Origin: Kribbella rubisoli
GTDB lineage: Bacteria; Actinomycetota; Actinomycetes; Propionibacteriales; Kribbellaceae
Reading direction: 5' to 3'
NCBI RefSeq assembly: GCF_004217145.1
Contig: NZ_SHKR01000013.1
Coordinates: 310,001-374,000, forward strand
Length of the DNA stretch: 64,000 nt
In this document: positions 1 through 64,000 of the stretch, piece by piece
Layout of the letters: every line of letters starts with the position of its first letter
Numbering within the stretch: the first letter of the stretch is position 1
Notes under the pieces: model-generated
Told to the model about the DNA's origin: nothing
Databases searched by the model: none
Seen by the model: only the letters and a program-made list of their open reading frames with translations
Translations under genes and position numbers: made by a program

Positions 1-22
1 GGCAGCTTGAGTTCCAGGGCCA

Positions 23-1183
23 TTACTGGACCTCGAGGTCGAGCTTCGGGACTTCGAGTTTGCGGCCTTCGTGCCAGGACTGGAGGCCCAGCTCGGCCAA
101 CTGCACGCCCTTGGCGGCTTCGATGAAGTCCCAGGTGAAGGGGGTGTCGTCGACCACGTGGCGGAGGAACATCTCCCACTGGACCTTGAAGCCGTTGTCG
201 AAGGGTTCGTTGTCCGGGACCTCGGCCCACTGGTCGCGGAACGGCTCGGTGGCCGGTAGGTCCGGGTTCCACACCGGCTTCGGTGTCGCCGACCGGTGTT
301 GCGCCCGGCACCGCCGCAGCCCCGCGACCGCGGACCCCTCGGTCCCGTCCACGTGAAACTCGACCAGCTCATCCCGGAACACCCGCGTCGCCCACGACGA
401 GTTCATCTGCGCGACGATCCCGCCCTCGAGCTCGAACACGCCGTACGCCGCATCGTCCGCAGTTGCGGCGTACTTGTCGCCCTGCTCGTCGACCCGCTCA
501 GGAATATGCGTAGCACCCTGGCAGTACACGGACTTGACCGACCCGAACGTCTGGTCGAGCACATATCGCCAGTGGCAGAACATGTCGAGGATGATGCCGC
601 CGCCCTCTTCGGACTTGTAGTTCCACGACGGCCGCTGCGCTTCCTGCCAGTCGCCTTCGAAGACCCAGTAGCCGAACTCACCGCGGACCGACAGGATCCG
701 GCCGAAGAACCCGCCGTCGACCAGCCGCTTCAGCTTGCGCAGGCCGGGCAGTGACAGCTTGTCCATCACGACGCCGTTCTTCAGCCCGGAGTCGATCACG
801 GTCCGGGCCAGGTCGACCGCCGCGTCCAGGCTCTCGGCGATCGGCTTCTCGCAGTAGATGGCCTTGCCGGCCTCGACCGCGGCGCGGACGCCCTTCTCGC
901 GCAGCTGGGTGAGCTGCGAGTCGAAGTAGATCTCGACGTCCGGCTGTGCCAGCGCCTCAGCGAGATCGGTGGTCCACCGCTCCAGCCCGTACTGCTCGGC
1001 GATCCGGCGCAGCTTGAGCTCGTTGCGGCCGACCAGGATCGGTTCGGGGATGATCATCGTGCCGTCCGCGGCGGGCAGTCCGCCCTGCTCCCGGATCGCC
1101 ACGATGGAACGCTCGAGGTGCTGGCGCAGGCCCATCCGGCCGGTGACGCCGTTCATCACGATGCCGATGCGTCGCTCGTTCAC
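23..1183 (-). CDS. Gfo/Idh/MocA family NAD(P)-dependent oxidoreductase
   Basis: Predicted cytosolic sugar or polyol dehydrogenase of about 386 residues. An N-terminal Rossmann region is followed by the family's EKPI motif near residues 112-115, which holds the usual catalytic lysine, and a C-terminal alpha/beta substrate domain. I choose GTG at 1183 because GAGAGG lies at good spacing upstream. An earlier GTG at 1198 overlaps the cupin stop codon but has no ribosome binding site. It is the second gene of a leftward operon with the cupin gene. Known D-apiose dehydrogenases belong to this superfamily, so oxidation of the sugar handled by the neighbouring locus is plausible, but substrate cannot be read from the sequence. 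Confidence 0.88.
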   Translation of the reverse strand: MNERRIGIVMNGVTGRMGLRQHLERSIVAIREQGGLPAADGTMIIPEPILVGRNELKLRRIAEQYGLERWTTDLAEALAQPDVEIYFDSQLTQLREKGVRAAVEAGKAIYCEKPIAESLDAAVDLARTVIDSGLKNGVVMDKLSLPGLRKLKRLVDGGFFGRILSVRGEFGYWVFEGDWQEAQRPSWNYKSEEGGGIILDMFCHWRYVLDQTFGSVKSVYCQGATHIPERVDEQGDKYAATADDAAYGVFELEGGIVAQMNSSWATRVFRDELVEFHVDGTEGSAVAGLRRCRAQHRSATPKPVWNPDLPATEPFRDQWAEVPDNEPFDNGFKVQWEMFLRHVVDDTPFTWDFIEAAKGVQLAELGLQSWHEGRKLEVPKLDLEVQ

Positions 1184-1194
1184 TGTCGTACCTC

Positions 1195-1923
1195 TCACGC
1201 TCGAGTGTCATAAACGTCGAGGCGGCCGCACATGCCGTGCAGGCCGGACTCAGTAGGTGCGGGAAGTTGGTGCAGCTCAGCTGACTCCAGGTACGGCGCG
1301 GTGCCGGCCTCGAGCGCATCCAGCGCGGCGCCGGTCTCGTCGGCGACGCGGTGCGCGCCGTCCTCCCAGCGCTTCCGCCAGTCCGCAAGCTGCGGCTGCA
1401 CGAGCCGGATCGCGGCGGCGTAGAAGTCGTCCAGCGCGGACGGTCCCTCCGACTCGTACCGTTCACGCAGTACGCCGTACCCCTGCACAGCGAGGTCGCG
1501 CCGCGCCATCGCCGACTCCGTCCGCGCGCCCTCGGTGAGTGCCGTCGCCTTCAAGTACGTCTCGCGGTCGGTGAGGTACTCCGGCGGCAGCGTCATCACG
1601 GCATCGCCCGCCTCAGGCAGACCGGAGTTCGACATCAGGGCGAGGATCTGGAGACCGCCGTGGTTGACGAGCCGATGGATCATCCCAGGCCCGAACCAGA
1701 CCACGGCGCCGGCCTGCAGCGGGGTCTCGCGGTAGCCCTTCGTGGAGAGCGTCTGTACGGCGCCGTCGCCGGCGAGCACGTAGTACCCCTCGGAGCAGGC
1801 CAGGTGCACATGCGGCGTACCGCCGACCAGGCCGTCGGAGGCCTCGACGTCGTACACCGTCAGTTTCGAGATACCGATCCCACCCGGCAGCGGCATGGCC
1901 GGTCCGGACTCGACCTCACACAT
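1195..1923 (-). CDS. Cupin-domain protein
   Basis: About 242 residues with a single cupin fold in the N-terminal half. Cupin motif 1 shows His38, His40 and Glu45 and motif 2 shows PGMIH with His83, so a metal site is intact. The C-terminal half (about residues 110-240) is helical and not recognised. The start at 1923 is supported by GGAGGG just upstream; the reading frame is open further 5' but that part reads through the promoter. It is the first gene of the leftward operon with the oxidoreductase. Cupins of this kind are often sugar isomerases, epimerases or sensory proteins in carbohydrate loci; the exact role is unknown. Confidence 0.85.
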   Translation of the reverse strand: MCEVESGPAMPLPGGIGISKLTVYDVEASDGLVGGTPHVHLACSEGYYVLAGDGAVQTLSTKGYRETPLQAGAVVWFGPGMIHRLVNHGGLQILALMSNSGLPEAGDAVMTLPPEYLTDRETYLKATALTEGARTESAMARRDLAVQGYGVLRERYESEGPSALDDFYAAAIRLVQPQLADWRKRWEDGAHRVADETGAALDALEAGTAPYLESAELHQLPAPTESGLHGMCGRLDVYDTRA

Positions 1924-1945
1924 GCGCGCCTCCCTCCTGAGCCTG

Positions 1946-1959
1946 GGAAAGGGCTTTCC
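1946..1959. promoter_or_regulatory. LacI-family-type operator (proximal)
   Basis: GGAAAGGGCTTTCC: 6-bp inverted arms around a 2-bp centre, close to the LacI-family consensus GGAAAGCGCTTTCC. It lies just downstream of the predicted -10 box of the cupin operon, where a bound repressor would block elongation or open-complex formation. The identical 14 bp, in opposite orientation, occurs at 61469-61482. Confidence 0.7.
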
Positions 1960-1975
1960 GCAGCCTGTGACCGTA

Positions 1976-2004
1976 ACCATAGGTGGGCGTCCCGACCGAG
2001 TCAA
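1976..2004 (-). promoter_or_regulatory. Sigma-70-type promoter of the cupin operon
   Basis: On the minus strand TTGACT (2004-1999) and TATGGT (1981-1976) are separated by exactly 17 bp, a strong actinobacterial housekeeping promoter match. Transcription would begin near 1969 and read through the proximal operator into the cupin gene. Confidence 0.75.
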
Positions 2005-2012
2005 CCTGTAAC

Positions 2013-2026
2013 GGAAAGCGATCTCC
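2013..2026. promoter_or_regulatory. LacI-family-type operator (distal, imperfect)
   Basis: GGAAAGCGATCTCC matches the LacI-type consensus at 12 of 14 positions. It sits just upstream of the -35 box and 67 bp centre-to-centre from the proximal site, a geometry compatible with two operators flanking one promoter. Confidence 0.5.
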
Positions 2027-2156
2027 AGCAACAACCGGTCACCGGCCTGCACGCCGCTCCGAGGCCGGCTGGAACCGTCGCGCAGTAGCGTCCGTCCTAG
2101 CTCGTCGACAAGACACCCGCCCCCGGCCGTACGGCCGGACTCTTGTGGAGGCAGGC

Positions 2157-2975
2157 ATGGCCAACAGGATCAGCAGACGGCAAGCCATGATGATCGGCGG
2201 CGGTGCGCTCGCCGGTGCCGCGACGTTCGGTTCGGTGGCAGGCGCCCGGTCCGCCTCGGCGGCGACCGAGTGGTTCCGGCTGCCTGTCATCACGGCGAAC
2301 ATCGGACGCAAGAACCTCGCCGCCCGCGGGCCCGCGATCCAAGCTGTGCGCAGCGGCGATCCCGGCAATCGGCCCTTCGTCGGCTGGCAGGAGATCAGCG
2401 AGGGTGATACCGGCGAGCCGGCGATGATCAGCCAGAACTTCGGCGACGCCTACGCCAACGCGTTCCTCGACGACCCCAGCTCCTACCGGGTGCCGATCTC
2501 CGTCCCGACGCCGTGGAAGGTGATCAACTCGAAGCCGACCTTCGTGCACGGCGTCGTCCCTGACGTGAGCCCGCCGCGCTGGATCAATGAGGTCGTCGTC
2601 GAGCACGGCGCGCATCCGGGGCTGAAGTTCGTCCTGATCAACACGCACTACCTGCACGGCGCGTACAACGATGACCAGAACCCGAACCTGCGCGCCTATT
2701 ACGACCTGCACAAGAAGACCCACCGCGAGCGGGTGATGGCCCACAACGACAAGGGCCATCTGGTGATCTGGACCGCGGACACCAACAACCCCGGCTACGA
2801 CAAGGCGACCGGTCAGGACGCCGAGCGCAAGGTTTTTGCCGACGGCATCGACCGGATCAACTGGCTGCCCGGCGACGGCACCGTGCAGCTCGACCTCGTC
2901 ACCACGAACGTGGTGCCGATGAACGTCGACGACCACAACGCCCGCGTGGCGATCTTCCGGATCAGGCTGGCCTGA
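2157..2975 (+). CDS. Tat-secreted endonuclease/exonuclease/phosphatase-fold protein
   Basis: 272 residues. The N-terminus has a twin-arginine motif (S-R-R-Q at residues 6-9), a hydrophobic stretch and an A-S-A-A cleavage region near 33-36, indicating export by the Tat pathway. The mature part shows the DNase I-like (EEP) motif series: TANI near 47, QE at 78-79, NTH at 162-164, D-T-N at 208-210 and a C-terminal DH near 259-260. It is therefore a predicted secreted metal-dependent nuclease, phosphatase or phosphodiesterase. ATG 2157 is chosen for the Tat signal and the GGAGG upstream. It overlaps the 3' end of the convergent kinase gene by 14 bp. It may release phosphate or nucleosides outside the cell. 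Confidence 0.8.
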   Translation: MANRISRRQAMMIGGGALAGAATFGSVAGARSASAATEWFRLPVITANIGRKNLAARGPAIQAVRSGDPGNRPFVGWQEISEGDTGEPAMISQNFGDAYANAFLDDPSSYRVPISVPTPWKVINSKPTFVHGVVPDVSPPRWINEVVVEHGAHPGLKFVLINTHYLHGAYNDDQNPNLRAYYDLHKKTHRERVMAHNDKGHLVIWTADTNNPGYDKATGQDAERKVFADGIDRINWLPGDGTVQLDLVTTNVVPMNVDDHNARVAIFRIRLA

Positions 2976-4371
2976 CCCGAACGGCCGCAACCGCTCCGGC
3001 CCATTGCGTCCGGAGCCCGGCCCGCGCGGCGGCATCTAGCCGGGGCTCGAACGTCCGGTACGAACGCCGCGCGGCCCAGCCGGTCGTCGTACCCAAGGTG
3101 GTCCAGGCCAGCTCGGCCGCGCCCAGAGCGGAGACCTCCGGTACGTCGGCAGCCTCGACCGGCCGGCCGAGAAGATCCGCCTGAGTCTGCATCACCAACT
3201 CCGACACGGTCGCGCCGCCATCAGCACGTAGGCCCTTCACCGCGCCCGGGATCGTGTCGGTGATGTCGCAGATCTGATGGGCAACGGCGTGGACGGCTGC
3301 CCGGGCGATGTGAGCGCGAGTCGTCGAGCTGTTCATCCCGGTCAACGCCGCCCGCGCCTCCCGGTCCCAGTGCGGCGCGCCCAGCCCGGCAAAGGCCGGC
3401 ACGAGTACGACACCTTCCGCCGAGGGCACAGTCGCGGCGAGGGCGACGAGCGCGCCGACGTCGGGCAGGCCGAGCAGGTCGGCCGTCCAGGCGAGCGCCG
3501 CCCCCGATGACACGATGTTTCCTTCGAGCGCGTACATCGGCCGATCCGTCAACCAGGCCAGCGTGCAGCCGCTCTCGACAAACCCGTCCACCGGTGTCAT
3601 CACCGACGAGCCGGTGCCGTACGTCGCCTTCACCATCCCGGTCTGCGTGCAGCCCTGGCCGTACATCGCCGCGTGCGAATCCGCGAGTACGGCGACGATC
3701 GGGATCCCGTCCGGCAATCCCGGCACGCTCGTGGTCACGCCGAAGCCCGCGTTGGATGGCCGTACGTCGGGCAACGCCGACCGCGGTACGCCGAACGCGT
3801 CGAGCAACTCCGTCGACCAGTCCAACCTCACCGTGTCGTAGAGCAGCGTCCGAGAGGCGTTCCCGGCCTCGGTCAGATGCTCACGGCAACCAGTCAGCCG
3901 ATGGATCAACCAGGCGTCGACGGTGCCGACCAGGGCGTCGGACTGATCGAGGAGCCAACGCATCTTCGGCGCCGAGAACATCGCATCCACTCGGAGCCCG
4001 GTCCGTTGACGGACCAGATCGTCAACGGCGGAAGGCAGTTGGGCGCACCAGGCGGCGGTGCGGGTGTCCTGCCAGCCGATGACAGGGCCGACCGGTTCGC
4101 CTGACCGGCTCCAGCCGACGACGGACTCGCGCTGAGTGGAAAGCGCAATCCCCGCCAGGTCGAACGAGGAGGTCGAGGCGCTGAGGCACGTTGCGATCGC
4201 CCGCAGCACGCTCTGCCAGAGGTCCTCGGCGTCCTGCTCGACCCAGCCTGGGCGTGGCGTGGACAGACCGACCGGAGCGGAGCCCGTCGCGAGAACGCTC
4301 CCGTCAGGCGCCACCAGGACCGCCTTGGAGTTGGTCGTGCCCTGGTCGATCGCGAGTACCGCCTGGACCAT
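2962..4371 (-). CDS. FGGY-family carbohydrate kinase, candidate apulose kinase
   Basis: 469 residues with the two-domain FGGY fold: phosphate-1 loop DQGTT at residues 9-13, GWVEQD and GWQDTRT blocks in the N-terminal domain, and YGTG and GLGAPHWD blocks in the C-terminal ATP domain. The pattern is close to glycerol kinase, but no other glycerol gene is nearby. ATG 4371 follows a GGAGG at short spacing; an upstream TTG at 4389 has no site. It is divergent from the transporter/transketolase operon. In the known D-apiose pathway an FGGY kinase phosphorylates apulose before a split transketolase acts, which fits this context. Ribulose, erythrulose or xylulose are alternatives. Confidence 0.88.
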   Translation of the reverse strand: MVQAVLAIDQGTTNSKAVLVAPDGSVLATGSAPVGLSTPRPGWVEQDAEDLWQSVLRAIATCLSASTSSFDLAGIALSTQRESVVGWSRSGEPVGPVIGWQDTRTAAWCAQLPSAVDDLVRQRTGLRVDAMFSAPKMRWLLDQSDALVGTVDAWLIHRLTGCREHLTEAGNASRTLLYDTVRLDWSTELLDAFGVPRSALPDVRPSNAGFGVTTSVPGLPDGIPIVAVLADSHAAMYGQGCTQTGMVKATYGTGSSVMTPVDGFVESGCTLAWLTDRPMYALEGNIVSSGAALAWTADLLGLPDVGALVALAATVPSAEGVVLVPAFAGLGAPHWDREARAALTGMNSSTTRAHIARAAVHAVAHQICDITDTIPGAVKGLRADGGATVSELVMQTQADLLGRPVEAADVPEVSALGAAELAWTTLGTTTGWAARRSYRTFEPRLDAAARAGLRTQWAGAVAAVRVRPA

Positions 4372-4491
4372 CCGCCCTCCAAGTTTCAACTGAACCCTTG
4401 ACGGGACTCTAGCTGCGTGGCGACACTCATGGCGACAGCCTATGCAGTACTGAATATCTATTCACAAGGTCGAGGACCGAGGAGCGCGCGA

Positions 4492-5385
4492 GTGAAGCCG
4501 AGTAGACGCCGGGTGATCATCAACACCGATGCCAAGAACGAGGCCGACGACCAGTTCGCGATCGTGCACGGGCTGCTGTCGCCGACCTTCGACGTGCGCG
4601 GCCTGATTCCCGCGCACTTCGGCACCCACCGGTCGGACCGGAGCATGGAGGAGTCCCGCGAGGAGATCGACCTGCTGCTGGACCTGCTCGACCTGACCGG
4701 CAAGGTCCCGGTAGCGAACGGCGCCACCACCGGCATCCCGGACGAGCAGACCCCGCTCGACTCGCCCGGCGCGCGGCTGATCATCGAGGAGTCGAAGCTG
4801 GCCTCGAAGGGTGACCCGCTGTTCGTGGCGTTCCTCGGCCCGATCACCGACATGGCGTCGGCGATCCTGCTCGAGCCCGATCTGGTGAATCGGGACGTGA
4901 TCGTGGTCTGGATCGGCGGCCGCGGCTACAACGGCTATGCGGCCGACCACCGGCTGGAGTTCAACCTGTCGAACGACATCCACGCCGCGAACGTCGTGTT
5001 CGGCTCGGGTATCACCGTCTGGCAGGTCCCGAGCGACGTCTACACGAAGGTCTCGGTCAGCTACGCGGAGCTCGAGGAGAAGATCGGCGACGCCGGCCCG
5101 CTCGGCCGGTACCTGATCGACCAGCTGGTCGAGTGGAACGCGACGTACCACGGCGAGCCGATCGAGTCCCGCTCCCTCGGCGACTCGCCCGCGATCTCCC
5201 TGATGCTCTACCCGCACAGCGGCAACTTCCGGACCCGTCCGGCGCCGCGCTTCGGTGTCGACGGGTGGTACCTGCCCGGCACCGACAACCCCATCCAGGT
5301 CTGCGAGCAGGTTGACGTCCGCTTCCTGCTGGAGGACATGTTCGCCAAGATCCGCCGCTTTGCCCGTCAAAGGAGCAGCTCATGA
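4492..5385 (+). CDS. Nucleoside-hydrolase-like glycosidase
   Basis: 297 residues. The N-terminus carries an Asp cluster (T-D at 12-13, then E-A-D-D at 17-20) like the calcium-binding site of inosine-uridine nucleoside hydrolases, but with two extra residues between the first Asp and the Asp pair, as in the nucleoside-hydrolase-like DUF1593 branch. GTG 4492 is preceded by AGGAG with a 7-nt spacer; the frame is open upstream to 4417 without a better site. It is the first gene of an eight-gene run (including permeases, isomerase and transketolase) with 4-bp stop-start overlaps at several junctions. It probably cleaves a glycoside of the imported sugar inside the cell; no signal peptide is visible. 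Confidence 0.82.
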   Translation: MKPSRRRVIINTDAKNEADDQFAIVHGLLSPTFDVRGLIPAHFGTHRSDRSMEESREEIDLLLDLLDLTGKVPVANGATTGIPDEQTPLDSPGARLIIEESKLASKGDPLFVAFLGPITDMASAILLEPDLVNRDVIVVWIGGRGYNGYAADHRLEFNLSNDIHAANVVFGSGITVWQVPSDVYTKVSVSYAELEEKIGDAGPLGRYLIDQLVEWNATYHGEPIESRSLGDSPAISLMLYPHSGNFRTRPAPRFGVDGWYLPGTDNPIQVCEQVDVRFLLEDMFAKIRRFARQRSSS

Positions 5386-6677
5386 GCACGTCGTACACCC
5401 GCCGTGGTTTCCTCGGCCTCACGTCCGCCGCCGCGCTCGGCGCCGGTCTGTCCGCCTGCACCGGCGGTGGTGCGTCGACGGGCGGGGGAGCCACGCAGGG
5501 GGCGTCGAACAACCTGCGCCTGTTCACCTACGAGGACGACTCGACGATCGGCCTGCTCAAGGCCCAGGTGAAGAAGTTCGACGAGCAGAACGGTACGACG
5601 ACCACCGTCGACAGCCTGCCCGGTTCCGGCGCGGCCGTGTACCCGGACAAGCTCCGGACCGAGCTGCTCGGCGGCAAGGGCCCGGACGTCTGGCGGATCT
5701 GGGGCGGTCAGATCGGCAGCCCGTTCGCGAAGGCCAAGCAGGCGCTGGACCTGAGCAAGTACTACGACAAGTACGGCTGGGACTCGAAGATCAACACCGC
5801 GGCGATCGGCGGGATGACCTTCGACGGCGTGAAGTCCGGCGTACCGTTCCTGGCCCTCGGGGTAGGGGCCTGGTACAACAAATCGCTGTTCGCGAAGGCC
5901 GGCGTGAGCGCGCCGCCCACGACGTACGCCGAGCTCGAGGCTGTGAACGACAAACTGGTGGCTGTCGGCGTCACACCCTGCGGACTGGGCGGGAAGTATG
6001 GCTGGGACATCATGCGCCTGTTCGAGTACCTGCTCGAGCACACCGCCGGCCCGGACCTGCACGACAAGCTGCTGACCGGCGCCGAGAGCTGGGACCGGCC
6101 CGAGGTGGTCGAGGCGTTCACGCTGTTCAAGAAGTGGCAGGACAAGAAGTGGCTGCCGCAGGGTGCGCTCGCCCTCGACCCGGCCGATGTCGAGCCGTGG
6201 TACGTCCAGGGCAAGACGGCGTACACGATCACCGGACCGTGGACCGAGGCGGCGGCGATCCTGGCCGCGAAGAAGAGCTCGGCCGCCTTCGGCAACTTCG
6301 AGCTGCCGACCGACAAGTCGCCGGCGCGGCACTCGGGCTTCGTCGAGGGCTACATGATCAACGCCAAGTCCGGTAACGCGGACAAGGCCGCGGCGCTGAT
6401 CGACTTCATCGTCCAGCCCGCCACCCAGAAGGCGATGAACATCACCGCCTCGACGGTCAAGGGCGCCGAGCCCGACCCGAAGACGCTGCCGCTGGCGGCG
6501 CAGTGGTCGCAGAAGTACGGGAACAACCCGTTCTACACGATCCAGGACCAGGCGTTCCCGAAGAAGCAGGCCGACCAGTACTTCAGCGTGCAGAGCGATC
6601 TGCTGCAGGGCAAGGTCGCCCCTGACGCGGCGTCGAAGAAGATGCAGGAGATCGTCTCCGCCTGGGCGAAGAGCTAG
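5382..6677 (+). CDS. Sugar ABC transporter substrate-binding lipoprotein
   Basis: 431 residues, family 1 (MalE-like) solute-binding protein. The signal has R-R-G-F-L-G-L (residues 7-13) and a lipobox ending at Cys26 (L-S-A-C), so it is a Tat-exported lipoprotein anchored outside the membrane. It overlaps the preceding gene by ATGA and is followed 3 nt later by the first permease gene. With the two permeases it forms a CUT1-type importer. No ATP-binding subunit is encoded nearby, so a shared MsmK/UgpC-type ATPase elsewhere is expected. The substrate is inferred from the locus to be a pentose-type sugar or glycoside, possibly apiose. Confidence 0.93.
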   Translation: MSTSYTRRGFLGLTSAAALGAGLSACTGGGASTGGGATQGASNNLRLFTYEDDSTIGLLKAQVKKFDEQNGTTTTVDSLPGSGAAVYPDKLRTELLGGKGPDVWRIWGGQIGSPFAKAKQALDLSKYYDKYGWDSKINTAAIGGMTFDGVKSGVPFLALGVGAWYNKSLFAKAGVSAPPTTYAELEAVNDKLVAVGVTPCGLGGKYGWDIMRLFEYLLEHTAGPDLHDKLLTGAESWDRPEVVEAFTLFKKWQDKKWLPQGALALDPADVEPWYVQGKTAYTITGPWTEAAAILAAKKSSAAFGNFELPTDKSPARHSGFVEGYMINAKSGNADKAAALIDFIVQPATQKAMNITASTVKGAEPDPKTLPLAAQWSQKYGNNPFYTIQDQAFPKKQADQYFSVQSDLLQGKVAPDAASKKMQEIVSAWAKS

Positions 6678-6680
6678 CCG

Positions 6681-7583
6681 ATGGCAACGACAGTCGCTGT
6701 CGCCAAGCAGCCCAAACGCGGCGGCCGATGGTCCCCGTGGTTGTTCGCCCTGCCCGCGCTGCTGGTGTACGTCGCGTTCCTGGTCTACCCGGCGGTGTCG
6801 TCGCTGTGGTTCAGCCTGACCAACTGGGACGGCCTGAGCGCGACGTACAAGTTCGTTGGCCTGGACAACTACTTCAAGCTGCCGCACGACCCGGTCGTGG
6901 TGACCGCGGTCCGGAACAACCTGATCTGGACCGTGGTCACGATCGCGGTGCCGACGATCATCGGCCTGCTGCTGGCGATCGCGCTGAACGGCAAGGTGCA
7001 CGGGAAGCCGATCCTGCGGCTGATCTTCTACACACCCGCGGTCCTGCCGCTGGTGTCGATCGCGAGCATCTGGGGCTGGCTGTACAACCCGCAGTACGGC
7101 GCGATCAACTCGTTCCTGCGCCTGATCGGGCTGGACGGGCTGGCGCAGCCGTGGCTCGGACAGGACTCGACCGCGTTGTGGGCCGTGATGGTGCCGGCGA
7201 TCTGGTTGCGCACCGGGTTCCCGATGCTGCTCTACTTGGCCGCCCTGCAAGGGATCCCGAACGAGCTCTACGAGGCCGCGACCGTGGACGGTGCGTCCAA
7301 GTGGCAACAGTTCTGGCACGTGACGATGCCGAGCCTGCGACCCGCGCACTACATCGTGCTGGCGTTGTCGCTGATCGATTCGTTCAAGGTCTTCGACATG
7401 ATCTACGCGATGACGTACGGCGGCCCTGGTACGTCGACGCAGGTGATGGGAACGTGGATGTACTTCAACGTCTTCCAGTACTACCAAGCCGGCTACGGTA
7501 CGGCGATCGCCGTCGTGATCACGCTGGTCGCGATCGCGGTCGGCATCCCCTACGTCCGCTCGCAGACGAAGGAGGCGTCATGA
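6681..7583 (+). CDS. Sugar ABC transporter permease, MalF-like
   Basis: 300 residues with six predicted membrane segments; the first (about 20-42) follows a short basic N-terminus. The permease EAA loop that contacts the ATPase is seen at residues 198-204 (E-A-A-T-V-D-G). It lies 3 nt after the binding-protein gene and overlaps the second permease by 4 bp (ATGA), so translation is probably coupled. Confidence 0.94.
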
Positions 7584-8476
7584 CTTCGATCGCTCCCGCC
7601 CGCGTGGACCTGCCGCTGGACACGGCCGCGGTCGAGCCGGTGCCGACGCCGCCGAAGGGCCGCCGGGGTCTGGTGATCACGCTGGTCCTCATCGTCGTCG
7701 CGCTGTTCTGGATCTCACCGCTCGTGCTGCTGGTGATCACCGCCGTCCGGCCGCTCGCGGACTTCATCGGGAACGGGCCGTTGTCCTGGCCCGACCAGCT
7801 GACCTGGAAGAACTTCTCCGACGCCTGGGACATCGGCAACTTCGCCACGACGTACAAGAACAGTGCGATCCTGGCGGCGATCAAGGTGCCGCTCGGCGTG
7901 CTGGTCTCGGCGATGCTCGGGTTCGCGCTGGCGAAGCTGCGGATGAGGTTCCGCCGGACGGTGATGTTCTCGGTGTTCCTCGGGCTGACGATCCCGATCT
8001 ACATCACGATCGTCCCGGTCTTCATCATGATGCGCTCGCTCGGCGCCACCGACAGCATCTTCGGGCTGATCGGGCCGTACCTGGCCTTCGGTATCCCGTT
8101 CGAGGTGCTGGTGCTGCAGTCGTTCTTCCGGCAGATCCCGGACGAGATCATCGAGGCCGCGAAGGTCGACGGCGCCGGCGACTGGAGGGTCTTCTTCACG
8201 ATGATCCTGCCGCTGTCGGTGCCGGCGCTGGTGACGGTCGCGATCCTGGACGCGGTCGCGACCTGGAACGAGTTCCTGTTCGCGCTGATCCTGCTGAACT
8301 CCGACGCGCACAAGACGATCCCGGTCGGCCTGCTGAACTTCCAGGGCCAGTTCGCCAACAACAACACCGGACTCGCGGCGGGCATCCTGATCGCCGTGGT
8401 CCCGATCCTCATCGCCTACACCCTGCTCCAGCGCTGGATCGTCGGCGGTCTGACCGCCGGCTCCCTCAAAGGATAG
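7580..8476 (+). CDS. Sugar ABC transporter permease, MalG-like
   Basis: 298 residues with a Pro-rich cytoplasmic N-terminus, then six predicted membrane segments beginning near residue 31. The EAA loop is at 192-200 (E-A-A-K-V-D-G-A-G). ATG 7580 overlaps the stop codon of the first permease. The reading frame is open far upstream, but that part is only an out-of-frame reading of the first permease. It completes the membrane pore of the importer. Confidence 0.94.
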
Positions 8477-8484
8477 GAACAAAT

Positions 8485-9480
8485 ATGACTGACATGCCGG
8501 TCTTCGGCGCGGGTATCTGGCACTTCGCCACCTACAAGGACCGTTACGCCACCGACGGGTACGGCGATCCCGTCACCCTGCTCGAGCAGATTGATCGCGC
8601 CGGAGCGGTCGGCGATCTGTCCGTGGTCGACCTGAACTGGCCGTTCGCCGGGTACGACGGCACGCTCGACGAGGTGAAGGCCGCGCTGCAACGCAACAAC
8701 CTCAAGGCGATCGCGATCACGCCGGAGATCTACACCCGCGACTTCGTCAAGGGCTCCTTGACGAACCCGGACCCGGGCGTCCGCAAGCAGGCGATGGAAC
8801 TGTTGCACCAGGCAACCGAGCTGGCGAAGGACCTCGGCTGCTCGTACGTGAAGCTGTGGCCGGGCCAGGACGGCTGGGACTACCCGTTCCAGGTCGACTA
8901 CCACGACATCTGGAACCTCGCCCTCGACGGCCTGAGGGAGCTGGTGTCCGCGCACTCCGACATCAACTTCGTGATCGAGTACAAGCCGCGCGAACCGCGG
9001 GTGAAGATCATCTTCCCGAACGTCGCCCGGACGCTGCTCGGGATCGAGAAGATCGGTCTGCCCAACCTGGGCATCCTGCTCGACTTCGGCCACTCGCTGT
9101 ACGGCCAGGAGACGCCGGCCGACGCGGCGCAGCTGGCGATCGACTACAACCGGCTGTTCGCGATCGACGTCAACGACAACATGAAGGGCTGGGACGACGA
9201 CATGGTCGTCGGCTCGGTGCACCTGGTCGAGACGTTCGAGTTCTTCCACACGCTACGCAAGAACAACTGGGAGGGCGTCTGGCAGCTGGACCAGTTCCCG
9301 TTCCGCGAGGACAGCGTCCAGGCCGCGAAGCAGGCGATCACGTTCCTGAAGGCGATCCACCACGCCCTCGACGTACTCGACGACGAGGCGTTGGCCGCCG
9401 CGCAGGCCTCGCATGATGCGCTGGCCGCGCAGAAGCTGGTGCAGAAGGTGCTGCTGAGTTCGATGTCGGAGATCGCATGA
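8485..9480 (+). CDS. Sugar isomerase/epimerase, xylose-isomerase-like TIM barrel
   Basis: 331 residues of the AP-endonuclease-2/xylose-isomerase TIM-barrel family. Likely metal ligands are Glu165 (V-I-E-Y), Asp200 and His203 (L-L-D-F-G-H) and an acidic residue near 269. It starts 8 nt after the permease stop behind AAAGGA and ends in a 4-bp overlap with the transketolase gene. In the D-apiose pathway an isomerase of this fold converts apiose to apulose, the substrate of the FGGY kinase. Other aldose-ketose isomerisations or 3-epimerisations remain possible. Confidence 0.87.
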
Positions 9481-10355
9481 CTCTCACCGTCGAGCACGCC
9501 ACGCTGCCGGTGCTCGGACGGCTGCCTGCACACAGCAGCCGGACCGAGCAGATCGCGCACATCGCCGAGGCTGCCAAGCAGATCCGGATCCAGGACCTCA
9601 AGCTGGTCCACTACGCCGGAGCCGGGCACATCGGCGGTGACTACTCCGCGATCGACATCCTGGCCACGCTGTACGGCGCTGTGCTCGACATCTCGCCCGC
9701 GACCGTTGACGATCCCGAGCGGGACCGCTTCATCCTGAGCAAGGGCCACGTCGCCGGCGCGCTCTACACCACGCTCGCGGCGTTCGGGTTCCTGCCGGTC
9801 GAGGAGCTCGCGACGTTCCTCAAGCCGTTGTCCGCGCTGAACGGTCACCCGAACCGGACGAAGGTCGCCGGCGTCGAGGCGAACACCGGTCCGCTCGGTC
9901 ATGGTCTGCCGATCGCCGTCGGGCATGCCCTCTCGGCCAAGCTCGACGTCTCGATGCGCCGTACGTATGTGCTCGTCGGGGACGGTGAGTTGCAGGAGGG
10001 GTCGAACTGGGAGGCGATGATGGCGGCCTCGCAGTACCAGCTCGACCGGCTCACCGTGATCGTCGACCGGAACCGGCTGCAGCAGGGCGCGACCACCAAG
10101 GAGACCAACGACCTCGACCCGTTGCCGGAGAAGGCGGCCGCGTTCGGGTTCGCGGTCGTCGAGGTGAACGGTCACGATCACGGCGAGTTGCTCGACGTGC
10201 TGTCCGCCGTACCGTTCCGGCCGGGCAAGCCGACGTTCGTGATCGCCCACACGCACAAGGGGCACCCGATCTCGTTCATGAGCAACAACGTCGCCTGGCA
10301 TCACCGCGTCCCCGACGACGCCGAGTTCGCGCAGGCCCTGAAGGAGCTCTCATGA
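9477..10355 (+). CDS. Transketolase, N-terminal (thiamine-diphosphate-binding) subunit
   Basis: 292 residues covering only the first transketolase domain. The TPP motif begins at G-D-G (168-170) and ends at Asn199; the conserved histidines in A-G-H-I-G-G and S-K-G-H are present. Full-length transketolases have about 650 residues, so this is half of a split enzyme whose partner is the next gene, overlapped by ATGA. Split transketolases of this kind cleave apulose-4-phosphate in known apiose clusters; some act on other ketose phosphates. Confidence 0.92.
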
Positions 10356-11320
10356 CCGTCACCGACAGACCCTCGATCGCCGACCAGCCGCGCTACGACT
10401 GCCGGGACGCGTACGTCGAGACGCTGGCCCAACTCGCCGAAGCCGATCACCGGATCGTTGGCGTGGTCAACGACTCGGTCGGATCCAGCAAGCTGAACAG
10501 CTTCCGCAAGGCGTTCCCGGACCGGCTGATCAACGTCGGGATCGCCGAGCAGGACATGGTCGGCGTCGCGTCCGGGCTGGCCAACGGCGGCCGGATCCCG
10601 TTCGTTTCGGCGGCGTCCTGCTTCCTCACCGCTCGCGCCCTCGAGCAGATCAAGGCCGACGTCGCGTACTCGAACACCAACGTGAAGCTCTGCGGCATGA
10701 GCCCAGGCGTCGCGTACGGCGAACTCGGCCCGACGCACCACTCCGTCGAGGACATCGCGTGGTTGCGGGCGATCGACGGGATCAGGATCATCGTGCCGGC
10801 CGACCCGATCGAGACGGCGGCCGCGCTGCGTTGGGCGGCGGCGTCCGAGGGGCCGGTGTTCATCCGGGTCAGCCGGATGAGTGTGCCGAAGGTGTACTCC
10901 GACGACTACGAGTTCCGCCTCGGCAAGGCGATCACGGTTCGGGACGGGAACGATGTCACGGTGATCAGCAACGGCACGGTCCTGTGGCGCGCACTCGCGG
11001 CGGCTGAGCGGCTGGCCGAGGAAGGGATCTCGACCCGGGTGCTGTCGATGCCGACGGTGAAGCCGCTGGACACCGACGCCGTGGTCGCGGCCGCGCGGGA
11101 GACGGCCGGCATCGTGACCGCCGAGGAGGCTGTGACCGCCGGCGGACTCGGCGGCGCGGTCGCGGAGACCGTCGTACAGCATCATCCGGCGCGGGTGTCG
11201 ATCCTCGGGTTCCCCGAGTTCGCGCCCACGGGGTCGGCCGGTTATCTGCTGGACCGGTACGGCCTGTCCCCCGAGGGCATCGCCGACGCCGCCCGCAAGC
11301 TCGTCATGACAGGTAAGTGA
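10352..11320 (+). CDS. Transketolase, C-terminal (pyrimidine-binding) subunit
   Basis: 322 residues covering the second and third transketolase domains. The motif G-I-A-E-Q-D-M at 63-69 contains the Glu66 that activates thiamine diphosphate in the partner subunit. It is the last gene of the operon and its 3' end overlaps the convergent ribB gene by 17 bp, with no obvious terminator between them. Together with the previous gene it should form an alpha2beta2 enzyme transferring a two-carbon unit from a ketose phosphate. Confidence 0.92.
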
Positions 11321-11918
11321 CCAGGTCGGCGATCGAGATCATCGCGAAGTCATGAGCGTCGGCGAACGCGCGCAGGTCGGTGCCGGTCATCAGCGTGCCG
11401 TCGTCGTTCATGAGCTCGCCGATCACGCCGACCGGCGGCAGGCCGGCCAGCCGGACGAGCTCGACTGTCGCCTCGGTGTGACCGGGGCGCTGTCGTACTC
11501 CGCCGTCGACCGCGCGCAACGGGAGGATGTGACCGGGCCGGATCAGGTCCGCGGGCTGCGCCTCCGGGTCGGCCAGCACGCGGACGGTCCGTGCTCGGTC
11601 GGCCGCGGAGATGCCGGTGCCGACACCGGTCGCCGCGTCCACGGAGACCGTGTACGCCGTCCGCAGGCTGTCCTGATTGTTCGGGACCATCAGCGGGAGC
11701 TCGAGGCGGTCCAGCAGCTCCGGCGCCGCGGGCGCGCAGACGTATCCGCTGGTGTGGCGGACGAGCAGGGCCATCAGCTCGGGCGTGGCGAGACTCGCGG
11801 CGAAGGTCAGGTCGCCCTCGTTCTCACGGTCCTCGTCGTCGACGACCACGACCGGCCGTCCGGCGGCGAGCTCGGCGACGGCGCGTTCGATGGTGTCCAG
11901 GCTGGTGATGGTGTTCAC
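11304..11918 (-). CDS. ribB: 3,4-dihydroxy-2-butanone-4-phosphate synthase
   Basis: 204 residues, the usual length for a stand-alone RibB. It converts ribulose-5-phosphate to dihydroxybutanone phosphate plus formate for riboflavin synthesis. The acidic metal loop is canonical (D-E-D-R-E-N-E-G-D), as are R-P-G-H, G-H-T-E-A and E-L-M-N-D-D-G. GTG 11918 is chosen for the GAGAGGA upstream; the frame is open to 11969. An FMN riboswitch precedes it. It sits as a convergent single gene inside the sugar locus, which may mean the locus was inserted around it. Confidence 0.95.
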
Positions 11919-12014
11919 GGTCGTTGTCCTCTCGGCAGTGCTCTGGACAGCACTCCGGGGCAACGACAAACCTCACGCCCCTGTTTTCGCGCAGGAAACG
12001 TGAAGCTGCCACGT

Positions 12015-12140
12015 GCGTCTTCCCATCCGGACTTTCACCGTCGGTCCCGGAGTTCCACCAGGTCAACCGCTCCTTCTTGCGAAGTCACGGGTCGCGGACT
12101 GTCACCGCCGGCTCGGAATTTCACCGACCCCAGAGCACGT
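12015..12140 (-). promoter_or_regulatory. FMN riboswitch (RFN element) for ribB
   Basis: Read on the minus strand, the leader holds the conserved RFN blocks: G-G-T-C-G-G-T-G-A-A-A-T-T-C-C near 12130-12116, CCGGCGGTGACAGTCC soon after, and GACGGTGAAAGTCCGGATGG near 12044-12025. The stretch to 11919 would be the expression platform, ending at the ribB ribosome binding site. High FMN should lower ribB expression. The complementary strand is the 5' flank of the divergent glycoside hydrolase gene. Confidence 0.92.
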
Positions 12141-12187
12141 GTGTCTTTCATCATCAGCTTAACGGCAATGAGCATCCCGGGAGTGTC

Positions 12188-13657
12188 ATGTCCATCTCAT
12201 CCGTCTGGCGCGAGATCGAACTACCGGCCACCGGCGACTGGGTCGAGTTCGAGCACGAGAGCGGTCTCGTACTGCGTCGGCCTACGTTCTGGGACGGCGG
12301 CGAGCCTGCGGTGCGGAAGGTCCGTTTCGCCCCGCCGGAGGCGGGCCGCTGGCGCTGGAGGGGCGGCGAGTTCGAGGTGCGTCCTGTGGGCGGGGACGAG
12401 CTCAACCCGTTCTACCGGCATGGGTTCTGGCGGATGTCGCCGGGTGGTCGCAGTCTCGTACATGCTGACGGGACTCCTGCGGTTCTGGTTGCCGACACCG
12501 CATGGGCGCTGCCATGGCGGGCGACGGCTGAGCAGGTGCGTGAGTATGCGGCGGACCGACAGGCCAAAGGCTTCAACGCGGTGCTGCTGATGACTGTGCA
12601 ACCGGACATGCACGCGGTCGGTCCCCGCGACCGCACCCAGGACGAAGGCTTCGACGTCGGCTTCGAGGACCTACCGGACGGCCACCTCAACGAGTTGAAC
12701 GTCGACTACTTCCAGTACCTCGACGAACTGCTCGCCATCCTCGTCGAGCACGGCTTGGTCCCCGTGCTGCAGCCCGTTTTCCAGGGCTTCGGCTGGAAGG
12801 GCCTCGACGTCGCCGGCACCGTCGTACCGCCATCGGAGTACGCGGCCTACTGCCGCTACCTGGTCGCGCGATACGGGGCTAGGCCGGCGATCTACCTGGT
12901 CGGTGGCGACGGCTCAGGTGACGAGCCGCAGACCGCGGCGGGTGGAGCCGAGGTGCACGAGGTCGACTGCTACGGGCAGCCGACCGGCATCCACTACCGC
13001 CCGCACATCCGCGCGAACGCCCACCAGGACGCTGACTGGCTCGACTTCCAGTGGTGCCAGACCGGCCACACCGGCGAGCATGTCGCCGAGCGAGTCGCGG
13101 ACATGTGGCGCAACGAGCCGGTCAAGGCAGTCGCGAACGGCGAACCGACGTACGAACACACCGGCCGGACAGGCGTCGCCGAGGGCTGGTGGCAAGGCCA
13201 TGAAGCGTGGAGCAACCTGTGCGCCGGCGGGACGATGGGTGTCGTCTACGGCGCGGGCAGCCTGTGGCAGTGGCGGCTGCATCCCGAAGAGCCGGGGCAT
13301 TCCGAGTTCTTCCTGGCGCCGGGCGCGGGCTGGCGCGAGGCGGTCGGCTTCGAGGGTTCGACGTACGTCGGGATGCTCGGCAAGATCCTGGCGGGCCTGC
13401 CGACCACCGACATGGCGCCGGACTGGACCCGGGTCATCTCAGGCCGGGCGCTGAGCGGCGCGGACGGGATGCTGATCGTCTACCGCGAGGACGGCGGACC
13501 GGTGATGGTGTTCGACGACACGGTCCCGCTGGCGTACACGATCGTGGACCCGCGCGACGGCTCGATCGTCGCCTCCGGCAAGCGCGATGCACGGAACGCC
13601 CCGATCCCCGACCCCGGAGGAGCGCCTCGGGTCTACCTCTGTCTGCCTGACCTATAG
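12188..13657 (+). CDS. GH140-like (apiosidase-like, DUF4038) glycoside hydrolase
   Basis: 489 residues. An N-terminal beta domain like DUF5060 (about 5-66, ending G-R-W-R-W) precedes a TIM-barrel domain opening with H-A-D-G-T-P and D-T-A-W near residues 92-106, the hallmark of DUF4038/GH140. Candidate acids are Asp241 or Glu246 in L-V-G-G-D-G-S-G-D-E and Glu319 in N-G-E-P. The founding GH140 enzyme releases D-apiose from rhamnogalacturonan II. No signal peptide is seen, so it may act on imported apiosides. GGGAG precedes ATG 12188; longer reading upstream crosses the riboswitch antisense. The SorC gene follows after 31 nt. Confidence 0.82.
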   Translation: MSISSVWREIELPATGDWVEFEHESGLVLRRPTFWDGGEPAVRKVRFAPPEAGRWRWRGGEFEVRPVGGDELNPFYRHGFWRMSPGGRSLVHADGTPAVLVADTAWALPWRATAEQVREYAADRQAKGFNAVLLMTVQPDMHAVGPRDRTQDEGFDVGFEDLPDGHLNELNVDYFQYLDELLAILVEHGLVPVLQPVFQGFGWKGLDVAGTVVPPSEYAAYCRYLVARYGARPAIYLVGGDGSGDEPQTAAGGAEVHEVDCYGQPTGIHYRPHIRANAHQDADWLDFQWCQTGHTGEHVAERVADMWRNEPVKAVANGEPTYEHTGRTGVAEGWWQGHEAWSNLCAGGTMGVVYGAGSLWQWRLHPEEPGHSEFFLAPGAGWREAVGFEGSTYVGMLGKILAGLPTTDMAPDWTRVISGRALSGADGMLIVYREDGGPVMVFDDTVPLAYTIVDPRDGSIVASGKRDARNAPIPDPGGAPRVYLCLPDL

Positions 13658-13688
13658 TCCGTATTCCCGAACGTTTCGAGGGGGTCGA

Positions 13689-14666
13689 GTGAACGCGAAC
13701 CGCGCAGTACGCCAGCCGGGGCTGGACGAGCTGCGGCTGCTCGCGAAGGTTGCGCGGATGTACCACGAGAAGGGCATCCGTCAGCCGCAGATCGCCGCCG
13801 AGCTCAACCTGTCGCAGGCGCGGGTGTCCCGGATGCTCAAGCAGGCGGTCGACGTCGGCATCGTGCACACCGTGGTGACCATGCCGAGCGGCGTGCACAG
13901 CGACCTTGAGGATGAGCTGCAAGGCCGGTACGGGCTGCGGGATGCGGTCGTCGTCGACACCCTCGGCGTGGGGGACGACGTACTGCCGGCGCTCGGTTCC
14001 GGCGCGGCGGCGTACCTGGACATGACGCTGACCGGCGGGCACGTGGTCGGGATCTCGTCCTGGAGCGAGACGCTGATCAGCGCCGTCGACCGGATGCCGC
14101 GCAAGAGCGTTCCGGTGGTGGACAAGGTGGTCCAGATCGTCGGCGGTCTGGGCGACGCGGCTGTGCAGATGCAGGCCACGCGGCTGACCGCGCGATTCGC
14201 CGAGCTGACCGGTGGGATGCCGGTCTACCTGCCGGCGCCCGGTCTGGTCGGGACACCCGCCGTACGCCGGGCAATGATGAACGACGTGTCGGTTCGCGAC
14301 GTTCTGGGCACGTGGGGACAACTCACCGACGCCCTGGTCGGGATCGGCAGCCTCGAGCCCTCGCCGCTGCTGCAGCGCAGTGGGAACGCGGTCGCGGAGG
14401 CCGACCAGGACGAGCTGCGCCGGCTCGGTGCCGTCGGGGACGTGTGTTTCCGGTTCTTCGACGAAGAGGGAAAGCTTGTGCGTTCGACGTTCGACCAGCG
14501 GGTCATCGGGGTGACCGCGAAGGAGCTGCTGGCGGTGCCGCGGCGGATCGGCGTCGCCGGCGGCGAACGCAAGTACTCCGCGATCCGGGCCGCGATGCTC
14601 GGCGGCTGGGTCAACATCCTGATCACCGACCTCGCGATGGCACACCGGCTCTTAGATGGAGCCTGA
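13689..14666 (+). CDS. SorC/DeoR-type sugar-responsive transcriptional regulator
   Basis: 325 residues. An N-terminal helix-turn-helix (about 23-60) is followed by the SorC-type sugar-phosphate-binding domain (about 65-322). Members sense phosphorylated sugars and control uptake operons. GTG 13689 is preceded by GAGGGGG. It follows the GH140-like gene and is the best in-locus candidate regulator. The LacI-type operators at the cupin promoter suggest that a second regulator from elsewhere also acts on the locus. Confidence 0.88.
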   Translation: MNANRAVRQPGLDELRLLAKVARMYHEKGIRQPQIAAELNLSQARVSRMLKQAVDVGIVHTVVTMPSGVHSDLEDELQGRYGLRDAVVVDTLGVGDDVLPALGSGAAAYLDMTLTGGHVVGISSWSETLISAVDRMPRKSVPVVDKVVQIVGGLGDAAVQMQATRLTARFAELTGGMPVYLPAPGLVGTPAVRRAMMNDVSVRDVLGTWGQLTDALVGIGSLEPSPLLQRSGNAVAEADQDELRRLGAVGDVCFRFFDEEGKLVRSTFDQRVIGVTAKELLAVPRRIGVAGGERKYSAIRAAMLGGWVNILITDLAMAHRLLDGA

Positions 14667-15999
14667 CGAGCAGCGGGAGGTCTACGCCACCATCGACCTG
14701 GCCTTGCGGGTCGGTGAGGTGCTGCTGTCCAGCGGCGCCGGTACGGCGGACGCGACCGCGACGATCCTCGGCGTCACCGCGGCGGGCGGACTGCGCGGCT
14801 GCGAGGTCGACATCACGTTCACCTCGATGGCGGTCTCGTACCAGGCTGCGCCCGACGTCGCGCCCGAGACGCACATCCGCCTGGTCCGCTACCGCTCGCA
14901 GGACTTCTCCCGGCTGACCGACGTCGATCAGCTGGTACGACGGTTCGCCGGCGGCGATGTCACCCGCGAGGATGCGTCACGCGAGCTGGCCCGCCTGACG
15001 TCGGCGGGTCCGCCGTACCCGCGGTGGAGTGCCGTACTTGCCTGGGGCGTGATGGCAGGTGGCGCGACGCTGCTGCTCGGCGGCGGCTGGCTGATCACGT
15101 TGGTGGCGGTGCTGACTGCGATCGTGATCGACGTCAGCAACCGCTGGTTCAATCGGCAGCGGCTGCCCGCGTTCTACCAGCAGGTCGCCGGCGCCTTCGT
15201 CGCAACAGCGGTTGCTCTGATCCTGTACGCCGTCCACGCGCCGGTGAAGCCATCACTGGTCGTTGCCGCGGGCATCATTATGTTGCTGGCGGGGATCGCG
15301 CTCACCGGTGCCGTCCAGGACGCGATCACCGGGTACTACGTGACCGCGGCGGCCCGCAGTCTCGAAGCGATGCTGCTCACCGGCGGGATCATCGCGGGGG
15401 TCTCGCTCGGGCTCGCGCTGGGACTGAAGTTCGGGCTGCACGTCGGCATCGAGGCCGAGACGATCCAGCTCGGGAACCTGCCGGTCATGGTCTTCTCCGG
15501 TGCGGTGATGGCGGTCGCGTTCGCCTACGCGACGTACGCACCTCTCCGCGCTTTGCTGCCGGTCGCCGTGATGGGCGCGCTGGGCTCGCTGGTCTTCACG
15601 CTGATGATCCGCGCGTCGTTCGGGCCGGCCTGGGCCACCGCCGCAGCAGCGTGTGTCGTCGGGCTGGGCAGCTACTCCGTCGGGCGTCGCGTCGGCGTAC
15701 CGCCCCTGGTCGTGGTCGTCGCCGGCTCGATCCCGCTGCTGCCGGGGCTCACGATCTACAAGGGCCTCTACGAGCTGATGGGCCTCGGCAACCTGATCGG
15801 CATCGTCAGCCTCGGTACCGCGGTCGCCATCGGCGTCGCGCTCGCCTCGGGTCTCATCCTCGGCGAGTACCTCGCCCAGCCGATCCGCCGTGAGGCCCGC
15901 CGCCTCGAGGACCGGCTCGCCGGCCCCCGCCTGGTAGGCCCGCGCCGCCCGGTGCGGCGCCGCACCACCCGACCAAGGCGCCGGCGCCGCACGGGCTAG
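14656..15999 (+). CDS. ThrE-like threonine/serine exporter family protein
   Basis: 447 residues. A soluble N-terminal domain (about 1-115) belongs to the DUF1212 part of ThrE and is followed by about ten membrane segments from 120 to 410 and an Arg-rich cytoplasmic tail. ThrE proteins export threonine or serine by proton-motive force. The start overlaps the SorC stop by 11 bp, so it may be co-transcribed, though no metabolic link is evident. Confidence 0.85.
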   Translation: MEPDEQREVYATIDLALRVGEVLLSSGAGTADATATILGVTAAGGLRGCEVDITFTSMAVSYQAAPDVAPETHIRLVRYRSQDFSRLTDVDQLVRRFAGGDVTREDASRELARLTSAGPPYPRWSAVLAWGVMAGGATLLLGGGWLITLVAVLTAIVIDVSNRWFNRQRLPAFYQQVAGAFVATAVALILYAVHAPVKPSLVVAAGIIMLLAGIALTGAVQDAITGYYVTAAARSLEAMLLTGGIIAGVSLGLALGLKFGLHVGIEAETIQLGNLPVMVFSGAVMAVAFAYATYAPLRALLPVAVMGALGSLVFTLMIRASFGPAWATAAAACVVGLGSYSVGRRVGVPPLVVVVAGSIPLLPGLTIYKGLYELMGLGNLIGIVSLGTAVAIGVALASGLILGEYLAQPIRREARRLEDRLAGPRLVGPRRPVRRRTTRPRRRRRTG

Positions 16000-16277
16000 C
16001 TTGCTCGTCATCGGCTGGCAGGTCCTCGGACAACGGTCGCCAGGTCCTCGTCAGCCGCACCACCTGGGGCAACAATCTGCTGGACGTCCTCTGACCCGTC
16101 TGTGGTTTACTGCCGATTGGTGCGATTCCACGGTGTGACGGTTGGACGTGATTCCAGGCCCGTCGGCTCTGCCGGAAGGCGGAGTGACCCGGTGCGACCG
16201 GGGCCACGCGGTGATACCCCGCTTCAGCTCGGACCTCGGACGGTCCCTGGCCATGTGCGAGTGGCGGAGAGCGAAGC
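16000..16277. other. 278-bp leader region before the riboflavin-type fusion gene
   Basis: No open reading frame or canonical FMN riboswitch is visible. The stretch contains several GC-rich local inverted repeats (for example CCCGG-TGCGA-CCGGG near 16190) and two GATTCCA/GATTCC direct repeats near 16124 and 16150. It may hold the promoter and a structured leader. Confidence 0.35.
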
Positions 16278-17480
16278 ATGTTCACAGGACGAATCGAGAA
16301 TGTAGGCACGGTCGTCGAGGTTTCCGGCGACCTGTTGCGGGTCAGGTCGGATGTTGCGGTGGCGCCGGGTGGCGCGGTCTGCCTCGACGGGATCAGGTTC
16401 GCCGCGGAGTCAGGCCCGCCCGGGGAGATCAGGGTCGTTGTGACGGACGAGACCCGCCGGCGTACGACGTTCGATCGAGTCTGCGGCGGTACGACGCTGC
16501 ATGTCGAACTACCGGTGGCGATCGGGGACCGGATCGACGGGCATCTGATCCAAGGGCACGTCGAGGGGGTCGGCAAGGTGCTCCGCGTCGACGTTGAGCC
16601 GACCGGTCACCGGGTGTGGATCAAGCCGCCGGAGCGACTGTTGGCGCGGTTGGTGGCGAAGACGTCGGTTGCGATCGACGGCGTGAGCATCACCGTCGCC
16701 GAGGTGCTCAAGGACCGGTTCTCCGTCGTACTCGTGCCGAACACGCTGACGAAGACGAAGCTCGGTACGTTGGTCGCGGGCGATCGGGTCAACCTCGAGA
16801 GCGATCTGCTCGTGCGGATGGCACGTGAAGGGCATGGGCCGGAGTTGCAGCGGGCGGTGGCGCAGCTGCCGTGGGCGGGGCAGCTCAGCGGCGAGGCCGG
16901 CGTACAGAAGGTGGTTGCGCAGATCGCGGCCGGTGGTGGGGTTGTGGTGTGGGATCCGACGGCTGAGGGCGAAGGCGACGTGGTCTTCGCGGGTGAGCGG
17001 TTCCGGCCGGAGGCGATGAGATTCCTGCTCACACAGGCTTGTGGGCACACGACGGTCCCGTGCGCGGCCGACGTACTGGAGCGGTTGGAGATCGGGCCGA
17101 TCCCGGGCAACGGCGACCGGCAGGGTACGGCGATGCATGTGCCGGTCGATCTCGCCGCGTCTGAAGGGACCGGGGTGTCCGCGGCCGATCGGGCGGCGAC
17201 TATTCGCCGGCTGGCGTCGGCGGACGCCGTACCGGAGGACTTCCTGCGACCTGGGCACGTGTTTCCGCTGGCCGCGCGGCCCGGGCTGCTCGACGAGCGT
17301 CAAGGGCACACCGAGGCGACGGTCGCGTTGTGCGTTGCTGCGGGGTTGGCGCCGGTCGGCGTGTGTTGTGAGGTGATGCGAGCCGACGGGGTGATGGCGG
17401 GCGCGGCCGACCTCGAGCAGTTCGCGCTGCGGTGGGAGTTGCCGATGATCGACATCCACGATCTGGAGCGCTGGCTGTGA
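16278..17480 (+). CDS. Riboflavin synthase-DHBP synthase fusion (divergent RibE-RibB)
   Basis: 400 residues. Residues 1-190 are a tandem lumazine-binding barrel as in riboflavin synthase, starting M-F-T-G-R-I-E-N and keeping G-H-L-I-Q-G-H-V-E-G-V-G. Residues 200-400 resemble DHBP synthase. The usual N-G-V-C-L-T block of barrel 1 reads D-G-I-R-F-A. The RibB acidic loop reads P-T-A-E-G-E-G-D, keeping both glutamates and the last Asp but losing the Asp-Arg pair; R-P-G-H and G-H-T-E-A remain. A complete RibB is encoded at 11304, so this looks like a specialised paralogue. The next gene, a methyltransferase, overlaps by GTGA. Confidence 0.85.
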   Translation: MFTGRIENVGTVVEVSGDLLRVRSDVAVAPGGAVCLDGIRFAAESGPPGEIRVVVTDETRRRTTFDRVCGGTTLHVELPVAIGDRIDGHLIQGHVEGVGKVLRVDVEPTGHRVWIKPPERLLARLVAKTSVAIDGVSITVAEVLKDRFSVVLVPNTLTKTKLGTLVAGDRVNLESDLLVRMAREGHGPELQRAVAQLPWAGQLSGEAGVQKVVAQIAAGGGVVVWDPTAEGEGDVVFAGERFRPEAMRFLLTQACGHTTVPCAADVLERLEIGPIPGNGDRQGTAMHVPVDLAASEGTGVSAADRAATIRRLASADAVPEDFLRPGHVFPLAARPGLLDERQGHTEATVALCVAAGLAPVGVCCEVMRADGVMAGAADLEQFALRWELPMIDIHDLERWL

Positions 17481-18169
17481 GCCTCTACGACAACCCTCAG
17501 TTCCTGGAGGGCTATCGGCAACTGCGCCGTACCGGCCAGGGCATCAACGACGCGTTGGAGATACCGGCAATGGATGCCGCGCTCCAAGGTCTGCCGCTCG
17601 AAGGAGCTCGGGTGGTGGATTTGGGGTGTGGTGAGGGTGGGCTTGCAGGTCGCTTGGCTGCTCGGGGCGCTGCGGAGGTGTTGGCCGTTGACGCCTCCGA
17701 GCGGATGCTTGCGGCCGCGGTTCCGCATCCTCATGTTCGGTATCTGCGCGCCGATGTTGCCAGCTTCGATCTACCGTGCGGCTCCGCGGACCTGGTGGTC
17801 AGCAGCATGGCGTTGCACTACGTCGAGGACTTCGTTGGGCTGGTCGAGCGGGTGGCGGGCTGGCTCGCGCCGGGTGGGGCATTCGTGTTCTCGGTGGAGC
17901 ATCCGGTGATGACAGCGCCCGTGGTCACCGCGGACTGTGTCGTCGACGACTATGCGGACGAGGGGCGGCGGGAGCGGAGCTGGTTCGTCGACGGGGTGGT
18001 GAAGTACCACCGCACGATCGGCTCGATTGTTTTGAGCCTCCGCCGCCACGGCTTCCGCCTGGAATCCCTCGACGAGCCGCTCCCGACCCTGGATCAGGTG
18101 GCCGCCCACCCTCACCTCGCCATCCATCGTCGACGCCCGCCGATCCTCTTGGTCTCGGCTCGCACTTGA
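17477..18169 (+). CDS. Class I SAM-dependent methyltransferase
   Basis: 230 residues with the Rossmann-fold glycine motif V-V-D-L-G-C-G-E-G-G near 50-59 and an acidic V-D-A-S loop about 20 residues later. It is of the small-molecule methyltransferase type. GTG 17477 overlaps the stop of the RibE-RibB fusion, so the two are translationally coupled and probably act on the same compound. The substrate is unknown. Confidence 0.88.
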   Translation: MSLYDNPQFLEGYRQLRRTGQGINDALEIPAMDAALQGLPLEGARVVDLGCGEGGLAGRLAARGAAEVLAVDASERMLAAAVPHPHVRYLRADVASFDLPCGSADLVVSSMALHYVEDFVGLVERVAGWLAPGGAFVFSVEHPVMTAPVVTADCVVDDYADEGRRERSWFVDGVVKYHRTIGSIVLSLRRHGFRLESLDEPLPTLDQVAAHPHLAIHRRRPPILLVSART

Positions 18170-18212
18170 CGCAGGTTTATCCATCTGGGTAACTTTTACT
18201 CATGCGGATAAA
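18166..18212 (+). promoter_or_regulatory. Promoter with repeated GGRTAAA half-sites for the tetR operon
   Basis: TTGACG (18166-18171) and TAACTT (18190-18195) are spaced by 18 bp, placing the start of transcription at or within a base or two of the ATG at 18202, so the mRNA is probably leaderless. Half-sites TTTATCC (18176), GGGTAAC (18187), TTTACTC (18195) and GGATAAA (18206) alternate in orientation across the promoter and first codons, as expected for an autoregulating TetR repressor. Confidence 0.6.
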
Positions 18213-18795
18213 TCAGAGCACCGACCGCGCCCGGAGTACGGCGGCTCGCCGCGACCAGATCGTGGCCGCGACGATCACCGTACTCGCGGAGCGCGGCTAT
18301 GCGGCGACGTCGTACGACGCGATCTGTGAGGTTGCCGGGCTGAGCAGCAAGCGGCTGATCTCGTACCACTTCAGCACCAAGGACGAGCTGCTGGCGGAGG
18401 TCCTCCGCCGGGTGACCGCCGATGCGGGCGAGGCGATGCGGCCGGCGATCGAGGCCGCCGACGAGCTGCCGGGGAAGCTTGCCGCCTACATCCGGTCGAA
18501 CGTCGAGTTCATCGCTGCCCGGCCGGATCATGTCCGCGCTGTGCAGCAGATCGTCTTCGGCGGCGCGCAGGTGCCGTCCGAGGAGGCCGACGGTGCGGTC
18601 GCCCGCTTGGTCGCGCTGTTTGAGGCCGGTCAGCAGGCCGGCGTGTTCCGGCGCTTCGATTCCTTGCTGATGGCGGTCGTCCTGCGCGCCGCCATCGATG
18701 CCGTGGCCGGCCGCCTGATCGGCGGCGCCGACCCCGATGACTGCGCGCGGGAACTGATCGAGACCTTCGACCGAGCGACCCGAGTGGAGCAATGA
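18202..18795 (+). CDS. TetR/AcrR family transcriptional regulator
   Basis: 197 residues. The N-terminal TetR helix-turn-helix spans about 14-60, with the recognition helix in S-S-K-R-L-I-S-Y-H-F. The C-terminal ligand domain is not assignable. It overlaps the following membrane-protein gene by ATGA and has a promoter with alternating half-sites over its own start, so it probably represses the TetR-membrane protein-monooxygenase operon until a small molecule binds. Confidence 0.92.
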   Translation: MRINQSTDRARSTAARRDQIVAATITVLAERGYAATSYDAICEVAGLSSKRLISYHFSTKDELLAEVLRRVTADAGEAMRPAIEAADELPGKLAAYIRSNVEFIAARPDHVRAVQQIVFGGAQVPSEEADGAVARLVALFEAGQQAGVFRRFDSLLMAVVLRAAIDAVAGRLIGGADPDDCARELIETFDRATRVEQ

Positions 18796-19436
18796 TGACG
18801 ATGACGCTGGATGCCAAACCCAAAGCGCGCTGGGGAGCGGTGCTCGCGCCCGTCCTGGTCGACCTGGTCGTGCCCCTGCTGATCTTCTACGGTCTGCGCC
18901 AGTCCGGCGTCGGCGTGGTCGGCGCGACCCTGGCCGGATCGGTGATCCCGGTCGTGCGTACGGCGTACTCGATCGTCCGGGGCCGCAAGGTCGACTGGAT
19001 GGCCGTCTTCATGATCATCGCGCTCGCGGTCGGCACGATCGCGTCGCTGGCGATGCACAGCCCGCGGATGCTGCTCGCCAAGGACGGCGTGATCACCGCG
19101 CTGTGCGGGCTGTGGATGCTCGGAACCGTTGCCCTCGGCAAACCTCTGCTGCTGTCGATCGGCCGTGGCATCGCGGAAGCCAAGCGTGGCAAGGGTGGCG
19201 GCTCGGTGTGGGCGGGTCGGTGGGACCGTGAGCCGCGGTTCCGGTCCGGCATCCGTCTGGTCACGATCGTCTGGGGTGTCGGTCTGGTCTTCGATGCGGT
19301 CGTACGCGTTGTGATCGCATATGTGCTGCCGCTCGACGCGGTCCCGGGTGTGACGACGATCCAGTGGATCGTGTTGTTCGCGCTGCTGTACGGCTTCATG
19401 ATGATCTACTCGCGCAAGAACGATCTGCTCGCGTGA
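18792..19436 (+). CDS. VC0807-family integral membrane protein
   Basis: 214 residues with five or six predicted membrane segments, matching the VC0807 family often found beside TetR regulators. Its start overlaps the tetR stop and its own stop overlaps the start of the monooxygenase gene (GTGA). The function is unknown; the context suggests transport of, or protection from, the compound sensed by the regulator. Confidence 0.78.
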   Translation: MMTMTLDAKPKARWGAVLAPVLVDLVVPLLIFYGLRQSGVGVVGATLAGSVIPVVRTAYSIVRGRKVDWMAVFMIIALAVGTIASLAMHSPRMLLAKDGVITALCGLWMLGTVALGKPLLLSIGRGIAEAKRGKGGGSVWAGRWDREPRFRSGIRLVTIVWGVGLVFDAVVRVVIAYVLPLDAVPGVTTIQWIVLFALLYGFMMIYSRKNDLLA

Positions 19437-20818
19437 ACGACGTGCTGGTCGTCGGTGCCGGACCGACTGGGCTGTTGCTGGCGTCGGAGCTCGTTCTCGC
19501 GGGTGTGGATGTCGTCGTCGTGGACAAGGCCGCTGAGCGGTCCGGGCAGTCGAAGGCGTTGACGCTGCAGCCGCGGTCTGTGGAGATCCTGCACTCCCGC
19601 GGGCTGCTCGGTTCGCTGCTCGACGGCGCGCCGCGGTTGCCCGCCGGTCACTTTGCTGGGTTGCCGGTTCCGCTTGACTATACCGCGTTGGACACCAGAT
19701 TCCCTTACCAGCTTGGGATTCCGCAGCGGCGGGTCGAGCAACTGTTGGAGGATCATTTGGTTGCTCAGGGCATCGTTGTACGGCGGGGTCTCGAGCTGAC
19801 CGGCCTCCGGCAGGACTCGGCCGGCATCGTGGCGTCGTTCTCGGACAGCTCGGCGATCCGCGCCGGGTGGACTGTCGGCTGCGACGGGGCGCGGAGTGCG
19901 GTGCGGAGGCTGGCTGGGATCGAGTTCCCAGGACGCGACGGGCGGTTCAGCGCGGTCGTCGCCGATGTCGTCATCTCCGGTGTCGAGCCGGGCTGGGGAC
20001 TGCCGGCGCTGGTGCCGCGGGATGGTGCAGTGATGACGATGGTGCCGCTGGAGGACGGCGTACACCGTGCGCTGTTCACGGGCCCGGGGCAACAAAATGT
20101 GCCGAAGGATCAGCCGGTCACGTTCGATGAGGTCGCTGCCGCGTTGCAGGCCTGGTACGGCGAGGACGTCGTACTGCGTGAGCTCCGGTACGCGTCGCGC
20201 TTCACCGACGCTGCCCGGCAGGCCGATCGGTATCGCGCCGGCCGGGTCTTCGTGGCAGGCGATGCGGCGCACATTCACTCGCCGACCGGTGGTCAGGGGA
20301 TGAACCTCGGACTGCAGGACGCGTTCAACCTCGGGTGGAAGCTCGGCGCGGTTGTGCGGGGCGATGCGGACGACGACCTGCTGGACAGCTACCACGACGA
20401 ACGGCATCCCGCCGGGAGCGCCGTACTCGCGAACACCCGGGCCCAAGGTGTGCTGATGGTGCCGGACGACGACGTCGCGTGTCTGCGCGAGACATTCGTC
20501 GATCTGCTCGGCGTACCGGAGGCGAATCGGCGGCTGGCGGGCATGATCTCGGGGATCGGGCTTGCATATGCGGGCGGTGAGCATCCGTTGGTGGGTCGGC
20601 GGATGCCGGATCTGACGCTCGCGGACGGTACGACGGTGTCCTCACGTCTTCGAGGCGGGCGGTACGTGCTGCTCGAGGGCGGGAACCTTCCGGCGGCGCG
20701 GATTCTGGTCCGGCCGGACGGGTACGTGCGGTGGGCAACCGATGACTCCGAGGCAGAAGTGCCGGGGTTTGCGCGTGTTTCGGAGCTTCGAGTGACCACG
20801 GCGTCGACAACCCGTTAG
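19433..20818 (+). CDS. FAD-dependent aromatic monooxygenase (PHBH-type)
   Basis: 461 residues. The dinucleotide fold G-A-G-P-T-G lies at residues 8-13, D-G-A near 150 and the flavin motif G-D-A-A-H-I-H-S-P-T-G-G-Q-G near 280-293, as in class A hydroxylases acting on phenols or polyketides. The C-terminal thioredoxin-like part is short. GTG 19433 overlaps the upstream stop. It probably inactivates or modifies an aromatic compound under TetR control. Confidence 0.9.
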   Translation: MNDVLVVGAGPTGLLLASELVLAGVDVVVVDKAAERSGQSKALTLQPRSVEILHSRGLLGSLLDGAPRLPAGHFAGLPVPLDYTALDTRFPYQLGIPQRRVEQLLEDHLVAQGIVVRRGLELTGLRQDSAGIVASFSDSSAIRAGWTVGCDGARSAVRRLAGIEFPGRDGRFSAVVADVVISGVEPGWGLPALVPRDGAVMTMVPLEDGVHRALFTGPGQQNVPKDQPVTFDEVAAALQAWYGEDVVLRELRYASRFTDAARQADRYRAGRVFVAGDAAHIHSPTGGQGMNLGLQDAFNLGWKLGAVVRGDADDDLLDSYHDERHPAGSAVLANTRAQGVLMVPDDDVACLRETFVDLLGVPEANRRLAGMISGIGLAYAGGEHPLVGRRMPDLTLADGTTVSSRLRGGRYVLLEGGNLPAARILVRPDGYVRWATDDSEAEVPGFARVSELRVTTASTTR

Positions 20819-20875
20819 AGTTACTGACTGGAAACATCGGCGGAACGCCGGACGGGGCCGACGAGGAGGAGCGAC

Positions 20876-21274
20876 GTGGCACTGGGTAGGACGTCCCCGC
20901 GGGATCTCCCGCTGTTCGCGGAACTGTCCGGACGGGACATCAGGGACATCTTCCGGGCCGGTGAGGAAGTCTCGGTGCCGGCCGGCTGGTCGCTGATCCT
21001 GGAGCAGACGCCGCCCGACGCGGCGTACCTGATCCTCAGCGGTACGGCGGCGGTCCGGGAGAAGGGCCAGGAGATCGCCGAGCTCGGCCCGGGCGATATC
21101 GCCGGCGAGGTCGCGGTCCGGAAGAACACGTTGCGGACGGCAACCGTCACGGCGAAGTCGCGGCTGCAGTTGCTGCACTTCACCCGGGAGAAGTTCGACG
21201 ACCTGACCCGACGCCTGCCGGCCTTTCGCGACGCCATCGACGCCACCATCGCCGAGCGCCGCGGTGGCCGCTGA
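20876..21274 (+). CDS. Cyclic-nucleotide-binding domain protein
   Basis: 132 residues, essentially a single CAP_ED cyclic-nucleotide-binding domain. The phosphate-binding cassette is intact, with Gly77-Glu78 and Arg87 (L-R-T-A-T). There is no DNA-binding or catalytic domain. GTG 20876 is preceded by GGAGGAG. It overlaps the adenylate cyclase gene by 11 bp, so it may be a dedicated cAMP sensor or feedback subunit of the enzyme. Confidence 0.9.
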   Translation: MALGRTSPRDLPLFAELSGRDIRDIFRAGEEVSVPAGWSLILEQTPPDAAYLILSGTAAVREKGQEIAELGPGDIAGEVAVRKNTLRTATVTAKSRLQLLHFTREKFDDLTRRLPAFRDAIDATIAERRGGR

Positions 21275-22349
21275 TCCTGCGGCTGACCCCGGGGCCGACA
21301 TTGCCGCCGGGGCTGGGGCTGGCGGTGGGGCTGGCGGTGGGGCTGGGGCTGGCGGTGGGACTGGGACTGGGACTGGGGCTGGGGCGCCGGATCTCGCGGC
21401 GTTGGCGCAGGAGTTCGAGCGGACGTTGCTGGGCGGGGAGCGGAGGTTCACCCGGGTGCAGGTGTCGGAGCGGGCCGGGATCTCGATCGAGCGCGCCGAG
21501 CGGATGTGGCACGCGCTCGGTTTCGCGACCGTCCCGGACGACGAAGTGGCCTTCACCGACGACGACGTAGAGGCGTTGCGGCTGGTCGCGGCGCTCGAGG
21601 ACGACAAGTTCATCGAGCCCGAGATGGAGTCCTCGCTTGCGCGCAAGCTCGGGCAGACGCAGTCCCGGCTGGCGTCCTGGCAGTCCGCGATGTTCCTGGA
21701 GTTCCTCGGCGGCGCGAAGCTGTCCGCGGACGAGGCGATCGAGGTCGCGGGACTGTTGCTCCCGGCAATGGAACGGTTGCAGACCTACGTCTGGCGCCGG
21801 CACCTGGCGGCCGCTGCCGGTCGGGCGGTGGCCGGGTCCGACGAGCTGGCGCGTGGGGTGCGAGCCGTCGGGTTCGCGGACATCGTCAGCTACACGCGGT
21901 TGACCCGCCGTCTGAACGAGGCTGAGCTCGGCGAACTGATCGAGCGGTTCGAGGGTACGGCCGCTGACGTCGTCGCGCTGAACGGCGGGCGGGTGATCAA
22001 GTCGATGGGCGACGAGGTGCTGTTCGTCGCCGACACCGCCGCCCAGGGCGCCGCGGTCGCGCTCGCACTGCAGGACGCCGTGAACGCGGACGAGGAGCTA
22101 CCCGAGCTGCGGATCGGCCTCGCGTACGGCACGATCCTGATCCGCCTCGGCGACGTGTACGGCGAGGTCGTCAACCTCGCCGCCCGCCTCACCACCGAAT
22201 GCAAACCCGGCCGCGTCCTAGCCGACCGCGAACTAGCCGCCGCCTTAGACGGCCACCCCGCCTACACCCTCCACCGCCTCCGCCGAGCCTCAGTCCGCGG
22301 CTACCGCCACCTAGCCCCCTACGCCATCCAACGCACGACCACCCTATAA
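21264..22349 (+). CDS. Class III adenylate cyclase
   Basis: 361 residues. A low-complexity Gly/Ala/Thr stretch (about 15-40) precedes a helical regulatory region (42-195) and a class III cyclase domain (200-358). All key residues are present: metal ligands Asp206 and Asp250, adenine-specifying Lys246 and Asp297, and transition-state Asn304 and Arg308. No membrane segment is visible, so the enzyme is soluble. GTG 21264 overlaps the cyclic-nucleotide-binding gene, linking synthesis and sensing of cAMP. Confidence 0.9.
   Translation: MAADPAADPGADIAAGAGAGGGAGGGAGAGGGTGTGTGAGAPDLAALAQEFERTLLGGERRFTRVQVSERAGISIERAERMWHALGFATVPDDEVAFTDDDVEALRLVAALEDDKFIEPEMESSLARKLGQTQSRLASWQSAMFLEFLGGAKLSADEAIEVAGLLLPAMERLQTYVWRRHLAAAAGRAVAGSDELARGVRAVGFADIVSYTRLTRRLNEAELGELIERFEGTAADVVALNGGRVIKSMGDEVLFVADTAAQGAAVALALQDAVNADEELPELRIGLAYGTILIRLGDVYGEVVNLAARLTTECKPGRVLADRELAAALDGHPAYTLHRLRRASVRGYRHLAPYAIQRTTTL
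21300..21385 (+). repeat. GGGGCTGG-type short tandem repeat in the cyclase gene
   Basis: Imperfect hexamer/dodecamer repeats of GGGGCTGGC-GGT type encode the Gly/Ala/Thr linker of the cyclase. Such tracts can vary in length by slippage; changes in multiples of three would keep the reading frame. Confidence 0.75.
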
Positions 22350-22580
22350 CCACCCCCACGCCCCATAACCACCCCCACGCCCCGCCCTGCGGCCCCGTGC
22401 AGCACGCCTGCCCAGCGCCCGGACCCCGCATCCGCCCGCAACCTGTCCCGCGCCACTCCCCGGCGGCCCGCACCCCTCCCGCCCGACACCCCACGCCGCA
22501 CCCACCTCCGCGCCGCGACGTTGTACCCGCACCCCGCCCCGCACCGGCGTCCCGCCCGTCCCGGAACACCCGCAGGACCC

Positions 22581-22744
22581 GCCTCCCGCGCTGCGGCGCC
22601 GTACTCGCGTCCCGCGCTACACCGGCTCCCGGCTCCGTCCCGGCGTCCCGCGCCGGACCCGCCTCCCGCGCCGCGGCGCCGTACCCGCGTCCCGCGCCGG
22701 ACCTGTCTCCCGCGTTGCGGCGCCGTACTCGCGTCCCGGGCTGC
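22581..22744 (+). repeat. Three 40-bp direct repeats in C-rich spacer
   Basis: Near-identical 40-mers begin at 22581, 22661 and 22705. The shared core is GCCTCCCGCG followed by YTGCGGCGCC or CCGCGGCGCC and GTACYCGCGT. A weaker copy lies near 22503. Spacing is uneven (80 and 44 bp) and there are no unique spacers of constant length, so it is not a CRISPR array. Confidence 0.75.
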
Positions 22745-22815
22745 ACCGGCGGCCCGCCCCGTCCCGGCACCCCGCGCTGCACCTGCCTCCGCGCCGCGCC
22801 CCCCGGTCCCAGTCT

Positions 22816-22865
22816 GGGTTGGGGAGGATTTTCTACCCGAATCGGTACGTAATCCTCCCCAACCC
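22816..22865. terminator. 15-bp perfect inverted repeat, putative terminator
   Basis: GGGTTGGGGAGGATT (22816-22830) and its exact complement (22851-22865) enclose a 20-nt loop. There is no U-tract, as is common for actinobacterial hairpin terminators. It lies about 470 bp after the cyclase gene and 85 bp before the acetyltransferase gene. Confidence 0.5.
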
Positions 22866-22950
22866 GGCGGTGCTCGGCACGCGGGCCGCCGGGCGGAGGT
22901 GGGTTTGGGTGGTCGCTTACGTGTCAAGGGCATGACATACGGTTTGGTAT

Positions 22951-23700
22951 GTGCAGGAGATCAGGACACCGGCTGAGCTGTCGCTGGTGAGCGGGAGTGA
23001 CTCGATCGTCGAGTGGGCGGCGCAGGGGTTTGCTGCTGGAGCCGATCCTGGACGCCGGTCTCGAGGCGTGGTCCGGGCGTGGCGCCAGGGGGACGCGGTG
23101 GCGGTTGCCTCGCCTGACGTGTCCAAGCATGATCGGCTCGCGGTGATCGGGGCGGTGGAGGATGCGGCGCCGCTGGTGCGTGACGTACTGCGTGAGGTTG
23201 GCCCGTCGTACCGGCCGTTCGGGGATGAGGAGCTGGTGCGTGGGCTGGCGGAGCGTGTGCCGGGGTTGAGGTTCTCGGCGTCGTTCGGGTGGATGGATAC
23301 GTCCGACGTACCCGACCTGACAACGACGGCCGCCTGGCTGGACGGGGACGCCGGAGTCGAGGCGCTGCTCGCCGAGGCGTCGCCCAAGTCATACGCGTGG
23401 CCAGGGCATCCCGGCGTACGGCGGTGGGCTGCTCTGACCGGGGAGCGTGGTGAGCTGCTGAGTATCGCGGCCGATGCGTGGAGTGCGCCGGAGGTCGGGT
23501 TCCTGGCCGGCGTCGCGACGCATCCTGTTGCTCGGGGCAAGGGGTTGTCCCGGCAGGTGTGCGGGTTCGTGACGGCCGAGCTGGTCAAGCGGCACCGACG
23601 GGTCGCGTTGATGGTGGACGGCGACAACCCGGCAGCTATCGCGGTCTACCGGCGACTCGGCTACACCTACCGCCGAGTCGCCGCTGCCGGGATGCGCTAG
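22951..23700 (+). CDS. GNAT family N-acetyltransferase
   Basis: 249 residues. The acetyl-CoA-binding motif A is V-A-T-H-P-V-A-R-G-K-G-L near 187-198, followed by N-P-A-A-I-A-V-Y-R-R-L-G-Y near the C-terminus. The N-terminal half is a degenerate GNAT-like region. GTG 22951 has no clear ribosome binding site and may be leaderless. The last 4 bp overlap the convergent membrane-protein gene. Substrate unknown. Confidence 0.88.
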   Translation: MQEIRTPAELSLVSGSDSIVEWAAQGFAAGADPGRRSRGVVRAWRQGDAVAVASPDVSKHDRLAVIGAVEDAAPLVRDVLREVGPSYRPFGDEELVRGLAERVPGLRFSASFGWMDTSDVPDLTTTAAWLDGDAGVEALLAEASPKSYAWPGHPGVRRWAALTGERGELLSIAADAWSAPEVGFLAGVATHPVARGKGLSRQVCGFVTAELVKRHRRVALMVDGDNPAAIAVYRRLGYTYRRVAAAGMR

Positions 23701-24944
23701 CGCGTCGGCTGCACTGTCAGGGTGGGGCCCGCGGGCTTGCTCGGCTTCACGGACGGCGTCTTGACCGGGGCCGTCGGCGTCTGTGTCGGTGTCGGCGTCG
23801 GACCTGCAGTCGGCGGCGGGGTCGTGCGAGTAGCGGGTGCCGGCGGTGGGACGAAGGGTGCCTTCGTGGTGTCCTTGCAGTTGTCCGGGCCGGTGTCGCC
23901 GTTCTCGTCCGGTACGACGACGGCCTGCGGGAACAGGTTGCTGGTCGTGTCGCGCGACTGCGTGCCGTAGTTCGTCGCGCAGTCCTGCTGCTCGAGGCTG
24001 ATCGGGTTCCCGTCCTGGTCGTACAGCCGGACCGGAACCTGCTTGCCCTGGGCATCGAACGGGTAGATGTTCGTGACCGAGTTCCCGTCCAGCATCAGCC
24101 CGTTCGACGGCGGGTTGTAGTGCGAGGAGCTACCGCGATAATCGTTGTAGTTGTTGAGGAATCCGAACGACGCCCCGACGTACGCCGCCGCCAGGAACGA
24201 CGGCACCACGATCGCCGCGACGACATTGAGCGGTACGACGTACCACAGCCAGCGCCTGTCCTGCTGCGTCTTCCGCCCGATCCAGATCGACACCGCCGCA
24301 CCTGCGACCGCCCCGACCACCGTCACGGAAGCGGCCCCGAAGAGCGCGAAGAATCCACCCGCGCCGATCACGCCGCGGACCACCCACCAGACCGGCTGAC
24401 CGATCGTCACGAGCTCGTGCCGGACGTTCGGCGGGATCTGGTCGATCCACCCGCGGATCGCGGCCGCGCCGCGCGCACCACGTGGGGTGTCCAGCACGAT
24501 TCGCGGGTCGTGGCCGCGCAACGCCTGCACGCCGAGGAACGCCGCGACGAACAGGATCCCGAGCCCGAGCAGCCCGAAGAACGCGGTCTCGTCCTGCGAC
24601 CACGCGAAGATGCCGACGGCAATGAAGAACGGGCCGGCGATCGCGGAGATGAGCCCCCAGCGCAACGCCTTCCAGCCGGCGTCCAGACCGTCCTGGCTGA
24701 CCGGCGCGGTCCGCGGGGGATAGCCGGCCGCGGTCCGCAGCTCATCGGCGTACTGCGCCGGGGTGCCGAGGCGTTGCTGCAGGTCCGCGAGTGTCGGCTC
24801 CGCGCCGAACTCCGCCGCCACCTCGGTCAGGTGACCGCTGACGTCCTGCAGTACGTCCTCCAGCTCGCCGGGCGGCAGATCGTTGAGCTGAGCCCGCACC
24901 TGGGCCAGGTAGAGCGCGACCGCTCCGGTCAGGGTGCTGTTCAC
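23697..24944 (-). CDS. HAAS-domain membrane protein (DUF1700-like), PadR partner
   Basis: 415 residues. An N-terminal helical HAAS domain (about 5-70) matches the proteins that pair with PadR regulators. Four to six membrane segments follow (about 95-260), then an extracytoplasmic region and a Pro/Thr-rich C-terminal tail. ATG 24944 overlaps the padR stop by ATGA. In known PadR/HAAS pairs the regulator controls the membrane protein; function unknown. Confidence 0.82.
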   Translation of the reverse strand: MNSTLTGAVALYLAQVRAQLNDLPPGELEDVLQDVSGHLTEVAAEFGAEPTLADLQQRLGTPAQYADELRTAAGYPPRTAPVSQDGLDAGWKALRWGLISAIAGPFFIAVGIFAWSQDETAFFGLLGLGILFVAAFLGVQALRGHDPRIVLDTPRGARGAAAIRGWIDQIPPNVRHELVTIGQPVWWVVRGVIGAGGFFALFGAASVTVVGAVAGAAVSIWIGRKTQQDRRWLWYVVPLNVVAAIVVPSFLAAAYVGASFGFLNNYNDYRGSSSHYNPPSNGLMLDGNSVTNIYPFDAQGKQVPVRLYDQDGNPISLEQQDCATNYGTQSRDTTSNLFPQAVVVPDENGDTGPDNCKDTTKAPFVPPPAPATRTTPPPTAGPTPTPTQTPTAPVKTPSVKPSKPAGPTLTVQPTR

Positions 24945-25270
24945 GCGGCCTCCTTCTCCAGCAGCAGCACCGACATCGTGTCGGCGAAGTGGTTCCAGGT
25001 CTTGGTCGACTGGGCCAGCAGGTCGCGGCCGGTCTTGTTCAGCCCGTAGTACTTGCGATGCGGCCCTTCCTCGCTCGGCTGCACGTACGACGTCAGCGCA
25101 CCGGCCGCGAACAGCCGGCGCAGCGTCCCGTACACGGAAGCGTCCGCCACGTCCTCCAGCCCGGCCGCGCGTAGTCGGCGCAGTACGTCGTACCCGTAGC
25201 CGTCGGCGTCGCGCAGTACGGCGAGAACCGCGAGGTCCAGGACGCCCTTGAGTAGCTGGCTCGTATCCAT
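24941..25270 (-). CDS. PadR family transcriptional regulator
   Basis: 109 residues, a typical small PadR winged helix: D-G-Y-G-Y-D-V-L-R-R-L near 24-34 and S-V-Y-G-T-L-R-R-L in the recognition helix. ATG 25270 has GGAG upstream; the frame remains open to 25399 without a better start. It is co-transcribed with the HAAS protein. Confidence 0.92.
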   Translation of the reverse strand: MDTSQLLKGVLDLAVLAVLRDADGYGYDVLRRLRAAGLEDVADASVYGTLRRLFAAGALTSYVQPSEEGPHRKYYGLNKTGRDLLAQSTKTWNHFADTMSVLLLEKEAA

Positions 25271-25391
25271 CAGGTCTCCTCCAGCAGGTGTTCCGCGCAG
25301 AACAGTACTACACATTGCGGAGTACTGCGGTAACCAGTCTGGGGTTCCGCAATTTCGATCAAGTCGGCGGCGGGTGGAAGGGGGCACAGTG

Positions 25392-26324
25392 GTGGGCATG
25401 GCGGATGTGTTCGAGGAGTTCGTGGCGGTGGTGGCGGCCGGAATGGCCGGGCCCTGCGAGTCGGTGCACGGGGCCGGGCTCGCGGAGCGCGTTCATCTGT
25501 CCCGGTTCCACTTCGACCGTGTGATCGGTGCGGTGGCCGGCGAGTCGCCGTTCGCATTCCGGCGGCGCGTGCTGCTGGAGCGGGCGGCGTACCGGCTGCT
25601 GACCGAGCCGGTCGCCGTACTCGAGGTTGCTGTCGAGGCCGGGTACGGGTCGCACGAGGCGTTCACTCGCGCGTTCGCCAGGTCGTACGGGATGTCGCCA
25701 CGCGAGTGGCGACGGGAAGCGTCGCGGGTGTTCTTTCTGACGGCGCCGAGTGGAGTGCATTTTCAGCCGCCGGCCGGGCTACGGCTGCCGGCCCGTAGAA
25801 AGGTGAGAGGGATGGACGTACTGGTCAGAATGGTCGAACATCACGTCTGGTTGACCGGCGAGATGATCGAACGCGGCGCCCGCCTGGACGCCGCCGCACT
25901 GGACCGACCGATCGAGCTGTCCGTCGAAGGTATCGACGACGACATCTCGATCCGGTACCTGCTGGACCGCCTGGTCTGGCAGGAGGAGATGTGGCTCGCG
26001 TCCGTCGAGGATCGCCCGTTCCAGGTCCCCGACTGCGGTCGCGAGGTCACCACCCCGATCTCCGAACTCCGCACCCGCCACGCCGAAGCCGGCTCGCGCT
26101 TCGTGGCCCTGGTCAACCAGCTCAACGAGGACGGCCGCTTCGACGAAAGCTTCGTCGACACCACCTGTGAACCACCACGGGTCTTCACCTACGGCGGCAT
26201 GGTCGCCCACGTCCTGACCTTCGCCGCCCACCGCCGATCCCTCTTGATCGGCGCCTTCTACACCGCCGGCATCCAAGACCTGGGCTTCGGCGACCCGATG
26301 CACTTCGTAGCTGAAGGCAACTAA
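25392..26324 (+). CDS. AraC-type HTH fused to a DinB-like domain
   Basis: About 310 residues. The first 105 form an AraC-type double helix-turn-helix (signature E-A-F-T-R-A-F-A-R-S-Y-G-M-S-P). The remainder (about 140-310) is a DinB/DUF664-like four-helix domain that may bind metal through its histidines. AraC domains are usually C-terminal, so the order is reversed. The start is uncertain among GTG 25389, GTG 25392 and ATG 25398; AAGGGGG best supports 25392. It probably regulates in response to a thiol or metal-related signal. Confidence 0.8.
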   Translation: MGMADVFEEFVAVVAAGMAGPCESVHGAGLAERVHLSRFHFDRVIGAVAGESPFAFRRRVLLERAAYRLLTEPVAVLEVAVEAGYGSHEAFTRAFARSYGMSPREWRREASRVFFLTAPSGVHFQPPAGLRLPARRKVRGMDVLVRMVEHHVWLTGEMIERGARLDAAALDRPIELSVEGIDDDISIRYLLDRLVWQEEMWLASVEDRPFQVPDCGREVTTPISELRTRHAEAGSRFVALVNQLNEDGRFDESFVDTTCEPPRVFTYGGMVAHVLTFAAHRRSLLIGAFYTAGIQDLGFGDPMHFVAEGN

Positions 26325-26328
26325 CCCC

Positions 26329-26377
26329 CCGAGTCGTGAAATTCGGCCAGGATCCTCAGCCGATTTTCACGACTCGG
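26329..26377. terminator. Bidirectional terminator with 19-bp arms
   Basis: Arms 26329-26347 and 26359-26377 pair over 19 bp with one mismatch around an 11-nt loop. It lies between the convergent AraC-DinB and peptidase genes. A further copy of CACGACTCGG occurs at 26401-26410. Confidence 0.85.
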
Positions 26378-26449
26378 CATCGGGGTCACCAGCCAACCGC
26401 CACGACTCGGCGGAGCGGTCAGGCGGCGAGGCGGGGGTGGCGGCGGGGG

Positions 26450-28378
26450 CTAGTTGTTCGGGTCGTGGAGGTTGGGGCGTTGGGTGGGGGTGGTGATGTC
26501 GACGTCGATCGGGTTGATCTTGGTGGGGGCGGTGATCTTGCCCGAGGTGACCGGGACGTTGAGTTTGCTGCCGGCCAGGTCGATGTCGATGGTGGCGCCG
26601 GTGTCGTTGGGGGTCGTCCACCCGGTGTCGGAGAGGGTGACGGCCAGGCCTAGGACGCGGCCCTTGGGGATGATCTGGTCCTGGGCGCGGAGCGGGACGT
26701 TGACCGTCGTCCACGTGCCGGGTGTCAGCGGGGTCGGCTTCGAGAGGGACTTGCTGTGGGCGGCGTCGATCCAGCCGCGGCTGACGATGCCGTGGTCGCT
26801 CTGGGTGGTGAGCTTGTCGACGGTGAAGTAGCAGCTGTCGTCGAAGTCGGTGCTCGAACCCTCGCAGGTGCTGTCGTCAGTAGTACGGATCCCGGAGTAC
26901 CGCTCCGCGTCGCCGTACTCGATCAGGCGGGCGGTGATCGGGGTCGTCGCGGAGTCGGACTTCACCCGGAGCGTGACCGAAGGAGTACCGCTGATCCGCA
27001 TCGGGGCGGTCAGCGGGGCGGACAGGAACATCTGCCGGCCAGCGATCACCTCGGTCGGATCCGCGACGATGTCGTCCTCGGTGAGATCGGGATCGTCGGT
27101 GATCATCAGCGAACCCTTGCCCGCAGCACCTAGTTTGCCGACGGACAACGGGACCTGTGTCGGACGGTTGACGGCCGGCCAGGTCTTGTAGTTGCGCCAG
27201 ACATCGGGTGTCGTCTCGATCGAGACGGCCGGCTCCTTCATCACGCCGTTCTGCAGGCCCTGCAGCCAGTAGTCGAACCACTTGTGCAGCTCGTCCACCC
27301 ACTCGTCCCGGCGGAACTCGAACGGGTCGACGTGGTCCTCGAGCCCGAGCCACAGCTTGCGCGGCACGTTGTTGCGCGACAGCGCCGACCACCACTGCGA
27401 GAAGTGATTGGTCTGCACGTTGTAGTCGCTGAGCCCGTGGGTCATGAAGACCGAGGCCTTCACCTTCGACGCGTTCTTCGTGTAGTCGCGCTCGGACCAG
27501 AACGCGGTGTAGTTGCCCGTGTCATCGTCGTCGTTGTCACCGAGATCGCCGCGAACGTCTTCACACGCGGGGCTGTCGTGACCGACGTACCCGCCGAGCC
27601 AGGGCATGTAGTCGTCCGAGTACGGTACGCCGCCGGAGCGGGTGTAGTCGTACCACGAGGAGATCGCCGAGATCGGCACGATCGTCTTCAGGCCCTTCAC
27701 GCCGGTCGCTGCGACGCCGTTCGCGAGCGTTCCGTCGTACGACTTGCCGATCATCCCGACCGCGCCGGTGGTCCAGGTCGCCTTCACCGCTTGCCCGTCG
27801 GCATCGTGTGCGGTGTTGCGCCCGTTCAGCCAGTCGATCACGTCGACCACGGACTGGATCTCGTCGCGGCCGCCGACGTCACCGCAACCGGTCGACCGTC
27901 CGGTGCCGAGGATGTCGACGCCGACCATCGCGTACCCGCGCGGGACGAAGTAGTTGTCGTAGAACAGCGGCATCTTCTGGATCTCGCCGTCGCTGTCGTA
28001 CGTCTTCTTCTCGTTCTCGTTGCCGCGTCCGCAGCAGGAGTAGTACGGCGAGGCGTCCATGATCACCGGGATCTTCACACCGGCGGCAGCGGGCTCGCGG
28101 GGCCGGACGATGTCGACCGCGATCACGTCGTCCTTGCCGTCGGAGTCGGTGTCCATCGTGGTGTCGACGTACACCGATTCACGGACCGCGTTCGCGTAGT
28201 CGTAGACCGGTTGCGTGCTCTTGGTGCGCGCGTCGACATGCTGCGGCACACTGGGTGCTGCCGGGGCAGCTGCGGGTCCGTCAGGGATCGGAGCAGCCAC
28301 GGCGGGACCGGTGACGGTCGCGAGGCTGAGTACGGCGGACGAGACCAGGATCGTCACCCTGGCGCGGACGGTCGTCAT
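26450..28378 (-). CDS. Secreted X-Pro dipeptidyl-peptidase family protein (S15)
   Basis: 642 residues. A Sec signal peptide (about 1-29) precedes an alpha/beta-hydrolase domain with the catalytic triad Ser213 in G-K-S-Y-D-G, Asp318 in H-G-L-S-D and His349 in E-D-H-V-D-P. A C-terminal jelly-roll domain (PepX_C-like) starts near 430. It should cleave X-Pro dipeptides, or esters and amides of similar shape, outside the cell. It is a single gene with a terminator downstream. Confidence 0.92.
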   Translation of the reverse strand: MTTVRARVTILVSSAVLSLATVTGPAVAAPIPDGPAAAPAAPSVPQHVDARTKSTQPVYDYANAVRESVYVDTTMDTDSDGKDDVIAVDIVRPREPAAAGVKIPVIMDASPYYSCCGRGNENEKKTYDSDGEIQKMPLFYDNYFVPRGYAMVGVDILGTGRSTGCGDVGGRDEIQSVVDVIDWLNGRNTAHDADGQAVKATWTTGAVGMIGKSYDGTLANGVAATGVKGLKTIVPISAISSWYDYTRSGGVPYSDDYMPWLGGYVGHDSPACEDVRGDLGDNDDDDTGNYTAFWSERDYTKNASKVKASVFMTHGLSDYNVQTNHFSQWWSALSRNNVPRKLWLGLEDHVDPFEFRRDEWVDELHKWFDYWLQGLQNGVMKEPAVSIETTPDVWRNYKTWPAVNRPTQVPLSVGKLGAAGKGSLMITDDPDLTEDDIVADPTEVIAGRQMFLSAPLTAPMRISGTPSVTLRVKSDSATTPITARLIEYGDAERYSGIRTTDDSTCEGSSTDFDDSCYFTVDKLTTQSDHGIVSRGWIDAAHSKSLSKPTPLTPGTWTTVNVPLRAQDQIIPKGRVLGLAVTLSDTGWTTPNDTGATIDIDLAGSKLNVPVTSGKITAPTKINPIDVDITTPTQRPNLHDPNN

Positions 28379-28522
28379 GGCTGGGAAGGCTAGTCACTCG
28401 CGCGCCGCAACGCCAGGTTCTGCCGAGATTGGCAGCGACCTGCCCGATACGCAGCGTGAGAGCGGGCGATTCGGTAGGGTGACCGCCACCGCCCCCGGGG
28501 GGACGCACGAAAGGGTAGGCCA

Positions 28523-29536
28523 GTGAATCTGCGAGCACCGGTGACATTGCTGGACGTTGCACAGCGTGCGGGTGTGTCGGTCGCGACCGCCTCCCGCGTG
28601 CTGAACGGCGGGGACCGCGTGCCCCGTCCAGAACTGCAGGAGCGGGTCAAGGCCGCCGCCGACGAGCTCGGCTACACGCCGAACGCACAGGCGCAGGCCC
28701 TGGCCAAGTCGTCGACGAACCTCGTCGGCATCCTGGTGCACGACATCGAGGACCCGTACTTCGCCGCGATCGCGAACGGCGTGATGCGCGCCGCGGACGA
28801 GCGCAACCTGCTGGTGATGATGGCCAGCACGTTCCGGGACTCCGACCGCGAGATCGCTTACCTGTCGTCGTTGCGGGCGCAGCGGGCCCGCGCCGCGGTG
28901 ATGATCGGCAGCCGGCGGACCGATGCCGACAGCCTCTCCCGGACGGCGGCCGAGGTGGAGAATTTCCTCAACTCGGGCGCGGGCCTCGCACTGGTCAGTC
29001 AGTCCGGGATGCCGGCACATACGGTCGAGCCGGACAACCGCAGCGGATCGGCCGATCTGGCCCGCGAGCTGGTCGCGCTCGGCTGGCGGAAGTTCGCCGT
29101 ACTGGGTGGTCCGGAGACGCTGGCGACGGCGCGCGATCGGCGGGCCGGGTTCATCGAGGGACTGGCCGAAGCGGGGTTGCAGCCGGTAGCCGTCGAGGCC
29201 GGTGACTTCACCCGCGACGGTGGGTACGCCGCTGCCGAGCAACTGCTCGATCGGCAGGCCGATGTGGACTGTTTGTTCGCTGTGAACGACGTGATGGCAG
29301 TGGGCGCGATGTCCGCGTTGCGGACGCGCGGAGTCGATGTGCCGGGCAAGCTCGGCGTCGCCGGCTTCGACGACATCGCCACGCTGCGCGACGTGTGGCC
29401 GGGTCTGACGACCGTGCGGCTGCCATTGGAGCAGATGGGCCGCCGTGCGCTCGAGCTGGCGATCGAGGGCGGCGATGTGACGACCGAGACGTTCAAGGCC
29501 GAAGTCGTACTGCGGGAAAGCACCGCCAAGGCCTGA
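28523..29536 (+). CDS. LacI family transcriptional regulator
   Basis: 337 residues. The LacI helix-turn-helix and hinge (about 7-55, with V-A-T-A-S-R-V-L-N-G) are followed by a periplasmic-binding-protein-like ligand domain. GTG 28523 is the chosen start. No sugar operon is adjacent, so its targets may be elsewhere; it is one possible binder of the GGAAAGNNCTTTCC sites in this window. Confidence 0.94.
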   Translation: MNLRAPVTLLDVAQRAGVSVATASRVLNGGDRVPRPELQERVKAAADELGYTPNAQAQALAKSSTNLVGILVHDIEDPYFAAIANGVMRAADERNLLVMMASTFRDSDREIAYLSSLRAQRARAAVMIGSRRTDADSLSRTAAEVENFLNSGAGLALVSQSGMPAHTVEPDNRSGSADLARELVALGWRKFAVLGGPETLATARDRRAGFIEGLAEAGLQPVAVEAGDFTRDGGYAAAEQLLDRQADVDCLFAVNDVMAVGAMSALRTRGVDVPGKLGVAGFDDIATLRDVWPGLTTVRLPLEQMGRRALELAIEGGDVTTETFKAEVVLRESTAKA

Positions 29537-29550
29537 AATATGCTCTCGGG

Positions 29551-30453
29551 GTGACTGTCTCCGAGATCTTCGACCCGTCGGCCTGGAAACAGGTCGACGG
29601 CTTCGAGCTGACCGACATCACCTATCACCGGGCAGTCGACGCCGGCGTGGTGCGGATCGCGTTCAACCGGCCCGAAGTACGCAACGCGTTCCGGCCGCAG
29701 ACCGTCGACGAGCTCTACCGCGTGCTGGATCACGCGCGGATGTCGACCGACGTCGGGTGCGTGCTGCTCACCGGCAACGGTCCGTCGCCGAAGGACGGCG
29801 GATGGGCGTTCTGCTCAGGCGGCGATCAGCGGATCCGCGGCAAGGACGGTTACAAGTACGCCGAGGGCACGACGGCGGAGTCGATCGACCCGGCACGCGC
29901 GGGACGGCTGCACATTCTCGAAGTACAACGTCTGATCCGCTTCATGTCGAAGGTCGTGATCTGCGTCGTTCCGGGTTGGGCAGCCGGTGGTGGACACAGC
30001 CTTCATGTGGTCGCGGACCTCACGCTGGCCTCGGCGGAGCACGCGCGGTTCAAGCAGACCGATGCGGACGTGGCGTCGTTCGACGGCGGCTTCGGCTCGG
30101 CGTACCTGGCTCGTCAGGTGGGGCAGAAGTTCGCGCGGGAGATCTTCTTCCTCGGTGAGGAGTACTCCGCCGAGGACGCATACCGGATGGGCATGGTGAA
30201 CAAGGTCGTCCCGCACGCCGAGCTCGAGGCGGTCGCCCTCGAGTGGGGCAAGAAGATCTGCGCGAAGTCGCCGACCGCGCAGCGGATGCTGAAGTACGCG
30301 TTCAACCTGATCGACGACGGACTGGTCGGCCAGCAGCTGTTCGCGGGCGAGGCGACCCGCCTCGCCTACGGCACCGACGAGGCCGCCGAAGGCCGCGACG
30401 CATTCCTCGAGAAACGCGACCCCGACTGGTCGCCGTATCCCTACGCCTTCTAG
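29551..30453 (+). CDS. menB: 1,4-dihydroxy-2-naphthoyl-CoA synthase
   Basis: 300 residues of the crotonase fold with the long MenB-specific insert. Oxyanion-hole and active-site segments are visible: F-C-S-G-G-D-Q near 87-93, A-G-G-G-H-S near 146-151 and D-G-G-F-G-S-A-Y near 178-185. It closes the naphthoquinone ring in menaquinone synthesis. GTG 29551 has TATGCT 7 bp upstream and no clear Shine-Dalgarno sequence, so the mRNA is probably leaderless. The gene is not next to other men genes here. Confidence 0.95.
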   Translation: MTVSEIFDPSAWKQVDGFELTDITYHRAVDAGVVRIAFNRPEVRNAFRPQTVDELYRVLDHARMSTDVGCVLLTGNGPSPKDGGWAFCSGGDQRIRGKDGYKYAEGTTAESIDPARAGRLHILEVQRLIRFMSKVVICVVPGWAAGGGHSLHVVADLTLASAEHARFKQTDADVASFDGGFGSAYLARQVGQKFAREIFFLGEEYSAEDAYRMGMVNKVVPHAELEAVALEWGKKICAKSPTAQRMLKYAFNLIDDGLVGQQLFAGEATRLAYGTDEAAEGRDAFLEKRDPDWSPYPYAF

Positions 30454-30600
30454 GGTTTGTGCCACTTCTGGTTGCCGAGGGCAAACTTCTCCGCCCCGGC
30501 CGCCGTTGACCAGCTGGACCTGAGTGCCATCGGCGGTCAACGCCCAGGCGAGATCCATGCACAGCCCTGGATCCACCGACGCGACCGCCCGCCTGTACTT
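30450..30600 (-). pseudogene. Remnant of a ricin-type beta-trefoil lectin domain
   Basis: Read leftward, one frame gives G-L-C-M-D-L-A-W-A-L-T-A-D-G-T-Q-V-Q-L-V-N, the typical repeat of a ricin-B lectin. Near 30490 the match moves to another frame, giving A-E-K-F-A-L-G-N-Q-K-W-H-K-P and a stop at 30450. No start codon or upstream domain survives, so this is a decayed 3' end of a secreted carbohydrate-binding protein. It overlaps the menB stop codon. Confidence 0.6.
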
Positions 30601-30860
30601 CGGCTTCGCGTGCGGCGTCACCGGCGACCGCCGAGCAAACCTCTTCTACCGCAGCACCCTCACGTGATCATCCGGGCAGCCCGGTTATTCAGAAGCCCCG
30701 CCCAGTTGCTTTTGCGGTAAGAAGTTGGCACTCAGCGGCAGTTATGTTCCGCAGAGCTGGTCCCCGAGCACTGGCGTGATCAACCGGTAGATCCGCGCGC
30801 GGGCGCATCAGCACGCGACACGGTGACGCACCGCAGGCGAACCTCCGGCTGCCTACCGGG

Positions 30861-30876
30861 GCCAGTCATCACTGGC
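30861..30876 (+). terminator. Rho-independent-type terminator
   Basis: GCCAGT-CATC-ACTGGC is followed on the plus strand by TGTCTTCTTTTG, a T-rich tail. It would stop rightward transcription after menB. Confidence 0.55.
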
Positions 30877-30913
30877 TGTCTTCTTTTGTCTTTCAATGGA
30901 GAGTTCGAACGGT

Positions 30914-30929
30914 GGGTTCTGGCGAACCC
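30914..30929 (-). terminator. Hairpin downstream of upp
   Basis: GGGTTC-TGGC-GAACCC forms a 6-bp stem 32 bp after the upp stop codon, suitable for ending leftward transcription. Confidence 0.45.
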
Positions 30930-30960
30930 TGTCCTTCTCTGTCTCTTGTTCTCTTTTCTT

Positions 30961-31602
30961 CTACTGGGCGACGCCGTACAGGCGGTCGCCGGCGTCGCCC
31001 AGGCCGGGGACGATGTAGCCCTTGTCGTTCAGGTGGGAGTCCATGCCGGCGATGACGAGGTTGCACGGTACGTCGAGGTGGGTGAGCTCGCGTTCGACGC
31101 GTTCCACGCCCTCGGGGGCGGCTAGCAGGCAGATCGCGGTGATGTGGTCGGCGCCGCGGTCGACGAGGAACTGGATTGCCGCGGCGAGCGTGCCGCCGGT
31201 CGCCAGCATCGGGTCGAGGACGTAGCACTGGCGACCGGACAGGTCCTCCGGGAGGCGCTCGGCGTACGTCGACGCGGTCAGCGTCTCCTCGTTCCTGATC
31301 ATGCCGAGGAAGCCAACCTCCGCGGTCGGGAGCAGCCGGGACATGCCTTCGAGCATGCCGAGGCCGGCCCGCAGGATCGGTACGACGAGCGGCTTCGGCG
31401 CGGTCAGCTTGACGCCTTCCGCCTCGGCGACGGGGGTCTGGACGGTGACCGGACCGGTGCGGACGTCCCGCGTCGCCTCGTAGGCGAGCAGCGTGACGAG
31501 CTCCTCGGTCAGCCGACGGAACGTGGGTGAGTCCGTGTGCTCGTCGCGCAGCGCGGTGAGCTTGTGGGCGACGAGCGGGTGGTCCACGACGAGGATCTGC
31601 AT
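30961..31602 (-). CDS. upp: Uracil phosphoribosyltransferase
   Basis: 213 residues, full length. It converts uracil and PRPP to UMP in pyrimidine salvage. The PRPP-binding region D-P-M-L-A-T-G-G-T near 130-138 and the uracil-binding G-Y-I-V-P-G-L-G-D near 195-203 are intact. A TAGCGT box 8 bp before ATG 31602 suggests a leaderless transcript. Confidence 0.97.
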
Positions 31603-31719
31603 AAGCCGGAACGCTACCTGAGGGATGCCGTCGGCGATTCGCGTCGGGAAACCTCGCTCGCTGTCAGACTGAAAAGTGCACCGGAATCTGCCCTGCCTCG
31701 CCCATCAGGGAGTACGCCG

Positions 31720-31902
31720 ATGACCCTCGAGCCCAGACCGCGCCTGGTAGTACCCCGCCGCGACCTCGACCGGCTGCGCCGGCGTGCCGAGTTCCTGCGC
31801 GAACTGGAGGAGGCAAAGGCGCTCCGCGACCGGATCGCACCCCGCCGGGCGCGCGTCCGGCAGCTCCGTGAGGCAATGCGGAGAGCGACGTACCATCACT
31901 GA
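31720..31902 (+). CDS. Small basic helical protein, unknown function
   Basis: 60 residues, Arg- and Glu-rich, predicted almost wholly helical or coiled coil from residue 15 onward. ATG 31720 follows AGGGAG at good spacing; the frame is open upstream but that part overlaps upp. It is divergent from upp and followed after 74 nt by the TadA-associated gene. I do not recognise the family. Confidence 0.55.
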   Translation: MTLEPRPRLVVPRRDLDRLRRRAEFLRELEEAKALRDRIAPRRARVRQLREAMRRATYHH

Positions 31903-31976
31903 CTGTTGACGGGTGTTGGTGGATCTGATACCGCTCCGAGATCGCATGGAGAGGCGGAGTCTGGGACGATGACCCG

Positions 31977-32474
31977 GTGTCCGATGCCATGGCTGGGCCG
32001 ATGACCACTGACCTCGATTTCGCGGTCGCCGCTTACACCGAGGACGGGAATTGGACCGTCACTCCGCTGGTACTCCGCGGTGAACCGGACCTGTCGACGC
32101 TGGTCTCCGCCCTCCGCCGGTACCCAGGTGAGGGCGGCGTGCTGGGGATGGTCTCGGTCGACGAGGACTTCTTCGTGCTGGTTCGTGTCGCCGGCGGCCG
32201 GGCCCGGTTGCTGATCTCCGACGTGACCGCGGCGACCGAGTGGCCGATCGCCCGGCAGATCGTCGACGAGCTGGACATCCCGCTGGCCGATGACGACGAC
32301 GAGCAGGTCCCGGCCGGCGATCTCGCGATCATCGCGGACCTGGGAATGACCGCGATGGACCTCGGTGCGCTCTGCGACGACGTCGACCTCTACCCCGAGG
32401 AGATGCTCGAGGAGATCGCCGAGGCGCTTGGGTTCGGCAACCAGTTCCACGACGCGATCGAAGCTGTTGGCTAG
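31977..32474 (+). CDS. TadA-associated conserved actinobacterial protein
   Basis: 165 residues, acidic, of the family annotated as tRNA adenosine deaminase-associated because it is regularly encoded just before tadA. Acidic patches include A-D-D-D-D-E-Q near 103-109. No catalytic motif is visible. GTG 31977 gives the full frame; ATG 32001 is an alternative start. It overlaps the tadA start by 8 bp. Confidence 0.8.
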   Translation: MSDAMAGPMTTDLDFAVAAYTEDGNWTVTPLVLRGEPDLSTLVSALRRYPGEGGVLGMVSVDEDFFVLVRVAGGRARLLISDVTAATEWPIARQIVDELDIPLADDDDEQVPAGDLAIIADLGMTAMDLGALCDDVDLYPEEMLEEIAEALGFGNQFHDAIEAVG

Positions 32475-32934
32475 CCCACTGCTGCGCCGCGAGTGGTCGC
32501 GGTTGATGACGCTCGCGCTGGAAGAGGGCGAGAAGGCGCTGCCCGACGTACCGATCGGGGCCATCGTGGTGGACGCCGACGGCCAGGTGATCGGGCGCGG
32601 GCACAACGAGCGCGAGACGACAGGCGATCCGACAGCCCATGCCGAAGTACTCGCGATCCGGGAGGCGGCGCGGCACGTCGGCGAGTGGCGGCTGAGCGGT
32701 TGCACGCTGGTCGTCACGCTGGAGCCGTGCACGATGTGCGCGGGGGCGATCGTGCTGTCCCGGCTCGACCGGCTGGTCTTCGCGGCGTACGACGAGAAGG
32801 CGGGCGCGGTGGGATCGCTGTGGGACGTCGTACGGGATCGTCGGCTGAACCATCGGCCCGAGGTGATCGGCGGTGTGATGGCCGACGAGGCGGGCGCGCG
32901 GCTGCGCGATTTCTTCATTCGTCACCGGCCTTGA
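32467..32934 (+). CDS. tadA: tRNA-specific adenosine deaminase
   Basis: 155 residues. The zinc-dependent deaminase motifs H-A-E (in T-A-H-A-E-V) and P-C-T-M-C are intact, with V-P-I-G-A near the N-terminus. It converts wobble adenosine 34 to inosine in tRNA-Arg. TTG 32467 is preferred because the family normally has about ten residues before the A-L-E helix; starting at ATG 32506 would remove them. A tRNA-Ser gene follows 13 nt downstream. Confidence 0.92.
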   Translation: MASPLLRREWSRLMTLALEEGEKALPDVPIGAIVVDADGQVIGRGHNERETTGDPTAHAEVLAIREAARHVGEWRLSGCTLVVTLEPCTMCAGAIVLSRLDRLVFAAYDEKAGAVGSLWDVVRDRRLNHRPEVIGGVMADEAGARLRDFFIRHRP

Positions 32935-32947
32935 TATTGTCCTCGGC

Positions 32948-33038
32948 GGTGGCGTGTCCGAGCGGCCGAAGGAGCGCGCCTCGAAAGCGCGTGACGGGCA
33001 ACCCCCGTCCGAGGGTTCAAATCCCTCCGCCACCGCCA
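32948..33038 (+). tRNA. tRNA-Ser (anticodon CGA)
   Basis: 91 nt including the encoded CCA. The acceptor stem GGTGGCG pairs with CGCCACC, the discriminator is G, the T-loop shows GGTTCAAATCC, the anticodon loop reads CTCGAAA, and a long variable arm typical of serine tRNA is present. Confidence 0.97.
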
Positions 33039-33039
33039 A

Positions 33040-33055
33040 CCGCCCCTCGGGGCGG
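33040..33055 (+). terminator. Terminator after tRNA-Ser
   Basis: CCGCCCC-TC-GGGGCGG forms a compact GC-only hairpin directly after the CCA end of the tRNA. Confidence 0.75.
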
Positions 33056-33069
33056 AAGATAGGCCGAAG

Positions 33070-33127
33070 ACCCTGATGCTGTGTGATGCGTCAGGGTTTT
33101 CGTCTCTCGGGACCTGACGCATCGCAC
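33070..33127 (+). promoter_or_regulatory. Leader with mutually exclusive hairpins before the antiporter gene
   Basis: Segment A (33070-33076, ACCCTGA) pairs with 33091-33097 (TCAGGGT), which is followed by TTTT: a small intrinsic-terminator shape. The same segment, extended (33081-33095), also pairs with 33113-33127 over 14 of 15 bp. That second stem ends directly before the GGGAGGG ribosome binding site. The two folds cannot coexist. Confidence 0.5.
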
Positions 33128-33138
33128 GGGAGGGCCCC

Positions 33139-34650
33139 ATGGATGTTTCGGAGCTCGACCGGGTCCTGCTGGCGGGGGCTGTGGTCCTGCTGGTCGCGGT
33201 CGTGGCCGTCCGGCTGACTGCGCGGCTCGGGCTTCCATCGCTGCTTATCTATCTCGGGATGGGCCTGCTGCTCGGCGAGTCGGGGCCGGGGCACATCCAC
33301 TTCGAGGACGCGCAGCTGGCGCATGCGCTGGGGTTCGCGGCCCTGGTCGTGATCCTGATCGAGGGCGGTCTGACCACCCGGTGGAACGAAGTACGCCCGG
33401 TGATGCCGCTCGGGCTCGTCCTCGCGACGGTCGGGGTCGCGGTCAGCGTCGGTGTGGTCGCCTGTGTGGCGCATTTCGTCCTCGGGCTCAGTTGGCAGCT
33501 GTCCGTGCTGCTCGGCGCCGTGACGTCTCCGACGGACGCGGCCGCCGTGTTCTCGGTGCTCAGACGGGTGCCGATCCGGCCGCGGCTGCGTGGTGCGCTG
33601 GAGGCCGAGTCCGGTCTGAACGACGCACCGACCGTGCTGCTGGTGACCCTCGTGAGCACGGGTGAGGTCGGCGAGAAGGGCATCCTGTCGTTCACCGGCC
33701 TGGTGCTGTACGAGCTGGTCGTGGGCGCCCTGTTCGGCCTGCTGATCGGCTGGGTGAGCGTCGGCCTGATCCGACGAATGGCGCTCGGCTCCGCGGGCCT
33801 CTACCCGCTCGCAGTGATGTCAGTCGCCTTCATCTCGTACGCCGGGGGCTCCGTCCTCCTGCATGTGTCCGGGTTCGCGGCTGTTTATGTGACCTCGCTG
33901 GTGCTCGGGCGGGCGGAGCTGCCGCACCGGATGGCGACCCGGTCGTTCGTGGACGGGATCGCCTGGCTGGCCCAGATCGGGCTGTTCGTGATGCTCGGGT
34001 TGCTGGCCTCGCCGGGGCGGTTCCGGCTGAACGACGTACTCGTCGCGCTGCTGATCGGGATCGCGGTGACGGTGGTCGGGCGGTTCGCCTCGGTGGCGAT
34101 CTCCGCGGCGCCGTTCCGGCTGCCGTGGCGGGAGCAGGCGTTCATCTCGTGGGCGGGGCTGCGTGGCGCGGTGCCGATCGTCCTGGCGACGATCCCGCTT
34201 GCCGAGGGTGTGCCGCAGGCGGACCGGATCTTCGATGTGGTGTTCGTGCTGGTCCTGCTGTTCACGCTGCTGCAAGGGCCGTCGCTGCCGTGGCTGGCGG
34301 GCCGCCTGAAGGTGCTCGACGAGAACGCGGCCCACGAGGTGGACATCGACGTGGCGCCGCTGGAGTCGCTCGGCGCGGACATGCTCCAGGTCTACGTCCC
34401 GAGCGAGTCGCGGCTCGCCGGCGTCGAGATCGGCGAACTGCGGTTGCCGCCGGGCGTCTCGGTCTCGCTCGTCATCCGCGGCGAACACGCCTTCGTGCCG
34501 GACCGCCGTACGGTGCTCCGCGCCGCCGACTCGCTGCTGGTCGTTGCCCCGAGCCCCGTCCGCGAACAGACCGAGCGCCGCCTACGAGCCGTCTCCCGGG
34601 CCGGCCGCCTGGCCGGCTGGTTCGGCGAACGCGGCCGCGAACAGCACTGA
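33139..34650 (+). CDS. CPA1-type cation/proton antiporter with TrkA_C domain
   Basis: 503 residues: about twelve membrane segments (10-385) of the Na+/H+ exchanger fold, with E-S-G-L-N-D-A near 157-163 at the ion site. A C-terminal cytosolic TrkA_C-like domain spans about 405-485. The layout is that of NhaP2/CvrA potassium-proton antiporters. ATG 33139 follows GGGAGGG. In actinobacteria TrkA_C domains can bind c-di-AMP or nucleotides. The leader may provide RNA-level control. Confidence 0.92.
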   Translation: MDVSELDRVLLAGAVVLLVAVVAVRLTARLGLPSLLIYLGMGLLLGESGPGHIHFEDAQLAHALGFAALVVILIEGGLTTRWNEVRPVMPLGLVLATVGVAVSVGVVACVAHFVLGLSWQLSVLLGAVTSPTDAAAVFSVLRRVPIRPRLRGALEAESGLNDAPTVLLVTLVSTGEVGEKGILSFTGLVLYELVVGALFGLLIGWVSVGLIRRMALGSAGLYPLAVMSVAFISYAGGSVLLHVSGFAAVYVTSLVLGRAELPHRMATRSFVDGIAWLAQIGLFVMLGLLASPGRFRLNDVLVALLIGIAVTVVGRFASVAISAAPFRLPWREQAFISWAGLRGAVPIVLATIPLAEGVPQADRIFDVVFVLVLLFTLLQGPSLPWLAGRLKVLDENAAHEVDIDVAPLESLGADMLQVYVPSESRLAGVEIGELRLPPGVSVSLVIRGEHAFVPDRRTVLRAADSLLVVAPSPVREQTERRLRAVSRAGRLAGWFGERGREQH

Positions 34651-34652
34651 GG

Positions 34653-35216
34653 TCAGTTCGGGTTCTGGCCTGAGGGGACGGGCTGCGGGGTGTGGATGAC
34701 CGGGAGGCAGACGGTGGTGCCGGCGGCCACCTGGACCGACGGGATGCCCTTGAGACGGACCGAGCCGAAGCCGGCGCCGATCACCAGGTCGACGGTGTGG
34801 TCGGTGCGGCCGTCGGGGACCAGCACGGCCTTCTGGTTGAGCTGACCGGCGACCAGCGCCAGCTCGGGCGAGTTCGCCGCGACGCCGCGGAGCTCGGCCA
34901 CGTCGACCTTGTTGCCCTTGGGCTCGTTGGAGATCTTGCCGATGTTGAAGCCACGCTGCTTCAGCGCGTCGGCGACCCGCTGCGCGGAGCCCGCCCTGGC
35001 GCCGCCGTTGTAGACGTTCAGCACGACCTGCTTCGGGACCAGCCGGTTGTTCGCCAGCTTCTGCTCGACACAGGTCGGCTCGGCGCTGCTGTTGATCAGG
35101 GATTTCCAGCCCCACCAGCCCCCGCCGGCGAGAATGCCCAGCAGGATCACCATCGTGATCGGCGTACGCCAGCGAATGCGCGAATGCGGCCGCGGTTGCG
35201 GATGTATCGCTGTCAT
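34653..35216 (-). CDS. LytR_C-domain membrane-anchored protein
   Basis: 187 residues. A short cytosolic N-terminus, one membrane segment (about 20-38) and an extracytoplasmic LytR_C domain (about 58-145) with V-L-N-V-Y-N-G-G near 65-72. Such domains occur at the ends of LytR-CpsA-Psr cell-wall ligases or alone; the catalytic LCP part is absent. ATG 35216 follows a GGGGGG run. It is likely co-transcribed with the upstream VapB-like gene. Confidence 0.82.
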   Translation of the reverse strand: MTAIHPQPRPHSRIRWRTPITMVILLGILAGGGWWGWKSLINSSAEPTCVEQKLANNRLVPKQVVLNVYNGGARAGSAQRVADALKQRGFNIGKISNEPKGNKVDVAELRGVAANSPELALVAGQLNQKAVLVPDGRTDHTVDLVIGAGFGSVRLKGIPSVQVAAGTTVCLPVIHTPQPVPSGQNPN

Positions 35217-35245
35217 CGGCTCAACCCCCCGTGAGCAGACATGGG

Positions 35246-35539
35246 TCAGTCCACTACCAAGACCCGAGCGTGGAGGACCTGACGCTGCTGCAGCGCGGCA
35301 CGGAGGGCGCGGTGCAGGCCGTCCTCGAGATACATGTCGCCCTTCCACTCCACCACATGCGCGAACAGGTCGCCGTAGAAGGTCGAGTCCTCGTCGAGCA
35401 GCGCGTTCAGGTCAAGAGTGCCCTTCGTCGTGACGAGTTCGTCCAGCCGCACCTGCCGTGGCGGCAGCGAGGACCAGTCCTTCGGCCGCAGCCCATGGTC
35501 CGGGTACGGCCGGTCTTCCCCGACGCGCTTGAAGATCAC
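35246..35539 (-). CDS. VapB-like conserved actinobacterial protein
   Basis: 97 residues of a widely conserved actinobacterial family that is automatically labelled VapB-type antitoxin (P-P-R-Q-V-R-L-D-E-L-V-T-T-K near 26-39; E-D-G-L-H-R-A-L-R-A-A-L-Q-Q-R near 71-85). No VapC toxin gene lies beside it, so a toxin-antitoxin role is doubtful. GTG 35539 lies 7 bp after TAGACT (35552-35547), suggesting a leaderless mRNA. Confidence 0.75.
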   Translation of the reverse strand: MIFKRVGEDRPYPDHGLRPKDWSSLPPRQVRLDELVTTKGTLDLNALLDEDSTFYGDLFAHVVEWKGDMYLEDGLHRALRAALQQRQVLHARVLVVD

Positions 35540-35705
35540 CTCCCGAAGTCTAGCGGGGTAAAAGGTCTCAGGTGCAGGTCATGAATGTCACCGGAATAGT
35601 CCGGAGTTGAATGCAACCTTTTGGCGCCGTTGAGGCGTCCAGCAGGATGGTGAGGACTAGCATGCCGACCGGGTAGTTCCGTCAACCGGGGAAGGCACGC
35701 TCAAG

Positions 35706-37262
35706 ATGGCCGAGTCAGATGTCGTGGAGACCGTCAAGCAGGGGTACGCGTTCGAGGGGGCGGCAGTCGAGCTCGGTGCCTTGCTGGTCGACGATGAGCC
35801 GAAACCGGAGGCGGCGGTCCGGATCCCGCTCGGGATGATGAACCGGCACGGCCTGGTCGCGGGCGCGACCGGTACCGGAAAGACGAAGACCCTCCAGCTG
35901 ATGGCTGAGCAGCTGTCCGCGGCCGGCGTCGCGGTGTTCGCTGCTGACATCAAGGGCGACCTGTCGGGCATCTCGCAGCCCGGCGAGGGGAACGACAAAC
36001 TGCTGGCCCGGACCAAGTCGATCGGCCAGGACTGGACCGCGAGCGGCTTCCCGACCGAGTTCTACGCGCTCGGCGGCCAGGGCACCGGGATCCCGATCCG
36101 CGCCACGATCACGTCGTTCGGGCCGGTCCTGCTCTCCAAGGTTCTCGGGCTGAACGACGTACAGGAGTCGTCGCTCGGGCTGATCTTCCACTACGCCGAC
36201 AAGGCCGGGCTGACGCTGCTGGACCTCAAGGATCTGCGCGCGGTCATCCAGCACCTCACCTCCGACGAGGGCAAGGACGACCTGAAGGAGCTCGGCGGAC
36301 TGTCCGCGGCCACCGCGGGTGTCATCCTGCGGTCGCTGATCGGATTCGCGGACCAGGGCGCGGAGGCGTTCTTCGGCGAGCCGGAGTTCGACACCGCCGA
36401 CCTGCTGCAGCAGCGTGACGGCAAGGGCCTCATCTCGCTGCTCGAGCTGCCGAACCTGCAGGACCGGCCGGCCCTGTTCTCGACGTTCCTGATGTGGCTG
36501 CTCGCCGACCTGTTCCACGACCTGCCCGAGGTCGGCGACGTGGACAAGCCGAAGCTGGTGTTCTTCTTCGACGAGGCGCACCTGCTGTTCAACGACGCGT
36601 CGAAGGCGTTCCTCAACACGATCGCGCAGACCGTCCGGCTGATCCGGTCGAAGGGTGTCGGCGTCTTCTTCGTGACGCAGACGCCGAAGGACGTGCCGGA
36701 CGACGTACTGGCGCAGCTCGGTTCGCGGGTGCAGCACCAGCTGCGGGCGCACACGCCGAACGACGCGAAGGCGCTGAAGGCGACCGTGTCGACGTTCCCG
36801 AGCTCGTCGTACGACCTGGGCGAGGTGCTGACCCAGCTCGGGATCGGCGAGGCGATCGTGACCGTGATGAACGAGAAGGGTGCCCCGACCCCGGTCGCGT
36901 GGACCCGGTTGCGCGCGCCCCAGTCGCTGATGGCGCCGGCGTCCGCGGAGCAGCAGGCCGCGTCGGTTCAGGCCTCGCCGAACAACGCGAAGTATTCGCA
37001 GGCCGTCGACCGCGAGTCGGCGTACGAGATGCTCGCGGCGAAGGTGCAGGCCGGGGCGGCGCAGGCCGAGGCCGAGAAGCAGGCCCAGGAGCAGGCCAAG
37101 CAACAGCAGCAGGAGCAGCGGCAGGAGTCGCGGCCGCGGACACAGAAGCAGGAGAAGTCGATGGTCGAAGAGGTGATCGGCTCGTCGGTGTTCAAGCAGT
37201 TCGCCCGCTCGGCCGGCCGGGAGATCGTCCGCGGGCTTTTCGGTGCTGCCCGAAGGCGCTGA
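35706..37262 (+). CDS. HerA-like DUF853 ATPase
   Basis: 518 residues. Walker A is G-A-T-G-T-G-K-T (53-60) and Walker B F-F-F-D-E-A-H near 285-291, as in the HerA/FtsK helicase group; DUF853 members are often called DNA helicase HerA-like. A Gln/Glu/Ala-rich charged segment (about 440-480) and a basic C-terminus follow. No NurA nuclease is nearby. Probably a DNA translocase or membrane-linked ATPase. Confidence 0.9.
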   Translation: MAESDVVETVKQGYAFEGAAVELGALLVDDEPKPEAAVRIPLGMMNRHGLVAGATGTGKTKTLQLMAEQLSAAGVAVFAADIKGDLSGISQPGEGNDKLLARTKSIGQDWTASGFPTEFYALGGQGTGIPIRATITSFGPVLLSKVLGLNDVQESSLGLIFHYADKAGLTLLDLKDLRAVIQHLTSDEGKDDLKELGGLSAATAGVILRSLIGFADQGAEAFFGEPEFDTADLLQQRDGKGLISLLELPNLQDRPALFSTFLMWLLADLFHDLPEVGDVDKPKLVFFFDEAHLLFNDASKAFLNTIAQTVRLIRSKGVGVFFVTQTPKDVPDDVLAQLGSRVQHQLRAHTPNDAKALKATVSTFPSSSYDLGEVLTQLGIGEAIVTVMNEKGAPTPVAWTRLRAPQSLMAPASAEQQAASVQASPNNAKYSQAVDRESAYEMLAAKVQAGAAQAEAEKQAQEQAKQQQQEQRQESRPRTQKQEKSMVEEVIGSSVFKQFARSAGREIVRGLFGAARRR

Positions 37263-37407
37263 TCTTCCTTCCGTGCAAGGGAAATCCTGCAGTTGATTGT
37301 TGATCAAACGACTGAATAGTGAAGGATTGTCGATCGTTCCCAAGTCGTCATCCACAGCCGCGCCGCCACGGATTGGGACCTGACGCTCACTCGTCGTACC
37401 GTGTGAG

Positions 37408-38748
37408 GTGATGGTTGCACAGAGTAGGCGAGCGATACGATCCTGGGCGCTCTGGACCCTGACGGTTCCGGCGTTCGCCGTCGTGGTGCTCGTCGACCTG
37501 GCCGCCATCGGGTACGGCGTGCAGGCGTTCACCGACCGCCCCGACTGGCGCGGGCTGGATGTGGTGTTCGCGCTGACCGTCTCCGCGCTGATCTCGGTCG
37601 AGGGCGCCCGCCGGGTGGAGAACCGGCGGCGGCGCGGCGGCGCGCTGCACAAAGACCTCGCTCCGGCCTGGATGATCGCCGCGGCCGTGATCCTGCATCC
37701 GGCGCTCGCGATCCTGGTCGCCGTACTGCTCCGGATCTGGTGGCGGATCCGGGCCGGCAAATGCATCCCGTACCGGTGGGCCTTCTCGACGGCGGTCCAT
37801 GTGCTCGCGGTCGGCGCCGCGCATGCGGTCTTCGTCTCGCTCCGGGGCGTCACTGGCGGCGACCTCGGTCTGGTCGTCTCGATGGTCGGCGCTTCGGCGG
37901 CGTACGTCGCGACCGACACAGTGCTGTGCGGGCTGGCGATCTCGCTGATCATCCCGGGTAGCAGTCGCCGCGAGGCGGTCGGCGGGCTCGACGACCTGTG
38001 CACCGACGCGACCGCCGCCACGCTCGGCTGTCTGCTCGCGGCCGCCTGCCTGATCAGCCCCTGGTTCGCGTTCGTCGCGATCCCGATCACGCTGACCGCG
38101 CAGCGTGCGCTGCTCCTCGGGCAGTTGGAGTCCGAGGCGCAGACCGATCCGAAGACCAGCCTGACCCGGGTCGACTGGTGGCGTCGGCGGACCGAGGACA
38201 TGCTCCGGACGGTCCGGACCCAGCGCGAGCCGATGGCGGTCCTGCTGATCGACATCGACCACTTCAAGCAGGTCAACGACCGGCACGGTCACCTGGTCGG
38301 CGACGAGGCCCTGCGCGCGGTCGCGACGATCCTGCGCAGCGCGATCCGGGCGAAGGACGTGATCGGCCGGTTCGGAGGCGAGGAGTTCGTGATCGCGCTC
38401 CCGGACACCGGGCTCGACGAGGCGACCGTCACCGCGGACAGGCTTCGCAACGCGGTCTCCGCCAGCCCGCTCGCTGCGATGTGCGCCGGCGTACTCGACG
38501 ATCCGGATCTGGATCCGGACACGTTCCACCTGACCGTCAGCATCGGCGTTGCCGTGTATCCGAACGACGGGGCGACGGTCGACGACCTGCTGCTCCGCGC
38601 CGACCGCGCGATGTACGCCGCCAAGGCCGCCGGCCGCGACCGCGTTCGCCTGGCCGCCGACATCATCGCGCTGCCCCGGCTGACCGCCTCCACACAATTC
38701 TCCGAACAAGCAGAACCTTTGGCCCAGGCGCAGCGTCCTGTGAGGTGA
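37408..38748 (+). CDS. Membrane-bound diguanylate cyclase (GGDEF)
   Basis: 446 residues. About six membrane segments in the first 235 residues precede a GGDEF domain with catalytic G-G-E-E-F at 323-327 and an intact inhibitory RxxD site (R-A-K-D) five residues before it. It should make c-di-GMP and be feedback-inhibited. No EAL domain is present. GTG 37408 and ATG 37411 are adjacent candidate starts; no strong ribosome binding site is seen. A sigma factor gene follows 21 nt later. Confidence 0.93.
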   Translation: MMVAQSRRAIRSWALWTLTVPAFAVVVLVDLAAIGYGVQAFTDRPDWRGLDVVFALTVSALISVEGARRVENRRRRGGALHKDLAPAWMIAAAVILHPALAILVAVLLRIWWRIRAGKCIPYRWAFSTAVHVLAVGAAHAVFVSLRGVTGGDLGLVVSMVGASAAYVATDTVLCGLAISLIIPGSSRREAVGGLDDLCTDATAATLGCLLAAACLISPWFAFVAIPITLTAQRALLLGQLESEAQTDPKTSLTRVDWWRRRTEDMLRTVRTQREPMAVLLIDIDHFKQVNDRHGHLVGDEALRAVATILRSAIRAKDVIGRFGGEEFVIALPDTGLDEATVTADRLRNAVSASPLAAMCAGVLDDPDLDPDTFHLTVSIGVAVYPNDGATVDDLLLRADRAMYAAKAAGRDRVRLAADIIALPRLTASTQFSEQAEPLAQAQRPVR

Positions 38749-38769
38749 GAGCGGCAGGACGGAGCGCAG

Positions 38770-39303
38770 ATGGCGGCGACGGGGAGTCGTGACGACGACT
38801 TCACGGCTTTCGTGCTGGCCAGATCCGCGCGGTTGGTGCACTTCGCGCGGATGCTCTGCGGGGATGCCGGGCTCGCCGAGGACCTGGTGCAGAACGCTTT
38901 GGAGAAGGCGTACCTGCGCTGGGACCGGATCGAGCTGGCCGACCCGTTCGCGTACGTGCGGCAGGCCGTGGTCAACCAGCACCTGTCCTGGGTACGACGA
39001 CGGCCGTGGCGGGAGCGCCCGAGTGGCGGGGCGACCGAGCTGGACCTGTTCCTCGGCCCGGTCGTCGACGATCCGTCCGGTGCAGTCAACCGGCGGGTGG
39101 GGCTGGGGGCCGCGCTCGCGACGTTGAGCCGGCGGGAGCGTGCGGTCGTCGTACTGCGGTATGTCGAGGACCTGACCGAGCGGCAGACCGCCGAGGTCCT
39201 CGGGGTCGCGGTCGGCACGGTGAAGAGCGCCAACGCGCGGGCCCTGGAGAAGCTGCGCGCTGCTCCGGAGCTGAGCGGCGTACCGGTGGGGGAGCGAGCA
39301 TGA
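38770..39303 (+). CDS. SigE-family ECF sigma factor (module 1)
   Basis: 177 residues with sigma-2 (about 12-75, A-E-D-L-V-Q-N-A-L near 36-44) and sigma-4 (about 115-165, G-T-V-K-S-A-N-A-R) regions, of the SigE type common in actinomycetes. Its stop overlaps the start of a proline-rich membrane protein gene by ATGA, the usual position for an anti-sigma or accessory factor. Confidence 0.93.
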   Translation: MAATGSRDDDFTAFVLARSARLVHFARMLCGDAGLAEDLVQNALEKAYLRWDRIELADPFAYVRQAVVNQHLSWVRRRPWRERPSGGATELDLFLGPVVDDPSGAVNRRVGLGAALATLSRRERAVVVLRYVEDLTERQTAEVLGVAVGTVKSANARALEKLRAAPELSGVPVGERA

Positions 39304-39821
39304 ACGACATCGAGGACGAACTGCGGGGTCTGTTGGCGCCGGGGGACGCCGGTACGCCGCTGGACCCGACGCGGGTGATCGCGGGGGCGCAGCGCCGGCG
39401 TGGCCGACGGAATCTGGCGACGGTTGCTGCTTCGGTTGCTGTCGTGTCGGTGGTGGCGGGAGGGGTGGTCGGGAGCCACTCGCGCGGCGGTCCACCGGAG
39501 CCCGCTCGGCCGGCGCCTACTACCGGGGTCGCCCCGACGCCTCGTCCAACGCCGACGTCACCTGCGACGACTTCGCCGACGATGCAACCGACCGCGACCC
39601 CGACGTACCCCACGCGAATGAGCCCATCGCCGACACACGCGCCGCCTCCCACCGCAATACCACCGACCGCGCCGCCGTCCAGGATGCCGACGAACGTGCC
39701 GCTCCGCCCACCGACCTCGCCCACCGCGTCCTTGCCGACGCCGGCCCGGGGCCTTGTTCCAACCGCCACCCCCAGCCGCTCGGCCTACACGGAGACGCCA
39801 ACCGTCGCCCCGACGCGCTGA
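39300..39821 (+). CDS. Single-pass Pro/Thr-rich protein, putative sigma accessory factor
   Basis: 173 residues: a short cytosolic N-terminus (1-37, with M-N-D-I-E-D-E-L), one membrane segment (about 38-57), then over 110 residues of Pro/Thr/Ser/Ala sequence predicted to be outside the cell. There is no recognisable zinc anti-sigma motif. Its coupling to the ECF gene suggests it controls that sigma factor. Confidence 0.75.
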   Translation: MNDIEDELRGLLAPGDAGTPLDPTRVIAGAQRRRGRRNLATVAASVAVVSVVAGGVVGSHSRGGPPEPARPAPTTGVAPTPRPTPTSPATTSPTMQPTATPTYPTRMSPSPTHAPPPTAIPPTAPPSRMPTNVPLRPPTSPTASLPTPARGLVPTATPSRSAYTETPTVAPTR

Positions 39822-39890
39822 GCAGAACCTTTCCGCGGCGGTTCGCGTCCTTCAGCCCGACCGAACACCAGAAGGTTGCGGAGGGCAACG

Positions 39891-40352
39891 ATGAGAGAAG
39901 TAGGACCGAACCGGCGCATCACGCGGCTGGTACTGGGCGGAATCGCTGCAGCGGCGGTGGTGGTTGTCGCTGTCGCGGGGACTGCGATGGCGCGCAGCGG
40001 ATCGGCAGACGGCGACGGCGGTACGCCGGTCCACGCCACCCCGAGCCCGACCCCGGACCAACCAACCGCCTCCCCGAGCCGGACCCCCGAAGCCACCGCC
40101 TCCCCGAGCGCCGTCCCGCCCAGCACGCCAACCCTGCCGCCAACGGTGTCACCAACCCGCGACCCCCGCCCCGCACCATCCCTCCCGCCAACAGCAACGC
40201 CAAGCCGCGTTCCGACGGTTGCTCCAACCAGAGCCCCGCGACCGGTCCCGCCAACCGCGACACCGACCCGCTGGTCGACGCCGGTGCCGAGCGCAACCCC
40301 GACCCAGCCCCCACGCGCAGCCCGCCCCACGCCAACCCGGGCCGGCAAGTAG
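39891..40352 (+). CDS. Single-pass Pro/Thr/Ser-rich surface protein
   Basis: 153 residues. Membrane segment at about 15-35, then a long P-S/T-P-T disordered extracellular tail with a basic end. ATG 39891 follows GGAGGG. It resembles the preceding gene product in layout and may be a duplicate of it. Function unknown; such tails can span the peptidoglycan. Confidence 0.7.
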   Translation: MREVGPNRRITRLVLGGIAAAAVVVVAVAGTAMARSGSADGDGGTPVHATPSPTPDQPTASPSRTPEATASPSAVPPSTPTLPPTVSPTRDPRPAPSLPPTATPSRVPTVAPTRAPRPVPPTATPTRWSTPVPSATPTQPPRAARPTPTRAGK

Positions 40353-40369
40353 CTCAGTCGGTTACAGAC

Positions 40370-40413
40370 CAAGCGCCGGACCGCACGCACGTTGAGCGTG
40401 TGGCCGGCGCTTG
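40370..40413. terminator. Bidirectional terminator
   Basis: CAAGCGCCGG and CCGGCGCTTG form a 10-bp perfect outer stem, with a further CACGC/GCGTG pairing inside. It lies between convergent genes. Confidence 0.75.
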
Positions 40414-40426
40414 TCGGGAGTTGGGG

Positions 40427-41761
40427 TCAGCAGGTGCTGAAGGTGCCGGATGAGATCCAGGCTTTGGCGACGTACATGCCGGTGCTTACTCGGAGCCAGA
40501 TGTTGGTGGTGCCTTGGGAGCCGGTGACGGTTTCGCCGGTTGTCTGGCATTCGACGGTGACCTGGGCGGACTTGCCGGCCATGCCGACGACGGCGCCGGT
40601 GGAGTTCGGGGCGTTGCGGACGTTCAGGTATCCCGACGAGATCGAGACCGTCCCGCGGCCGCCGTCGCCCGTCCACAGGTACGTCACGTCGACGAACCCG
40701 TTGTCCGCCAGCTTCAGCGCATCCCAGAACACGCCGTCTGCAAGGTCGATCCCGGCCGGGTTCGCGACGGTTCGGCCGAACTGATCCTTCTTGCCGTTGT
40801 ATCCGTCCTGGTACGCCGCCTGCGCCTCGGGCTTGCCCTGCGGCAGGTCCTTCCACATCTCGCGGGTCGCGCTCGGGTTCCAGTAGTCGTCCTTCGTGTT
40901 CCACGGGCCGACGTCCCAGACCGGCTCGAAGGCGCAGCGCGACGCAGTACAGACCTTCACCGAGTACGTACCGGATCCGTTGCCGGACAGGCCGCGGCGT
41001 GAGGGCAGTGCGACGAAGTGGTCGCGGCTGATGATCACGTGGCCGTTGGCCGTCGTACCGCCGACCAGACCTTCACGGGTGGCGAACACGTGCGACTTGA
41101 GCGGCGCGGCCTGAACGCTCATCCGTGGAGCCGCGACCTTGTCTGTCGGTTGGACGGTCAGACCGGAGACGGATGGGCTACCGCCGGTCGGTGGTGCGGT
41201 GAGGATCACCCGCAGCTGGACCTGGTCGCTGGCGCCGGGCAGTGCGGTCGGGGTGCCGGCCTTCGCCTCGGTCCACTCCGACCATCGGCCGTCGGCCCAG
41301 GCCCGCATGTCGACCGTCCCGGACATACCGTTTGGTATGGCGGCCGAGTAGCCGACCACCACGGCCGAGGTCAAGTCGGCGAAGTGGACCGGGGTGAGCT
41401 CGGCCAGGCCAGTGCGTTGGTTGATCTCGGCCGAGCCGATCGCGGCGGGTGCGTCGCCGAGGATGATCCGGCCGCCTTCGACGCGGACGTTGCTCGACCC
41501 GGCGACCGTCCGCGAGACGGCGACGGGCTGGGACCCAGCGACGGGCCGGGAGGCGCCGGCGCGATCGGAGGCGGCGGGCTAGGAGGCGGCGGGCTGGGTT
41601 CCTGCGACGGGGTCGGACCTACCGGCGGGCTGGGAGGCGGTGGTGGGATCGGGTGCGGCTGCGGGATCAGTGGTGGCGGCGGTGCTGGGCAAGGTTGGGG
41701 TAAAGATCGCCGCGGTCACGGCCAGACAGGCGGCGAGTGCGGCTGGGCGACTGGTACGCAT
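40427..41761 (-). pseudogene. Secreted SH3-domain protein interrupted by an in-frame amber codon
   Basis: ATG 41761 (GGAGG upstream) begins a Sec signal peptide M-R-T-S-R-P-A-A-L with an alanine-rich segment, then a Pro/Ala linker that meets TAG at 41581-41579. The same frame stays open after the stop and continues through the linker into a beta domain, a D-V-G-P-W-N-T-K-D-D-Y-W-containing domain and a C-terminal bacterial SH3 domain ending at 40427. P-A-A-S occurs on both sides of the stop, so a 15-bp slippage or base change could have made it. The mature part looks intact and would be cell-wall associated. A sequencing error or readthrough is possible. Confidence 0.7.
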
Positions 41762-41916
41762 GGGCGGAACCTCCGGGGCGGTGAAGGCTTGTGCACCCAA
41801 TGTGACAAACAAACACCGCCTCTGTATAGACCGTGAATAAATTTCTCCTGACCGAACAGAACCTGATCGGTGACTCAGCGGGTTTGGACCGTTGTGACAG
41901 AGGCTGAGGAGAATCG

Positions 41917-42432
41917 ATGACCCGGACCGCGGACGCCGACTTCGAGCGATTCGTCGTGGCGCAGTCGACCCCCTTGCTCCGCTTCGCGGAGATGTTGTGC
42001 GGCGATCGGCATACCGCCGAGGACCTCGTACAGCAGGCGTTGATGCGGTCGTATCCGAAATGGCACCGGCTGGAGGGCGACCCGTTGCGGTTCGTCCGGC
42101 GGGTGCTGGTCAACCGATTCCTCTCCCAGGCCCGCCGGCGCTGGAACAACGAAGTACCCAGTGATCCGGTAGCAAACGATTGGGACCAGCGAGCGGTGGC
42201 GGACTTCGCCGGGGCGGTCCAGACCAGGGAGGCCGTGCTCTCGGCTCTCAACGGTCTGACCGTCCGGGAGAGAGCCGTGGTCGCGCTGCGCTACTCGCAG
42301 GATCTCTCCGAGGCCGAGACCGCCGAGCTGCTCGGTATGGCGGCCGGGACCGTGAAGAGCACGGCCTCCCGGGCGCTGGCCAAGTTGCGTCTGGCACCCG
42401 ACCTGATCGACAGCGGAGTTGGAGGAAACTGA
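41917..42432 (+). CDS. SigE-family ECF sigma factor (module 2)
   Basis: 171 residues with sigma-2 (T-A-E-D-L-V-Q-Q-A-L near 36-45) and sigma-4 (G-T-V-K-S-T-A-S-R-A-L near 146-156) regions. It is clearly related to the sigma factor at 38770. ATG 41917 follows GAGGAG. The next gene begins on the last base of its stop codon, so the two are translated together. Confidence 0.93.
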   Translation: MTRTADADFERFVVAQSTPLLRFAEMLCGDRHTAEDLVQQALMRSYPKWHRLEGDPLRFVRRVLVNRFLSQARRRWNNEVPSDPVANDWDQRAVADFAGAVQTREAVLSALNGLTVRERAVVALRYSQDLSEAETAELLGMAAGTVKSTASRALAKLRLAPDLIDSGVGGN

Positions 42433-43478
42433 TGAGTGACGAGCAGCAAGTACGGAACGCGCTGACGTATGAGATGGACCCGTGGCAGCCGGACGCAGGT
42501 GACCTGATGCGGCGCGGCAAGCGGCTGACCTGGCTGCGTCGGGGACTGGCCGCGGCGGGCGTCACCGCCCTGGCCGGAACCGTTGCGACGGTGTCCGCCG
42601 CGGTCGGCGGACCGACCCTTCCGGTCAAGAACCTGCTGGTGGGTGGAAAGCCTCCGGTACCGGCGGTGATTCCGGCCGGTACGCCGACGGCGCCGTCGAT
42701 CGACCCGACCTGCCTCCCGGCCAAGCCCAAGCTGCCCAAGGTGGTCGTGAACAAGACGATCGACCCGAACAACCCGCCGAAGCCGACGCTTCCGGCCAAG
42801 CCCACCCTGCCGGCGAAGCCGTCGCTGCCGACCGCCAAGCCGACGCTCCCGAGCCTGCCGACCACCCGGCCCTCGTTGCCTGGTAAGCCGACCCTGCCGG
42901 CGGGCAAGCCCACGCTGCCGACGCGCCCGGGCATCCCCACCACCAAGCCGACCTGGCCGACGACGAAGCCGACGCTGCCGGGCCGCCCGCAGGTGCCGAC
43001 GACCAAGCCCACACTGCCGACCCTTCCGTCGGGTAAGCCCAGCCTGCCGACGACGAAGCCGACCCTCCCGTCGCTTCCGACGGCCAAGCCGACGCTGCCG
43101 AGCAAGCCTTCGCTCCCGGCCAAGCCGTCGCTCCCGACCGCGAAGCCGTCGTTGCCGGCCAAGCCCGCGGTTCCGGCAGTACCGGACTGCGTGCAGGGCG
43201 TGCCGACCGGCAAGCCCACGCTGCCGAGCAAGCCGAACCTGCCCGGCAAGCCGTCCCTGCCGACCGCGAAGCCGACCGCACCGAAGCCGGCTGTGCCGAC
43301 CGTGACGGTCTCGGCCGGCGTGAAGGTGACGGTCCCGGTCAAGCCGCACAGCAAGCCGACGCTGCCGTCGATCCCGACCACGAAGCCGACGCTGCCGAGC
43401 TCGACCTCCAAGCCGAGCTTCCCGACGCCGACCGTCCCGACGGCGTTCCCTACCGGCCTACCCTCCTCAGGCCGGTAG
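42432..43478 (+). CDS. Single-pass protein with K-P-T-L-P repeats, putative sigma accessory factor
   Basis: 348 residues: cytosolic N-terminus (1-35), one membrane segment (about 36-56), then about 250 residues of degenerate repeats based on K-P-T-L-P or K-P-S-L-P, often spaced as T-L-P-T-x-K-P. Two isolated cysteines (near 95 and 256) lie in the outer part. The repeated basic-proline tail could cross or bind the cell wall and report its state to the partner sigma factor. Confidence 0.78.
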   Translation: MSDEQQVRNALTYEMDPWQPDAGDLMRRGKRLTWLRRGLAAAGVTALAGTVATVSAAVGGPTLPVKNLLVGGKPPVPAVIPAGTPTAPSIDPTCLPAKPKLPKVVVNKTIDPNNPPKPTLPAKPTLPAKPSLPTAKPTLPSLPTTRPSLPGKPTLPAGKPTLPTRPGIPTTKPTWPTTKPTLPGRPQVPTTKPTLPTLPSGKPSLPTTKPTLPSLPTAKPTLPSKPSLPAKPSLPTAKPSLPAKPAVPAVPDCVQGVPTGKPTLPSKPNLPGKPSLPTAKPTAPKPAVPTVTVSAGVKVTVPVKPHSKPTLPSIPTTKPTLPSSTSKPSFPTPTVPTAFPTGLPSSGR

Positions 43479-43480
43479 GG
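43448..43480 (+). terminator. Hairpin over the stop codon of the repeat-protein gene
   Basis: CCCTACCGGCCT (43448-43459) pairs perfectly with 43469-43480 around a 9-nt loop; the stop codon is inside the right arm. Confidence 0.65.
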
Positions 43481-43485
43481 CTCCC

Positions 43486-43533
43486 GGCCACCGGCGAGTA
43501 GGCCCTCCCTGCAAGACCTACTCGCCGGTGGCC
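43486..43533. terminator. Bidirectional terminator with 17-bp perfect arms
   Basis: Arms 43486-43502 and 43517-43533 are perfectly complementary over 17 bp around a 14-nt loop. The right arm contains the stop codon and last codons of the convergent DinB gene. Confidence 0.8.
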
Positions 43534-44021
43534 CCATCCACGAGCTCGCGGGCCACGTCCAAGTGGCCCGCGTGCCGTGCGTACTCCTGCAGGACATGGA
43601 ACAAGATCCAGTTCAGCGTCGGCCGATTGTCGGGCCTGAACCGCCCGCCGGCCGCCGCAACCGTCGCGGGGTCCGCGCCGCTGACGACCTCGCGCGTGAA
43701 CTCACCACCCGCATGCAACTGAGCCAGCAGGCTCTCCAGCGAGTCGTCCGCCGTCACCGCCCAGCGACCGTCGGGATCATCTCCGGAGTCACCCCACGGA
43801 TGCTCGACCTGTTCAGCGGTGAAGCCCCAGCGCAACCACCGTCGCTCCATGAAGACAAGGTGCTTCAGCAGCTCGAGCGGCGACCATCCAGAGGGCAGCC
43901 GGCTGCCGCGTAGCTCGGCGTCGCTCAGCCCCGTCAGCTTCGTCTCGATGATCTCGCGATAGCGATCGAGGTACTGCAGATGCAGCTCGATCGTGTCGGC
44001 GACGTCCCTGGCCGGCTTCAC
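43518..44021 (-). CDS. DinB/DUF664 family protein
   Basis: 167 residues, four-helix DinB-like fold. Candidate metal histidines lie in L-K-H-L-V-F-M-E near 51-58 and H-V-L-Q-E-Y-A-R-H-A-G-H near 141-152. Members are often thiol-dependent metal enzymes. GTG 44021 overlaps the stop of the XRE gene, so they form an operon. Confidence 0.85.
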   Translation of the reverse strand: MKPARDVADTIELHLQYLDRYREIIETKLTGLSDAELRGSRLPSGWSPLELLKHLVFMERRWLRWGFTAEQVEHPWGDSGDDPDGRWAVTADDSLESLLAQLHAGGEFTREVVSGADPATVAAAGGRFRPDNRPTLNWILFHVLQEYARHAGHLDVARELVDGATGE

Positions 44022-44812
44022 GAAAGGCTCCGCAAGTACTGCGCGGTCGCATCGTCGGCGGGATAGAACGACTCGATCATCAGCTCGGACACCGTGACAT
44101 CGAGCGGCGTGCCGAAGGTCGCGATCATCGTCAGCAGCGACAACTCCCGCCCGTCGTGCGTGAGCTTGAACGGTACGACGACCTCGGCCGGCCCGGGTGG
44201 TGCCGGCTTGTCGTCCATGGCGTACTCGCGGAGTTCGTCGTACAGGTCCTGGAGTTCGGGGTCGGCGGTGCTCGCGGCCTGGCGTTGCAGGCTGGCGAGT
44301 GCGCTGGCGCGGACCTCGGCGATATTGCCGATCCGCTTGGCCAGGCCGTCCGGGTGCAACGTCAGCCGGAGCGCGTTGATCGGTGCCTGGAGCAACTTCT
44401 CGTCGACGCCCGCGGTGAAGATCTGGATCCCGGCGTTGGTCTCGACGATGTTCCACCAGCGGTCGACGACAAGCGCCGGGAACGGCTCATGGGCCTTGAG
44501 CAGGCGGCGCAGCGTCGTACGGACAGCGAGCATCGCCGGCGAGTGCAGCGACGCCTCGCTGTAGATCGGCGCGAACCCGCCTGCGAGCAGCAGCTGGTTC
44601 CGGTCCCGCAGCGGTACGTCGAGATGCTCGGCCAGCCGCAGCACCATCTCGCGGCTCGGCTTGGACCGCCCGGTCTCCACGAAGCTCACGTGTCGCGTGG
44701 ACACCTCGACCCGGTTCGCCAGCTCGAGCTGACTGAGCCGGCGCCGCTCCCGCCACCCGCGCAGAAGCTCGCCCACCGGGCGCTGGAACGTCTCCTCGAT
44801 CGTTGCTGCCAT
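44018..44812 (-). CDS. XRE regulator with MmyB-like ligand domain
   Basis: 264 residues. The N-terminal helix-turn-helix (about 14-70; S-Q-L-E-L-A-N-R-V and S-F-V-E-T-G-R-S-K-P-S) is followed by a PAS-like MmyB domain (about 95-262; D-R-W-W-N-I-V-E-T-N-A), known to bind fatty acids in some members. It probably controls the coupled DinB gene and perhaps the divergent SnoaL-like gene. Confidence 0.9.
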   Translation of the reverse strand: MAATIEETFQRPVGELLRGWRERRRLSQLELANRVEVSTRHVSFVETGRSKPSREMVLRLAEHLDVPLRDRNQLLLAGGFAPIYSEASLHSPAMLAVRTTLRRLLKAHEPFPALVVDRWWNIVETNAGIQIFTAGVDEKLLQAPINALRLTLHPDGLAKRIGNIAEVRASALASLQRQAASTADPELQDLYDELREYAMDDKPAPPGPAEVVVPFKLTHDGRELSLLTMIATFGTPLDVTVSELMIESFYPADDATAQYLRSLS

Positions 44813-44925
44813 ACCCCGACCGTAGCGGTCGGCGTAGACATCGCCATTACCTCTGACGTCATCGACCGCTGCCCGGGTACGGCGGCAAGGTTCTGGTCAT
44901 CGCAACCTTCCGAGGAGGAAACACC

Positions 44926-45288
44926 ATGAACGCAATCGCTCTCGCCGACCAGTACTTCGCGATGTGGAACGCCGCCGACGCCGACCATCGCGCCGAGCTG
45001 ATCGCCGGAACCTGGACCGACGACGCGACCTTCCAGGACCCGAGCTTCGAGACCACCGGGCACGACGAGCTGAACAAGCTGGTCGGCGCCGCGCAGCAGA
45101 TGTTCCCGGGCCTGTCCTTCGTCCGCACCGGCGACATCGACGAGCACCACACCTACCTGCGCTGGACCTGGCACCTCAAGGCCGACGGGCAGGAGCCGGT
45201 CGCCGGCGGCACCGACATCGTCGTCCTCGACGGCGACGGCAAGATCCAGAAGCTGATCGGCTTCCACGATTTCGCCCCGGAGCACTGA
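44926..45288 (+). CDS. SnoaL-like/NTF2-fold protein
   Basis: 120 residues with the alpha+beta cone of the NTF2-like superfamily; W-T-D-D-A-T-F-Q-D-P near 29-38 and I-G-F-H-D-F near the end are typical. GGAGGAAA precedes ATG 44926. Such proteins act as isomerases, cyclases or binding proteins. It is divergent from the XRE gene. Confidence 0.85.
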   Translation: MNAIALADQYFAMWNAADADHRAELIAGTWTDDATFQDPSFETTGHDELNKLVGAAQQMFPGLSFVRTGDIDEHHTYLRWTWHLKADGQEPVAGGTDIVVLDGDGKIQKLIGFHDFAPEH

Positions 45289-45316
45289 ACTACACAACAG
45301 CCCGGAACCGTGGAAC

Positions 45317-45388
45317 GGGTCATCCATCGGTGTTGGGGGTTCTCTGCTGACGTACGAAGGGAGAACCCCCAAGACGAGTGGATCACCC
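45317..45388. terminator. Long imperfect inverted repeat
   Basis: Arms 45317-45344 and 45361-45388 match at 23 of 28 positions; the inner 12 bp (TTGGGGGTTCTC and complement) are perfect, around a 16-nt loop. It may terminate the SnoaL-like transcript or be a small mobile palindrome. Confidence 0.6.
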
Positions 45389-45452
45389 CCGAAAGAGGGC
45401 GCGGAATGTTAATTGGGTGGAAGGTCGGGGGTGGTCGGAGCAGCATGGGCGA

Positions 45453-46190
45453 ATGCTCACTGCCGAAGAGCTGGATGTCTTCGAGCGCGACGGGATCGTG
45501 AAGCTCCCGTCCGCGTTCTCCGCCGACGATGCCGCGCGGATGCGGGACAGCTTGTGGGACGAGCTCTCCGAGCGGCACGGGATGGACCGCGACGACCCGT
45601 CGACCTGGACTCCGTCGCGGCCGACGGGTTTGAAGAGCACGAAGTCGTCTCGGGCGGCCCACGCGATCCTCGGGCCGCGAGTGCGATCGGCGCTCGACGG
45701 GCTACTGGGTGAGTGGCTCGAGCCGAAGCATCAGGGCCAGGTCCTCGTGACGATGCCGGAGGGCGGGCCGTGGGCGGTTCCGCATCGCCAGTGGCACACC
45801 GACGTGGGGTTCGAGGAAACGCCCGAGTCCGTGAAGATCTGGGCTTTGCTCGGCGACCTCGAGCCGGGTGGCGGCGGGACTCCGCAGGTGGCCGGCTCGC
45901 ACAAGGTGATCGAGCGCTTCCTGACCACGACCGAAGAGCGCGAGTTCAAGGCTGTGCGGGACGAAGTACTGCGGTCAGATCCGTGGTTCCGCAACCTGAC
46001 GTCCGAGGAGCGCACGGTGGACCCGATGGCGCCGGCCGACCTGGACGGTCTGCAGGTCCGGGTCATCGAGCTCACCGGTCAGGCAGGTGACGTGTACCTG
46101 ACCCATCCGTGGATCCTGCACTCGATCGCGCCCAACGCGGCCGACACACCCCGGATGATGCGCAGCCGCTTCATCTTCAAAGCGCATTGA
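45453..46190 (+). CDS. Phytanoyl-CoA dioxygenase family (PhyH) oxygenase
   Basis: 245 residues. The iron-binding H-T-D motif is at 115-117 and the distal histidine in I-L-H-S-I-A-P-N near 221-228, with a downstream arginine for 2-oxoglutarate. It is a predicted Fe(II)/2-oxoglutarate hydroxylase of a small molecule. ATG 45453 is chosen, with GGAG somewhat distant upstream. Its 3' end overlaps the convergent kinase gene by 14 bp. Confidence 0.88.
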   Translation: MLTAEELDVFERDGIVKLPSAFSADDAARMRDSLWDELSERHGMDRDDPSTWTPSRPTGLKSTKSSRAAHAILGPRVRSALDGLLGEWLEPKHQGQVLVTMPEGGPWAVPHRQWHTDVGFEETPESVKIWALLGDLEPGGGGTPQVAGSHKVIERFLTTTEEREFKAVRDEVLRSDPWFRNLTSEERTVDPMAPADLDGLQVRVIELTGQAGDVYLTHPWILHSIAPNAADTPRMMRSRFIFKAH

Positions 46191-47028
46191 CCAGTCGGGC
46201 GCATCGGACCGGGTCCTCGGTCAGGCCTGACGCCAATCCCCACAGCCAGTAGTCGACGGTTCGCCAGATCACCCAGTCGCGGGCGCGGTCCCGGTCGAGG
46301 CCGGCCTCACGAACCGCGAGATCGAAGTACGGGACGATATCGGTCATCCGGTCGAGGTCCCACCACAGAACGCGACCGAGGTCGAACTCGATGTCGCCGC
46401 GGTACAGCACCGGGTCGACCATCAGCCAGGCCTCCCGGTCTCCGGCGAGGACCTGGCCGGAGTGGAAATCGCCGTTGACCGCCGCGGTCGACGTGGTCTC
46501 GGTCGGGGCGATGTCGAGTGCCTCGCGCAGGATCGCGACGTCGAACGGACGGCCGAGCCGCTCCCACTGCGGCTCCAGCTCGGCTGATCGCGTCGTCACG
46601 ATGTCCGCGGTCGACAGCGCTTCCTCCGGCCCGGGTACGGCGATCCTGCGCATCAGCTGGCCGAGTACGGCGATCACCTCGTCGATCGGCCGCGTCGTCA
46701 ACGGAGTCGACAGCCGCTCGAGCAGCATCGCCCCGGACCCGGCGTCGGCGTCCAGCAACAGGACCATGCCGCGGCCGTCCCACCAGTTCAGCGCCCAAAC
46801 CTGCTGCGTGACCTCGTCACCGGGCGGCGACATCCGCAGTACGAGCTCCATGCCGTCCCGCTCGACCGGCACGACGATCGCGTTCGACCCGTGGGCGATC
46901 GGGCCTGCTACAGCGAGGTTCCAGCGGCGGCATTGCTCGTCGACTGCCCGGGGCAACGACTCCAGCCAGGCCTGCCCTTCGGTCCACCAGCGCGGCATCT
47001 CGAGGAACGTCCCGGGCAGCTCGATCAC
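46177..47028 (-). CDS. Aminoglycoside/hydroxyurea resistance kinase-like phosphotransferase
   Basis: 283 residues of the APH(6)-like family. The catalytic loop reads N-G-D-F-H-S-G-Q near 185-192 and the metal site D-P-V-L-Y-R-G-D near 205-212. It may phosphorylate a hydroxylated drug or metabolite; resistance is not shown by sequence alone. GTG 47028 lies about 6 bp after TACGGT with no ribosome binding site, so leaderless; the frame is open to 47049. Confidence 0.85.
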   Translation of the reverse strand: MIELPGTFLEMPRWWTEGQAWLESLPRAVDEQCRRWNLAVAGPIAHGSNAIVVPVERDGMELVLRMSPPGDEVTQQVWALNWWDGRGMVLLLDADAGSGAMLLERLSTPLTTRPIDEVIAVLGQLMRRIAVPGPEEALSTADIVTTRSAELEPQWERLGRPFDVAILREALDIAPTETTSTAAVNGDFHSGQVLAGDREAWLMVDPVLYRGDIEFDLGRVLWWDLDRMTDIVPYFDLAVREAGLDRDRARDWVIWRTVDYWLWGLASGLTEDPVRCARLVNAL

Positions 47029-47105
47029 CCTGGAACCGTAGCGGGGCAACCCGGGGCAGCGCTTCGGATTTCCAGAAGGCCTCCCCGGAAACGGGATCGC
47101 AGACC

Positions 47106-47918
47106 ATGATGTGGGACATGGGCGGAGAGGTTGAGGTTGACGGGTTGCAGTTCGACCCCGAGGTTTCCCGGCAGATCGAGTCGGTGTACACGACGCCGGA
47201 TGTGATCGAGCAGCGACGAGTGGTGCGGGCGGCCTTGGCGTTGCGGCCGGGGGACCGGGTGCTGGACGTCGGTGTCGGCCCGGGGTTGCTGGCGGCGGAG
47301 ATGTCCGGCGAGGTCGGGCCGGACGGGCGGATCTGCGGGATCGACATCAGCGAGAGCATGCTGGCGATCGCGGGGACCAGGACGGATGTCCCCGGCGGAC
47401 CCGGGATCGAGTTGGAGCTGGCTACGGTCGCCCGGATCCCGCATCCGGCGGAGAGCTTCGACGTGGTGGTGTCGACCCAGGTCTTCGAGTACGTCGACGA
47501 CGTGGCCGGCGCGCTCGAAGAGGTACGGCGGGTGCTGCGGCCGGCCGGTCGCGTCGTACTGCTCGACACGGACTGGGGATCGGTGGTGTGGCGGTCGAGC
47601 GACGACGAGCGAATGGCTCGGGTACTGACCGCGTTCGAGGACCATCTCGCCGATCCGCATCTGCCCCGTACGCTGGCCGACGTACTGGCCAAGTCCGGTT
47701 TCACGCTCACGCACGAACAGGTGGTGCCGATCCTCAACACGGCGTACGACGCGCGTACGTACAGTGCCGGGCTGATCGACATCGTGTCGGAGTTCGTACC
47801 GGGTCATGCGGGTGTGACGGAGGACGACGCGCGCGCCTGGGCGGATGATCTGCGGAGTCTGGGGCCGAGCTACTTCTTCAGCCTGAACAGGTATCTGTTC
47901 GTCGCATCCGCACTGTGA
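47106..47918 (+). CDS. Class I SAM-dependent methyltransferase
   Basis: 270 residues. Motif I V-L-D-V-G-V-G-P-G near 52-60, an acidic G-I-D-I-S-E-S-M after it, and a UbiE/Coq5-like layout. Start uncertain among ATG 47106, 47109 and 47121, as no ribosome binding site is seen. Divergent from the kinase gene by about 80 bp. Substrate unknown. Confidence 0.88.
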   Translation: MMWDMGGEVEVDGLQFDPEVSRQIESVYTTPDVIEQRRVVRAALALRPGDRVLDVGVGPGLLAAEMSGEVGPDGRICGIDISESMLAIAGTRTDVPGGPGIELELATVARIPHPAESFDVVVSTQVFEYVDDVAGALEEVRRVLRPAGRVVLLDTDWGSVVWRSSDDERMARVLTAFEDHLADPHLPRTLADVLAKSGFTLTHEQVVPILNTAYDARTYSAGLIDIVSEFVPGHAGVTEDDARAWADDLRSLGPSYFFSLNRYLFVASAL

Positions 47919-47928
47919 GACCCCGTAC

Positions 47929-47966
47929 CCCGGCGGGTGCATCCTGGGAGAGACACACCCGCCGGG
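47929..47966 (+). terminator. Terminator after methyltransferase gene
   Basis: CCCGGCGGGTG and its exact complement form an 11-bp stem with a 16-nt loop, 11 bp after the stop codon. Confidence 0.75.
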
Positions 47967-47972
47967 CCGGTC

Positions 47973-47998
47973 GTTCTCCCGCCCCTCAGTGGGAGAAC
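47973..47998. terminator. Second hairpin
   Basis: GTTCTCCC and GGGAGAAC form an 8-bp stem with a 10-nt loop immediately after the first terminator. GTTCTC/GAGAAC also forms the inner stem of the element at 45317-45388. Confidence 0.5.
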
Positions 47999-48233
47999 TC
48001 GCGGCTCGGTGAACACCACCCATGCCCGAATGGCACTGACCGAACCGCGGGACCACCTAGAGGTACCCCAACTGGCCGCTTCGCACACACCCCGGCACGC
48101 GAATCGGACGGAAAACTTCACGTTCCTCAAACCTTTACACCTAGTTACCTGACCTAGCACCCGCTTACGCTGGTCACCGATTTCGCCCGCCGGGGGTCGG
48201 CGCGCGATCGATTCAGGGGGAAGGAACGGGGCA

Positions 48234-48353
48234 ATGCCGGAAGTGTTCGACGACGAGTTGACCGATGACGAGCTGGACCAGCTGGAGGCGCTCGGCGCCG
48301 CCGAGGACGCGGAGCTGATCCTCGGCCCGGCGACCGGGGATAAAGATGCCTGA
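48234..48353 (+). CDS. 39-residue highly acidic peptide
   Basis: A short gene with AAGGA upstream: M-P-E-V-F-D-D-E-L-T-D-D-E-L-D-Q... ending G-D-K-D-A. More than a third of the residues are Asp or Glu and there is no cysteine or signal peptide. Its last 8 bp overlap the start of the M15-like peptidase gene, so the two are translationally coupled. It could be a precursor peptide, a chaperone or a regulator. I do not recognise it. Confidence 0.6.
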   Translation: MPEVFDDELTDDELDQLEALGAAEDAELILGPATGDKDA

Positions 48354-49098
48354 GGCAAGGATTTCCTGGCGCGGCGTCACGATGAACAGGCGGACGGTGT
48401 CGATGGTCGAGGCCGCCGAGCAGCTGTACAGGTCCAAGTTCGCGATCCTGCAGGGCTCGTACAGCAAGGGCGGTGTGGAGGCGTCGGCCGGCACCCACGA
48501 CGGTGGCGGCGCGGTCGATATCGACGTACGGACGAAGAGTGCCGCGCAGCGGGTCGCGGTGGTGAAGGCGATGCGTGCGGTCGGGTTCGCCGCCTGGCTG
48601 CGGACGCCGGCGCAGGGCAACTGGCCGTACCACGTGCACGGGATCGCGGTCGGCGACAAGGAGCTGTCCCGCGGTGCGGCGATCCAGGTGACGGAGTACC
48701 ACCGCAAGCTCAACGGGCTGGCCAACCGGGGCAAGGACGACGGGCCGCCCGGGTACTACGGGATGACCTGGGAGCTGTACCTGAAGGCACACCCGCCGAA
48801 GCAGCCGGTTCCGGACTCGACGATCTCGCTGGCCGCGATGGCGTACGCGCGGACGCATGACGCGATGACCGGCGTGTGGGGCGCGGACCGGGCCCGGGTG
48901 ATCGCCTGGGCGGCGCACCCGCGGGTCGGCGCGATCACCAAGGCCGAGACGGTGCCGGCGGCGGGCGTGCCGTGGCACCTGCATTTCCAGCGGGTGATCC
49001 GGAAGGTCCAACTGCACTTCAAGCTCGAGGTCACCGGGATCTTCAACAACTCGGTCGCCGCGGAGATGAAGCGGTACGGGTACACGATCGTCGCCTGA
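48346..49098 (+). CDS. M15-like (D-Ala-D-Ala carboxypeptidase-fold) peptidase with C-terminal binding segment
   Basis: 250 residues. S-A-G-T-H-D-G-G-G-A-V-D-I (47-59) supplies His51 and Asp58 and Y-H-V-H (95-98) a further histidine, the zinc-site pattern of M15 peptidases. Residues 215-250 look like a peptidoglycan-binding repeat. There is no signal peptide, which is odd for a wall hydrolase; non-classical export or a cytosolic role is possible. ATG 48346 follows GGGGA and overlaps the acidic peptide gene. Confidence 0.78.
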   Translation: MPEARISWRGVTMNRRTVSMVEAAEQLYRSKFAILQGSYSKGGVEASAGTHDGGGAVDIDVRTKSAAQRVAVVKAMRAVGFAAWLRTPAQGNWPYHVHGIAVGDKELSRGAAIQVTEYHRKLNGLANRGKDDGPPGYYGMTWELYLKAHPPKQPVPDSTISLAAMAYARTHDAMTGVWGADRARVIAWAAHPRVGAITKAETVPAAGVPWHLHFQRVIRKVQLHFKLEVTGIFNNSVAAEMKRYGYTIVA

Positions 49099-49128
49099 GC
49101 TCTGCGCTTCGGCGCATCACGACATGGG

Positions 49129-49162
49129 CAAGGCCCCACCGGTAGCAGCCGGTGGGGCCTTG
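49129..49162. terminator. Strong hairpin terminator
   Basis: CAAGGCCCCACCGG and its exact complement form a 14-bp stem around TAGCAG, followed by TTGGTCC. It ends the peptidase transcript. Confidence 0.9.
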
Positions 49163-49257
49163 TTGGTCCACTACCGCCCGGGCATCCCCGGTGCAGCTGT
49201 GGAGGTGGAGAGCGGAACCGACGCCGATGCAGGGGTCAAGACGTCAGCTCCGCTTGT

Positions 49258-49584
49258 CTATGGAGTTGTCACCCTCGGGTCCGCCGCCCAGACCTGCGCC
49301 TGGTGGAACTCGAGGTGCTGCCGCAGCCCGGCCGGAGTCGCGCCGATGCCGAGATGGTTCATCGTCGGTACGACGACCGCACGGACGTCGGACCGCTTCA
49401 CTTCGTCGAGCAAGGCGTGGAAGGCAGCTGACTCGGCCGCATCGCGCTCGGTGTAGACGGTGCCGAGGGTGAACCCCTCCGCGCTGGCGAAGGCGACCAG
49501 TGAATCGGTCGCCGCGGCCAGCTCCTCCGCGCAGCTCAGCGCGTCAGCCCGTACATACCCGAGCAGCGTCGGCCGGGTGGTCAT
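49258..49584 (-). CDS. Resolvase-fold protein lacking the catalytic serine
   Basis: 108 residues resembling only the N-terminal catalytic domain of serine recombinases (L-L-G-Y-V-R near 7-12; E-R-D-A-A-E near 46-51). The position of the usual serine in Y-x-R-V-S is V-R-A-D, so it should not cut DNA. No DNA-binding domain is present. ATG 49584 overlaps the upstream small gene. Possibly a regulatory or structural descendant of a resolvase. Confidence 0.7.
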   Translation of the reverse strand: MTTRPTLLGYVRADALSCAEELAAATDSLVAFASAEGFTLGTVYTERDAAESAAFHALLDEVKRSDVRAVVVPTMNHLGIGATPAGLRQHLEFHQAQVWAADPRVTTP

Positions 49585-49766
49585 CGTTCTGCGCTGTCCA
49601 CCAGCACCGGCTCGCTCGTCACCCGGAGGGAGGCGAACCGCCGACGCATAGCTTCCTCGTACTGCCCTGCCTGCTCCACATTCGTGGTGTGGTCCGCGAT
49701 CGGGTGAGCGCCGAACCAGACCCGCACCCGACGGTGCGTTGCGGGGGTCTCGAGCGTCTCGGTCAT
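49581..49766 (-). CDS. Small conserved-looking protein, unknown function
   Basis: 61 residues with an Arg-rich segment (H-R-R-V-R-V-W-F-G) near 11-19 and a charged C-terminal helix. ATG 49766 has GGAAC upstream. It overlaps the resolvase-like gene by ATGA and is the first gene of that pair. Not recognised. Confidence 0.55.
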   Translation of the reverse strand: MTETLETPATHRRVRVWFGAHPIADHTTNVEQAGQYEEAMRRRFASLRVTSEPVLVDSAER

Positions 49767-49890
49767 CGCGGTTCCTTCAGCAGTGTGTGGTTGGCCCCGA
49801 ACGGCTTTGTCCGGCGCTGAGTAAAGAACACAACATCGGCGGGCCCTTCGGAACAGTTTGGAAGGGACCTTTACAGAGGCCTAACGCAGA

Positions 49891-49905
49891 GTAGGGAAAC
49901 CCTAC
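49891..49905. promoter_or_regulatory. 15-bp palindromic operator candidate
   Basis: GTAGGG-AAA-CCCTAC lies about 125 bp upstream of the small-protein/resolvase-like operon; a dimeric regulator could bind it. Confidence 0.4.
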
Positions 49906-50002
49906 GAACCCGCAGGTCAACGGCCACTCCGACCGGTACCCGGGGAGCCAGGAAACCATGTCAAGAATGTTTGCAGCAATGTGCCGATAACGATTCGGAG
50001 AC

Positions 50003-50026
50003 GCCCTGGGGGTATTCAGCCAGGGC
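50003..50026. terminator. Hairpin after MFS gene
   Basis: GCCCTGG and CCAGGGC form a 7-bp stem with a 10-nt loop, about 42 bp after the stop codon of the leftward transporter gene. Confidence 0.5.
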
Positions 50027-50067
50027 TAAAACCTATGATGTCCTGCTAACCCTTTGCACTGATTCGC

Positions 50068-51255
50068 TCACGCATTGAATGTGCCGTTCCTGGTGAAGCT
50101 TGCGGGATGACGCGGTACGACGACCATCGTGAGGGCTGCTGCGCAGACGGCCAGCGCTGCGATGAGGTTGAGGGTGAGCGGCAGATAGAGGACGAGCGTC
50201 ATCGCGGGGGCGGCGAGGGCGCCGATCAGCAGGGCCAGTGAGTCGGCGGCGAAGAAGAGCGCGCCGACGCTCGCCAGGACGGCGGTTGGCGCTGTTCGCT
50301 GGATCGTGGTCTGCACTGTGATGAGCAGGATGCTGCCGGGTAGGCCGATCAGAACTGCTGCAGCGACGGCTATCGGGACGTTGGGGGCATTGAACAGCGC
50401 GAAGTACGCCAGGGCTGTGACGAATTGGGTGATTGTGAGTAATTCGCGGGTCCCGAGGAGCCGGGCGGCTCTGGTGCTGAGGGCGGCGCCGATGAGGTAT
50501 CCGGCGCCGAGGCCGGAGATCAGGTAGCCGACGACGTACCCCTGGGCGTGCAGGCGGCCGATCGTGAACGGGACGAGGAGCGCGGTCAGGCCTGCGTTCG
50601 CGGTGAGGAAGACCGTCTGGCCGATGAGGATGCCGCGGAGCGCCCGATTGTTGAGGACGGCGCGGAGTCCTTCGAGGGGACGTGGTGGTACGCCGGTGGT
50701 CGGGTGCCGGCGTGTGCGGACCGTCGCGATTGTTGCCGCCGACAACAAGTAGCTGACGATGTCGACGATCAGCACGAACTTGATCCCGGGGCCGGCCAGC
50801 AGGAGTGCGCCGAGCGGCGGCGCGGCCAGCCGGATCGCGCTGCTGGTGACGGCGTTGATGGCGTTGGCCTTCGCGAGTTCGCTGCCCGTGCCGACTACGG
50901 CCGGGAGTAGGGCGCGTACGGCGGGCCGGAAGACGGTCGTCGCGGTGTTCTCGAGCAGGATCGCGAGGTAGATCAGCCAGACGTGATCCCGGTCGGCGAA
51001 CAGGATCAGCCCGACTGCGGCGGCGCTGGCGAGGTCCGCGATCCACATCGCCCGCGCCAGGTCCCAGCGATCGAGCAGTACGCCGGCCCAGGGGCCGATC
51101 ACCAACGCCGGAAGGGCTTCCAGGGCCAAGGCCAGGCCCGTCGCGACCGCTGAGCCGGTCAACGTGAACACGTAGAACGGGATCGCCACGATCAGGAGCC
51201 AGGACCCGATGCCCGACACTGCGCCGCTGAACCAGAGCCTCCGGAAATCTCTCAC
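50068..51255 (-). CDS. MFS transporter, 12-segment efflux type
   Basis: 395 residues with about twelve membrane segments of the enterobactin/macrolide-exporter-like MFS group (F-R-R-L-W-F-S-G near the start; G-V-L-L-D-R-W-D near 58-65). GTG 51255 follows TAGATT at about 8 bp, so it may be leaderless. Divergent from an XRE regulator, which may control it. Confidence 0.9.
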   Translation of the reverse strand: MRDFRRLWFSGAVSGIGSWLLIVAIPFYVFTLTGSAVATGLALALEALPALVIGPWAGVLLDRWDLARAMWIADLASAAAVGLILFADRDHVWLIYLAILLENTATTVFRPAVRALLPAVVGTGSELAKANAINAVTSSAIRLAAPPLGALLLAGPGIKFVLIVDIVSYLLSAATIATVRTRRHPTTGVPPRPLEGLRAVLNNRALRGILIGQTVFLTANAGLTALLVPFTIGRLHAQGYVVGYLISGLGAGYLIGAALSTRAARLLGTRELLTITQFVTALAYFALFNAPNVPIAVAAAVLIGLPGSILLITVQTTIQRTAPTAVLASVGALFFAADSLALLIGALAAPAMTLVLYLPLTLNLIAALAVCAAALTMVVVPRHPASFTRNGTFNA

Positions 51256-51265
51256 GTCGCCGGAA

Positions 51266-51284
51266 TCTATCCTCTAGAAATAGA
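51266..51284. promoter_or_regulatory. Inverted repeat between divergent MFS and XRE genes
   Basis: TCTAT (51266-51270) and ATAGA (51280-51284) flank CCTCTAGAA in the only AT-rich part of the 60-bp divergent spacer. Likely operator for the XRE protein and overlap of both promoters. Confidence 0.4.
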
Positions 51285-51317
51285 CATGGGCAAGAGTTTT
51301 CTGTGAAGATAATCCCC

Positions 51318-51824
51318 ATGGAGTTGGGTGAAGTACTGCGCGACCGTCGCAAGGCGGCCGGGCGGACCATCGCGTCGGTAGCGGTCGACGCCGGTCTGTC
51401 CGTTCCGTACATCGCGAATCTGGAGAATGGTCGGGGCAATCCCACGGTCGCCGCGCTGGATCGGCTCGCGACGGCGCTCGGGGCTCAGCTTGAGGTGCGG
51501 ATCGGGGATTCAGAGCCACCGGCTCCGCTGTCGGTCGGGGGCGAGTTGGTGTCCGGGTCCGATCGGGCCGACTCGGTTGTCGCCCTGCTCGCCGATGCCG
51601 CCGGCGGGGCGGGTGGCGCTGCTCGGGCGGGTGGCGTCGGTGGGGCGGGTGGCGCTGCTGGGGCCGGTGCGGCCGTTCGTGGCAGGTCTCGGGTGGCGGT
51701 CCGTCGGGATCTGGTCGCGGCGCTCGACTCGCTCGCCGCCTTGCTCGGTCGCAGGCCGAGCGCGGCCGACCTGAGCCGGTTCCTCGACCTGCTCCAGCTC
51801 TCGCAATCCGGTCGCGGGCTGTGA
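51318..51824 (+). CDS. XRE family transcriptional regulator with repeat linker
   Basis: 168 residues. The helix-turn-helix occupies about 3-60 (S-V-A-V-D-A-G-L-S-V-P-Y-I-A-N-L-E-N-G). A Gly/Ala-rich linker (about 95-120) precedes a short helical C-terminal domain. ATG 51318 is preferred; GTG 51303 would add five residues. It probably regulates the divergent exporter. Confidence 0.85.
   Translation: MELGEVLRDRRKAAGRTIASVAVDAGLSVPYIANLENGRGNPTVAALDRLATALGAQLEVRIGDSEPPAPLSVGGELVSGSDRADSVVALLADAAGGAGGAARAGGVGGAGGAAGAGAAVRGRSRVAVRRDLVAALDSLAALLGRRPSAADLSRFLDLLQLSQSGRGL
51606..51659 (+). repeat. Three 18-bp tandem repeats in the XRE gene
   Basis: Units at 51606, 51624 and 51642; the first and third are identical (GGGGCGGGTGGCGCTGCT) and the second differs at a few bases. 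Each encodes six Gly/Ala-rich residues, so copy number can change without frameshift. Confidence 0.85.
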
Positions 51825-51848
51825 TCGGCGCATCGTAGGGTCCGGGTC

Positions 51849-52625
51849 ATGGACATCGGTGCGCGGATCGCCGCGGCTCAGTTGACCGGTTCGGCGCGCT
51901 CGAAGCGGCAGGTGATCGCTGGGCCGCTGGCCGGCATGTTGCACGACGACGACGCCTGGTACCTGTCCGGCGTACTCGCGGCCGACCCCGGGCAACCATT
52001 CGATCCGGACGAGATTCCCTGGGCGATCGAGACGATCCGCCAGGCGTTCGCCGCCGAAGGACGATGGGTGCACGCGGAGTTCGTCGACGAGGCGAACCCC
52101 GGCCTGGCGGAGGCGCTCGCGGCGCAGGGGATGACGATCGTGTCGCACCTCCCGCTGCTCGTGGTCGAGCCTGATGAGCTGATCGTCCCGTCGTTGCCGG
52201 CTGGTACGACGGTGCAGGTGGTGTCGTCTCCGGAGGAGCAGGCCGTGGCGAATGCGGTCGCCGCCGAGGCCTACGAGATGGAGAGCGCCGACTTCGCCTT
52301 CAAGCCTGACGCTGCGGACGGCGGTGCGGTCATCGTTTACGTGGACGACGTACCGGCCGCCACCGCAGCGTGGACGGCAGTCGCCGACGAGGTCTCGGAG
52401 GTTGCCGGCGTAGGCACCATCCACAGCCACCGCCGCCGCGGCCTGGGCGCCATCGCCACCGCCTACGCAACCCAGAACGCCTTCAACCTGGGCGCCGCCA
52501 CACTGGCCTGGCTGACACCCGGCGACGACGGAGCGGACCGCGTGTACCGCCGCCTCGGCTATGCGCCGCGGGCGACCGCCGTACACCTGGGCGACCCTGG
52601 CGGGCACCTGGCCGACCTTCGCTGA
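51849..52625 (+). CDS. GNAT family N-acetyltransferase
   Basis: 258 residues. Acetyl-CoA motif G-V-G-T-I-H-S-H-R-R-R-G-L-G near 185-198, then R-V-Y-R-R-L-G-Y near the C-terminus. The N-terminal half is a second, degenerate GNAT-like unit. Starts 24 nt after the XRE stop. Substrate unknown. Confidence 0.87.
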   Translation: MDIGARIAAAQLTGSARSKRQVIAGPLAGMLHDDDAWYLSGVLAADPGQPFDPDEIPWAIETIRQAFAAEGRWVHAEFVDEANPGLAEALAAQGMTIVSHLPLLVVEPDELIVPSLPAGTTVQVVSSPEEQAVANAVAAEAYEMESADFAFKPDAADGGAVIVYVDDVPAATAAWTAVADEVSEVAGVGTIHSHRRRGLGAIATAYATQNAFNLGAATLAWLTPGDDGADRVYRRLGYAPRATAVHLGDPGGHLADLR

Positions 52626-52741
52626 TTCAGGCCCCGCGTAACGACAGGAGATAGTGCGGTTTCAGCACTCCCGACGGCTGACGTGAGCCTGCGCCCGCGG
52701 CGAATCAGCCCGCCGAACCGCTCGATCAGCCGTAGAAGCTG

Positions 52742-53296
52742 CTACGAGGTCGCGTCGTGAGCTCTACGGCGGTACGTCAGGAGAGCGACGCCGCTGGGGA
52801 ACGACGTACTGCCAGTCAAGGTCAGTCTTTGCGCTGAGCCGTCGGGGAACAGACGTTGGCCGGTCGCGACCACCGAGGGATAGATGAACAGGCGGTACTC
52901 GTCGACCAGGTCGGCCTCGATGAGTTGGTGAGTGAGGTCGATGCTGCCGGTGCAGACGATGTCTTCGCCGGCGGTCTGCTTCAGTTGGCGTACCTCGTCC
53001 AGACCGCGGAGGATCGTGGTCGGCTCCCATCCCGGATCCTGCAGCGTCGAGCTCACGACGTACTTCTGCACCTGATTCAGGTACGCCGAGACGCCGGTCG
53101 GGTCGTCCGTCTGCGCGGGCCAGAAGCCGCGCATTTGCTCGAACGTGACACGACCGGTGAGGAACGCGTCCGCGCCCGCCATCTGCTCGCGCAGCGCTTC
53201 GAGCACCTCCGGGCCGCCGTCGGCGGGTCCGAACCAGTCACCCGCCTCGATGACACCGTCGACGGTGATGTTCTGGGTGACGATCAGGTCGCGCAT
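52742..53296 (-). CDS. Dihydrofolate reductase-like (RibD_C) protein
   Basis: 184 residues with the DHFR/RibD C-terminal fold: N-I-T-V-D-G-V-I near 10-17, L-T-G-R-V-T-F-E near 45-52 and L-F-P-D-G near 158-162. Members bind NADPH; most have unknown substrates. ATG 53296 follows AGGAGGAG. Single gene. Confidence 0.88.
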   Translation of the reverse strand: MRDLIVTQNITVDGVIEAGDWFGPADGGPEVLEALREQMAGADAFLTGRVTFEQMRGFWPAQTDDPTGVSAYLNQVQKYVVSSTLQDPGWEPTTILRGLDEVRQLKQTAGEDIVCTGSIDLTHQLIEADLVDEYRLFIYPSVVATGQRLFPDGSAQRLTLTGSTSFPSGVALLTYRRRAHDATS

Positions 53297-53354
53297 CAGG
53301 CTCCTCCTCGCAGGATTCACCTGGTACGTCGGAGCCGGTCGTCACCCTTCGACA

Positions 53355-55883
53355 TCAGCGGACCGTAAAACCGGCGTTCCGGAACGCTTCGGCGAGCGAT
53401 GTCTCGTCCATCGGGGTCTCGGCCTGCTTACCGCCACGTCCTTGGCCTTGGCTACCTGGCCCGCGGTTTCCGCCGCGACCGCCTTGGCCACCCTGTCCAC
53501 CGCGACCGCCCTGTCCGCCACGACCACCCTGACCACTGCGGCCGTCCTGGCCGCCCGAGCCGCCTGGTCCACGACCTTGATCGCCCGAACCGCTGCGGCC
53601 TTGACCGCCCTGGCCACGGCCTTGTCCACGTCCTTGACCGCCGCCTTGACCGCCGCCCTGGCCACCCGCTTGGCGGGAACCACGGTCGCCCGGACGTCCG
53701 CCACCGGCGCCGGGCTCGTCGTCCAGGCGCAGCGTGAGCGAGATCCGCTGGCGCGGGATGTCGACCTCGAGCACCTTCACCTTGACGATGTCGCCGGGCT
53801 TGACCACCTCGCGCGGGTCCTTGACGAAGTTCTTCGACAGCGCGGACACGTGCGCCAACCCGTCCTGGTGCACGCCGATATCGATGAACGCGCCGAACGC
53901 GGCCACGTTGGTGACCTGACCCTCCAGCGTCATCCCCGGCTTCAGGTCGGCGATCTTGTCGACCCCGTCGGCGAACACCGCGGTCTTGAACGCCGGCCGC
54001 GGGTCACGCCCGGGCTTCTCCAGCTCGGCCAGGATGTCCGTGACGGTCGGGAGGCCGAACATGTCGTCGACGAAATCCGCCGCCTTCAGCCGCTTCAGCT
54101 CGGACGACCCGATCAGCGACTTCACGTCGGACCCGGTCGCGTCGAGGATCCGGCGTACGACGGGGTAGGACTCCGGGTGCACGCTCGACGTGTCGAGCGG
54201 GTCGTCGCCGTCAGGGATCCGCAGGAACCCGGCCGCCTGCTCGAACGCCTTCGGACCGAGGCGTGCGACCTCGCGCAGCGCCGTACGCGACTTGAAGGGG
54301 CCGTTGACGTCGCGGTGCTGGACGATGTTGTCCGCCAGCCCCGGCGTGATGCCGGAGACCCGGGTGAGCAGCGGAGCGGACGCGGTGTTGAGGTCGACGC
54401 CGACCGCGTTCACACAGTCCTCGACGACCGCGTCGAGCGAGCGGGACAGCGAGTTCTCCGGGAGGTCGTGCTGGTACTGGCCGACGCCGATCGACTTCGG
54501 ATCGATCTTCACCAGCTCGGCCAGCGGGTCCTGCAGGCGGCGCGCGATCGAGACCGCGCCGCGCAGCGACACGTCCATCCCGGGCAGCTCCTGGGAGGCG
54601 AACGCGGACGCGGAGTACACCGACGCTCCCGCCTCGCTGACCACGGCCTTGGTGAGCTTGAGCTCCGGGTGCTTGGCGATCAGCTCGGCAGCCAGCTTGT
54701 CCGTCTCACGCGACGCCGTACCGTTGCCGATGGCAATCAGGTCGACGTCGTGGGCGGCGGCGAGCGCGGCCAGGGTGGCGATCGACTTGTCCCATTGGTT
54801 CTGCGGGACGTGCGGATAGATGACGCCGGTGTTGACCACCTTGCCGGTCGCGTCGACGACCGCGACCTTCACGCCGGTGCGGAAGCCCGGGTCGAGGCCC
54901 ATCGTGGCGCGGGTGCCGGCCGGGGCGGCCAGCAACAGGTCGCGGAGGTTGGCCGCGAACACCCGGATCGCCTCGTCCTCGGCGACCTGCCGCAACCGCA
55001 TCCGCAGGTCGATGCCGAGGTGCACGAGGATCTTCGTCCGCCAGGCCCAACGGACGGTCTCGACCAGCCACTTGTCGGCCGGGCGGCCCTGGTTCTCGAC
55101 GCCGACCTTGCGGGCGATCGTCGTCTCGTACTCCGTCGGTCCGTCGACCTCGACGCCCGCGGGCAGCGGCTCGACCGAGACCGTCAGCACGTCCTCCTTC
55201 TCGCCGCGGAACAGCGCGAGGATCCGGTGCGACGGCATCTTCGTGAACGGCTCGTCGAAGTCGAAGTAGTCCGAGAACTTCGCGCCGTCGGTCTCCTTGC
55301 CTTCCCGCACGGCGGAGGCCAGCCGGCCCTGCTCCCACAGGCGCTCGCGCAGCTCACCGATCAGGTCGGCGTCCTCGGCGAACCGCTCGACCAGGATCGC
55401 GCGGGCGCCGTCGAGGGCAGCCTGCGGGTCGGGGACCTCGGCGTTGACGAACACAGCGGCCGCGGCGATCGGCTCGACATCCGGGTCGGCCATCAGACCG
55501 TCGGCGAGCGGCTCGAGACCGTTCTCCCGGGCGATCATCGCCTTGGTCCGGCGCTTCGGCTTGAACGGCAGGTAGATGTCCTCGAGCCGGGACTTGGTGT
55601 CCGCGGCGAGGATCTGCTCCTTCAGCGCGTCGTCGAGCTTGCCCTGGCTCTCGATCGAGTCGAGCACGGTCTGCCGGCGCTCCTCGAGCTCACGCAGATA
55701 CCGCAGGCGCTCCTCGAGGGTGCGCAGCTGCGCGTCGTCGAGCTCTCCGGTGACCTCTTTCCGGTACCGCGCGATGAACGGCACGGTAGATCCCTCGTCG
55801 AGCAACGCCACCGCCGCCCGCACCTGGTTCTCACCCACCTCGAGCTCATCCGCGATCCGCCGCTCGATCGACTGCACCACCAC
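53355..55883 (-). CDS. tex: Tex family RNA-binding transcription accessory protein
   Basis: About 842 residues. The Tex order is seen: N-terminal helical Tex domain (1-190; A-R-Y-R-K-E-V-T-G near 38-46), YqgF/RNase H-like domain (about 320-450; [10 protein letters not shown]), helix-hairpin-helix domain (about 490-560) and S1 domain (about 640-715; [13 protein letters not shown]). A Gly/Arg/Gln-rich tail of about 100 residues precedes a short conserved end. Three GTG codons in a row (55883-55875) are possible starts behind GAGGGG. It binds nucleic acid and affects transcription. Confidence 0.95.
53430..53690 (-). repeat. GGQGGR-type coding repeat in the Tex tail
   Basis: The 3' part of tex is built of short repeats encoding G-G-Q-G, G-R-G-Q and G-G-R-G units, with corresponding DNA repeats. 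RGG-like tails are typical of RNA-binding and phase-separating proteins. Confidence 0.85.
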
Positions 55884-56031
55884 TGTCCGCTTCCCCTCTA
55901 CCGACAAACCCGCCGAACATTCTGCCCCGGCCGGGCTCCATATCCTTCCCCATCCCACCCCCCACCCCGAAACCCGTCCCACCCCACCTGTGGACAAACC
56001 CCATGCGATCATCCCTCCGGGGAGGAACCGC

Positions 56032-56409
56032 ATGGGGCAGTTCGATTCGTTCGTCGAGCGCAGTACGAATCCGCCGCCGATGGCGACGCGGGTGTTCTGC
56101 GTGGTCCTGCCGATCCTGTGGATCGTCAAGGCAGCCAGGAGTCGCCACCTGGAGGACATCCTGATCGCGGCGTGGTTCGTGGTGCTGATGCTGCCGTCGG
56201 GCATCGCACCGAAGGCGTACCCAGCGCGTCTGGCCACACTGGACAGGCGGCCGATCATCAGCTCGGTGTTCATGTTTCTGCTGATGACCACCGGTGCTTT
56301 CGTCCTCCTCGCCCATTTCCTGCCGCGCGCTACAGCCGTACTCATCGGGGTGCCGTTCGGTCTGGTTCTCACCATCACCGGTCAGCTGGTCCGACGGCGT
56401 CGTACATGA
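56032..56409 (+). CDS. Small membrane protein, unknown function
   Basis: 125 residues with about four predicted membrane segments (near 20-37, 43-60, 75-93, 96-115) and an Arg-rich C-terminus. ATG 56032 follows GGGGAGGAA. Divergent from tex. Not recognised. Confidence 0.7.
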
Positions 56410-56410
56410 C

Positions 56411-56446
56411 GAACTCCCCGGGACCGTGGGGGTCGCCGGGGAGTTC
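56411..56446. terminator. Bidirectional terminator
   Basis: GAACTCCCCGG and CCGGGGAGTTC form an 11-bp perfect stem with a 14-nt loop between convergent genes. Confidence 0.85.
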
Positions 56447-56455
56447 GGGTGGGGG

Positions 56456-57931
56456 TCAGGCGGCTTCGCAGAGGACTGGCTCGGGGGTGTCCTCGGTCTG
56501 CGGCTTGGGCTGGCGCATGACGGTGAGGGCGATGGCTACTGCGGCGGCGACGATGGCGGCGGCTACTGCGAAGGAGAAGTGGTAGCCGTCGGTCAGGGCC
56601 TGGAGGGTTGGCTTGGTGCTGGCTGCGGTGCGGGTGGCGGACAGCGTGGCGAGGATGGCCAGGCCCAGGGCGGCGCCTACCTCGCCCATGGTGCCGATCA
56701 GGCCGGACGCCAGACCCGCGTCCTCAGGCTTCACGTCTGACATCGACAGGCCCATCAGAGCCGGGAAGCAGATGCCGCCGCCCAGGCCCAGCAGCACCAG
56801 CACCGGCAGTACGTGGACGAAGTAGTTGCCACCGACCGGAGCCAGGGTGAAGAGCGCCAGTCCGACGACGATCAGGGACAGTCCGGCGATCAGCGGGCGG
56901 CGCGGGCCGAAGCGCATGACCAGCTTCTCGGAGTACTTCACCGACAGCAGCCCCATCACCACAGTGGTCGGCAGGAAGGCCAGTCCGATCTCCAGAGCGT
57001 CGTACCCGAGCACCCGCTGCAGGTACAGCGAGCCCAGGAAGAAGATGCCGAACATCCCGGAGGCCGACAGCGCCTGAATCAGGTTCGCACCGGTCAGCGT
57101 CCTGGAGCGGAAGATCCGCAGCGGCACCAGCGGGTTGGCCGCGGTCGCCTCACGGACGATGAAGCCGGCCAGCAGTACCAGCGTCGCCGCAGCCAGCGCC
57201 AGCGTCCGCGGGGCGGTCCAGCCGAGCTCAGCGGCCGGCTTGACGATGGTGAAGACGCCGACCATCAGCGCCGCGGTGATCAGCACCGCACCCGGTACGT
57301 CAGTGCCCTTGCCGATCCCCAGGCCCTTGTCCTTCTCGATCAGCTTCACCGCGAGTACTGCGGTCAGTACGCCGAGCGGGAGGTTCACGAAGAAGATCCA
57401 GTGCCAGCTGATCGCCTGCGTCAGGACGCCACCGGCCAGCAGACCGATCGAGCCACCGGCGGACGCGACGAACGCGTACACGCCGATCGCCTTGGCCTGC
57501 TCCCGCGGCTCGGGGAACAGCGTCACGATCATGCCGAGGATCACTGCGGAGGTCAGCGCACCGCCGACGCCCTGGATGAACCGGGCGATGACGAGCATCT
57601 CCTGCGTCTGCGCCAGTCCGCACAGCACGGAGGCGGCGGTGAAGACGACCAGTCCGGCGGTGAAGATGTTCCGCCTGCCGAGCAGGTCGCCGAGCCGGCC
57701 GGCCAGTAGGAGCAGACCGCCGAAGGCGATCAGGTAGGCGTTCACTACCCACGCCAGTGATGAGCTGGTGAAGCCGAGGTCGTCCTGGATGGCCGGCAGG
57801 GCCACGTTCACCACGGTCACGTCGAGCACGATCATCAACATGCCCGCGCAGAGGGTGTACAGAGCCAGCCAGCGCGAGCGGCCGCCCTGCGTGGCCGGCG
57901 TAGTCGCCAGGGTGTCGGTCGTCGCGTACAT
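56456..57931 (-). CDS. MFS drug exporter, EmrB/QacA type (14 segments)
   Basis: 491 residues with about fourteen membrane segments. Motif C-like and DHA2 signatures are visible: L-D-V-T-V-V-N-V-A-L-P near 36-46 and G-R-L-G-D-L-L-G-R-R near 78-87. Proton-driven export of hydrophobic compounds is expected. ATG 57931 follows AAGGAG. Confidence 0.93.
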   Translation of the reverse strand: MYATTDTLATTPATQGGRSRWLALYTLCAGMLMIVLDVTVVNVALPAIQDDLGFTSSSLAWVVNAYLIAFGGLLLLAGRLGDLLGRRNIFTAGLVVFTAASVLCGLAQTQEMLVIARFIQGVGGALTSAVILGMIVTLFPEPREQAKAIGVYAFVASAGGSIGLLAGGVLTQAISWHWIFFVNLPLGVLTAVLAVKLIEKDKGLGIGKGTDVPGAVLITAALMVGVFTIVKPAAELGWTAPRTLALAAATLVLLAGFIVREATAANPLVPLRIFRSRTLTGANLIQALSASGMFGIFFLGSLYLQRVLGYDALEIGLAFLPTTVVMGLLSVKYSEKLVMRFGPRRPLIAGLSLIVVGLALFTLAPVGGNYFVHVLPVLVLLGLGGGICFPALMGLSMSDVKPEDAGLASGLIGTMGEVGAALGLAILATLSATRTAASTKPTLQALTDGYHFSFAVAAAIVAAAVAIALTVMRQPKPQTEDTPEPVLCEAA

Positions 57932-57994
57932 CTCGAGGTCTCCTTGCAGTTCGTCGTTTTTGGGCCTTACACCCATACGTCGAACTGGCGGAGC

Positions 57995-58630
57995 TCAGAT
58001 TGACACGTCTTCAGAAGTTTTTTCGCGACGCTGCCGAGCCAGTGCGTACGCCGTGAGCGCCGGGACCAGTCCGGACCCGACGACGAGCAGTGTGGGCACC
58101 TGCGACGCCAGAGCGAACCAGGTGAGCAGTACGACGACCCCGCCGGCCACAGGCAGCGGCCGTCGCAGCAGGAACAGGTTGGCGGACCTGAACACCGTCT
58201 TCATGGTCGCGTCGTTGCCCGCCTGAGGCAGGACAGCCAGTCCGCACAGGTAGAGCCCGAGGATCATCCCGGTGAGGGGAATCAGCACTACTAGTGCGAA
58301 CACCCGCGCCGGTCCGGACGCGTACGCCCAGAACGACAGGCCGAACGCGAGCAGCACGGCACCGGCGTACAGACCGAATCCGGACAGCCAGAAGCGCTTC
58401 ATCGCCCAGCGGAACTCCCCGAAGTACCGCCGCAGCAGCTTCGGCTTGTCCTGGCTGATCGCGTCCGCCAGCACGCGCTGCATCGCGAACGCCGCCGGGA
58501 AGAGCGTGATGATGCCCAGGCTGAGCACCAGGAACACCAGCTGCAGCATGAGCAGGTCTCCGACGACCGAGAGCTTCGCCAGTACCGCGTTGGTGCGGCC
58601 GGCGCCTCCAGCATCAGGGGGAGTAGCCAC
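57995..58630 (-). CDS. DUF624 family membrane protein
   Basis: 211 residues with five or six membrane segments. DUF624 (YesL-like) proteins commonly accompany sugar ABC transporters and glycosidase clusters. GTG 58630 follows GAGGAGG. It is divergent from the DeoR-LacI chimeric regulator, with an operator-like palindrome between them. Confidence 0.82.
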   Translation of the reverse strand: MATPPDAGGAGRTNAVLAKLSVVGDLLMLQLVFLVLSLGIITLFPAAFAMQRVLADAISQDKPKLLRRYFGEFRWAMKRFWLSGFGLYAGAVLLAFGLSFWAYASGPARVFALVVLIPLTGMILGLYLCGLAVLPQAGNDATMKTVFRSANLFLLRRPLPVAGGVVVLLTWFALASQVPTLLVVGSGLVPALTAYALARQRREKTSEDVSI

Positions 58631-58662
58631 CGATCGCCTCCTCGTTCCATCCGGGCGTCCCT

Positions 58663-58676
58663 TGATCGTATGATCA
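58663..58676. promoter_or_regulatory. Operator candidate TGATCGTATGATCA
   Basis: 5-bp inverted arms TGATC/GATCA around GTAT; the right part contains a -10-like TATGAT (58669-58674) for the rightward regulator gene. Further GATCAC/ATCACG direct repeats follow to 58690. Confidence 0.5.
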
Positions 58677-58706
58677 CGAACAATCACGCGAAGATCAGGG
58701 GACCGC

Positions 58707-59774
58707 ATGCTTGCACAGGAGCGCCACGAGCTGATCCTGCGGAGCCTGCGGCGGCACGGCCGGCTCCGAGTGGCCGATCTGGTGGCCGAGCTGGGCGTCT
58801 CCGCGATCACAGTACGCCGGGATCTGGCCGAACTGGACTCCGCCGGCCTGCTCCGCCGCGTGCACGGCGGCGCGATCGGCACCGGGACGGCCGACCAGGG
58901 CGCCCGCGGGAGCCAGTTGACGATCGGCATCATCGTCCCGAGCGCGGCGTCGTACTACTCCGACGTGATCCGCGGCGCCGAGGCGATGGCCGACCGGTAC
59001 GGCGCGCGCCTGGTCCTCGGCGTCTCCGGGTACGACGTGACGATGGAGCGCGACCGGATCGACAAGGTGCTCGGGATCGGGGTCGCCGGCCTGCTGATCA
59101 GCACCGCGCTCGGCGACGGCGACGCGGACCGGCTCGACTCGAGGCTGGACGAGATCGACGTACCCGTGGTGCTGATGGAGCGGGCGTTCGGGTTCCCGCA
59201 CGTGAACCGCGAGTACGACCACGTCCGCACCGACCACGCGTACGGCGCGATGCTGGCGCTCCGGCATTTCGTCGCCCTCGGTCATCGCCGGATCGCGATC
59301 AACCTGCAGGCCACGGTCACGGCGTACTGGCTCCGCAGCGGCATCGAGACCGCCGCCAAAGCGCTCGGCGTCGAGGTCTTCCTCTCACCCGTCGACCTCC
59401 CGATGCGCGGCGACGACCCCGGCGCCATCACCCAACTGGACGCCTTCCTCGCCGAATGCGAGTCCTTCGGCACCCGCGCCGTCCTCGTCCACTCCGACGA
59501 ACACGGCGCCCGCCTGGTCGAACGCGCCATGGAGTTGGGCCTCCGCGTCCCCGAGGACCTAGCCGTCATCGCCTACAACGACGTGACGGCGTCCTTGGCA
59601 GTCGTACCCCTCACCGCAATCTCCCCCGCCCGCCGAGCCCTCGGCGAAACCGCCTGCGACCTCCTCCTCCGCAAACTCCAGTCACCGACCACCCCGACCC
59701 AGCACCTCAGCCTCCTTCCAACCCTCAACATCCGCACTTCGTGCGGCGCCCCCGACGTCCTGGTCGCAGGGTAA
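58707..59774 (+). CDS. Transcriptional regulator with DeoR HTH and LacI-type ligand domain
   Basis: 355 residues. Residues 1-55 are a DeoR-type winged helix (E-L-G-V-S-A-I-T-V-R-R-D-L). From about 70 the protein is a LacI-type periplasmic-binding fold ending in the dimer-forming C-terminal half. Such chimeras are frequent in actinomycete sugar loci. ATG 58707 has AGGGGA upstream. It probably regulates itself and the DUF624 gene. Confidence 0.88.
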   Translation: MLAQERHELILRSLRRHGRLRVADLVAELGVSAITVRRDLAELDSAGLLRRVHGGAIGTGTADQGARGSQLTIGIIVPSAASYYSDVIRGAEAMADRYGARLVLGVSGYDVTMERDRIDKVLGIGVAGLLISTALGDGDADRLDSRLDEIDVPVVLMERAFGFPHVNREYDHVRTDHAYGAMLALRHFVALGHRRIAINLQATVTAYWLRSGIETAAKALGVEVFLSPVDLPMRGDDPGAITQLDAFLAECESFGTRAVLVHSDEHGARLVERAMELGLRVPEDLAVIAYNDVTASLAVVPLTAISPARRALGETACDLLLRKLQSPTTPTQHLSLLPTLNIRTSCGAPDVLVAG

Positions 59775-59812
59775 ATTCAGAGGACTGCACCGGAATCCTG
59801 GGGAGAGTCACG

Positions 59813-60223
59813 ATGGAGTACGCCGAGTTCGAGGTCGAGTACAAGCGGGTATTCGAGGTGATCCTCAACGGCCGCGGAGACCGGGACCTGACTGCAGATA
59901 TCGCGCGGCTGCATGCGCTGGCCGAACAGATCGACGACGAGGACGACCGCGACGACGCTTTGTTGGAGGTAACGGGCATCGAGGACGTCATCTCCCATGG
60001 CCCCGGAGAACCTCCGTCCGAGGTCATCCAGCAGGCCCGTTCGGCGTACGCCGAAGCTGTCCGCGACGACGGCACCGACAACGAACGCTTGGCCCGCGCA
60101 GAGGAAGGGATCCAGGCTCTGATGGACATCGAGAGCGCCACTCCGGAAGAAGAAGGCGCGATCGGTTCCATGGAACACACGCTGCGGATGCTGGCAGACG
60201 CTTTGCGACCCGACGTTCGATGA
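59813..60223 (+). CDS. Acidic protein coupled to a zincin, unknown function
   Basis: 136 residues, strongly acidic (for example D-D-E-D-D-R-D-D near 41-48), predicted helical, with no membrane segment or catalytic motif. ATG 59813 follows GGGGAGAG. The start of the zincin gene overlaps its stop by ATGA, so the two are made together. It could be an inhibitor, chaperone or immunity partner. Not recognised. Confidence 0.65.
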   Translation: MEYAEFEVEYKRVFEVILNGRGDRDLTADIARLHALAEQIDDEDDRDDALLEVTGIEDVISHGPGEPPSEVIQQARSAYAEAVRDDGTDNERLARAEEGIQALMDIESATPEEEGAIGSMEHTLRMLADALRPDVR

Positions 60224-61395
60224 AGGTCACGACCTTCCGGGAGCTGATGCGCGAGCAGGCGAACGCCGCCGTGCGGATCTCGGGGGCGCACCACTCCTCG
60301 TGGAACGGGCGGTACGGGGCGCCGATCGCGGAGACCAGCAAGACGGGCGGTACGGCGAACTGGAACCACACGATCTCGTACAACCCGCGCCATGTGGACG
60401 AGCCGCTCCAGGACATGTTCCGCAACAACCGGGTGCACAACCAGGACAAGGCCGAACTCCGCAGGTATCGCGATGCGCTGCGGGTGGTCCTGCACGAGAA
60501 CGCACATCTGCTGTCGTCGGAGGGCCGGGAGCATTCGCAGGCGGAGGCCGCCTTCAGCCGAGAGCCGGGCGTTCGCCCGCTCGAGGAGGGTGTGACCGAG
60601 CTGTACTCGCACCAGGCGTTGAACGAATACATCGACGAACTGGGGATCGACCAGGTCGCGCCTGGCATCAAGGAAGTCAGGACGCAGAAGGTCTACCCGG
60701 AGTACACGCCCGCGGTGGAGGGCTTCGCCGAGAGGATCGAGCAGAAGTCGGGAGTCCAGCGAGACGAACTGATCGGTCGGCTGGCCGTCGTTCCTGCCGA
60801 TCAGAAGTTCAAGGTGGCCGCGGCGGCGATGTACGACAACAGCCGCCTGCGCGGGATGATCCCGGAAGACCAGCGGGAGCACGCCATCGGGCAGGTTGCG
60901 AAAGCGATGAGCGCCGAGTTCGCTCGAGTGGACAAGCTCCCCCAATCCGCGGACGCTGACGCGCGGCGAGCGGTCGGTATGCAGGCAGTCGTCGAGGGCT
61001 CGAAAGTGATCAGCCGGCTGAAGAAGCAGTGGCAGATGCCGGCGCCGGGTCAGCAGGTGCAGCGTGGCGTCGGTGCCGAGCAAGGGCGGACCGGTCAGCC
61101 AGAGCGCGGCGGCACCCCCCAATCTCAGTCGGCGACTGGGGCGTCGCTGGCGTCCTCGGCGGCCACGGCAGCACCTGCGTCTCCGGCTGCCTCGGCCGCC
61201 GCGGCGTCCTCACCGGCCCCACCGAGCCCACCCGCTCCGGCGTTGCCGCCGGACATTGCGGCGGCGGCTCGGGCTGGGTTGTCTGGGCCTCCGTTGGGGT
61301 CGGCTAGTCGGTTGAGTGCTGATCGGCAGGGGGCGCGTGGTGCGGGGGCGTCTGCGCCGGCGGCTCAGCGGCAGGGGCCGGAGACTCAGCGCTGA
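60220..61395 (+). CDS. Predicted cytosolic zinc metallopeptidase (HExxH) with disordered tail
   Basis: 391 residues. H-E-N-A-H at 92-96 is an HExxH zinc motif and E-E-G-V-T-E at 122-127 could supply the third ligand. The catalytic-type region spans about 1-270; residues 285-391 are an Ala/Pro/Ser-rich disordered tail ending in basic and Gln residues. No signal peptide or membrane segment is visible. It is coupled to an acidic small protein upstream. The family is not recognised. Confidence 0.65.
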   Translation: MKVTTFRELMREQANAAVRISGAHHSSWNGRYGAPIAETSKTGGTANWNHTISYNPRHVDEPLQDMFRNNRVHNQDKAELRRYRDALRVVLHENAHLLSSEGREHSQAEAAFSREPGVRPLEEGVTELYSHQALNEYIDELGIDQVAPGIKEVRTQKVYPEYTPAVEGFAERIEQKSGVQRDELIGRLAVVPADQKFKVAAAAMYDNSRLRGMIPEDQREHAIGQVAKAMSAEFARVDKLPQSADADARRAVGMQAVVEGSKVISRLKKQWQMPAPGQQVQRGVGAEQGRTGQPERGGTPQSQSATGASLASSAATAAPASPAASAAAASSPAPPSPPAPALPPDIAAAARAGLSGPPLGSASRLSADRQGARGAGASAPAAQRQGPETQR

Positions 61396-61461
61396 GCTGG
61401 TGGAACGCTGATCGGTCGGGTTCCGGTTGTGATCGATTGTGATCGTTCGAGCGGCGAGGTA

Positions 61462-61490
61462 TTGACGAGGAAAGCCCTTTCCCATACTTT
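61462..61490 (+). promoter_or_regulatory. Promoter with embedded LacI-type operator for the second sugar importer
   Basis: TTGACG (61462-61467) and TACTTT (61485-61490) are 17 bp apart. The spacer holds GGAAAGCCCTTTCC (61469-61482), a LacI-type operator identical to that at 1946-1959 read on the other strand. A repressor bound here would cover the promoter core. The binding-protein gene starts 58 bp downstream. Confidence 0.72.
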
Positions 61491-61548
61491 CGCTGCACTT
61501 GAGGGGTCGCAGGCCCCCGGCTGAAACAGGCAGCGAAGGAGTTCCCCT

Positions 61549-62819
61549 GTGAGACGAGGTGTGGGACTGACCGTGCTGGCGGCTGCGCTCAGCGTGGTGG
61601 TCAGCGGTTGTGGCAGCGGGGTGATCGACAAGAGCACGGACGGCATAGCGCCGGCCGAGGCGACCGGGACGTTGCGGGTGCTGATCCCGTCCTTCCCGCC
61701 CAGTACGAAGGGGCGCGAGGCGTTCCAGAACGTCGTCGACGAGTTCCACAAGACCTATCCGAAGATGAAGGTCGAGCCGGACTTCGCGACGTACAACAAC
61801 CTGAACGAGAAGCTGGCCACCTCGATCGCGGCCGGGATCCCGTACGACGTGATGGTCACCGGCGTCGGCTGGGTCCAGCCGTTCGCCTCCAAGAACATCT
61901 TCGAGGACCTGGGTAAGTACGGCGTGACGCCGGACTACATCAAGGAGAAGAGCACCCCGGCGCTGATCCCGGCGGTCACGTACGACAAGAAGTTGTACGC
62001 CTACCCGCTGCTGGCCGACGCCCGGGCGGTCGCGCTCCGCAAGAGCGCGTTCATCGAGGCGGGCCTCGACCCGGACAAGCCGCCGACCTCGCTGGCCGAG
62101 ATCAAGACCGCGGCCGAGAAGCTGACCAAGCGGGACAAGAACGGCAACATCACCCGCAGCGGCTTCGACCTCGCGTCCGCGACCGGCTTCCGGCAGTCGT
62201 TCACCACGTTCCTGGCCTCGACCGGTACGCCGCTGTACGTCGGCGGCGAGCCGAACTTCGACAACAAGGCCGGCCTGGACACGCTGCTGTGGATCAAGTC
62301 CATGATCAACAACGTCCAGCCGTACGGACAGACCAACGCTGCCCAGCAACCTCTGGTGCTGACTGGTGAGGCCGCGATGGGGATCGTCAACGGCGCCGTC
62401 GACTGCTCGGACAAGGGCATCGGCAAGAAGAACTGCGACGACCTGAAGTTCTTCCGCTTCGACAGCGGCAAGGAGATCGAGTACGTCGGTGGCGACCTGG
62501 CGTCGATCGGGTCCCGCAGCCGCCACAAGGACGCGGCCTGGGCCTTCATCCAGACGATGGTCAACAAGCCGACGCTGGACGCGATCGCCAAGCTGAACAA
62601 GAAGATCCCGGCCTACAAGGACGCCGGCAACTCGCCGCAGGCGGAGTCGAACCCGTTGAGCAACTTCACCGCGAACGGTCTGCAGTACGCCGCGAACGAG
62701 AACGAAGTGCCGTCGAACTGGCTCGAGATGCGCGGCAACTTCGACATCCAGCTCACCCAGGCGGTCCTCGGACAGAAGGATCCCGCCAAAGTGCTGCACA
62801 ACCTGGCAGGACAGTCACG

Positions 62820-62823
<4 letters not shown>
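61549..62823 (+). CDS. Sugar ABC transporter substrate-binding lipoprotein
   Basis: 424 residues. Short signal with lipobox ending at Cys21 (V-S-G-C), then a family 1 sugar-binding fold. GTG 61549 follows AAGGAG. It overlaps the first permease gene by ATGA. The protein is not closely similar in sequence to the binding protein at 5382, so a different sugar is likely. Confidence 0.93.
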
Positions 62824-63750
<927 letters not shown>

Positions 63751-63758
<8 letters not shown>

Positions 63759-64000
63759 CGCTGCATTGCCTTCGACCGGTACGAGCGTGAGCCGCCGGCC
63801 GTCGTCGCTCCGGCCGGGGCGGATCGCGTTGTACGTCGTGCTCATCGTCGGCGCGCTGCTGATGATCGTGCCGTTCCTGTGGATGCTGCTGACGTCGTTC
63901 AAGAGCGACCTCGAGGTGCAGCAGTTCAACTGGCTGCCTGGTGAGTTGCGTTGGCACAACTTCGTCGAGGCGATGCAGAGCGCGCCGTTCCTGCGGTACT
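63751..64000 (+). CDS. Sugar ABC transporter permease, MalG-like (partial)
   Basis: The first 83 codons are present before the window ends. A basic N-terminus leads into the first membrane segment (about 25-48), followed by F-K-S-D-L-E-V typical of MalG-type permeases. It is the second membrane subunit of this importer. Any ATPase or enzyme genes downstream are out of view. Confidence 0.9.

Follow-up and report, generated by a model that had tools for sequence, protein, structure and literature searches.

D-Apiose is a component of RG-II, a pectin of plant walls, and of many flavonoid glycosides; to our knowledge, few enzymes acting on it are known. In the D-apiose transketolase route, reportedly described by Carter et al. 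in 2018, an isomerase is followed by an FGGY kinase and a split transketolase. In nucleoside hydrolases, whose fold also appears below, a calcium ion holds the ribose diol. PMC13001218 names and uses the D-apiose transketolase pathway, and it reports that D-apiose supports the growth of strains with a cluster of the kind found in Escherichia coli SE15.

Kribbella rubisoli is a soil actinomycete, and apiose is a branched sugar of the plant wall. We analyzed a window of 64,000 nucleotides from this species (assembly GCF_004217145.1, contig NZ_SHKR01000013.1, positions 310,001 to 374,000), which contains a compact candidate D-apiose cluster (Table 1). The preliminary description of this DNA had placed a GH140-like hydrolase, a sugar importer, an isomerase, an FGGY kinase, and a two-subunit transketolase together, and these and all the other genes it named are present where it had put them. 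The seven genes from the one encoding the nucleoside-hydrolase-like (NH-like) protein through tktB are separated by gaps of -4, 3, -4, 8, -4, and -4 bases, and they form one operon by layout because these gaps are so small. The start of the NH-like gene is likelier at about 4492 than at 4417, judged by the N-termini of its orthologs, and that of permease 2 was set by its overlap with permease 1 and by orthologs. The ribB gene and its FMN riboswitch, absent from the preliminary description, sit between tktB and the PF13204 gene on the opposite strand. The minus-strand frame at 2097-3035, antisense to the EEP-like gene, had no Pfam or NCBIfam match.

Table 1. Features of the candidate D-apiose cluster; coordinates are window positions
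Feature	Coordinates	Strand	Support
Gfo/Idh oxidoreductase	23-1198	-	neighbor gene
Cupin	1195-2052	-	neighbor gene
EEP-like protein	about 2151-2975	+	EEP and Tat-type signal by eye; no Pfam match
FGGY kinase, D-apulose kinase candidate	2962..4371, open frame from 4389	-	PF00370/PF02782
NH-like protein, candidate cytoplasmic D-apiosidase	4492..5385, open frame from 4417	+	PF01156
Solute-binding lipoprotein of CUT1-type importer	5382..6677	+	PF01547 (SBP_bac_1) E 1e-30
Importer permease 1	6681..7583	+	PF00528 E 6.6e-17
Importer permease 2	7580..8476	+	PF00528 E 1.6e-20, scored in longer frame 6728-8476
D-Apiose isomerase candidate, xylose-isomerase-like TIM barrel, AP_endonuc_2	8485..9480	+	449 bits to PDB 3ktc
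Transketolase subunit A (tktA), D-apulose-4-phosphate transketolase candidate	9477..10355	+	PF00456
Transketolase subunit B (tktB)	10352..11320	+	PF02779, PF02780
Stand-alone ribB (DHBP synthase), inside cluster	11304..11969	-	PF00926 269.8 bits
FMN riboswitch of ribB	12009..12142	-	RF00050 88.9 bits, gathering 66.2
PF13204 apiosidase-like hydrolase	about 12188..13657	+	PF13204 235-237 bits, cut-off 26.5; ortholog N-termini
SorC/DeoR-type sugar-binding regulator	13587..14666	+	PF04198 E 1.3e-58

Judged by its sequence, the locus is very probably a D-apiose locus of the transketolase type. The isomerase matched PDB 3ktc, which we take to be the apiose isomerase of Pectobacterium atrosepticum, with 449 bits over 325 residues, and the use of D-apiose or apiosides through isomerase, kinase, and split transketolase, as put forward in the preliminary description, is well supported at this level. 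Plasmid copies of the isomerase in Rhizobium, Croceibacterium, and Streptomyces were 66%, 65%, and 61% identical to it, and those of Rhizobium and Streptomyces adjoin tktA, tktB, and an FGGY kinase gene; the Streptomyces run is surrounded by pectin-type genes, and the Rhizobium run carries a triosephosphate isomerase gene. The N- and C-terminal halves of the transketolase are two adjacent genes, as the transketolase pathway demands. The window tktA, tktB, and kinase were 46%, 41%, and 40% identical to their counterparts in the E. coli SE15 apiose cluster, the kinase compared with 36% to K-12 GlpK. In the kinase tree, the apiose-locus kinases formed no single clade and GlpK fell inside the set (support, 0.42). 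The isomerase, tktA, tktB, kinase, and regulator were all kept in 20 of 21 further Kribbella loci, and the core gene set was seen again in non-Kribbella actinomycete loci, so the grouping is not due to chance.

The importer, whose CUT1-type label is our assumption, and the PF13204 gene were jointly absent from 3 of the 21 Kribbella loci, where the NH-like gene and the core were retained. This pattern indicates that the importer and the PF13204 gene travel together and that the NH-like gene stays with the core; a coupling of the NH-like gene to the importer was therefore rejected. The PF13204 domain scored above the curated cut-off (235.4 versus 26.5 bits), and alignment with 3kzs/5msy, 4qfu, and 8t9w revealed the common motifs GGD and EPxYE, which presumably hold the catalytic Asp/Glu pair. 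No signal peptide was seen on the PF13204 protein.

The genes at the left end of the cluster behaved differently from the core. The Gfo/Idh gene had matches in 20 of the 21 Kribbella loci and the cupin gene in 18, and neither had any in the 11 other full-length loci; because they accompany the core in Kribbella but not in those others, they look like Kribbella neighbors rather than parts of the pathway. Left of the window, their strand carries a DUF993 gene and two AP_endonuc_2 genes, and the extension of the same-strand run into these genes led us to reject them as core members. The EEP-like gene had matches in 8 of the 21 Kribbella loci. The idea in the preliminary description that these three genes extend the pathway thus finds no backing. 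The same is true of the oxidative branch that it considered, which we rejected since Gfo/Idh is missing from the 11 non-Kribbella loci and neither ApnL nor ApnO was found; none of the 21 Kribbella loci had a match to the ApnO, ApnL, RuBisCO-like, or OiaK-like queries that exceeded 100 bits, and no ApnL, ApnO, or OiaX/OiaK hit turned up among the scanned window proteins.

On the other hand, the NH-like gene, which had been set aside as a non-standard extra, proved as constant beside the core as the regulator (21 versus 20 of 21 Kribbella loci and 9 versus 9 of 11 other full-length loci). All five copies found at E<=1e-40 in a class sample of 394 genomes, in five genomes, were near apiose-type genes. 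Among the 245 genomes of an order sample, 51 had the NH-like gene, 36 the isomerase, and 33 both (Fisher p = 1.8e-24, uncorrected for relatedness). Within marker-positive genomes, an apiose marker lay no more than 20 kb from 15 of 21 NH-like genes, compared with 0 of 22 other PF01156 genes, a count from which a weak ApnO match (34%) in genome G847 was excluded as a marker; the other 6 NH-like places were away from the marker. Relatives of the gene adjoin three kinds of apiose gene sets: transketolase, RuBisCO-like (Microvirga), and ApnO/xylose-isomerase-like. The last is the name that we assume for the sets in genomes G106, G138, G821, and G953, the first two of which are 28-39% similar to Microvirga proteins. 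In Microvirga, the NH-like gene follows an importer, and genes for ApnL (899 bits; cut-off, 750) and for OiaX- and OiaK-like proteins are in the same stretch.

Several observations count against the release of apiose by the NH-like protein. Neither an isomerase nor an ApnO marker was found genome-wide in 14 of the 29 non-Kribbella carriers of the NH-like gene in the order sample; eight of these are from a single family, f117, whose copies share 58-76% identity with that of the window. Matches were found in 53 plasmid records; of the nine examined, only the two from Microvirga had apiose genes close by. Eleven of the 14 isomerase-positive genomes in the class sample had no NH-like gene at E<=1e-40, indicating that apiose use does not require it. 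One Kribbella genome (G826, locus L153) has the gene without the core, and another (G774) has a 47% identical isomerase without the gene. The gene is also retained at some loci with no importer homolog found nearby, which counts against it in terms of substrate supply. Phage records gave no match.

The NH-like protein matched PF01156 with 67.6 bits (cut-off, 34.2), and its AlphaFold model (pLDDT, 95.2) has the nucleoside-hydrolase fold, with the highest Z score, 31.9, against 1mas_B (rmsd, 2.7 over 272 residues) and identities of 16-24% in the listed structural alignments. Its best NCBIfam nucleosidase score, 36.8 bits, fell far short of the cut-off of 433, and it branches separately from the 11 other PF01156 proteins compared. 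Alignments A1 (24 rows), A2 (19 rows), and A3 (27 rows) were hand-picked from 84 NH-like frames (42 after removal of near-identical ones); fragments or stop-bearing frames in loci L018, L055, L061, and L132 were dropped from the counts, and L061 was restored through its own open frame. D12, D18, D19, E155, N157, and D230 are invariant in the 27 group A and B sequences of alignment A3, whereas in three other group B sequences Gly replaces D19, the second residue of the DD pair, which counts against an apioside hydrolase. D12, D18, D19, and D230 align with the RihB motif, so that the predicted calcium-site Asp cluster and the last calcium Asp, roles that we assign to them by assumption, are kept. 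The leaving-group-activating His or Trp that precedes the last calcium Asp is absent from the NH-like rows of the alignment: at the His241 position (G229), every row shown for groups A and B has Gly, compared with His in 9 and Gly in 2 of the 11 PF01156 rows. Group C relatives from Shinella, Mesorhizobium, and Paenibacillus (31-36%) are missing the GDSP signature, and their loci gave no match to the apiose queries, save weak importer matches in Paenibacillus.

The NH-like protein also matched part of PF07632 (Sde182, DUF1593; 30.7 bits, profile positions 1-133 of 268), with no PF21027 among the matches listed. PF07632, itself NH-like by its Pfam name, was found in 10 of the 31 marker-positive genomes searched and in none of 124 that were isomerase-negative; the 31 left out G165, G175, and Kribbella other than that of the window, and the 124 were isomerase-negative only, with genomes numbered below G394 taken as the class sample. 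Twelve of the 15 copies had an apiose marker at a distance of at most 20 kb. PF07632 relatives occurred in 10 plasmid records, of which five were examined. In Croceibacterium the gene adjoins the isomerase, and in Selenomonas its setting is a beta-glucoside PTS, GH1, and an alpha-L-rhamnosidase; the Adhaeribacter, Pantoea pPAT9B04, and Croceicoccus plasmids had no apiose genes in the annotation shown. Most copies shown have an N-terminal hydrophobic, signal-like stretch, as judged by eye. According to PMC8910321, the PF07632 protein Sde_0182 is inactive on nucleosides, binds ribofuranose, and is a furanose-interacting module, a behavior that fits an unusual substrate but equally a binding protein. 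The GDSP-type NH-like and PF07632 proteins may both be apiofuranosidases of a metal-dependent O-glycosidase family, one branch intracellular and the other mostly extracellular; we give this slightly less than an even chance, a lower score because the ExN motif was not seen in the PF07632 rows.

Our explanation of the whole, a transketolase-type apiose cluster in which the NH-like protein releases apiose, has a probability of about 0.68. It sets the observed genes, homology, operon layout, fold, metal-site residues, and genomic linkage beside a substrate and reaction that we infer for every protein, and for the NH-like protein above all. An apiose-containing plant glycoside would enter the cell via the CUT1-type importer, and D-apiose would be freed inside by the NH-like protein, whose gene is present in 20 Kribbella core clusters; the PF13204 protein, which co-occurs with the importer, may free it from some substrates. 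The isomerase would convert D-apiose to D-apulose, the FGGY kinase would phosphorylate it, and the two-subunit transketolase would transfer a two-carbon unit to glyceraldehyde 3-phosphate, leaving dihydroxyacetone phosphate. The NH-like protein is probably an apioside hydrolase acting on apiofuranosides, which would be a new role for the nucleosidase fold. Its bound calcium would hold the 2,3-cis-diol of beta-D-apiofuranose, much as nucleoside hydrolases hold the diol of ribose, and the anomeric carbon would be attacked by activated water.

A hydrolytic role is the point at issue if the NH-like protein is instead an apiose mutarotase, sensor, or binding protein whose nucleoside-hydrolase metal site holds the sugar, in an otherwise genuine D-apiose locus. 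We regard this as unlikely. The retention of the gene with the core where the importer and the PF13204 gene are absent is in its favor, as are the Gly before the last calcium Asp and the binding of ribofuranose by Sde_0182 without nucleosidase activity. However, the six residues named above are invariant in 27 group A and B sequences (three other group B sequences have Gly in place of D19), two PF01156 rows also have the Gly, some active nucleoside hydrolases have no counterpart of His241 (PMC8910321), and the N-terminal hydrophobic stretch of most PF07632 copies would be odd for a mutarotase.

It is quite improbable that the protein is an ordinary nucleoside hydrolase, hitchhiking on the operon or feeding ribose into it. 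The fold and the PF01156 score would suit this, but the nucleosidase score far below its cut-off, the separate branch, and the linkage to three kinds of apiose gene sets, as opposed to no linkage for the 22 further PF01156 genes of those genomes, all argue against it, and no ribokinase was seen in the operon. That the cluster degrades another sugar or polyol, by way of a ketose that is phosphorylated and then cleaved by the same kind of split transketolase, seems highly unlikely given the isomerase match to 3ktc, the PF13204 protein in the cluster, and the NH-like relatives found in one stretch with an ApnL that passes the curated cut-off. Such a reading would draw on a Shinella cluster whose tktA, tktB, and FGGY kinase, at 59%, 58%, and 49% identity, are closer to those of the window than the E. 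coli SE15 ones and which has SDR genes and no annotated isomerase.

The transketolase route itself is known, and what is new here is probably the NH-like gene as a member of apiose loci and a candidate apiosidase. The open-licence PMC literature contained nothing on a nucleoside hydrolase with apiose or on D-apiose with Kribbella, and no mention of apulose. If our explanation is true, the NH-like protein would represent a new glycosidase family for apiose, explain what an orphan branch of a well-known fold does, and serve as a genomic marker uniting three apiose routes; PF07632, filed as a cellulose-binding or furanose-interacting module, would gain a function if its proteins too are apiofuranosidases.

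Like the window, the D-apiose transketolase pathway has an isomerase, an FGGY kinase, two transketolase halves, and a sugar regulator in a cluster. Its importer is of the CUT2 type rather than the CUT1 type, and the window adds the PF13204 and NH-like proteins, both without a signal peptide, in an actinomycete host. The E. coli STc131/STc14 cluster, as given in PMC13001218 (our locus L034), resembles the window in its kinase (40%), SorC regulator (35%), and transketolase (46% and 41%), but two SDR genes replace the isomerase and the importer is of the ribose type; the NH-like and PF13204 queries gave no match in the 49 kb of this DNA. The GH140/PF13204 apiosidases (3kzs/5msy and 8t9w) share the Pfam domain and both motifs with the window protein, which scores only 44-54 bits against solved members, has a DUF5060 match on its N-terminal side, and shows no signal peptide. 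With the PF01156 nucleoside hydrolases, the NH-like protein has in common the fold, the calcium-site Asp residues, T118, and the ExN motif, and it differs in having LGDSP where 9 of 11 rows have HD and AHFG where these rows have GN, GD, or SD, as well as in its linkage to apiose genes. No PF07632 homolog was found in the genome of the window at E<=1e-20, and the Sde182/PF07632 proteins (2yhg) differ from the NH-like protein in their length of about 500 aa, in an Sde0182_C domain at the C-terminus, and, mostly, in an N-terminal signal-like stretch, but they have the GD[ST] signature of groups A and B and are likewise located in apiose loci.

All the genes on which the preliminary description had based a D-apiose or apioside utilization locus were found in the window (G000:C3:310001-374000, in a genome of 8.64 Mb). 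The seven genes running from that of the nucleoside-hydrolase-like (NH-like) protein to tktB have an operon layout, with gaps of -4, 3, -4, 8, -4, and -4 bases, and the isomerase is 91 to 97% identical to the copies in the closest named loci, all from Kribbella. We found the NH-like gene in 11/11 Kribbella and 9/11 other full-length isomerase loci (it was absent from L014 and L022), and the Gfo/Idh and cupin genes in 11/11 Kribbella isomerase loci versus 0/11 other full-length loci. In the order sample (245 genomes; E<=1e-30 for the NH-like protein and E<=1e-60 for the isomerase), 51 genomes had the NH-like gene, 36 the isomerase gene, and 33 both (Fisher p 1.8e-24). The isomerase occurred in 21/22 NH-like-positive versus 1/16 negative genomes among the 38 from Kribbella (p 1.6e-8) and in 12/29 versus 2/178 among the 207 others (p 4e-10), with relatedness ignored in all three Fisher tests. 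As a control, we examined genomes positive for either of two markers, the isomerase and ApnO genes: a marker was no more than 20 kb away for 15/21 NH-like genes versus 0/22 other PF01156 places.

The class sample (394 genomes; E<=1e-40) contained five genomes with the NH-like gene, the window's included, and all five copies lay near apiose-type genes. It adjoins isomerase-tktA-tktB in G131 and tktA-tktB in G360, where the isomerase gene is 17 kb off, and is near ApnO-like, xylose-isomerase-like, and RpiB-like genes in G106 and G138, the latter additionally having an ApnL-like match (201 bits, below the cutoff). At this threshold, 11 of the 14 isomerase-positive genomes of the sample lacked it. 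The phylum sample gave 3/396 genomes, again the window's, G106, and G138.

Other NH-like genes were found with a different set of catabolic enzymes. On two Microvirga plasmids, a relative with 51 to 52% identity follows an importer. Ahead of the importer are three genes, encoding RuBisCO-like and PGDH-like proteins and a four-carbon acid sugar kinase; upstream, in the same stretch, are the gene for the D-apionate lactonase ApnL and one for a Gfo/Idh protein. For M. ossetica, ApnL scored 899 bits (curated cutoff 750), and the best matches of the RuBisCO-like protein and the kinase were OiaX (453 bits) and OiaK (575 bits), both below the cutoff of 700. The PGDH-like genes called ApnO-like above, 39% identical to the Microvirga one, are presumed to be ApnO from their position. 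ApnO homologs (63 to 70%) were present in three more NH-like genomes of the order sample, adjoining the NH-like gene in G821 and G953 and far off in G211. Within genera g4 and g369, the NH-like gene (65 to 74% identity) has transketolase genes as its partners in certain species, whereas other species pair it with ApnO, xylose-isomerase-like, and ApnL-like genes. Since it is common to gene sets with differing catabolic enzymes, the NH-like protein should act ahead of their divergence, with either the glycoside or free apiose as its target.

The AlphaFold model of the NH-like protein (pLDDT 95.2, pTM 0.93) matched nucleoside or riboside hydrolases in all 50 Foldseek matches listed, the best alignment among them being with 1mas_B (Z 31.9, rmsd 2.7, 272 residues). 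All of 27 NH-like sequences share D12, D18, D19, T118, E155, N157, D161, and D230, which align with motifs, with calcium and ribose roles, in RihB and in ten more members of PF01156; another three sequences of group B (L057, L073, and L133) have Gly in place of D19. The position of G229 is His in 9 of these 11 PF01156 proteins and Gly in 2. According to a review (PMC8910321), active enzymes without this His exist, and pNP-riboside hydrolysis is possible without leaving-group protonation. The G229 region reads GD[ST]P in all rows of groups A (orthologs of the window's protein) and B, as well as in four of five PF07632 rows, the fifth having GDSS. As beta-D-apiofuranose has a 2,3-cis-diol like that of ribose, it is a plausible calcium-held substrate. 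Most group A orthologs begin just ahead of the first strand with no signal peptide, as judged by eye, so the candidate enzyme would be expected in the cytoplasm.

The main evidence against this apiose reading of the NH-like protein is that 14 of the 29 non-Kribbella NH-like genomes of the order sample had neither the isomerase nor the ApnO marker, 8 of them from family f117. The f117 loci (L103, L114-L119, and L121) encode NH-like proteins 58 to 76% identical to the window's, and neither marker was found in these eight genomes; in L121, another PF01156 gene almost adjoins the NH-like gene.

Apiose loci also contain proteins of PF07632, a second nucleoside-hydrolase-like family, that carry a Sde0182_C domain. 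They were found in 10/31 marker-positive versus 0/44 isomerase-negative genomes (75 searched; p 5e-5) and in none of 80 additional isomerase-negative genomes. By eye, 12 of 15 copies, in 7 of 10 genomes, were within 20 kb of a marker, the exceptions being in G817, G831, and G835; in the alphaproteobacterium Croceibacterium, the gene begins 32 bases past the isomerase gene. Most copies shown have an N-terminal hydrophobic stretch by eye (absent from L062 and L123), and the ExN motif was not seen in their rows of the alignment with the 11 PF01156 proteins. Ribose-type importer genes, which we take to be CUT2, are near the copies of Nonomuraea (L014-L016 and L020), L063, L066, and L067. One member, Sde_0182, is described in the review (PMC8910321) as keeping calcium, lacking activity on nucleosides, and probably being a furanose-interacting module. 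On a Selenomonas ruminantium plasmid, a PF07632-type protein is encoded between a GH1 enzyme and a PTS for beta-glucosides, and there is an alpha-L-rhamnosidase nearby, a setting that would fit the trimming of apiosyl and rhamnosyl glucosides.

The PF13204 protein scored 235 bits (cutoff 26.5) and is distant from solved members (44 to 54 bits), sharing with them the GGD and EPxYE motifs; no signal peptide was seen in ortholog N-termini by eye. Its gene and the three importer genes behave as a single module over 21 Kribbella loci, being present in 17 and all absent from L136, L148, and L154, which keep the core; in L153, only the NH-like, cupin, and Gfo/Idh genes of the query set were found. 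The NH-like, isomerase, tktA, tktB, FGGY kinase, and regulator genes cluster in L136, L148, and L154 and in L104, L108, and L120, with no importer or PF13204 homologs in the six clusters; some of the six have other membrane proteins further out.

In three lineages (Kribbella, a Rhizobium plasmid, and G164), the apiose cluster contains or adjoins a stand-alone ribB gene, accompanied by an FMN riboswitch in the first two; none reached the gathering score in G164. This recurrence may be due to chance or to a link of DHBP synthase chemistry to branched sugar phosphates. A second ribB domain lies 4 kb from the window's riboswitch, in a fusion protein. DUF993, two AP_endonuc_2, Gfo/Idh, and cupin genes share one strand and are perhaps an uncharacterized sugar or cyclitol oxidation set.

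Coordinates of features in the window and in related loci
Feature	Location	Strand
ribB with FMN riboswitch, between tktB and the PF13204 gene, opposite strand	window 11304-12142	-
Riboflavin synthase (two lumazine-binding domains) fused to DHBP synthase domain	window 16278-17480	+
ribB in or beside apiose cluster	L033 5492-6380	-
ribB in or beside apiose cluster	L066 13589-14164	+
DUF993, AP_endonuc_2, Gfo/Idh, and cupin genes	L002 9222-13980 (left of and into window 1-2052)	
Selenomonas PF07632 setting	L157 7479-12323	
Shinella transketolase cluster	L183 6147-10451	

The catabolic route of the locus is already known; in the open-licence PMC literature, we found no mention of a link between apiose and proteins with the nucleoside hydrolase fold, although subscription papers may have noted one. 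The isomerase scored 449 bits (runner-up, xylose isomerases, 79 bits) against PDB chain 3ktc, which we take to be from Pectobacterium atrosepticum, an organism of characterized apiose enzymes. The isomerase, tktA, tktB, and FGGY kinase genes are together on a Streptomyces plasmid (isomerase 61% identical to the window's), with pectinesterase, GH28, and GH95 genes nearby, and on a Rhizobium plasmid (66%), with tpiA; a Pantoea plasmid has an isomerase relative (60%) without the remaining pathway genes. In Microlunatus (L012 and L013), isomerase, NH-like, and kinase genes are together, and no transketolase halves were found within the 21 kb read. In a kinase tree, glycerol kinase was not set apart from the kinases of apiose loci (support 0.42), but two other kinases of the window's genome group with K-12 GlpK, so the window's FGGY kinase is unlikely to be the glycerol kinase of this genome.

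Compared with the cluster named for E. coli SE15 in PMC13001218, the window's proteins are 46% (tktA), 41% (tktB), 40% (kinase), and 35% (regulator) identical; in the same paper, cluster-positive strains are reported to grow on D-apiose, with Pectobacterium carotovorum as the positive control. A Shinella sumterensis plasmid has split transketolase, FGGY kinase, sugar regulator, and SDR genes, with no isomerase annotated, and resembles the E. coli apiose cluster, which also has two SDR genes.

Follow-up and report, generated by a model that had tools for sequence, protein, structure and literature searches.

The window, a stretch of 64,000 nucleotides from Kribbella rubisoli, contains on its plus strand a single open reading frame of 400 amino acids (16278-17480), which encodes two RibE lumazine-binding barrels followed by a RibB (DHBP-synthase) domain. 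The parts of the gene and the features around it are listed in Table 1. Pfam analysis detected PF00677 in two stretches and then PF00926 (E-value 3e-58), and, thus, the order RibE-RibB of the original prediction was verified. The N-terminal barrel copy alone was under the Lum_binding cut-off in the source genome. NCBIfam models for both enzymes matched the fusion, each under the curated ribE or ribB cut-off, i.e., 116.5 bits with the RibE equivalog TIGR00187 (cut-off 156.6 bits), 137.9 bits with the RibE model NF006767 (cut-off 155 bits), and 151.5 bits with the RibB equivalog TIGR00506 (cut-off 177.45 bits). Both halves were modelled well by AlphaFold (mean pLDDT 85), but the pTM was only 0.53, and the mutual placement of the halves in the model is thus unreliable. 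With this model Foldseek revealed RibB of V. cholerae with Ru5P as the best match (4p8e, E-value 6e-19, TM score (target) 0.81), and it also paired the halves with RibB-Ru5P complexes and riboflavin synthases. The motif GGAGAG in front of the start codon was also present in several Kribbella relatives of which the upstream stretches were compared.

Table 1. Features of the fusion locus and of the separate ribB gene in the window.
Feature	Position	Strand	Evidence
Separate canonical ribB	11304..11969	-	PF00926, 269.8 bits
FMN riboswitch of the separate ribB	12009..12142	-	Rfam RF00050, 88.9 bits
Likely ribosome-binding site GGAGAG, six bases 5' of the fusion start	16266..16271	+	Sequence
N-terminal RibE barrel, residues 1-88	16278..16541	+	Lum_binding under cut-off; pLDDT mostly >90 (AlphaFold)
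C-terminal RibE barrel, residues 89-182	16542..16823	+	Lum_binding, 80.8 bits
RibE/RibB linker, residues 183-207	16824..16898	+	Alignments; reduced pLDDT
RibB (DHBP synthase) domain and stop codon, residues 208-400	16899..17480	+	PF00926; residue table; Foldseek
Class I SAM-dependent methyltransferase, 230 aa	17477..18169	+	Methyltransf_11, E-value 3e-18

The original prediction had proposed a search for the fusion in other genomes, and this search was positive. The full-length fusion was present in 19 of 38 Kribbella genomes, with identities of 75-100%, and a scan of named genomes revealed more than 30 additional loci outside of Kribbella (identity 54-65%). The genera in the scan were Amycolatopsis, Saccharothrix, Nonomuraea, Streptomyces, Actinomadura, Planobispora, Pseudonocardia, and Streptacidiphilus, and the fusion was also found in myxobacterial, deltaproteobacterial, and acidimicrobial MAGs. 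Every full-length family member that was read was one fused open reading frame. The occurrence in so many loci ruled out chance or an assembly artefact, and the RibE-RibB fusion is real. Of 395 genomes drawn evenly from the class, only two contained the fusion. This rare and patchy distribution suggests that the family has spread horizontally.

Maximum-likelihood trees were calculated for each half separately, in which 24 fusions were set against canonical actinobacterial and other sequences. In both trees the fusions formed one clade, with support values of 100/99 for RibE and 100/100 for RibB, and the stems of the clades were long (0.59 and 1.2 changes per site, respectively). The ribE, the ribBA, and the lone ribB of the source genome were all placed outside of the fusion clade, and both domain trees thus ruled out that the fusion arose by a recent duplication of rib genes of this genome. 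The simplest reading of the trees would be a single old fusion event, followed by divergence. In rib operons ribE is commonly followed by ribBA, and, thus, such a fusion could be generated by the loss of one stop codon alone. In a comparison of ten Kribbella sequences, the median dN/dS of the RibB domain was 0.09, that of the C-terminal barrel 0.11, and that of the N-terminal barrel 0.30, and the value of the lone ribB was 0.10. These values rule out a pseudogene and indicate that the fusion gene is functional and under purifying selection, which is relaxed for the N-terminal barrel.

The residues Cys48 and Thr50 as well as Ser146, Thr148, and Asp185, which we take to be the half-site residues of RibE, were inspected in both barrels. 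In the window copy the C-terminal barrel was intact and the N-terminal barrel was altered. In the latter, Phe2 was retained, while Cys48 was replaced by Arg40 and Thr50 by Ala42. The residues K137, S146, T148, T165, N181, E183, and D185 of the C-terminal barrel were all present (K128, S137, T139, T156, N172, E174, and D176 in the window copy), and they were invariant or nearly so across the fusions. The position of Cys48 was occupied by Arg in all Kribbella sequences and by Arg, Gly, Ala, or Cys in other fusions. His102 was retained in Kribbella, and it was absent in Amycolatopsis and many Nonomuraea. The N-terminal barrel was degraded in Kribbella, Amycolatopsis, and most Nonomuraea. Several deep-branching fusions, including MAG lineages, retained both Cys48 and His102, and a plain flavin role would be possible for these proteins with a complete RibE site.

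Riboflavin synthase requires both barrels, and the retention of the C-terminal site during the decay of the N-terminal barrel would fit to a RibE half that has lost its enzymatic function and, like the lumazine protein, serves as a sensor or carrier, which binds lumazine or flavin and controls the active RibB half or delivers to it. A lumazine protein was found among the relatives in the PDB, and RibBX (6mnz), a two-domain DHBP synthase, is among the Foldseek matches, which would also be in line with such a role. Yet the fold of the N-terminal barrel was still predicted with confidence, its dN/dS value indicates that some constraint is left, and some relatives retained the full site, so that we regard a sensor or carrier as unlikely.

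The roles of the RibB residues were judged from the DHBPS structure with bound phosphonothrixin, in which the metal- and phosphonate-binding residues are defined (PMC12268802), and from V. cholerae RibB, together with mutations at retained positions that kill the enzyme of V. cholerae or M. jannaschii (PMC5228156). The residues E38, E40, D42, H136, R150, H153, T154, and E174 (E. coli numbering) were all retained in the window copy, as E230, E232, D234, H327, R341, H344, T345, and E365. Glu38, Glu40, Asp42, His136, Arg150, His153, and Thr154 were conserved in all 55 aligned fusions, with one Thr154Ser exchange, and the same was true for Thr107 and Glu174 in essentially all of them. The residues that bind the metals and the phosphonate in the phosphonothrixin structure are among these retained positions. 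Changes were seen in loop 1, which reads W225-D-P-T-A229 in the window copy and is one residue shorter, with Ala229 instead of Arg37 and Gly231 instead of Asn39. The shortened loop 1 with Asp-Pro, a Trp at position 32, and a small or other residue instead of Asn39 were found throughout the family, and Thr96 was replaced by His in most fusions. The position of Arg37 was more variable, with Ala, Leu, or Val in Kribbella, Thr in Amycolatopsis, and retention of Arg in 23 of the 36 fusions outside of Kribbella. In Kribbella, Arg37 was the sole loss among the ligand-contacting RibB residues that were checked. Judged from the alignments, the catalytic residues of the RibB half are preserved, but its specificity residues are not.

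The original prediction had stated that both active sites are changed. The segments D-G-I-R-F-A and P-T-A-E-G-E-G-D are indeed present, and Cys48 and Arg37 are lost, but the catalytic residues of RibB and the C-terminal barrel are intact, and the statement was thus too strong. The deep single clade, its long stem, and the altered pockets indicate that the family has diverged from the housekeeping enzymes. The comparison of sequences thus supports the view that the fusion belongs to one old and patchily distributed RibE-RibB family.

The loss of Arg37 might also have another meaning. Phosphonothrixin, a product of a Saccharothrix strain and an inhibitor of DHBP synthase, makes contact with exactly the Arg that is absent in Kribbella (PMC12268802), and a spare lumazine synthase protects the producer of flavophos (PMC12871164). 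On this precedent, and with fusions in two Saccharothrix genomes, the gene could be a self-resistance copy, whose altered RibB and RibE tolerate a natural inhibitor of riboflavin biosynthesis of the phosphonothrixin type. This is very improbable, because a PEP mutase above the TIGR02320 cut-off was found in none of the 38 Kribbella genomes, which disfavours phosphonate resistance, a phosphonate cluster was not seen next to the fusion, and the RibE half as well as the methyltransferase would be left unexplained.

On another contig of the source assembly (8.6 Mb) there is a canonical operon that comprises ribE, ribBA, and the single ribH, and, thus, the redundancy of the fusion is real. Each fusion-bearing genome had one RibH, and a second lumazine synthase as a partner was found in none of them. 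A normal ribB gene is close by, as had been predicted (Table 1), but it does not belong to the fusion system, because lone ribB genes were found in many of the 38 Kribbella genomes, both with and without the fusion, and because it alone carries a riboswitch. In the window the lone ribB lies tail to tail with a transketolase that is split across two genes (9477-11320).

The lone ribB of the window and its counterparts in the three tested relatives that carry this gene are preceded by an FMN riboswitch. In contrast, no FMN riboswitch (RFN element) was detected in front of the fusion, neither in the window nor at the 24 other fusion loci searched, indicating that the fusion is outside of the flavin-repressed regulon. 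This bears on the explanation that the fusion serves as an auxiliary vitamin B2 supply, i.e., that an unregulated second RibE plus RibB raises the level of riboflavin or of pathway intermediates when special conditions prevail, and that the methyltransferase acts on another compound. The intact catalytic residues of RibB, the intact C-terminal barrel site, the family members that retained Cys48 and His102, and the many solitary fusions would all agree with it. The explanation is nevertheless rather doubtful, because the riboswitch is missing at the fusions, Kribbella has neither Cys48 nor the phosphate-binding Arg37, the N-terminal barrel is relaxed, and a plain supply of vitamin B2 would not explain the tight co-inheritance of the methyltransferase.

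The next gene after the fusion was predicted to be a translationally coupled methyltransferase, and this was borne out by the gene arrangement. The methyltransferase gene starts with a GTG that overlaps the stop codon of the fusion by four bases (GTGA), and a GGAG is located about eight bases upstream. The methyltransferase (METHYLTRANSFERASE) was present in 17 of the 19 fusion-bearing Kribbella genomes and in none of the 19 fusion-lacking genomes, always directly after the fusion (Fisher p 1e-8, whereby the related genomes are not independent). Otherwise it was rare (two of 297 genomes of the class). Outside of the genus, this methyltransferase (identity 43-56%) was found to overlap the fusion stop codon in two Saccharothrix, two Nonomuraea, one Catenulispora MAG, one Pseudonocardia, and one Streptacidiphilus, and a copy in Streptomyces humicola is seemingly broken. 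The pairwise distances of fusions and methyltransferases were correlated, with a coefficient of 0.93 for 24 pairs and of 0.99 for the seven pairs outside of Kribbella, and the correlation was matched by none of 2000 permutations. The adjacency in several families, the mirrored divergence, and the co-absence in Kribbella strongly support that the two predicted enzymes are functionally linked.

About twenty fusions outside of Kribbella, i.e., about half, had no such partner beside them (e.g., N. terrae, N. thailandensis, and Planobispora), and, thus, the methylation step is not universal in the fusion family. Unrelated or very distant methyltransferases were found in the same slot in Nonomuraea sediminis, the MAGs AC9 and MAG67, and Amycolatopsis acidicola, and a hotdog thioesterase was found there in five Amycolatopsis. 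The latter is of the 4HBT type and overlaps the end of the fusion by about 10 bases (L071, L072, L073, L076, and L107, from about position 9200). The presence of the methyltransferase was not correlated with the loss of Cys48 or His102, and partners were found with intact as well as with lost sites. A role in defence was also considered and rejected, because PADLOC revealed only a generic methyltransferase match for the methyltransferase and none for the fusion.

A conserved biosynthetic gene cluster around the pair was not found across the neighbourhoods compared. Within Kribbella, the pair occurred in at least two different genomic settings, which is consistent with a self-contained unit of fusion and methyltransferase. 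Two Kribbella loci (L054 and L057) have a gene for a LysE-type exporter behind the methyltransferase, and in one MAG (L105) the fusion is followed by a gene of the EamA type. In the window, genes for a TetR regulator, a small membrane protein, and an FAD monooxygenase (18202-20818) are located between the methyltransferase and a cNMP-binding gene. The methyltransferase gene and the cNMP-binding gene are direct neighbours in the nearest relative (L040), which suggests that the region between them was inserted recently. Most Kribbella of the thrE setting carry a gene for a DUF4185 protein in divergent orientation to the fusion (e.g., L044 7587-9161 and L047 10577-12103), and this gene is missing in the window. 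In Kribbella albertanoniae (L053) a gene of the PEP-mutase/isocitrate-lyase superfamily (11079-11831) is located just 5' of the fusion, and its product is far under the PEP mutase equivalog cut-off.

We tentatively interpret the fusion as a neofunctionalised bifunctional enzyme, which acts together with the methyltransferase in the formation of a specialised lumazine or flavin-like metabolite, away from vitamin supply, and we give this reading slightly less than an even chance. The substrate of the RibB half would still be a pentulose phosphate (Ru5P or a closely related compound), whose cleavage would yield a C4 hydroxyketone, i.e., DHBP or a close analogue. The C4 unit could then condense with 5-amino-6-ribitylaminouracil, either via the single RibH of the cell or spontaneously, and the RibE half would hold or convert the resulting lumazine. 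The coupled methyltransferase would methylate the product, and in some genomes the adjacent exporter of the LysE or EamA type may then release it from the cell. A modified flavin or lumazine, as proposed in the original prediction, is a plausible product. The missing conserved gene cluster, the many fusions without the methyltransferase, the thioesterase in its place in five Amycolatopsis, and the complete RibE site of several deep-branching fusions count against this interpretation. A more specific version would be that the pair uses a non-standard C4 (or other) unit to build a methylated analogue of a lumazine or flavin that has not been described before, and that this specialised metabolite or cofactor has been spread horizontally among actinobacteria and myxobacteria. 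This we consider to be somewhat unlikely.

In the papers searched, neither a fusion of RibE and RibB nor a lumazine cluster that includes a methyltransferase was described, but the gene-fusion survey PMC4921024 may list the fusion. As far as could be checked, the domains and the methyltransferase are known, and their combination and evolutionary unity are undescribed. To our knowledge, only few paralogues of vitamin B2 enzymes act outside of vitamin supply, namely lumazine proteins, roseoflavin genes, and resistance copies. A maker of a C4 unit and a lumazine-binding domain in one chain, together with a co-inherited methyltransferase, would give direct access to a metabolite of the flavin or lumazine type that is possibly new.

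With riboflavin synthase RibE (TIGR00187/PRK09289; E. coli 1i8d, S. pombe 1kzl) the fusion shares the two barrels, the MFTG start, and the residues of the C-terminal barrel, but the window copy has lost Cys48 and Thr50 of the N-terminal barrel, is fused to RibB, and scores under both curated cut-offs. With DHBP synthase RibB (TIGR00506; V. cholerae 4p8e) it shares the fold and all metal-binding and catalytic residues, and it differs in the loop 1 that is one residue shorter and contains Trp-Asp-Pro, in the exchanges of Asn39 to Gly, Thr96 to His, and Cys67 to Thr, in the loss of Arg37 in Kribbella, and in the score under the equivalog cut-off. The fold search revealed that RibBX (A. baumannii 6mnz) is also a DHBP synthase joined to a second domain, but this partner domain is not RibE, and we know of no link of RibBX to a methyltransferase. 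The lumazine protein and the yellow fluorescent protein (3a35, 3ddy) are likewise RibE paralogues with one decayed site. In the lumazine protein the decayed barrel is the C-terminal one, whereas in the fusion it is the N-terminal one, and the fusion is joined to RibB. The partner methyltransferase aligns over its full length with the class I SAM methyltransferase family of 3bkw and 3g5l, its nearest solved relatives (E-value 2e-49), and it differs from this family in that its subgroup travels together with the fusion.
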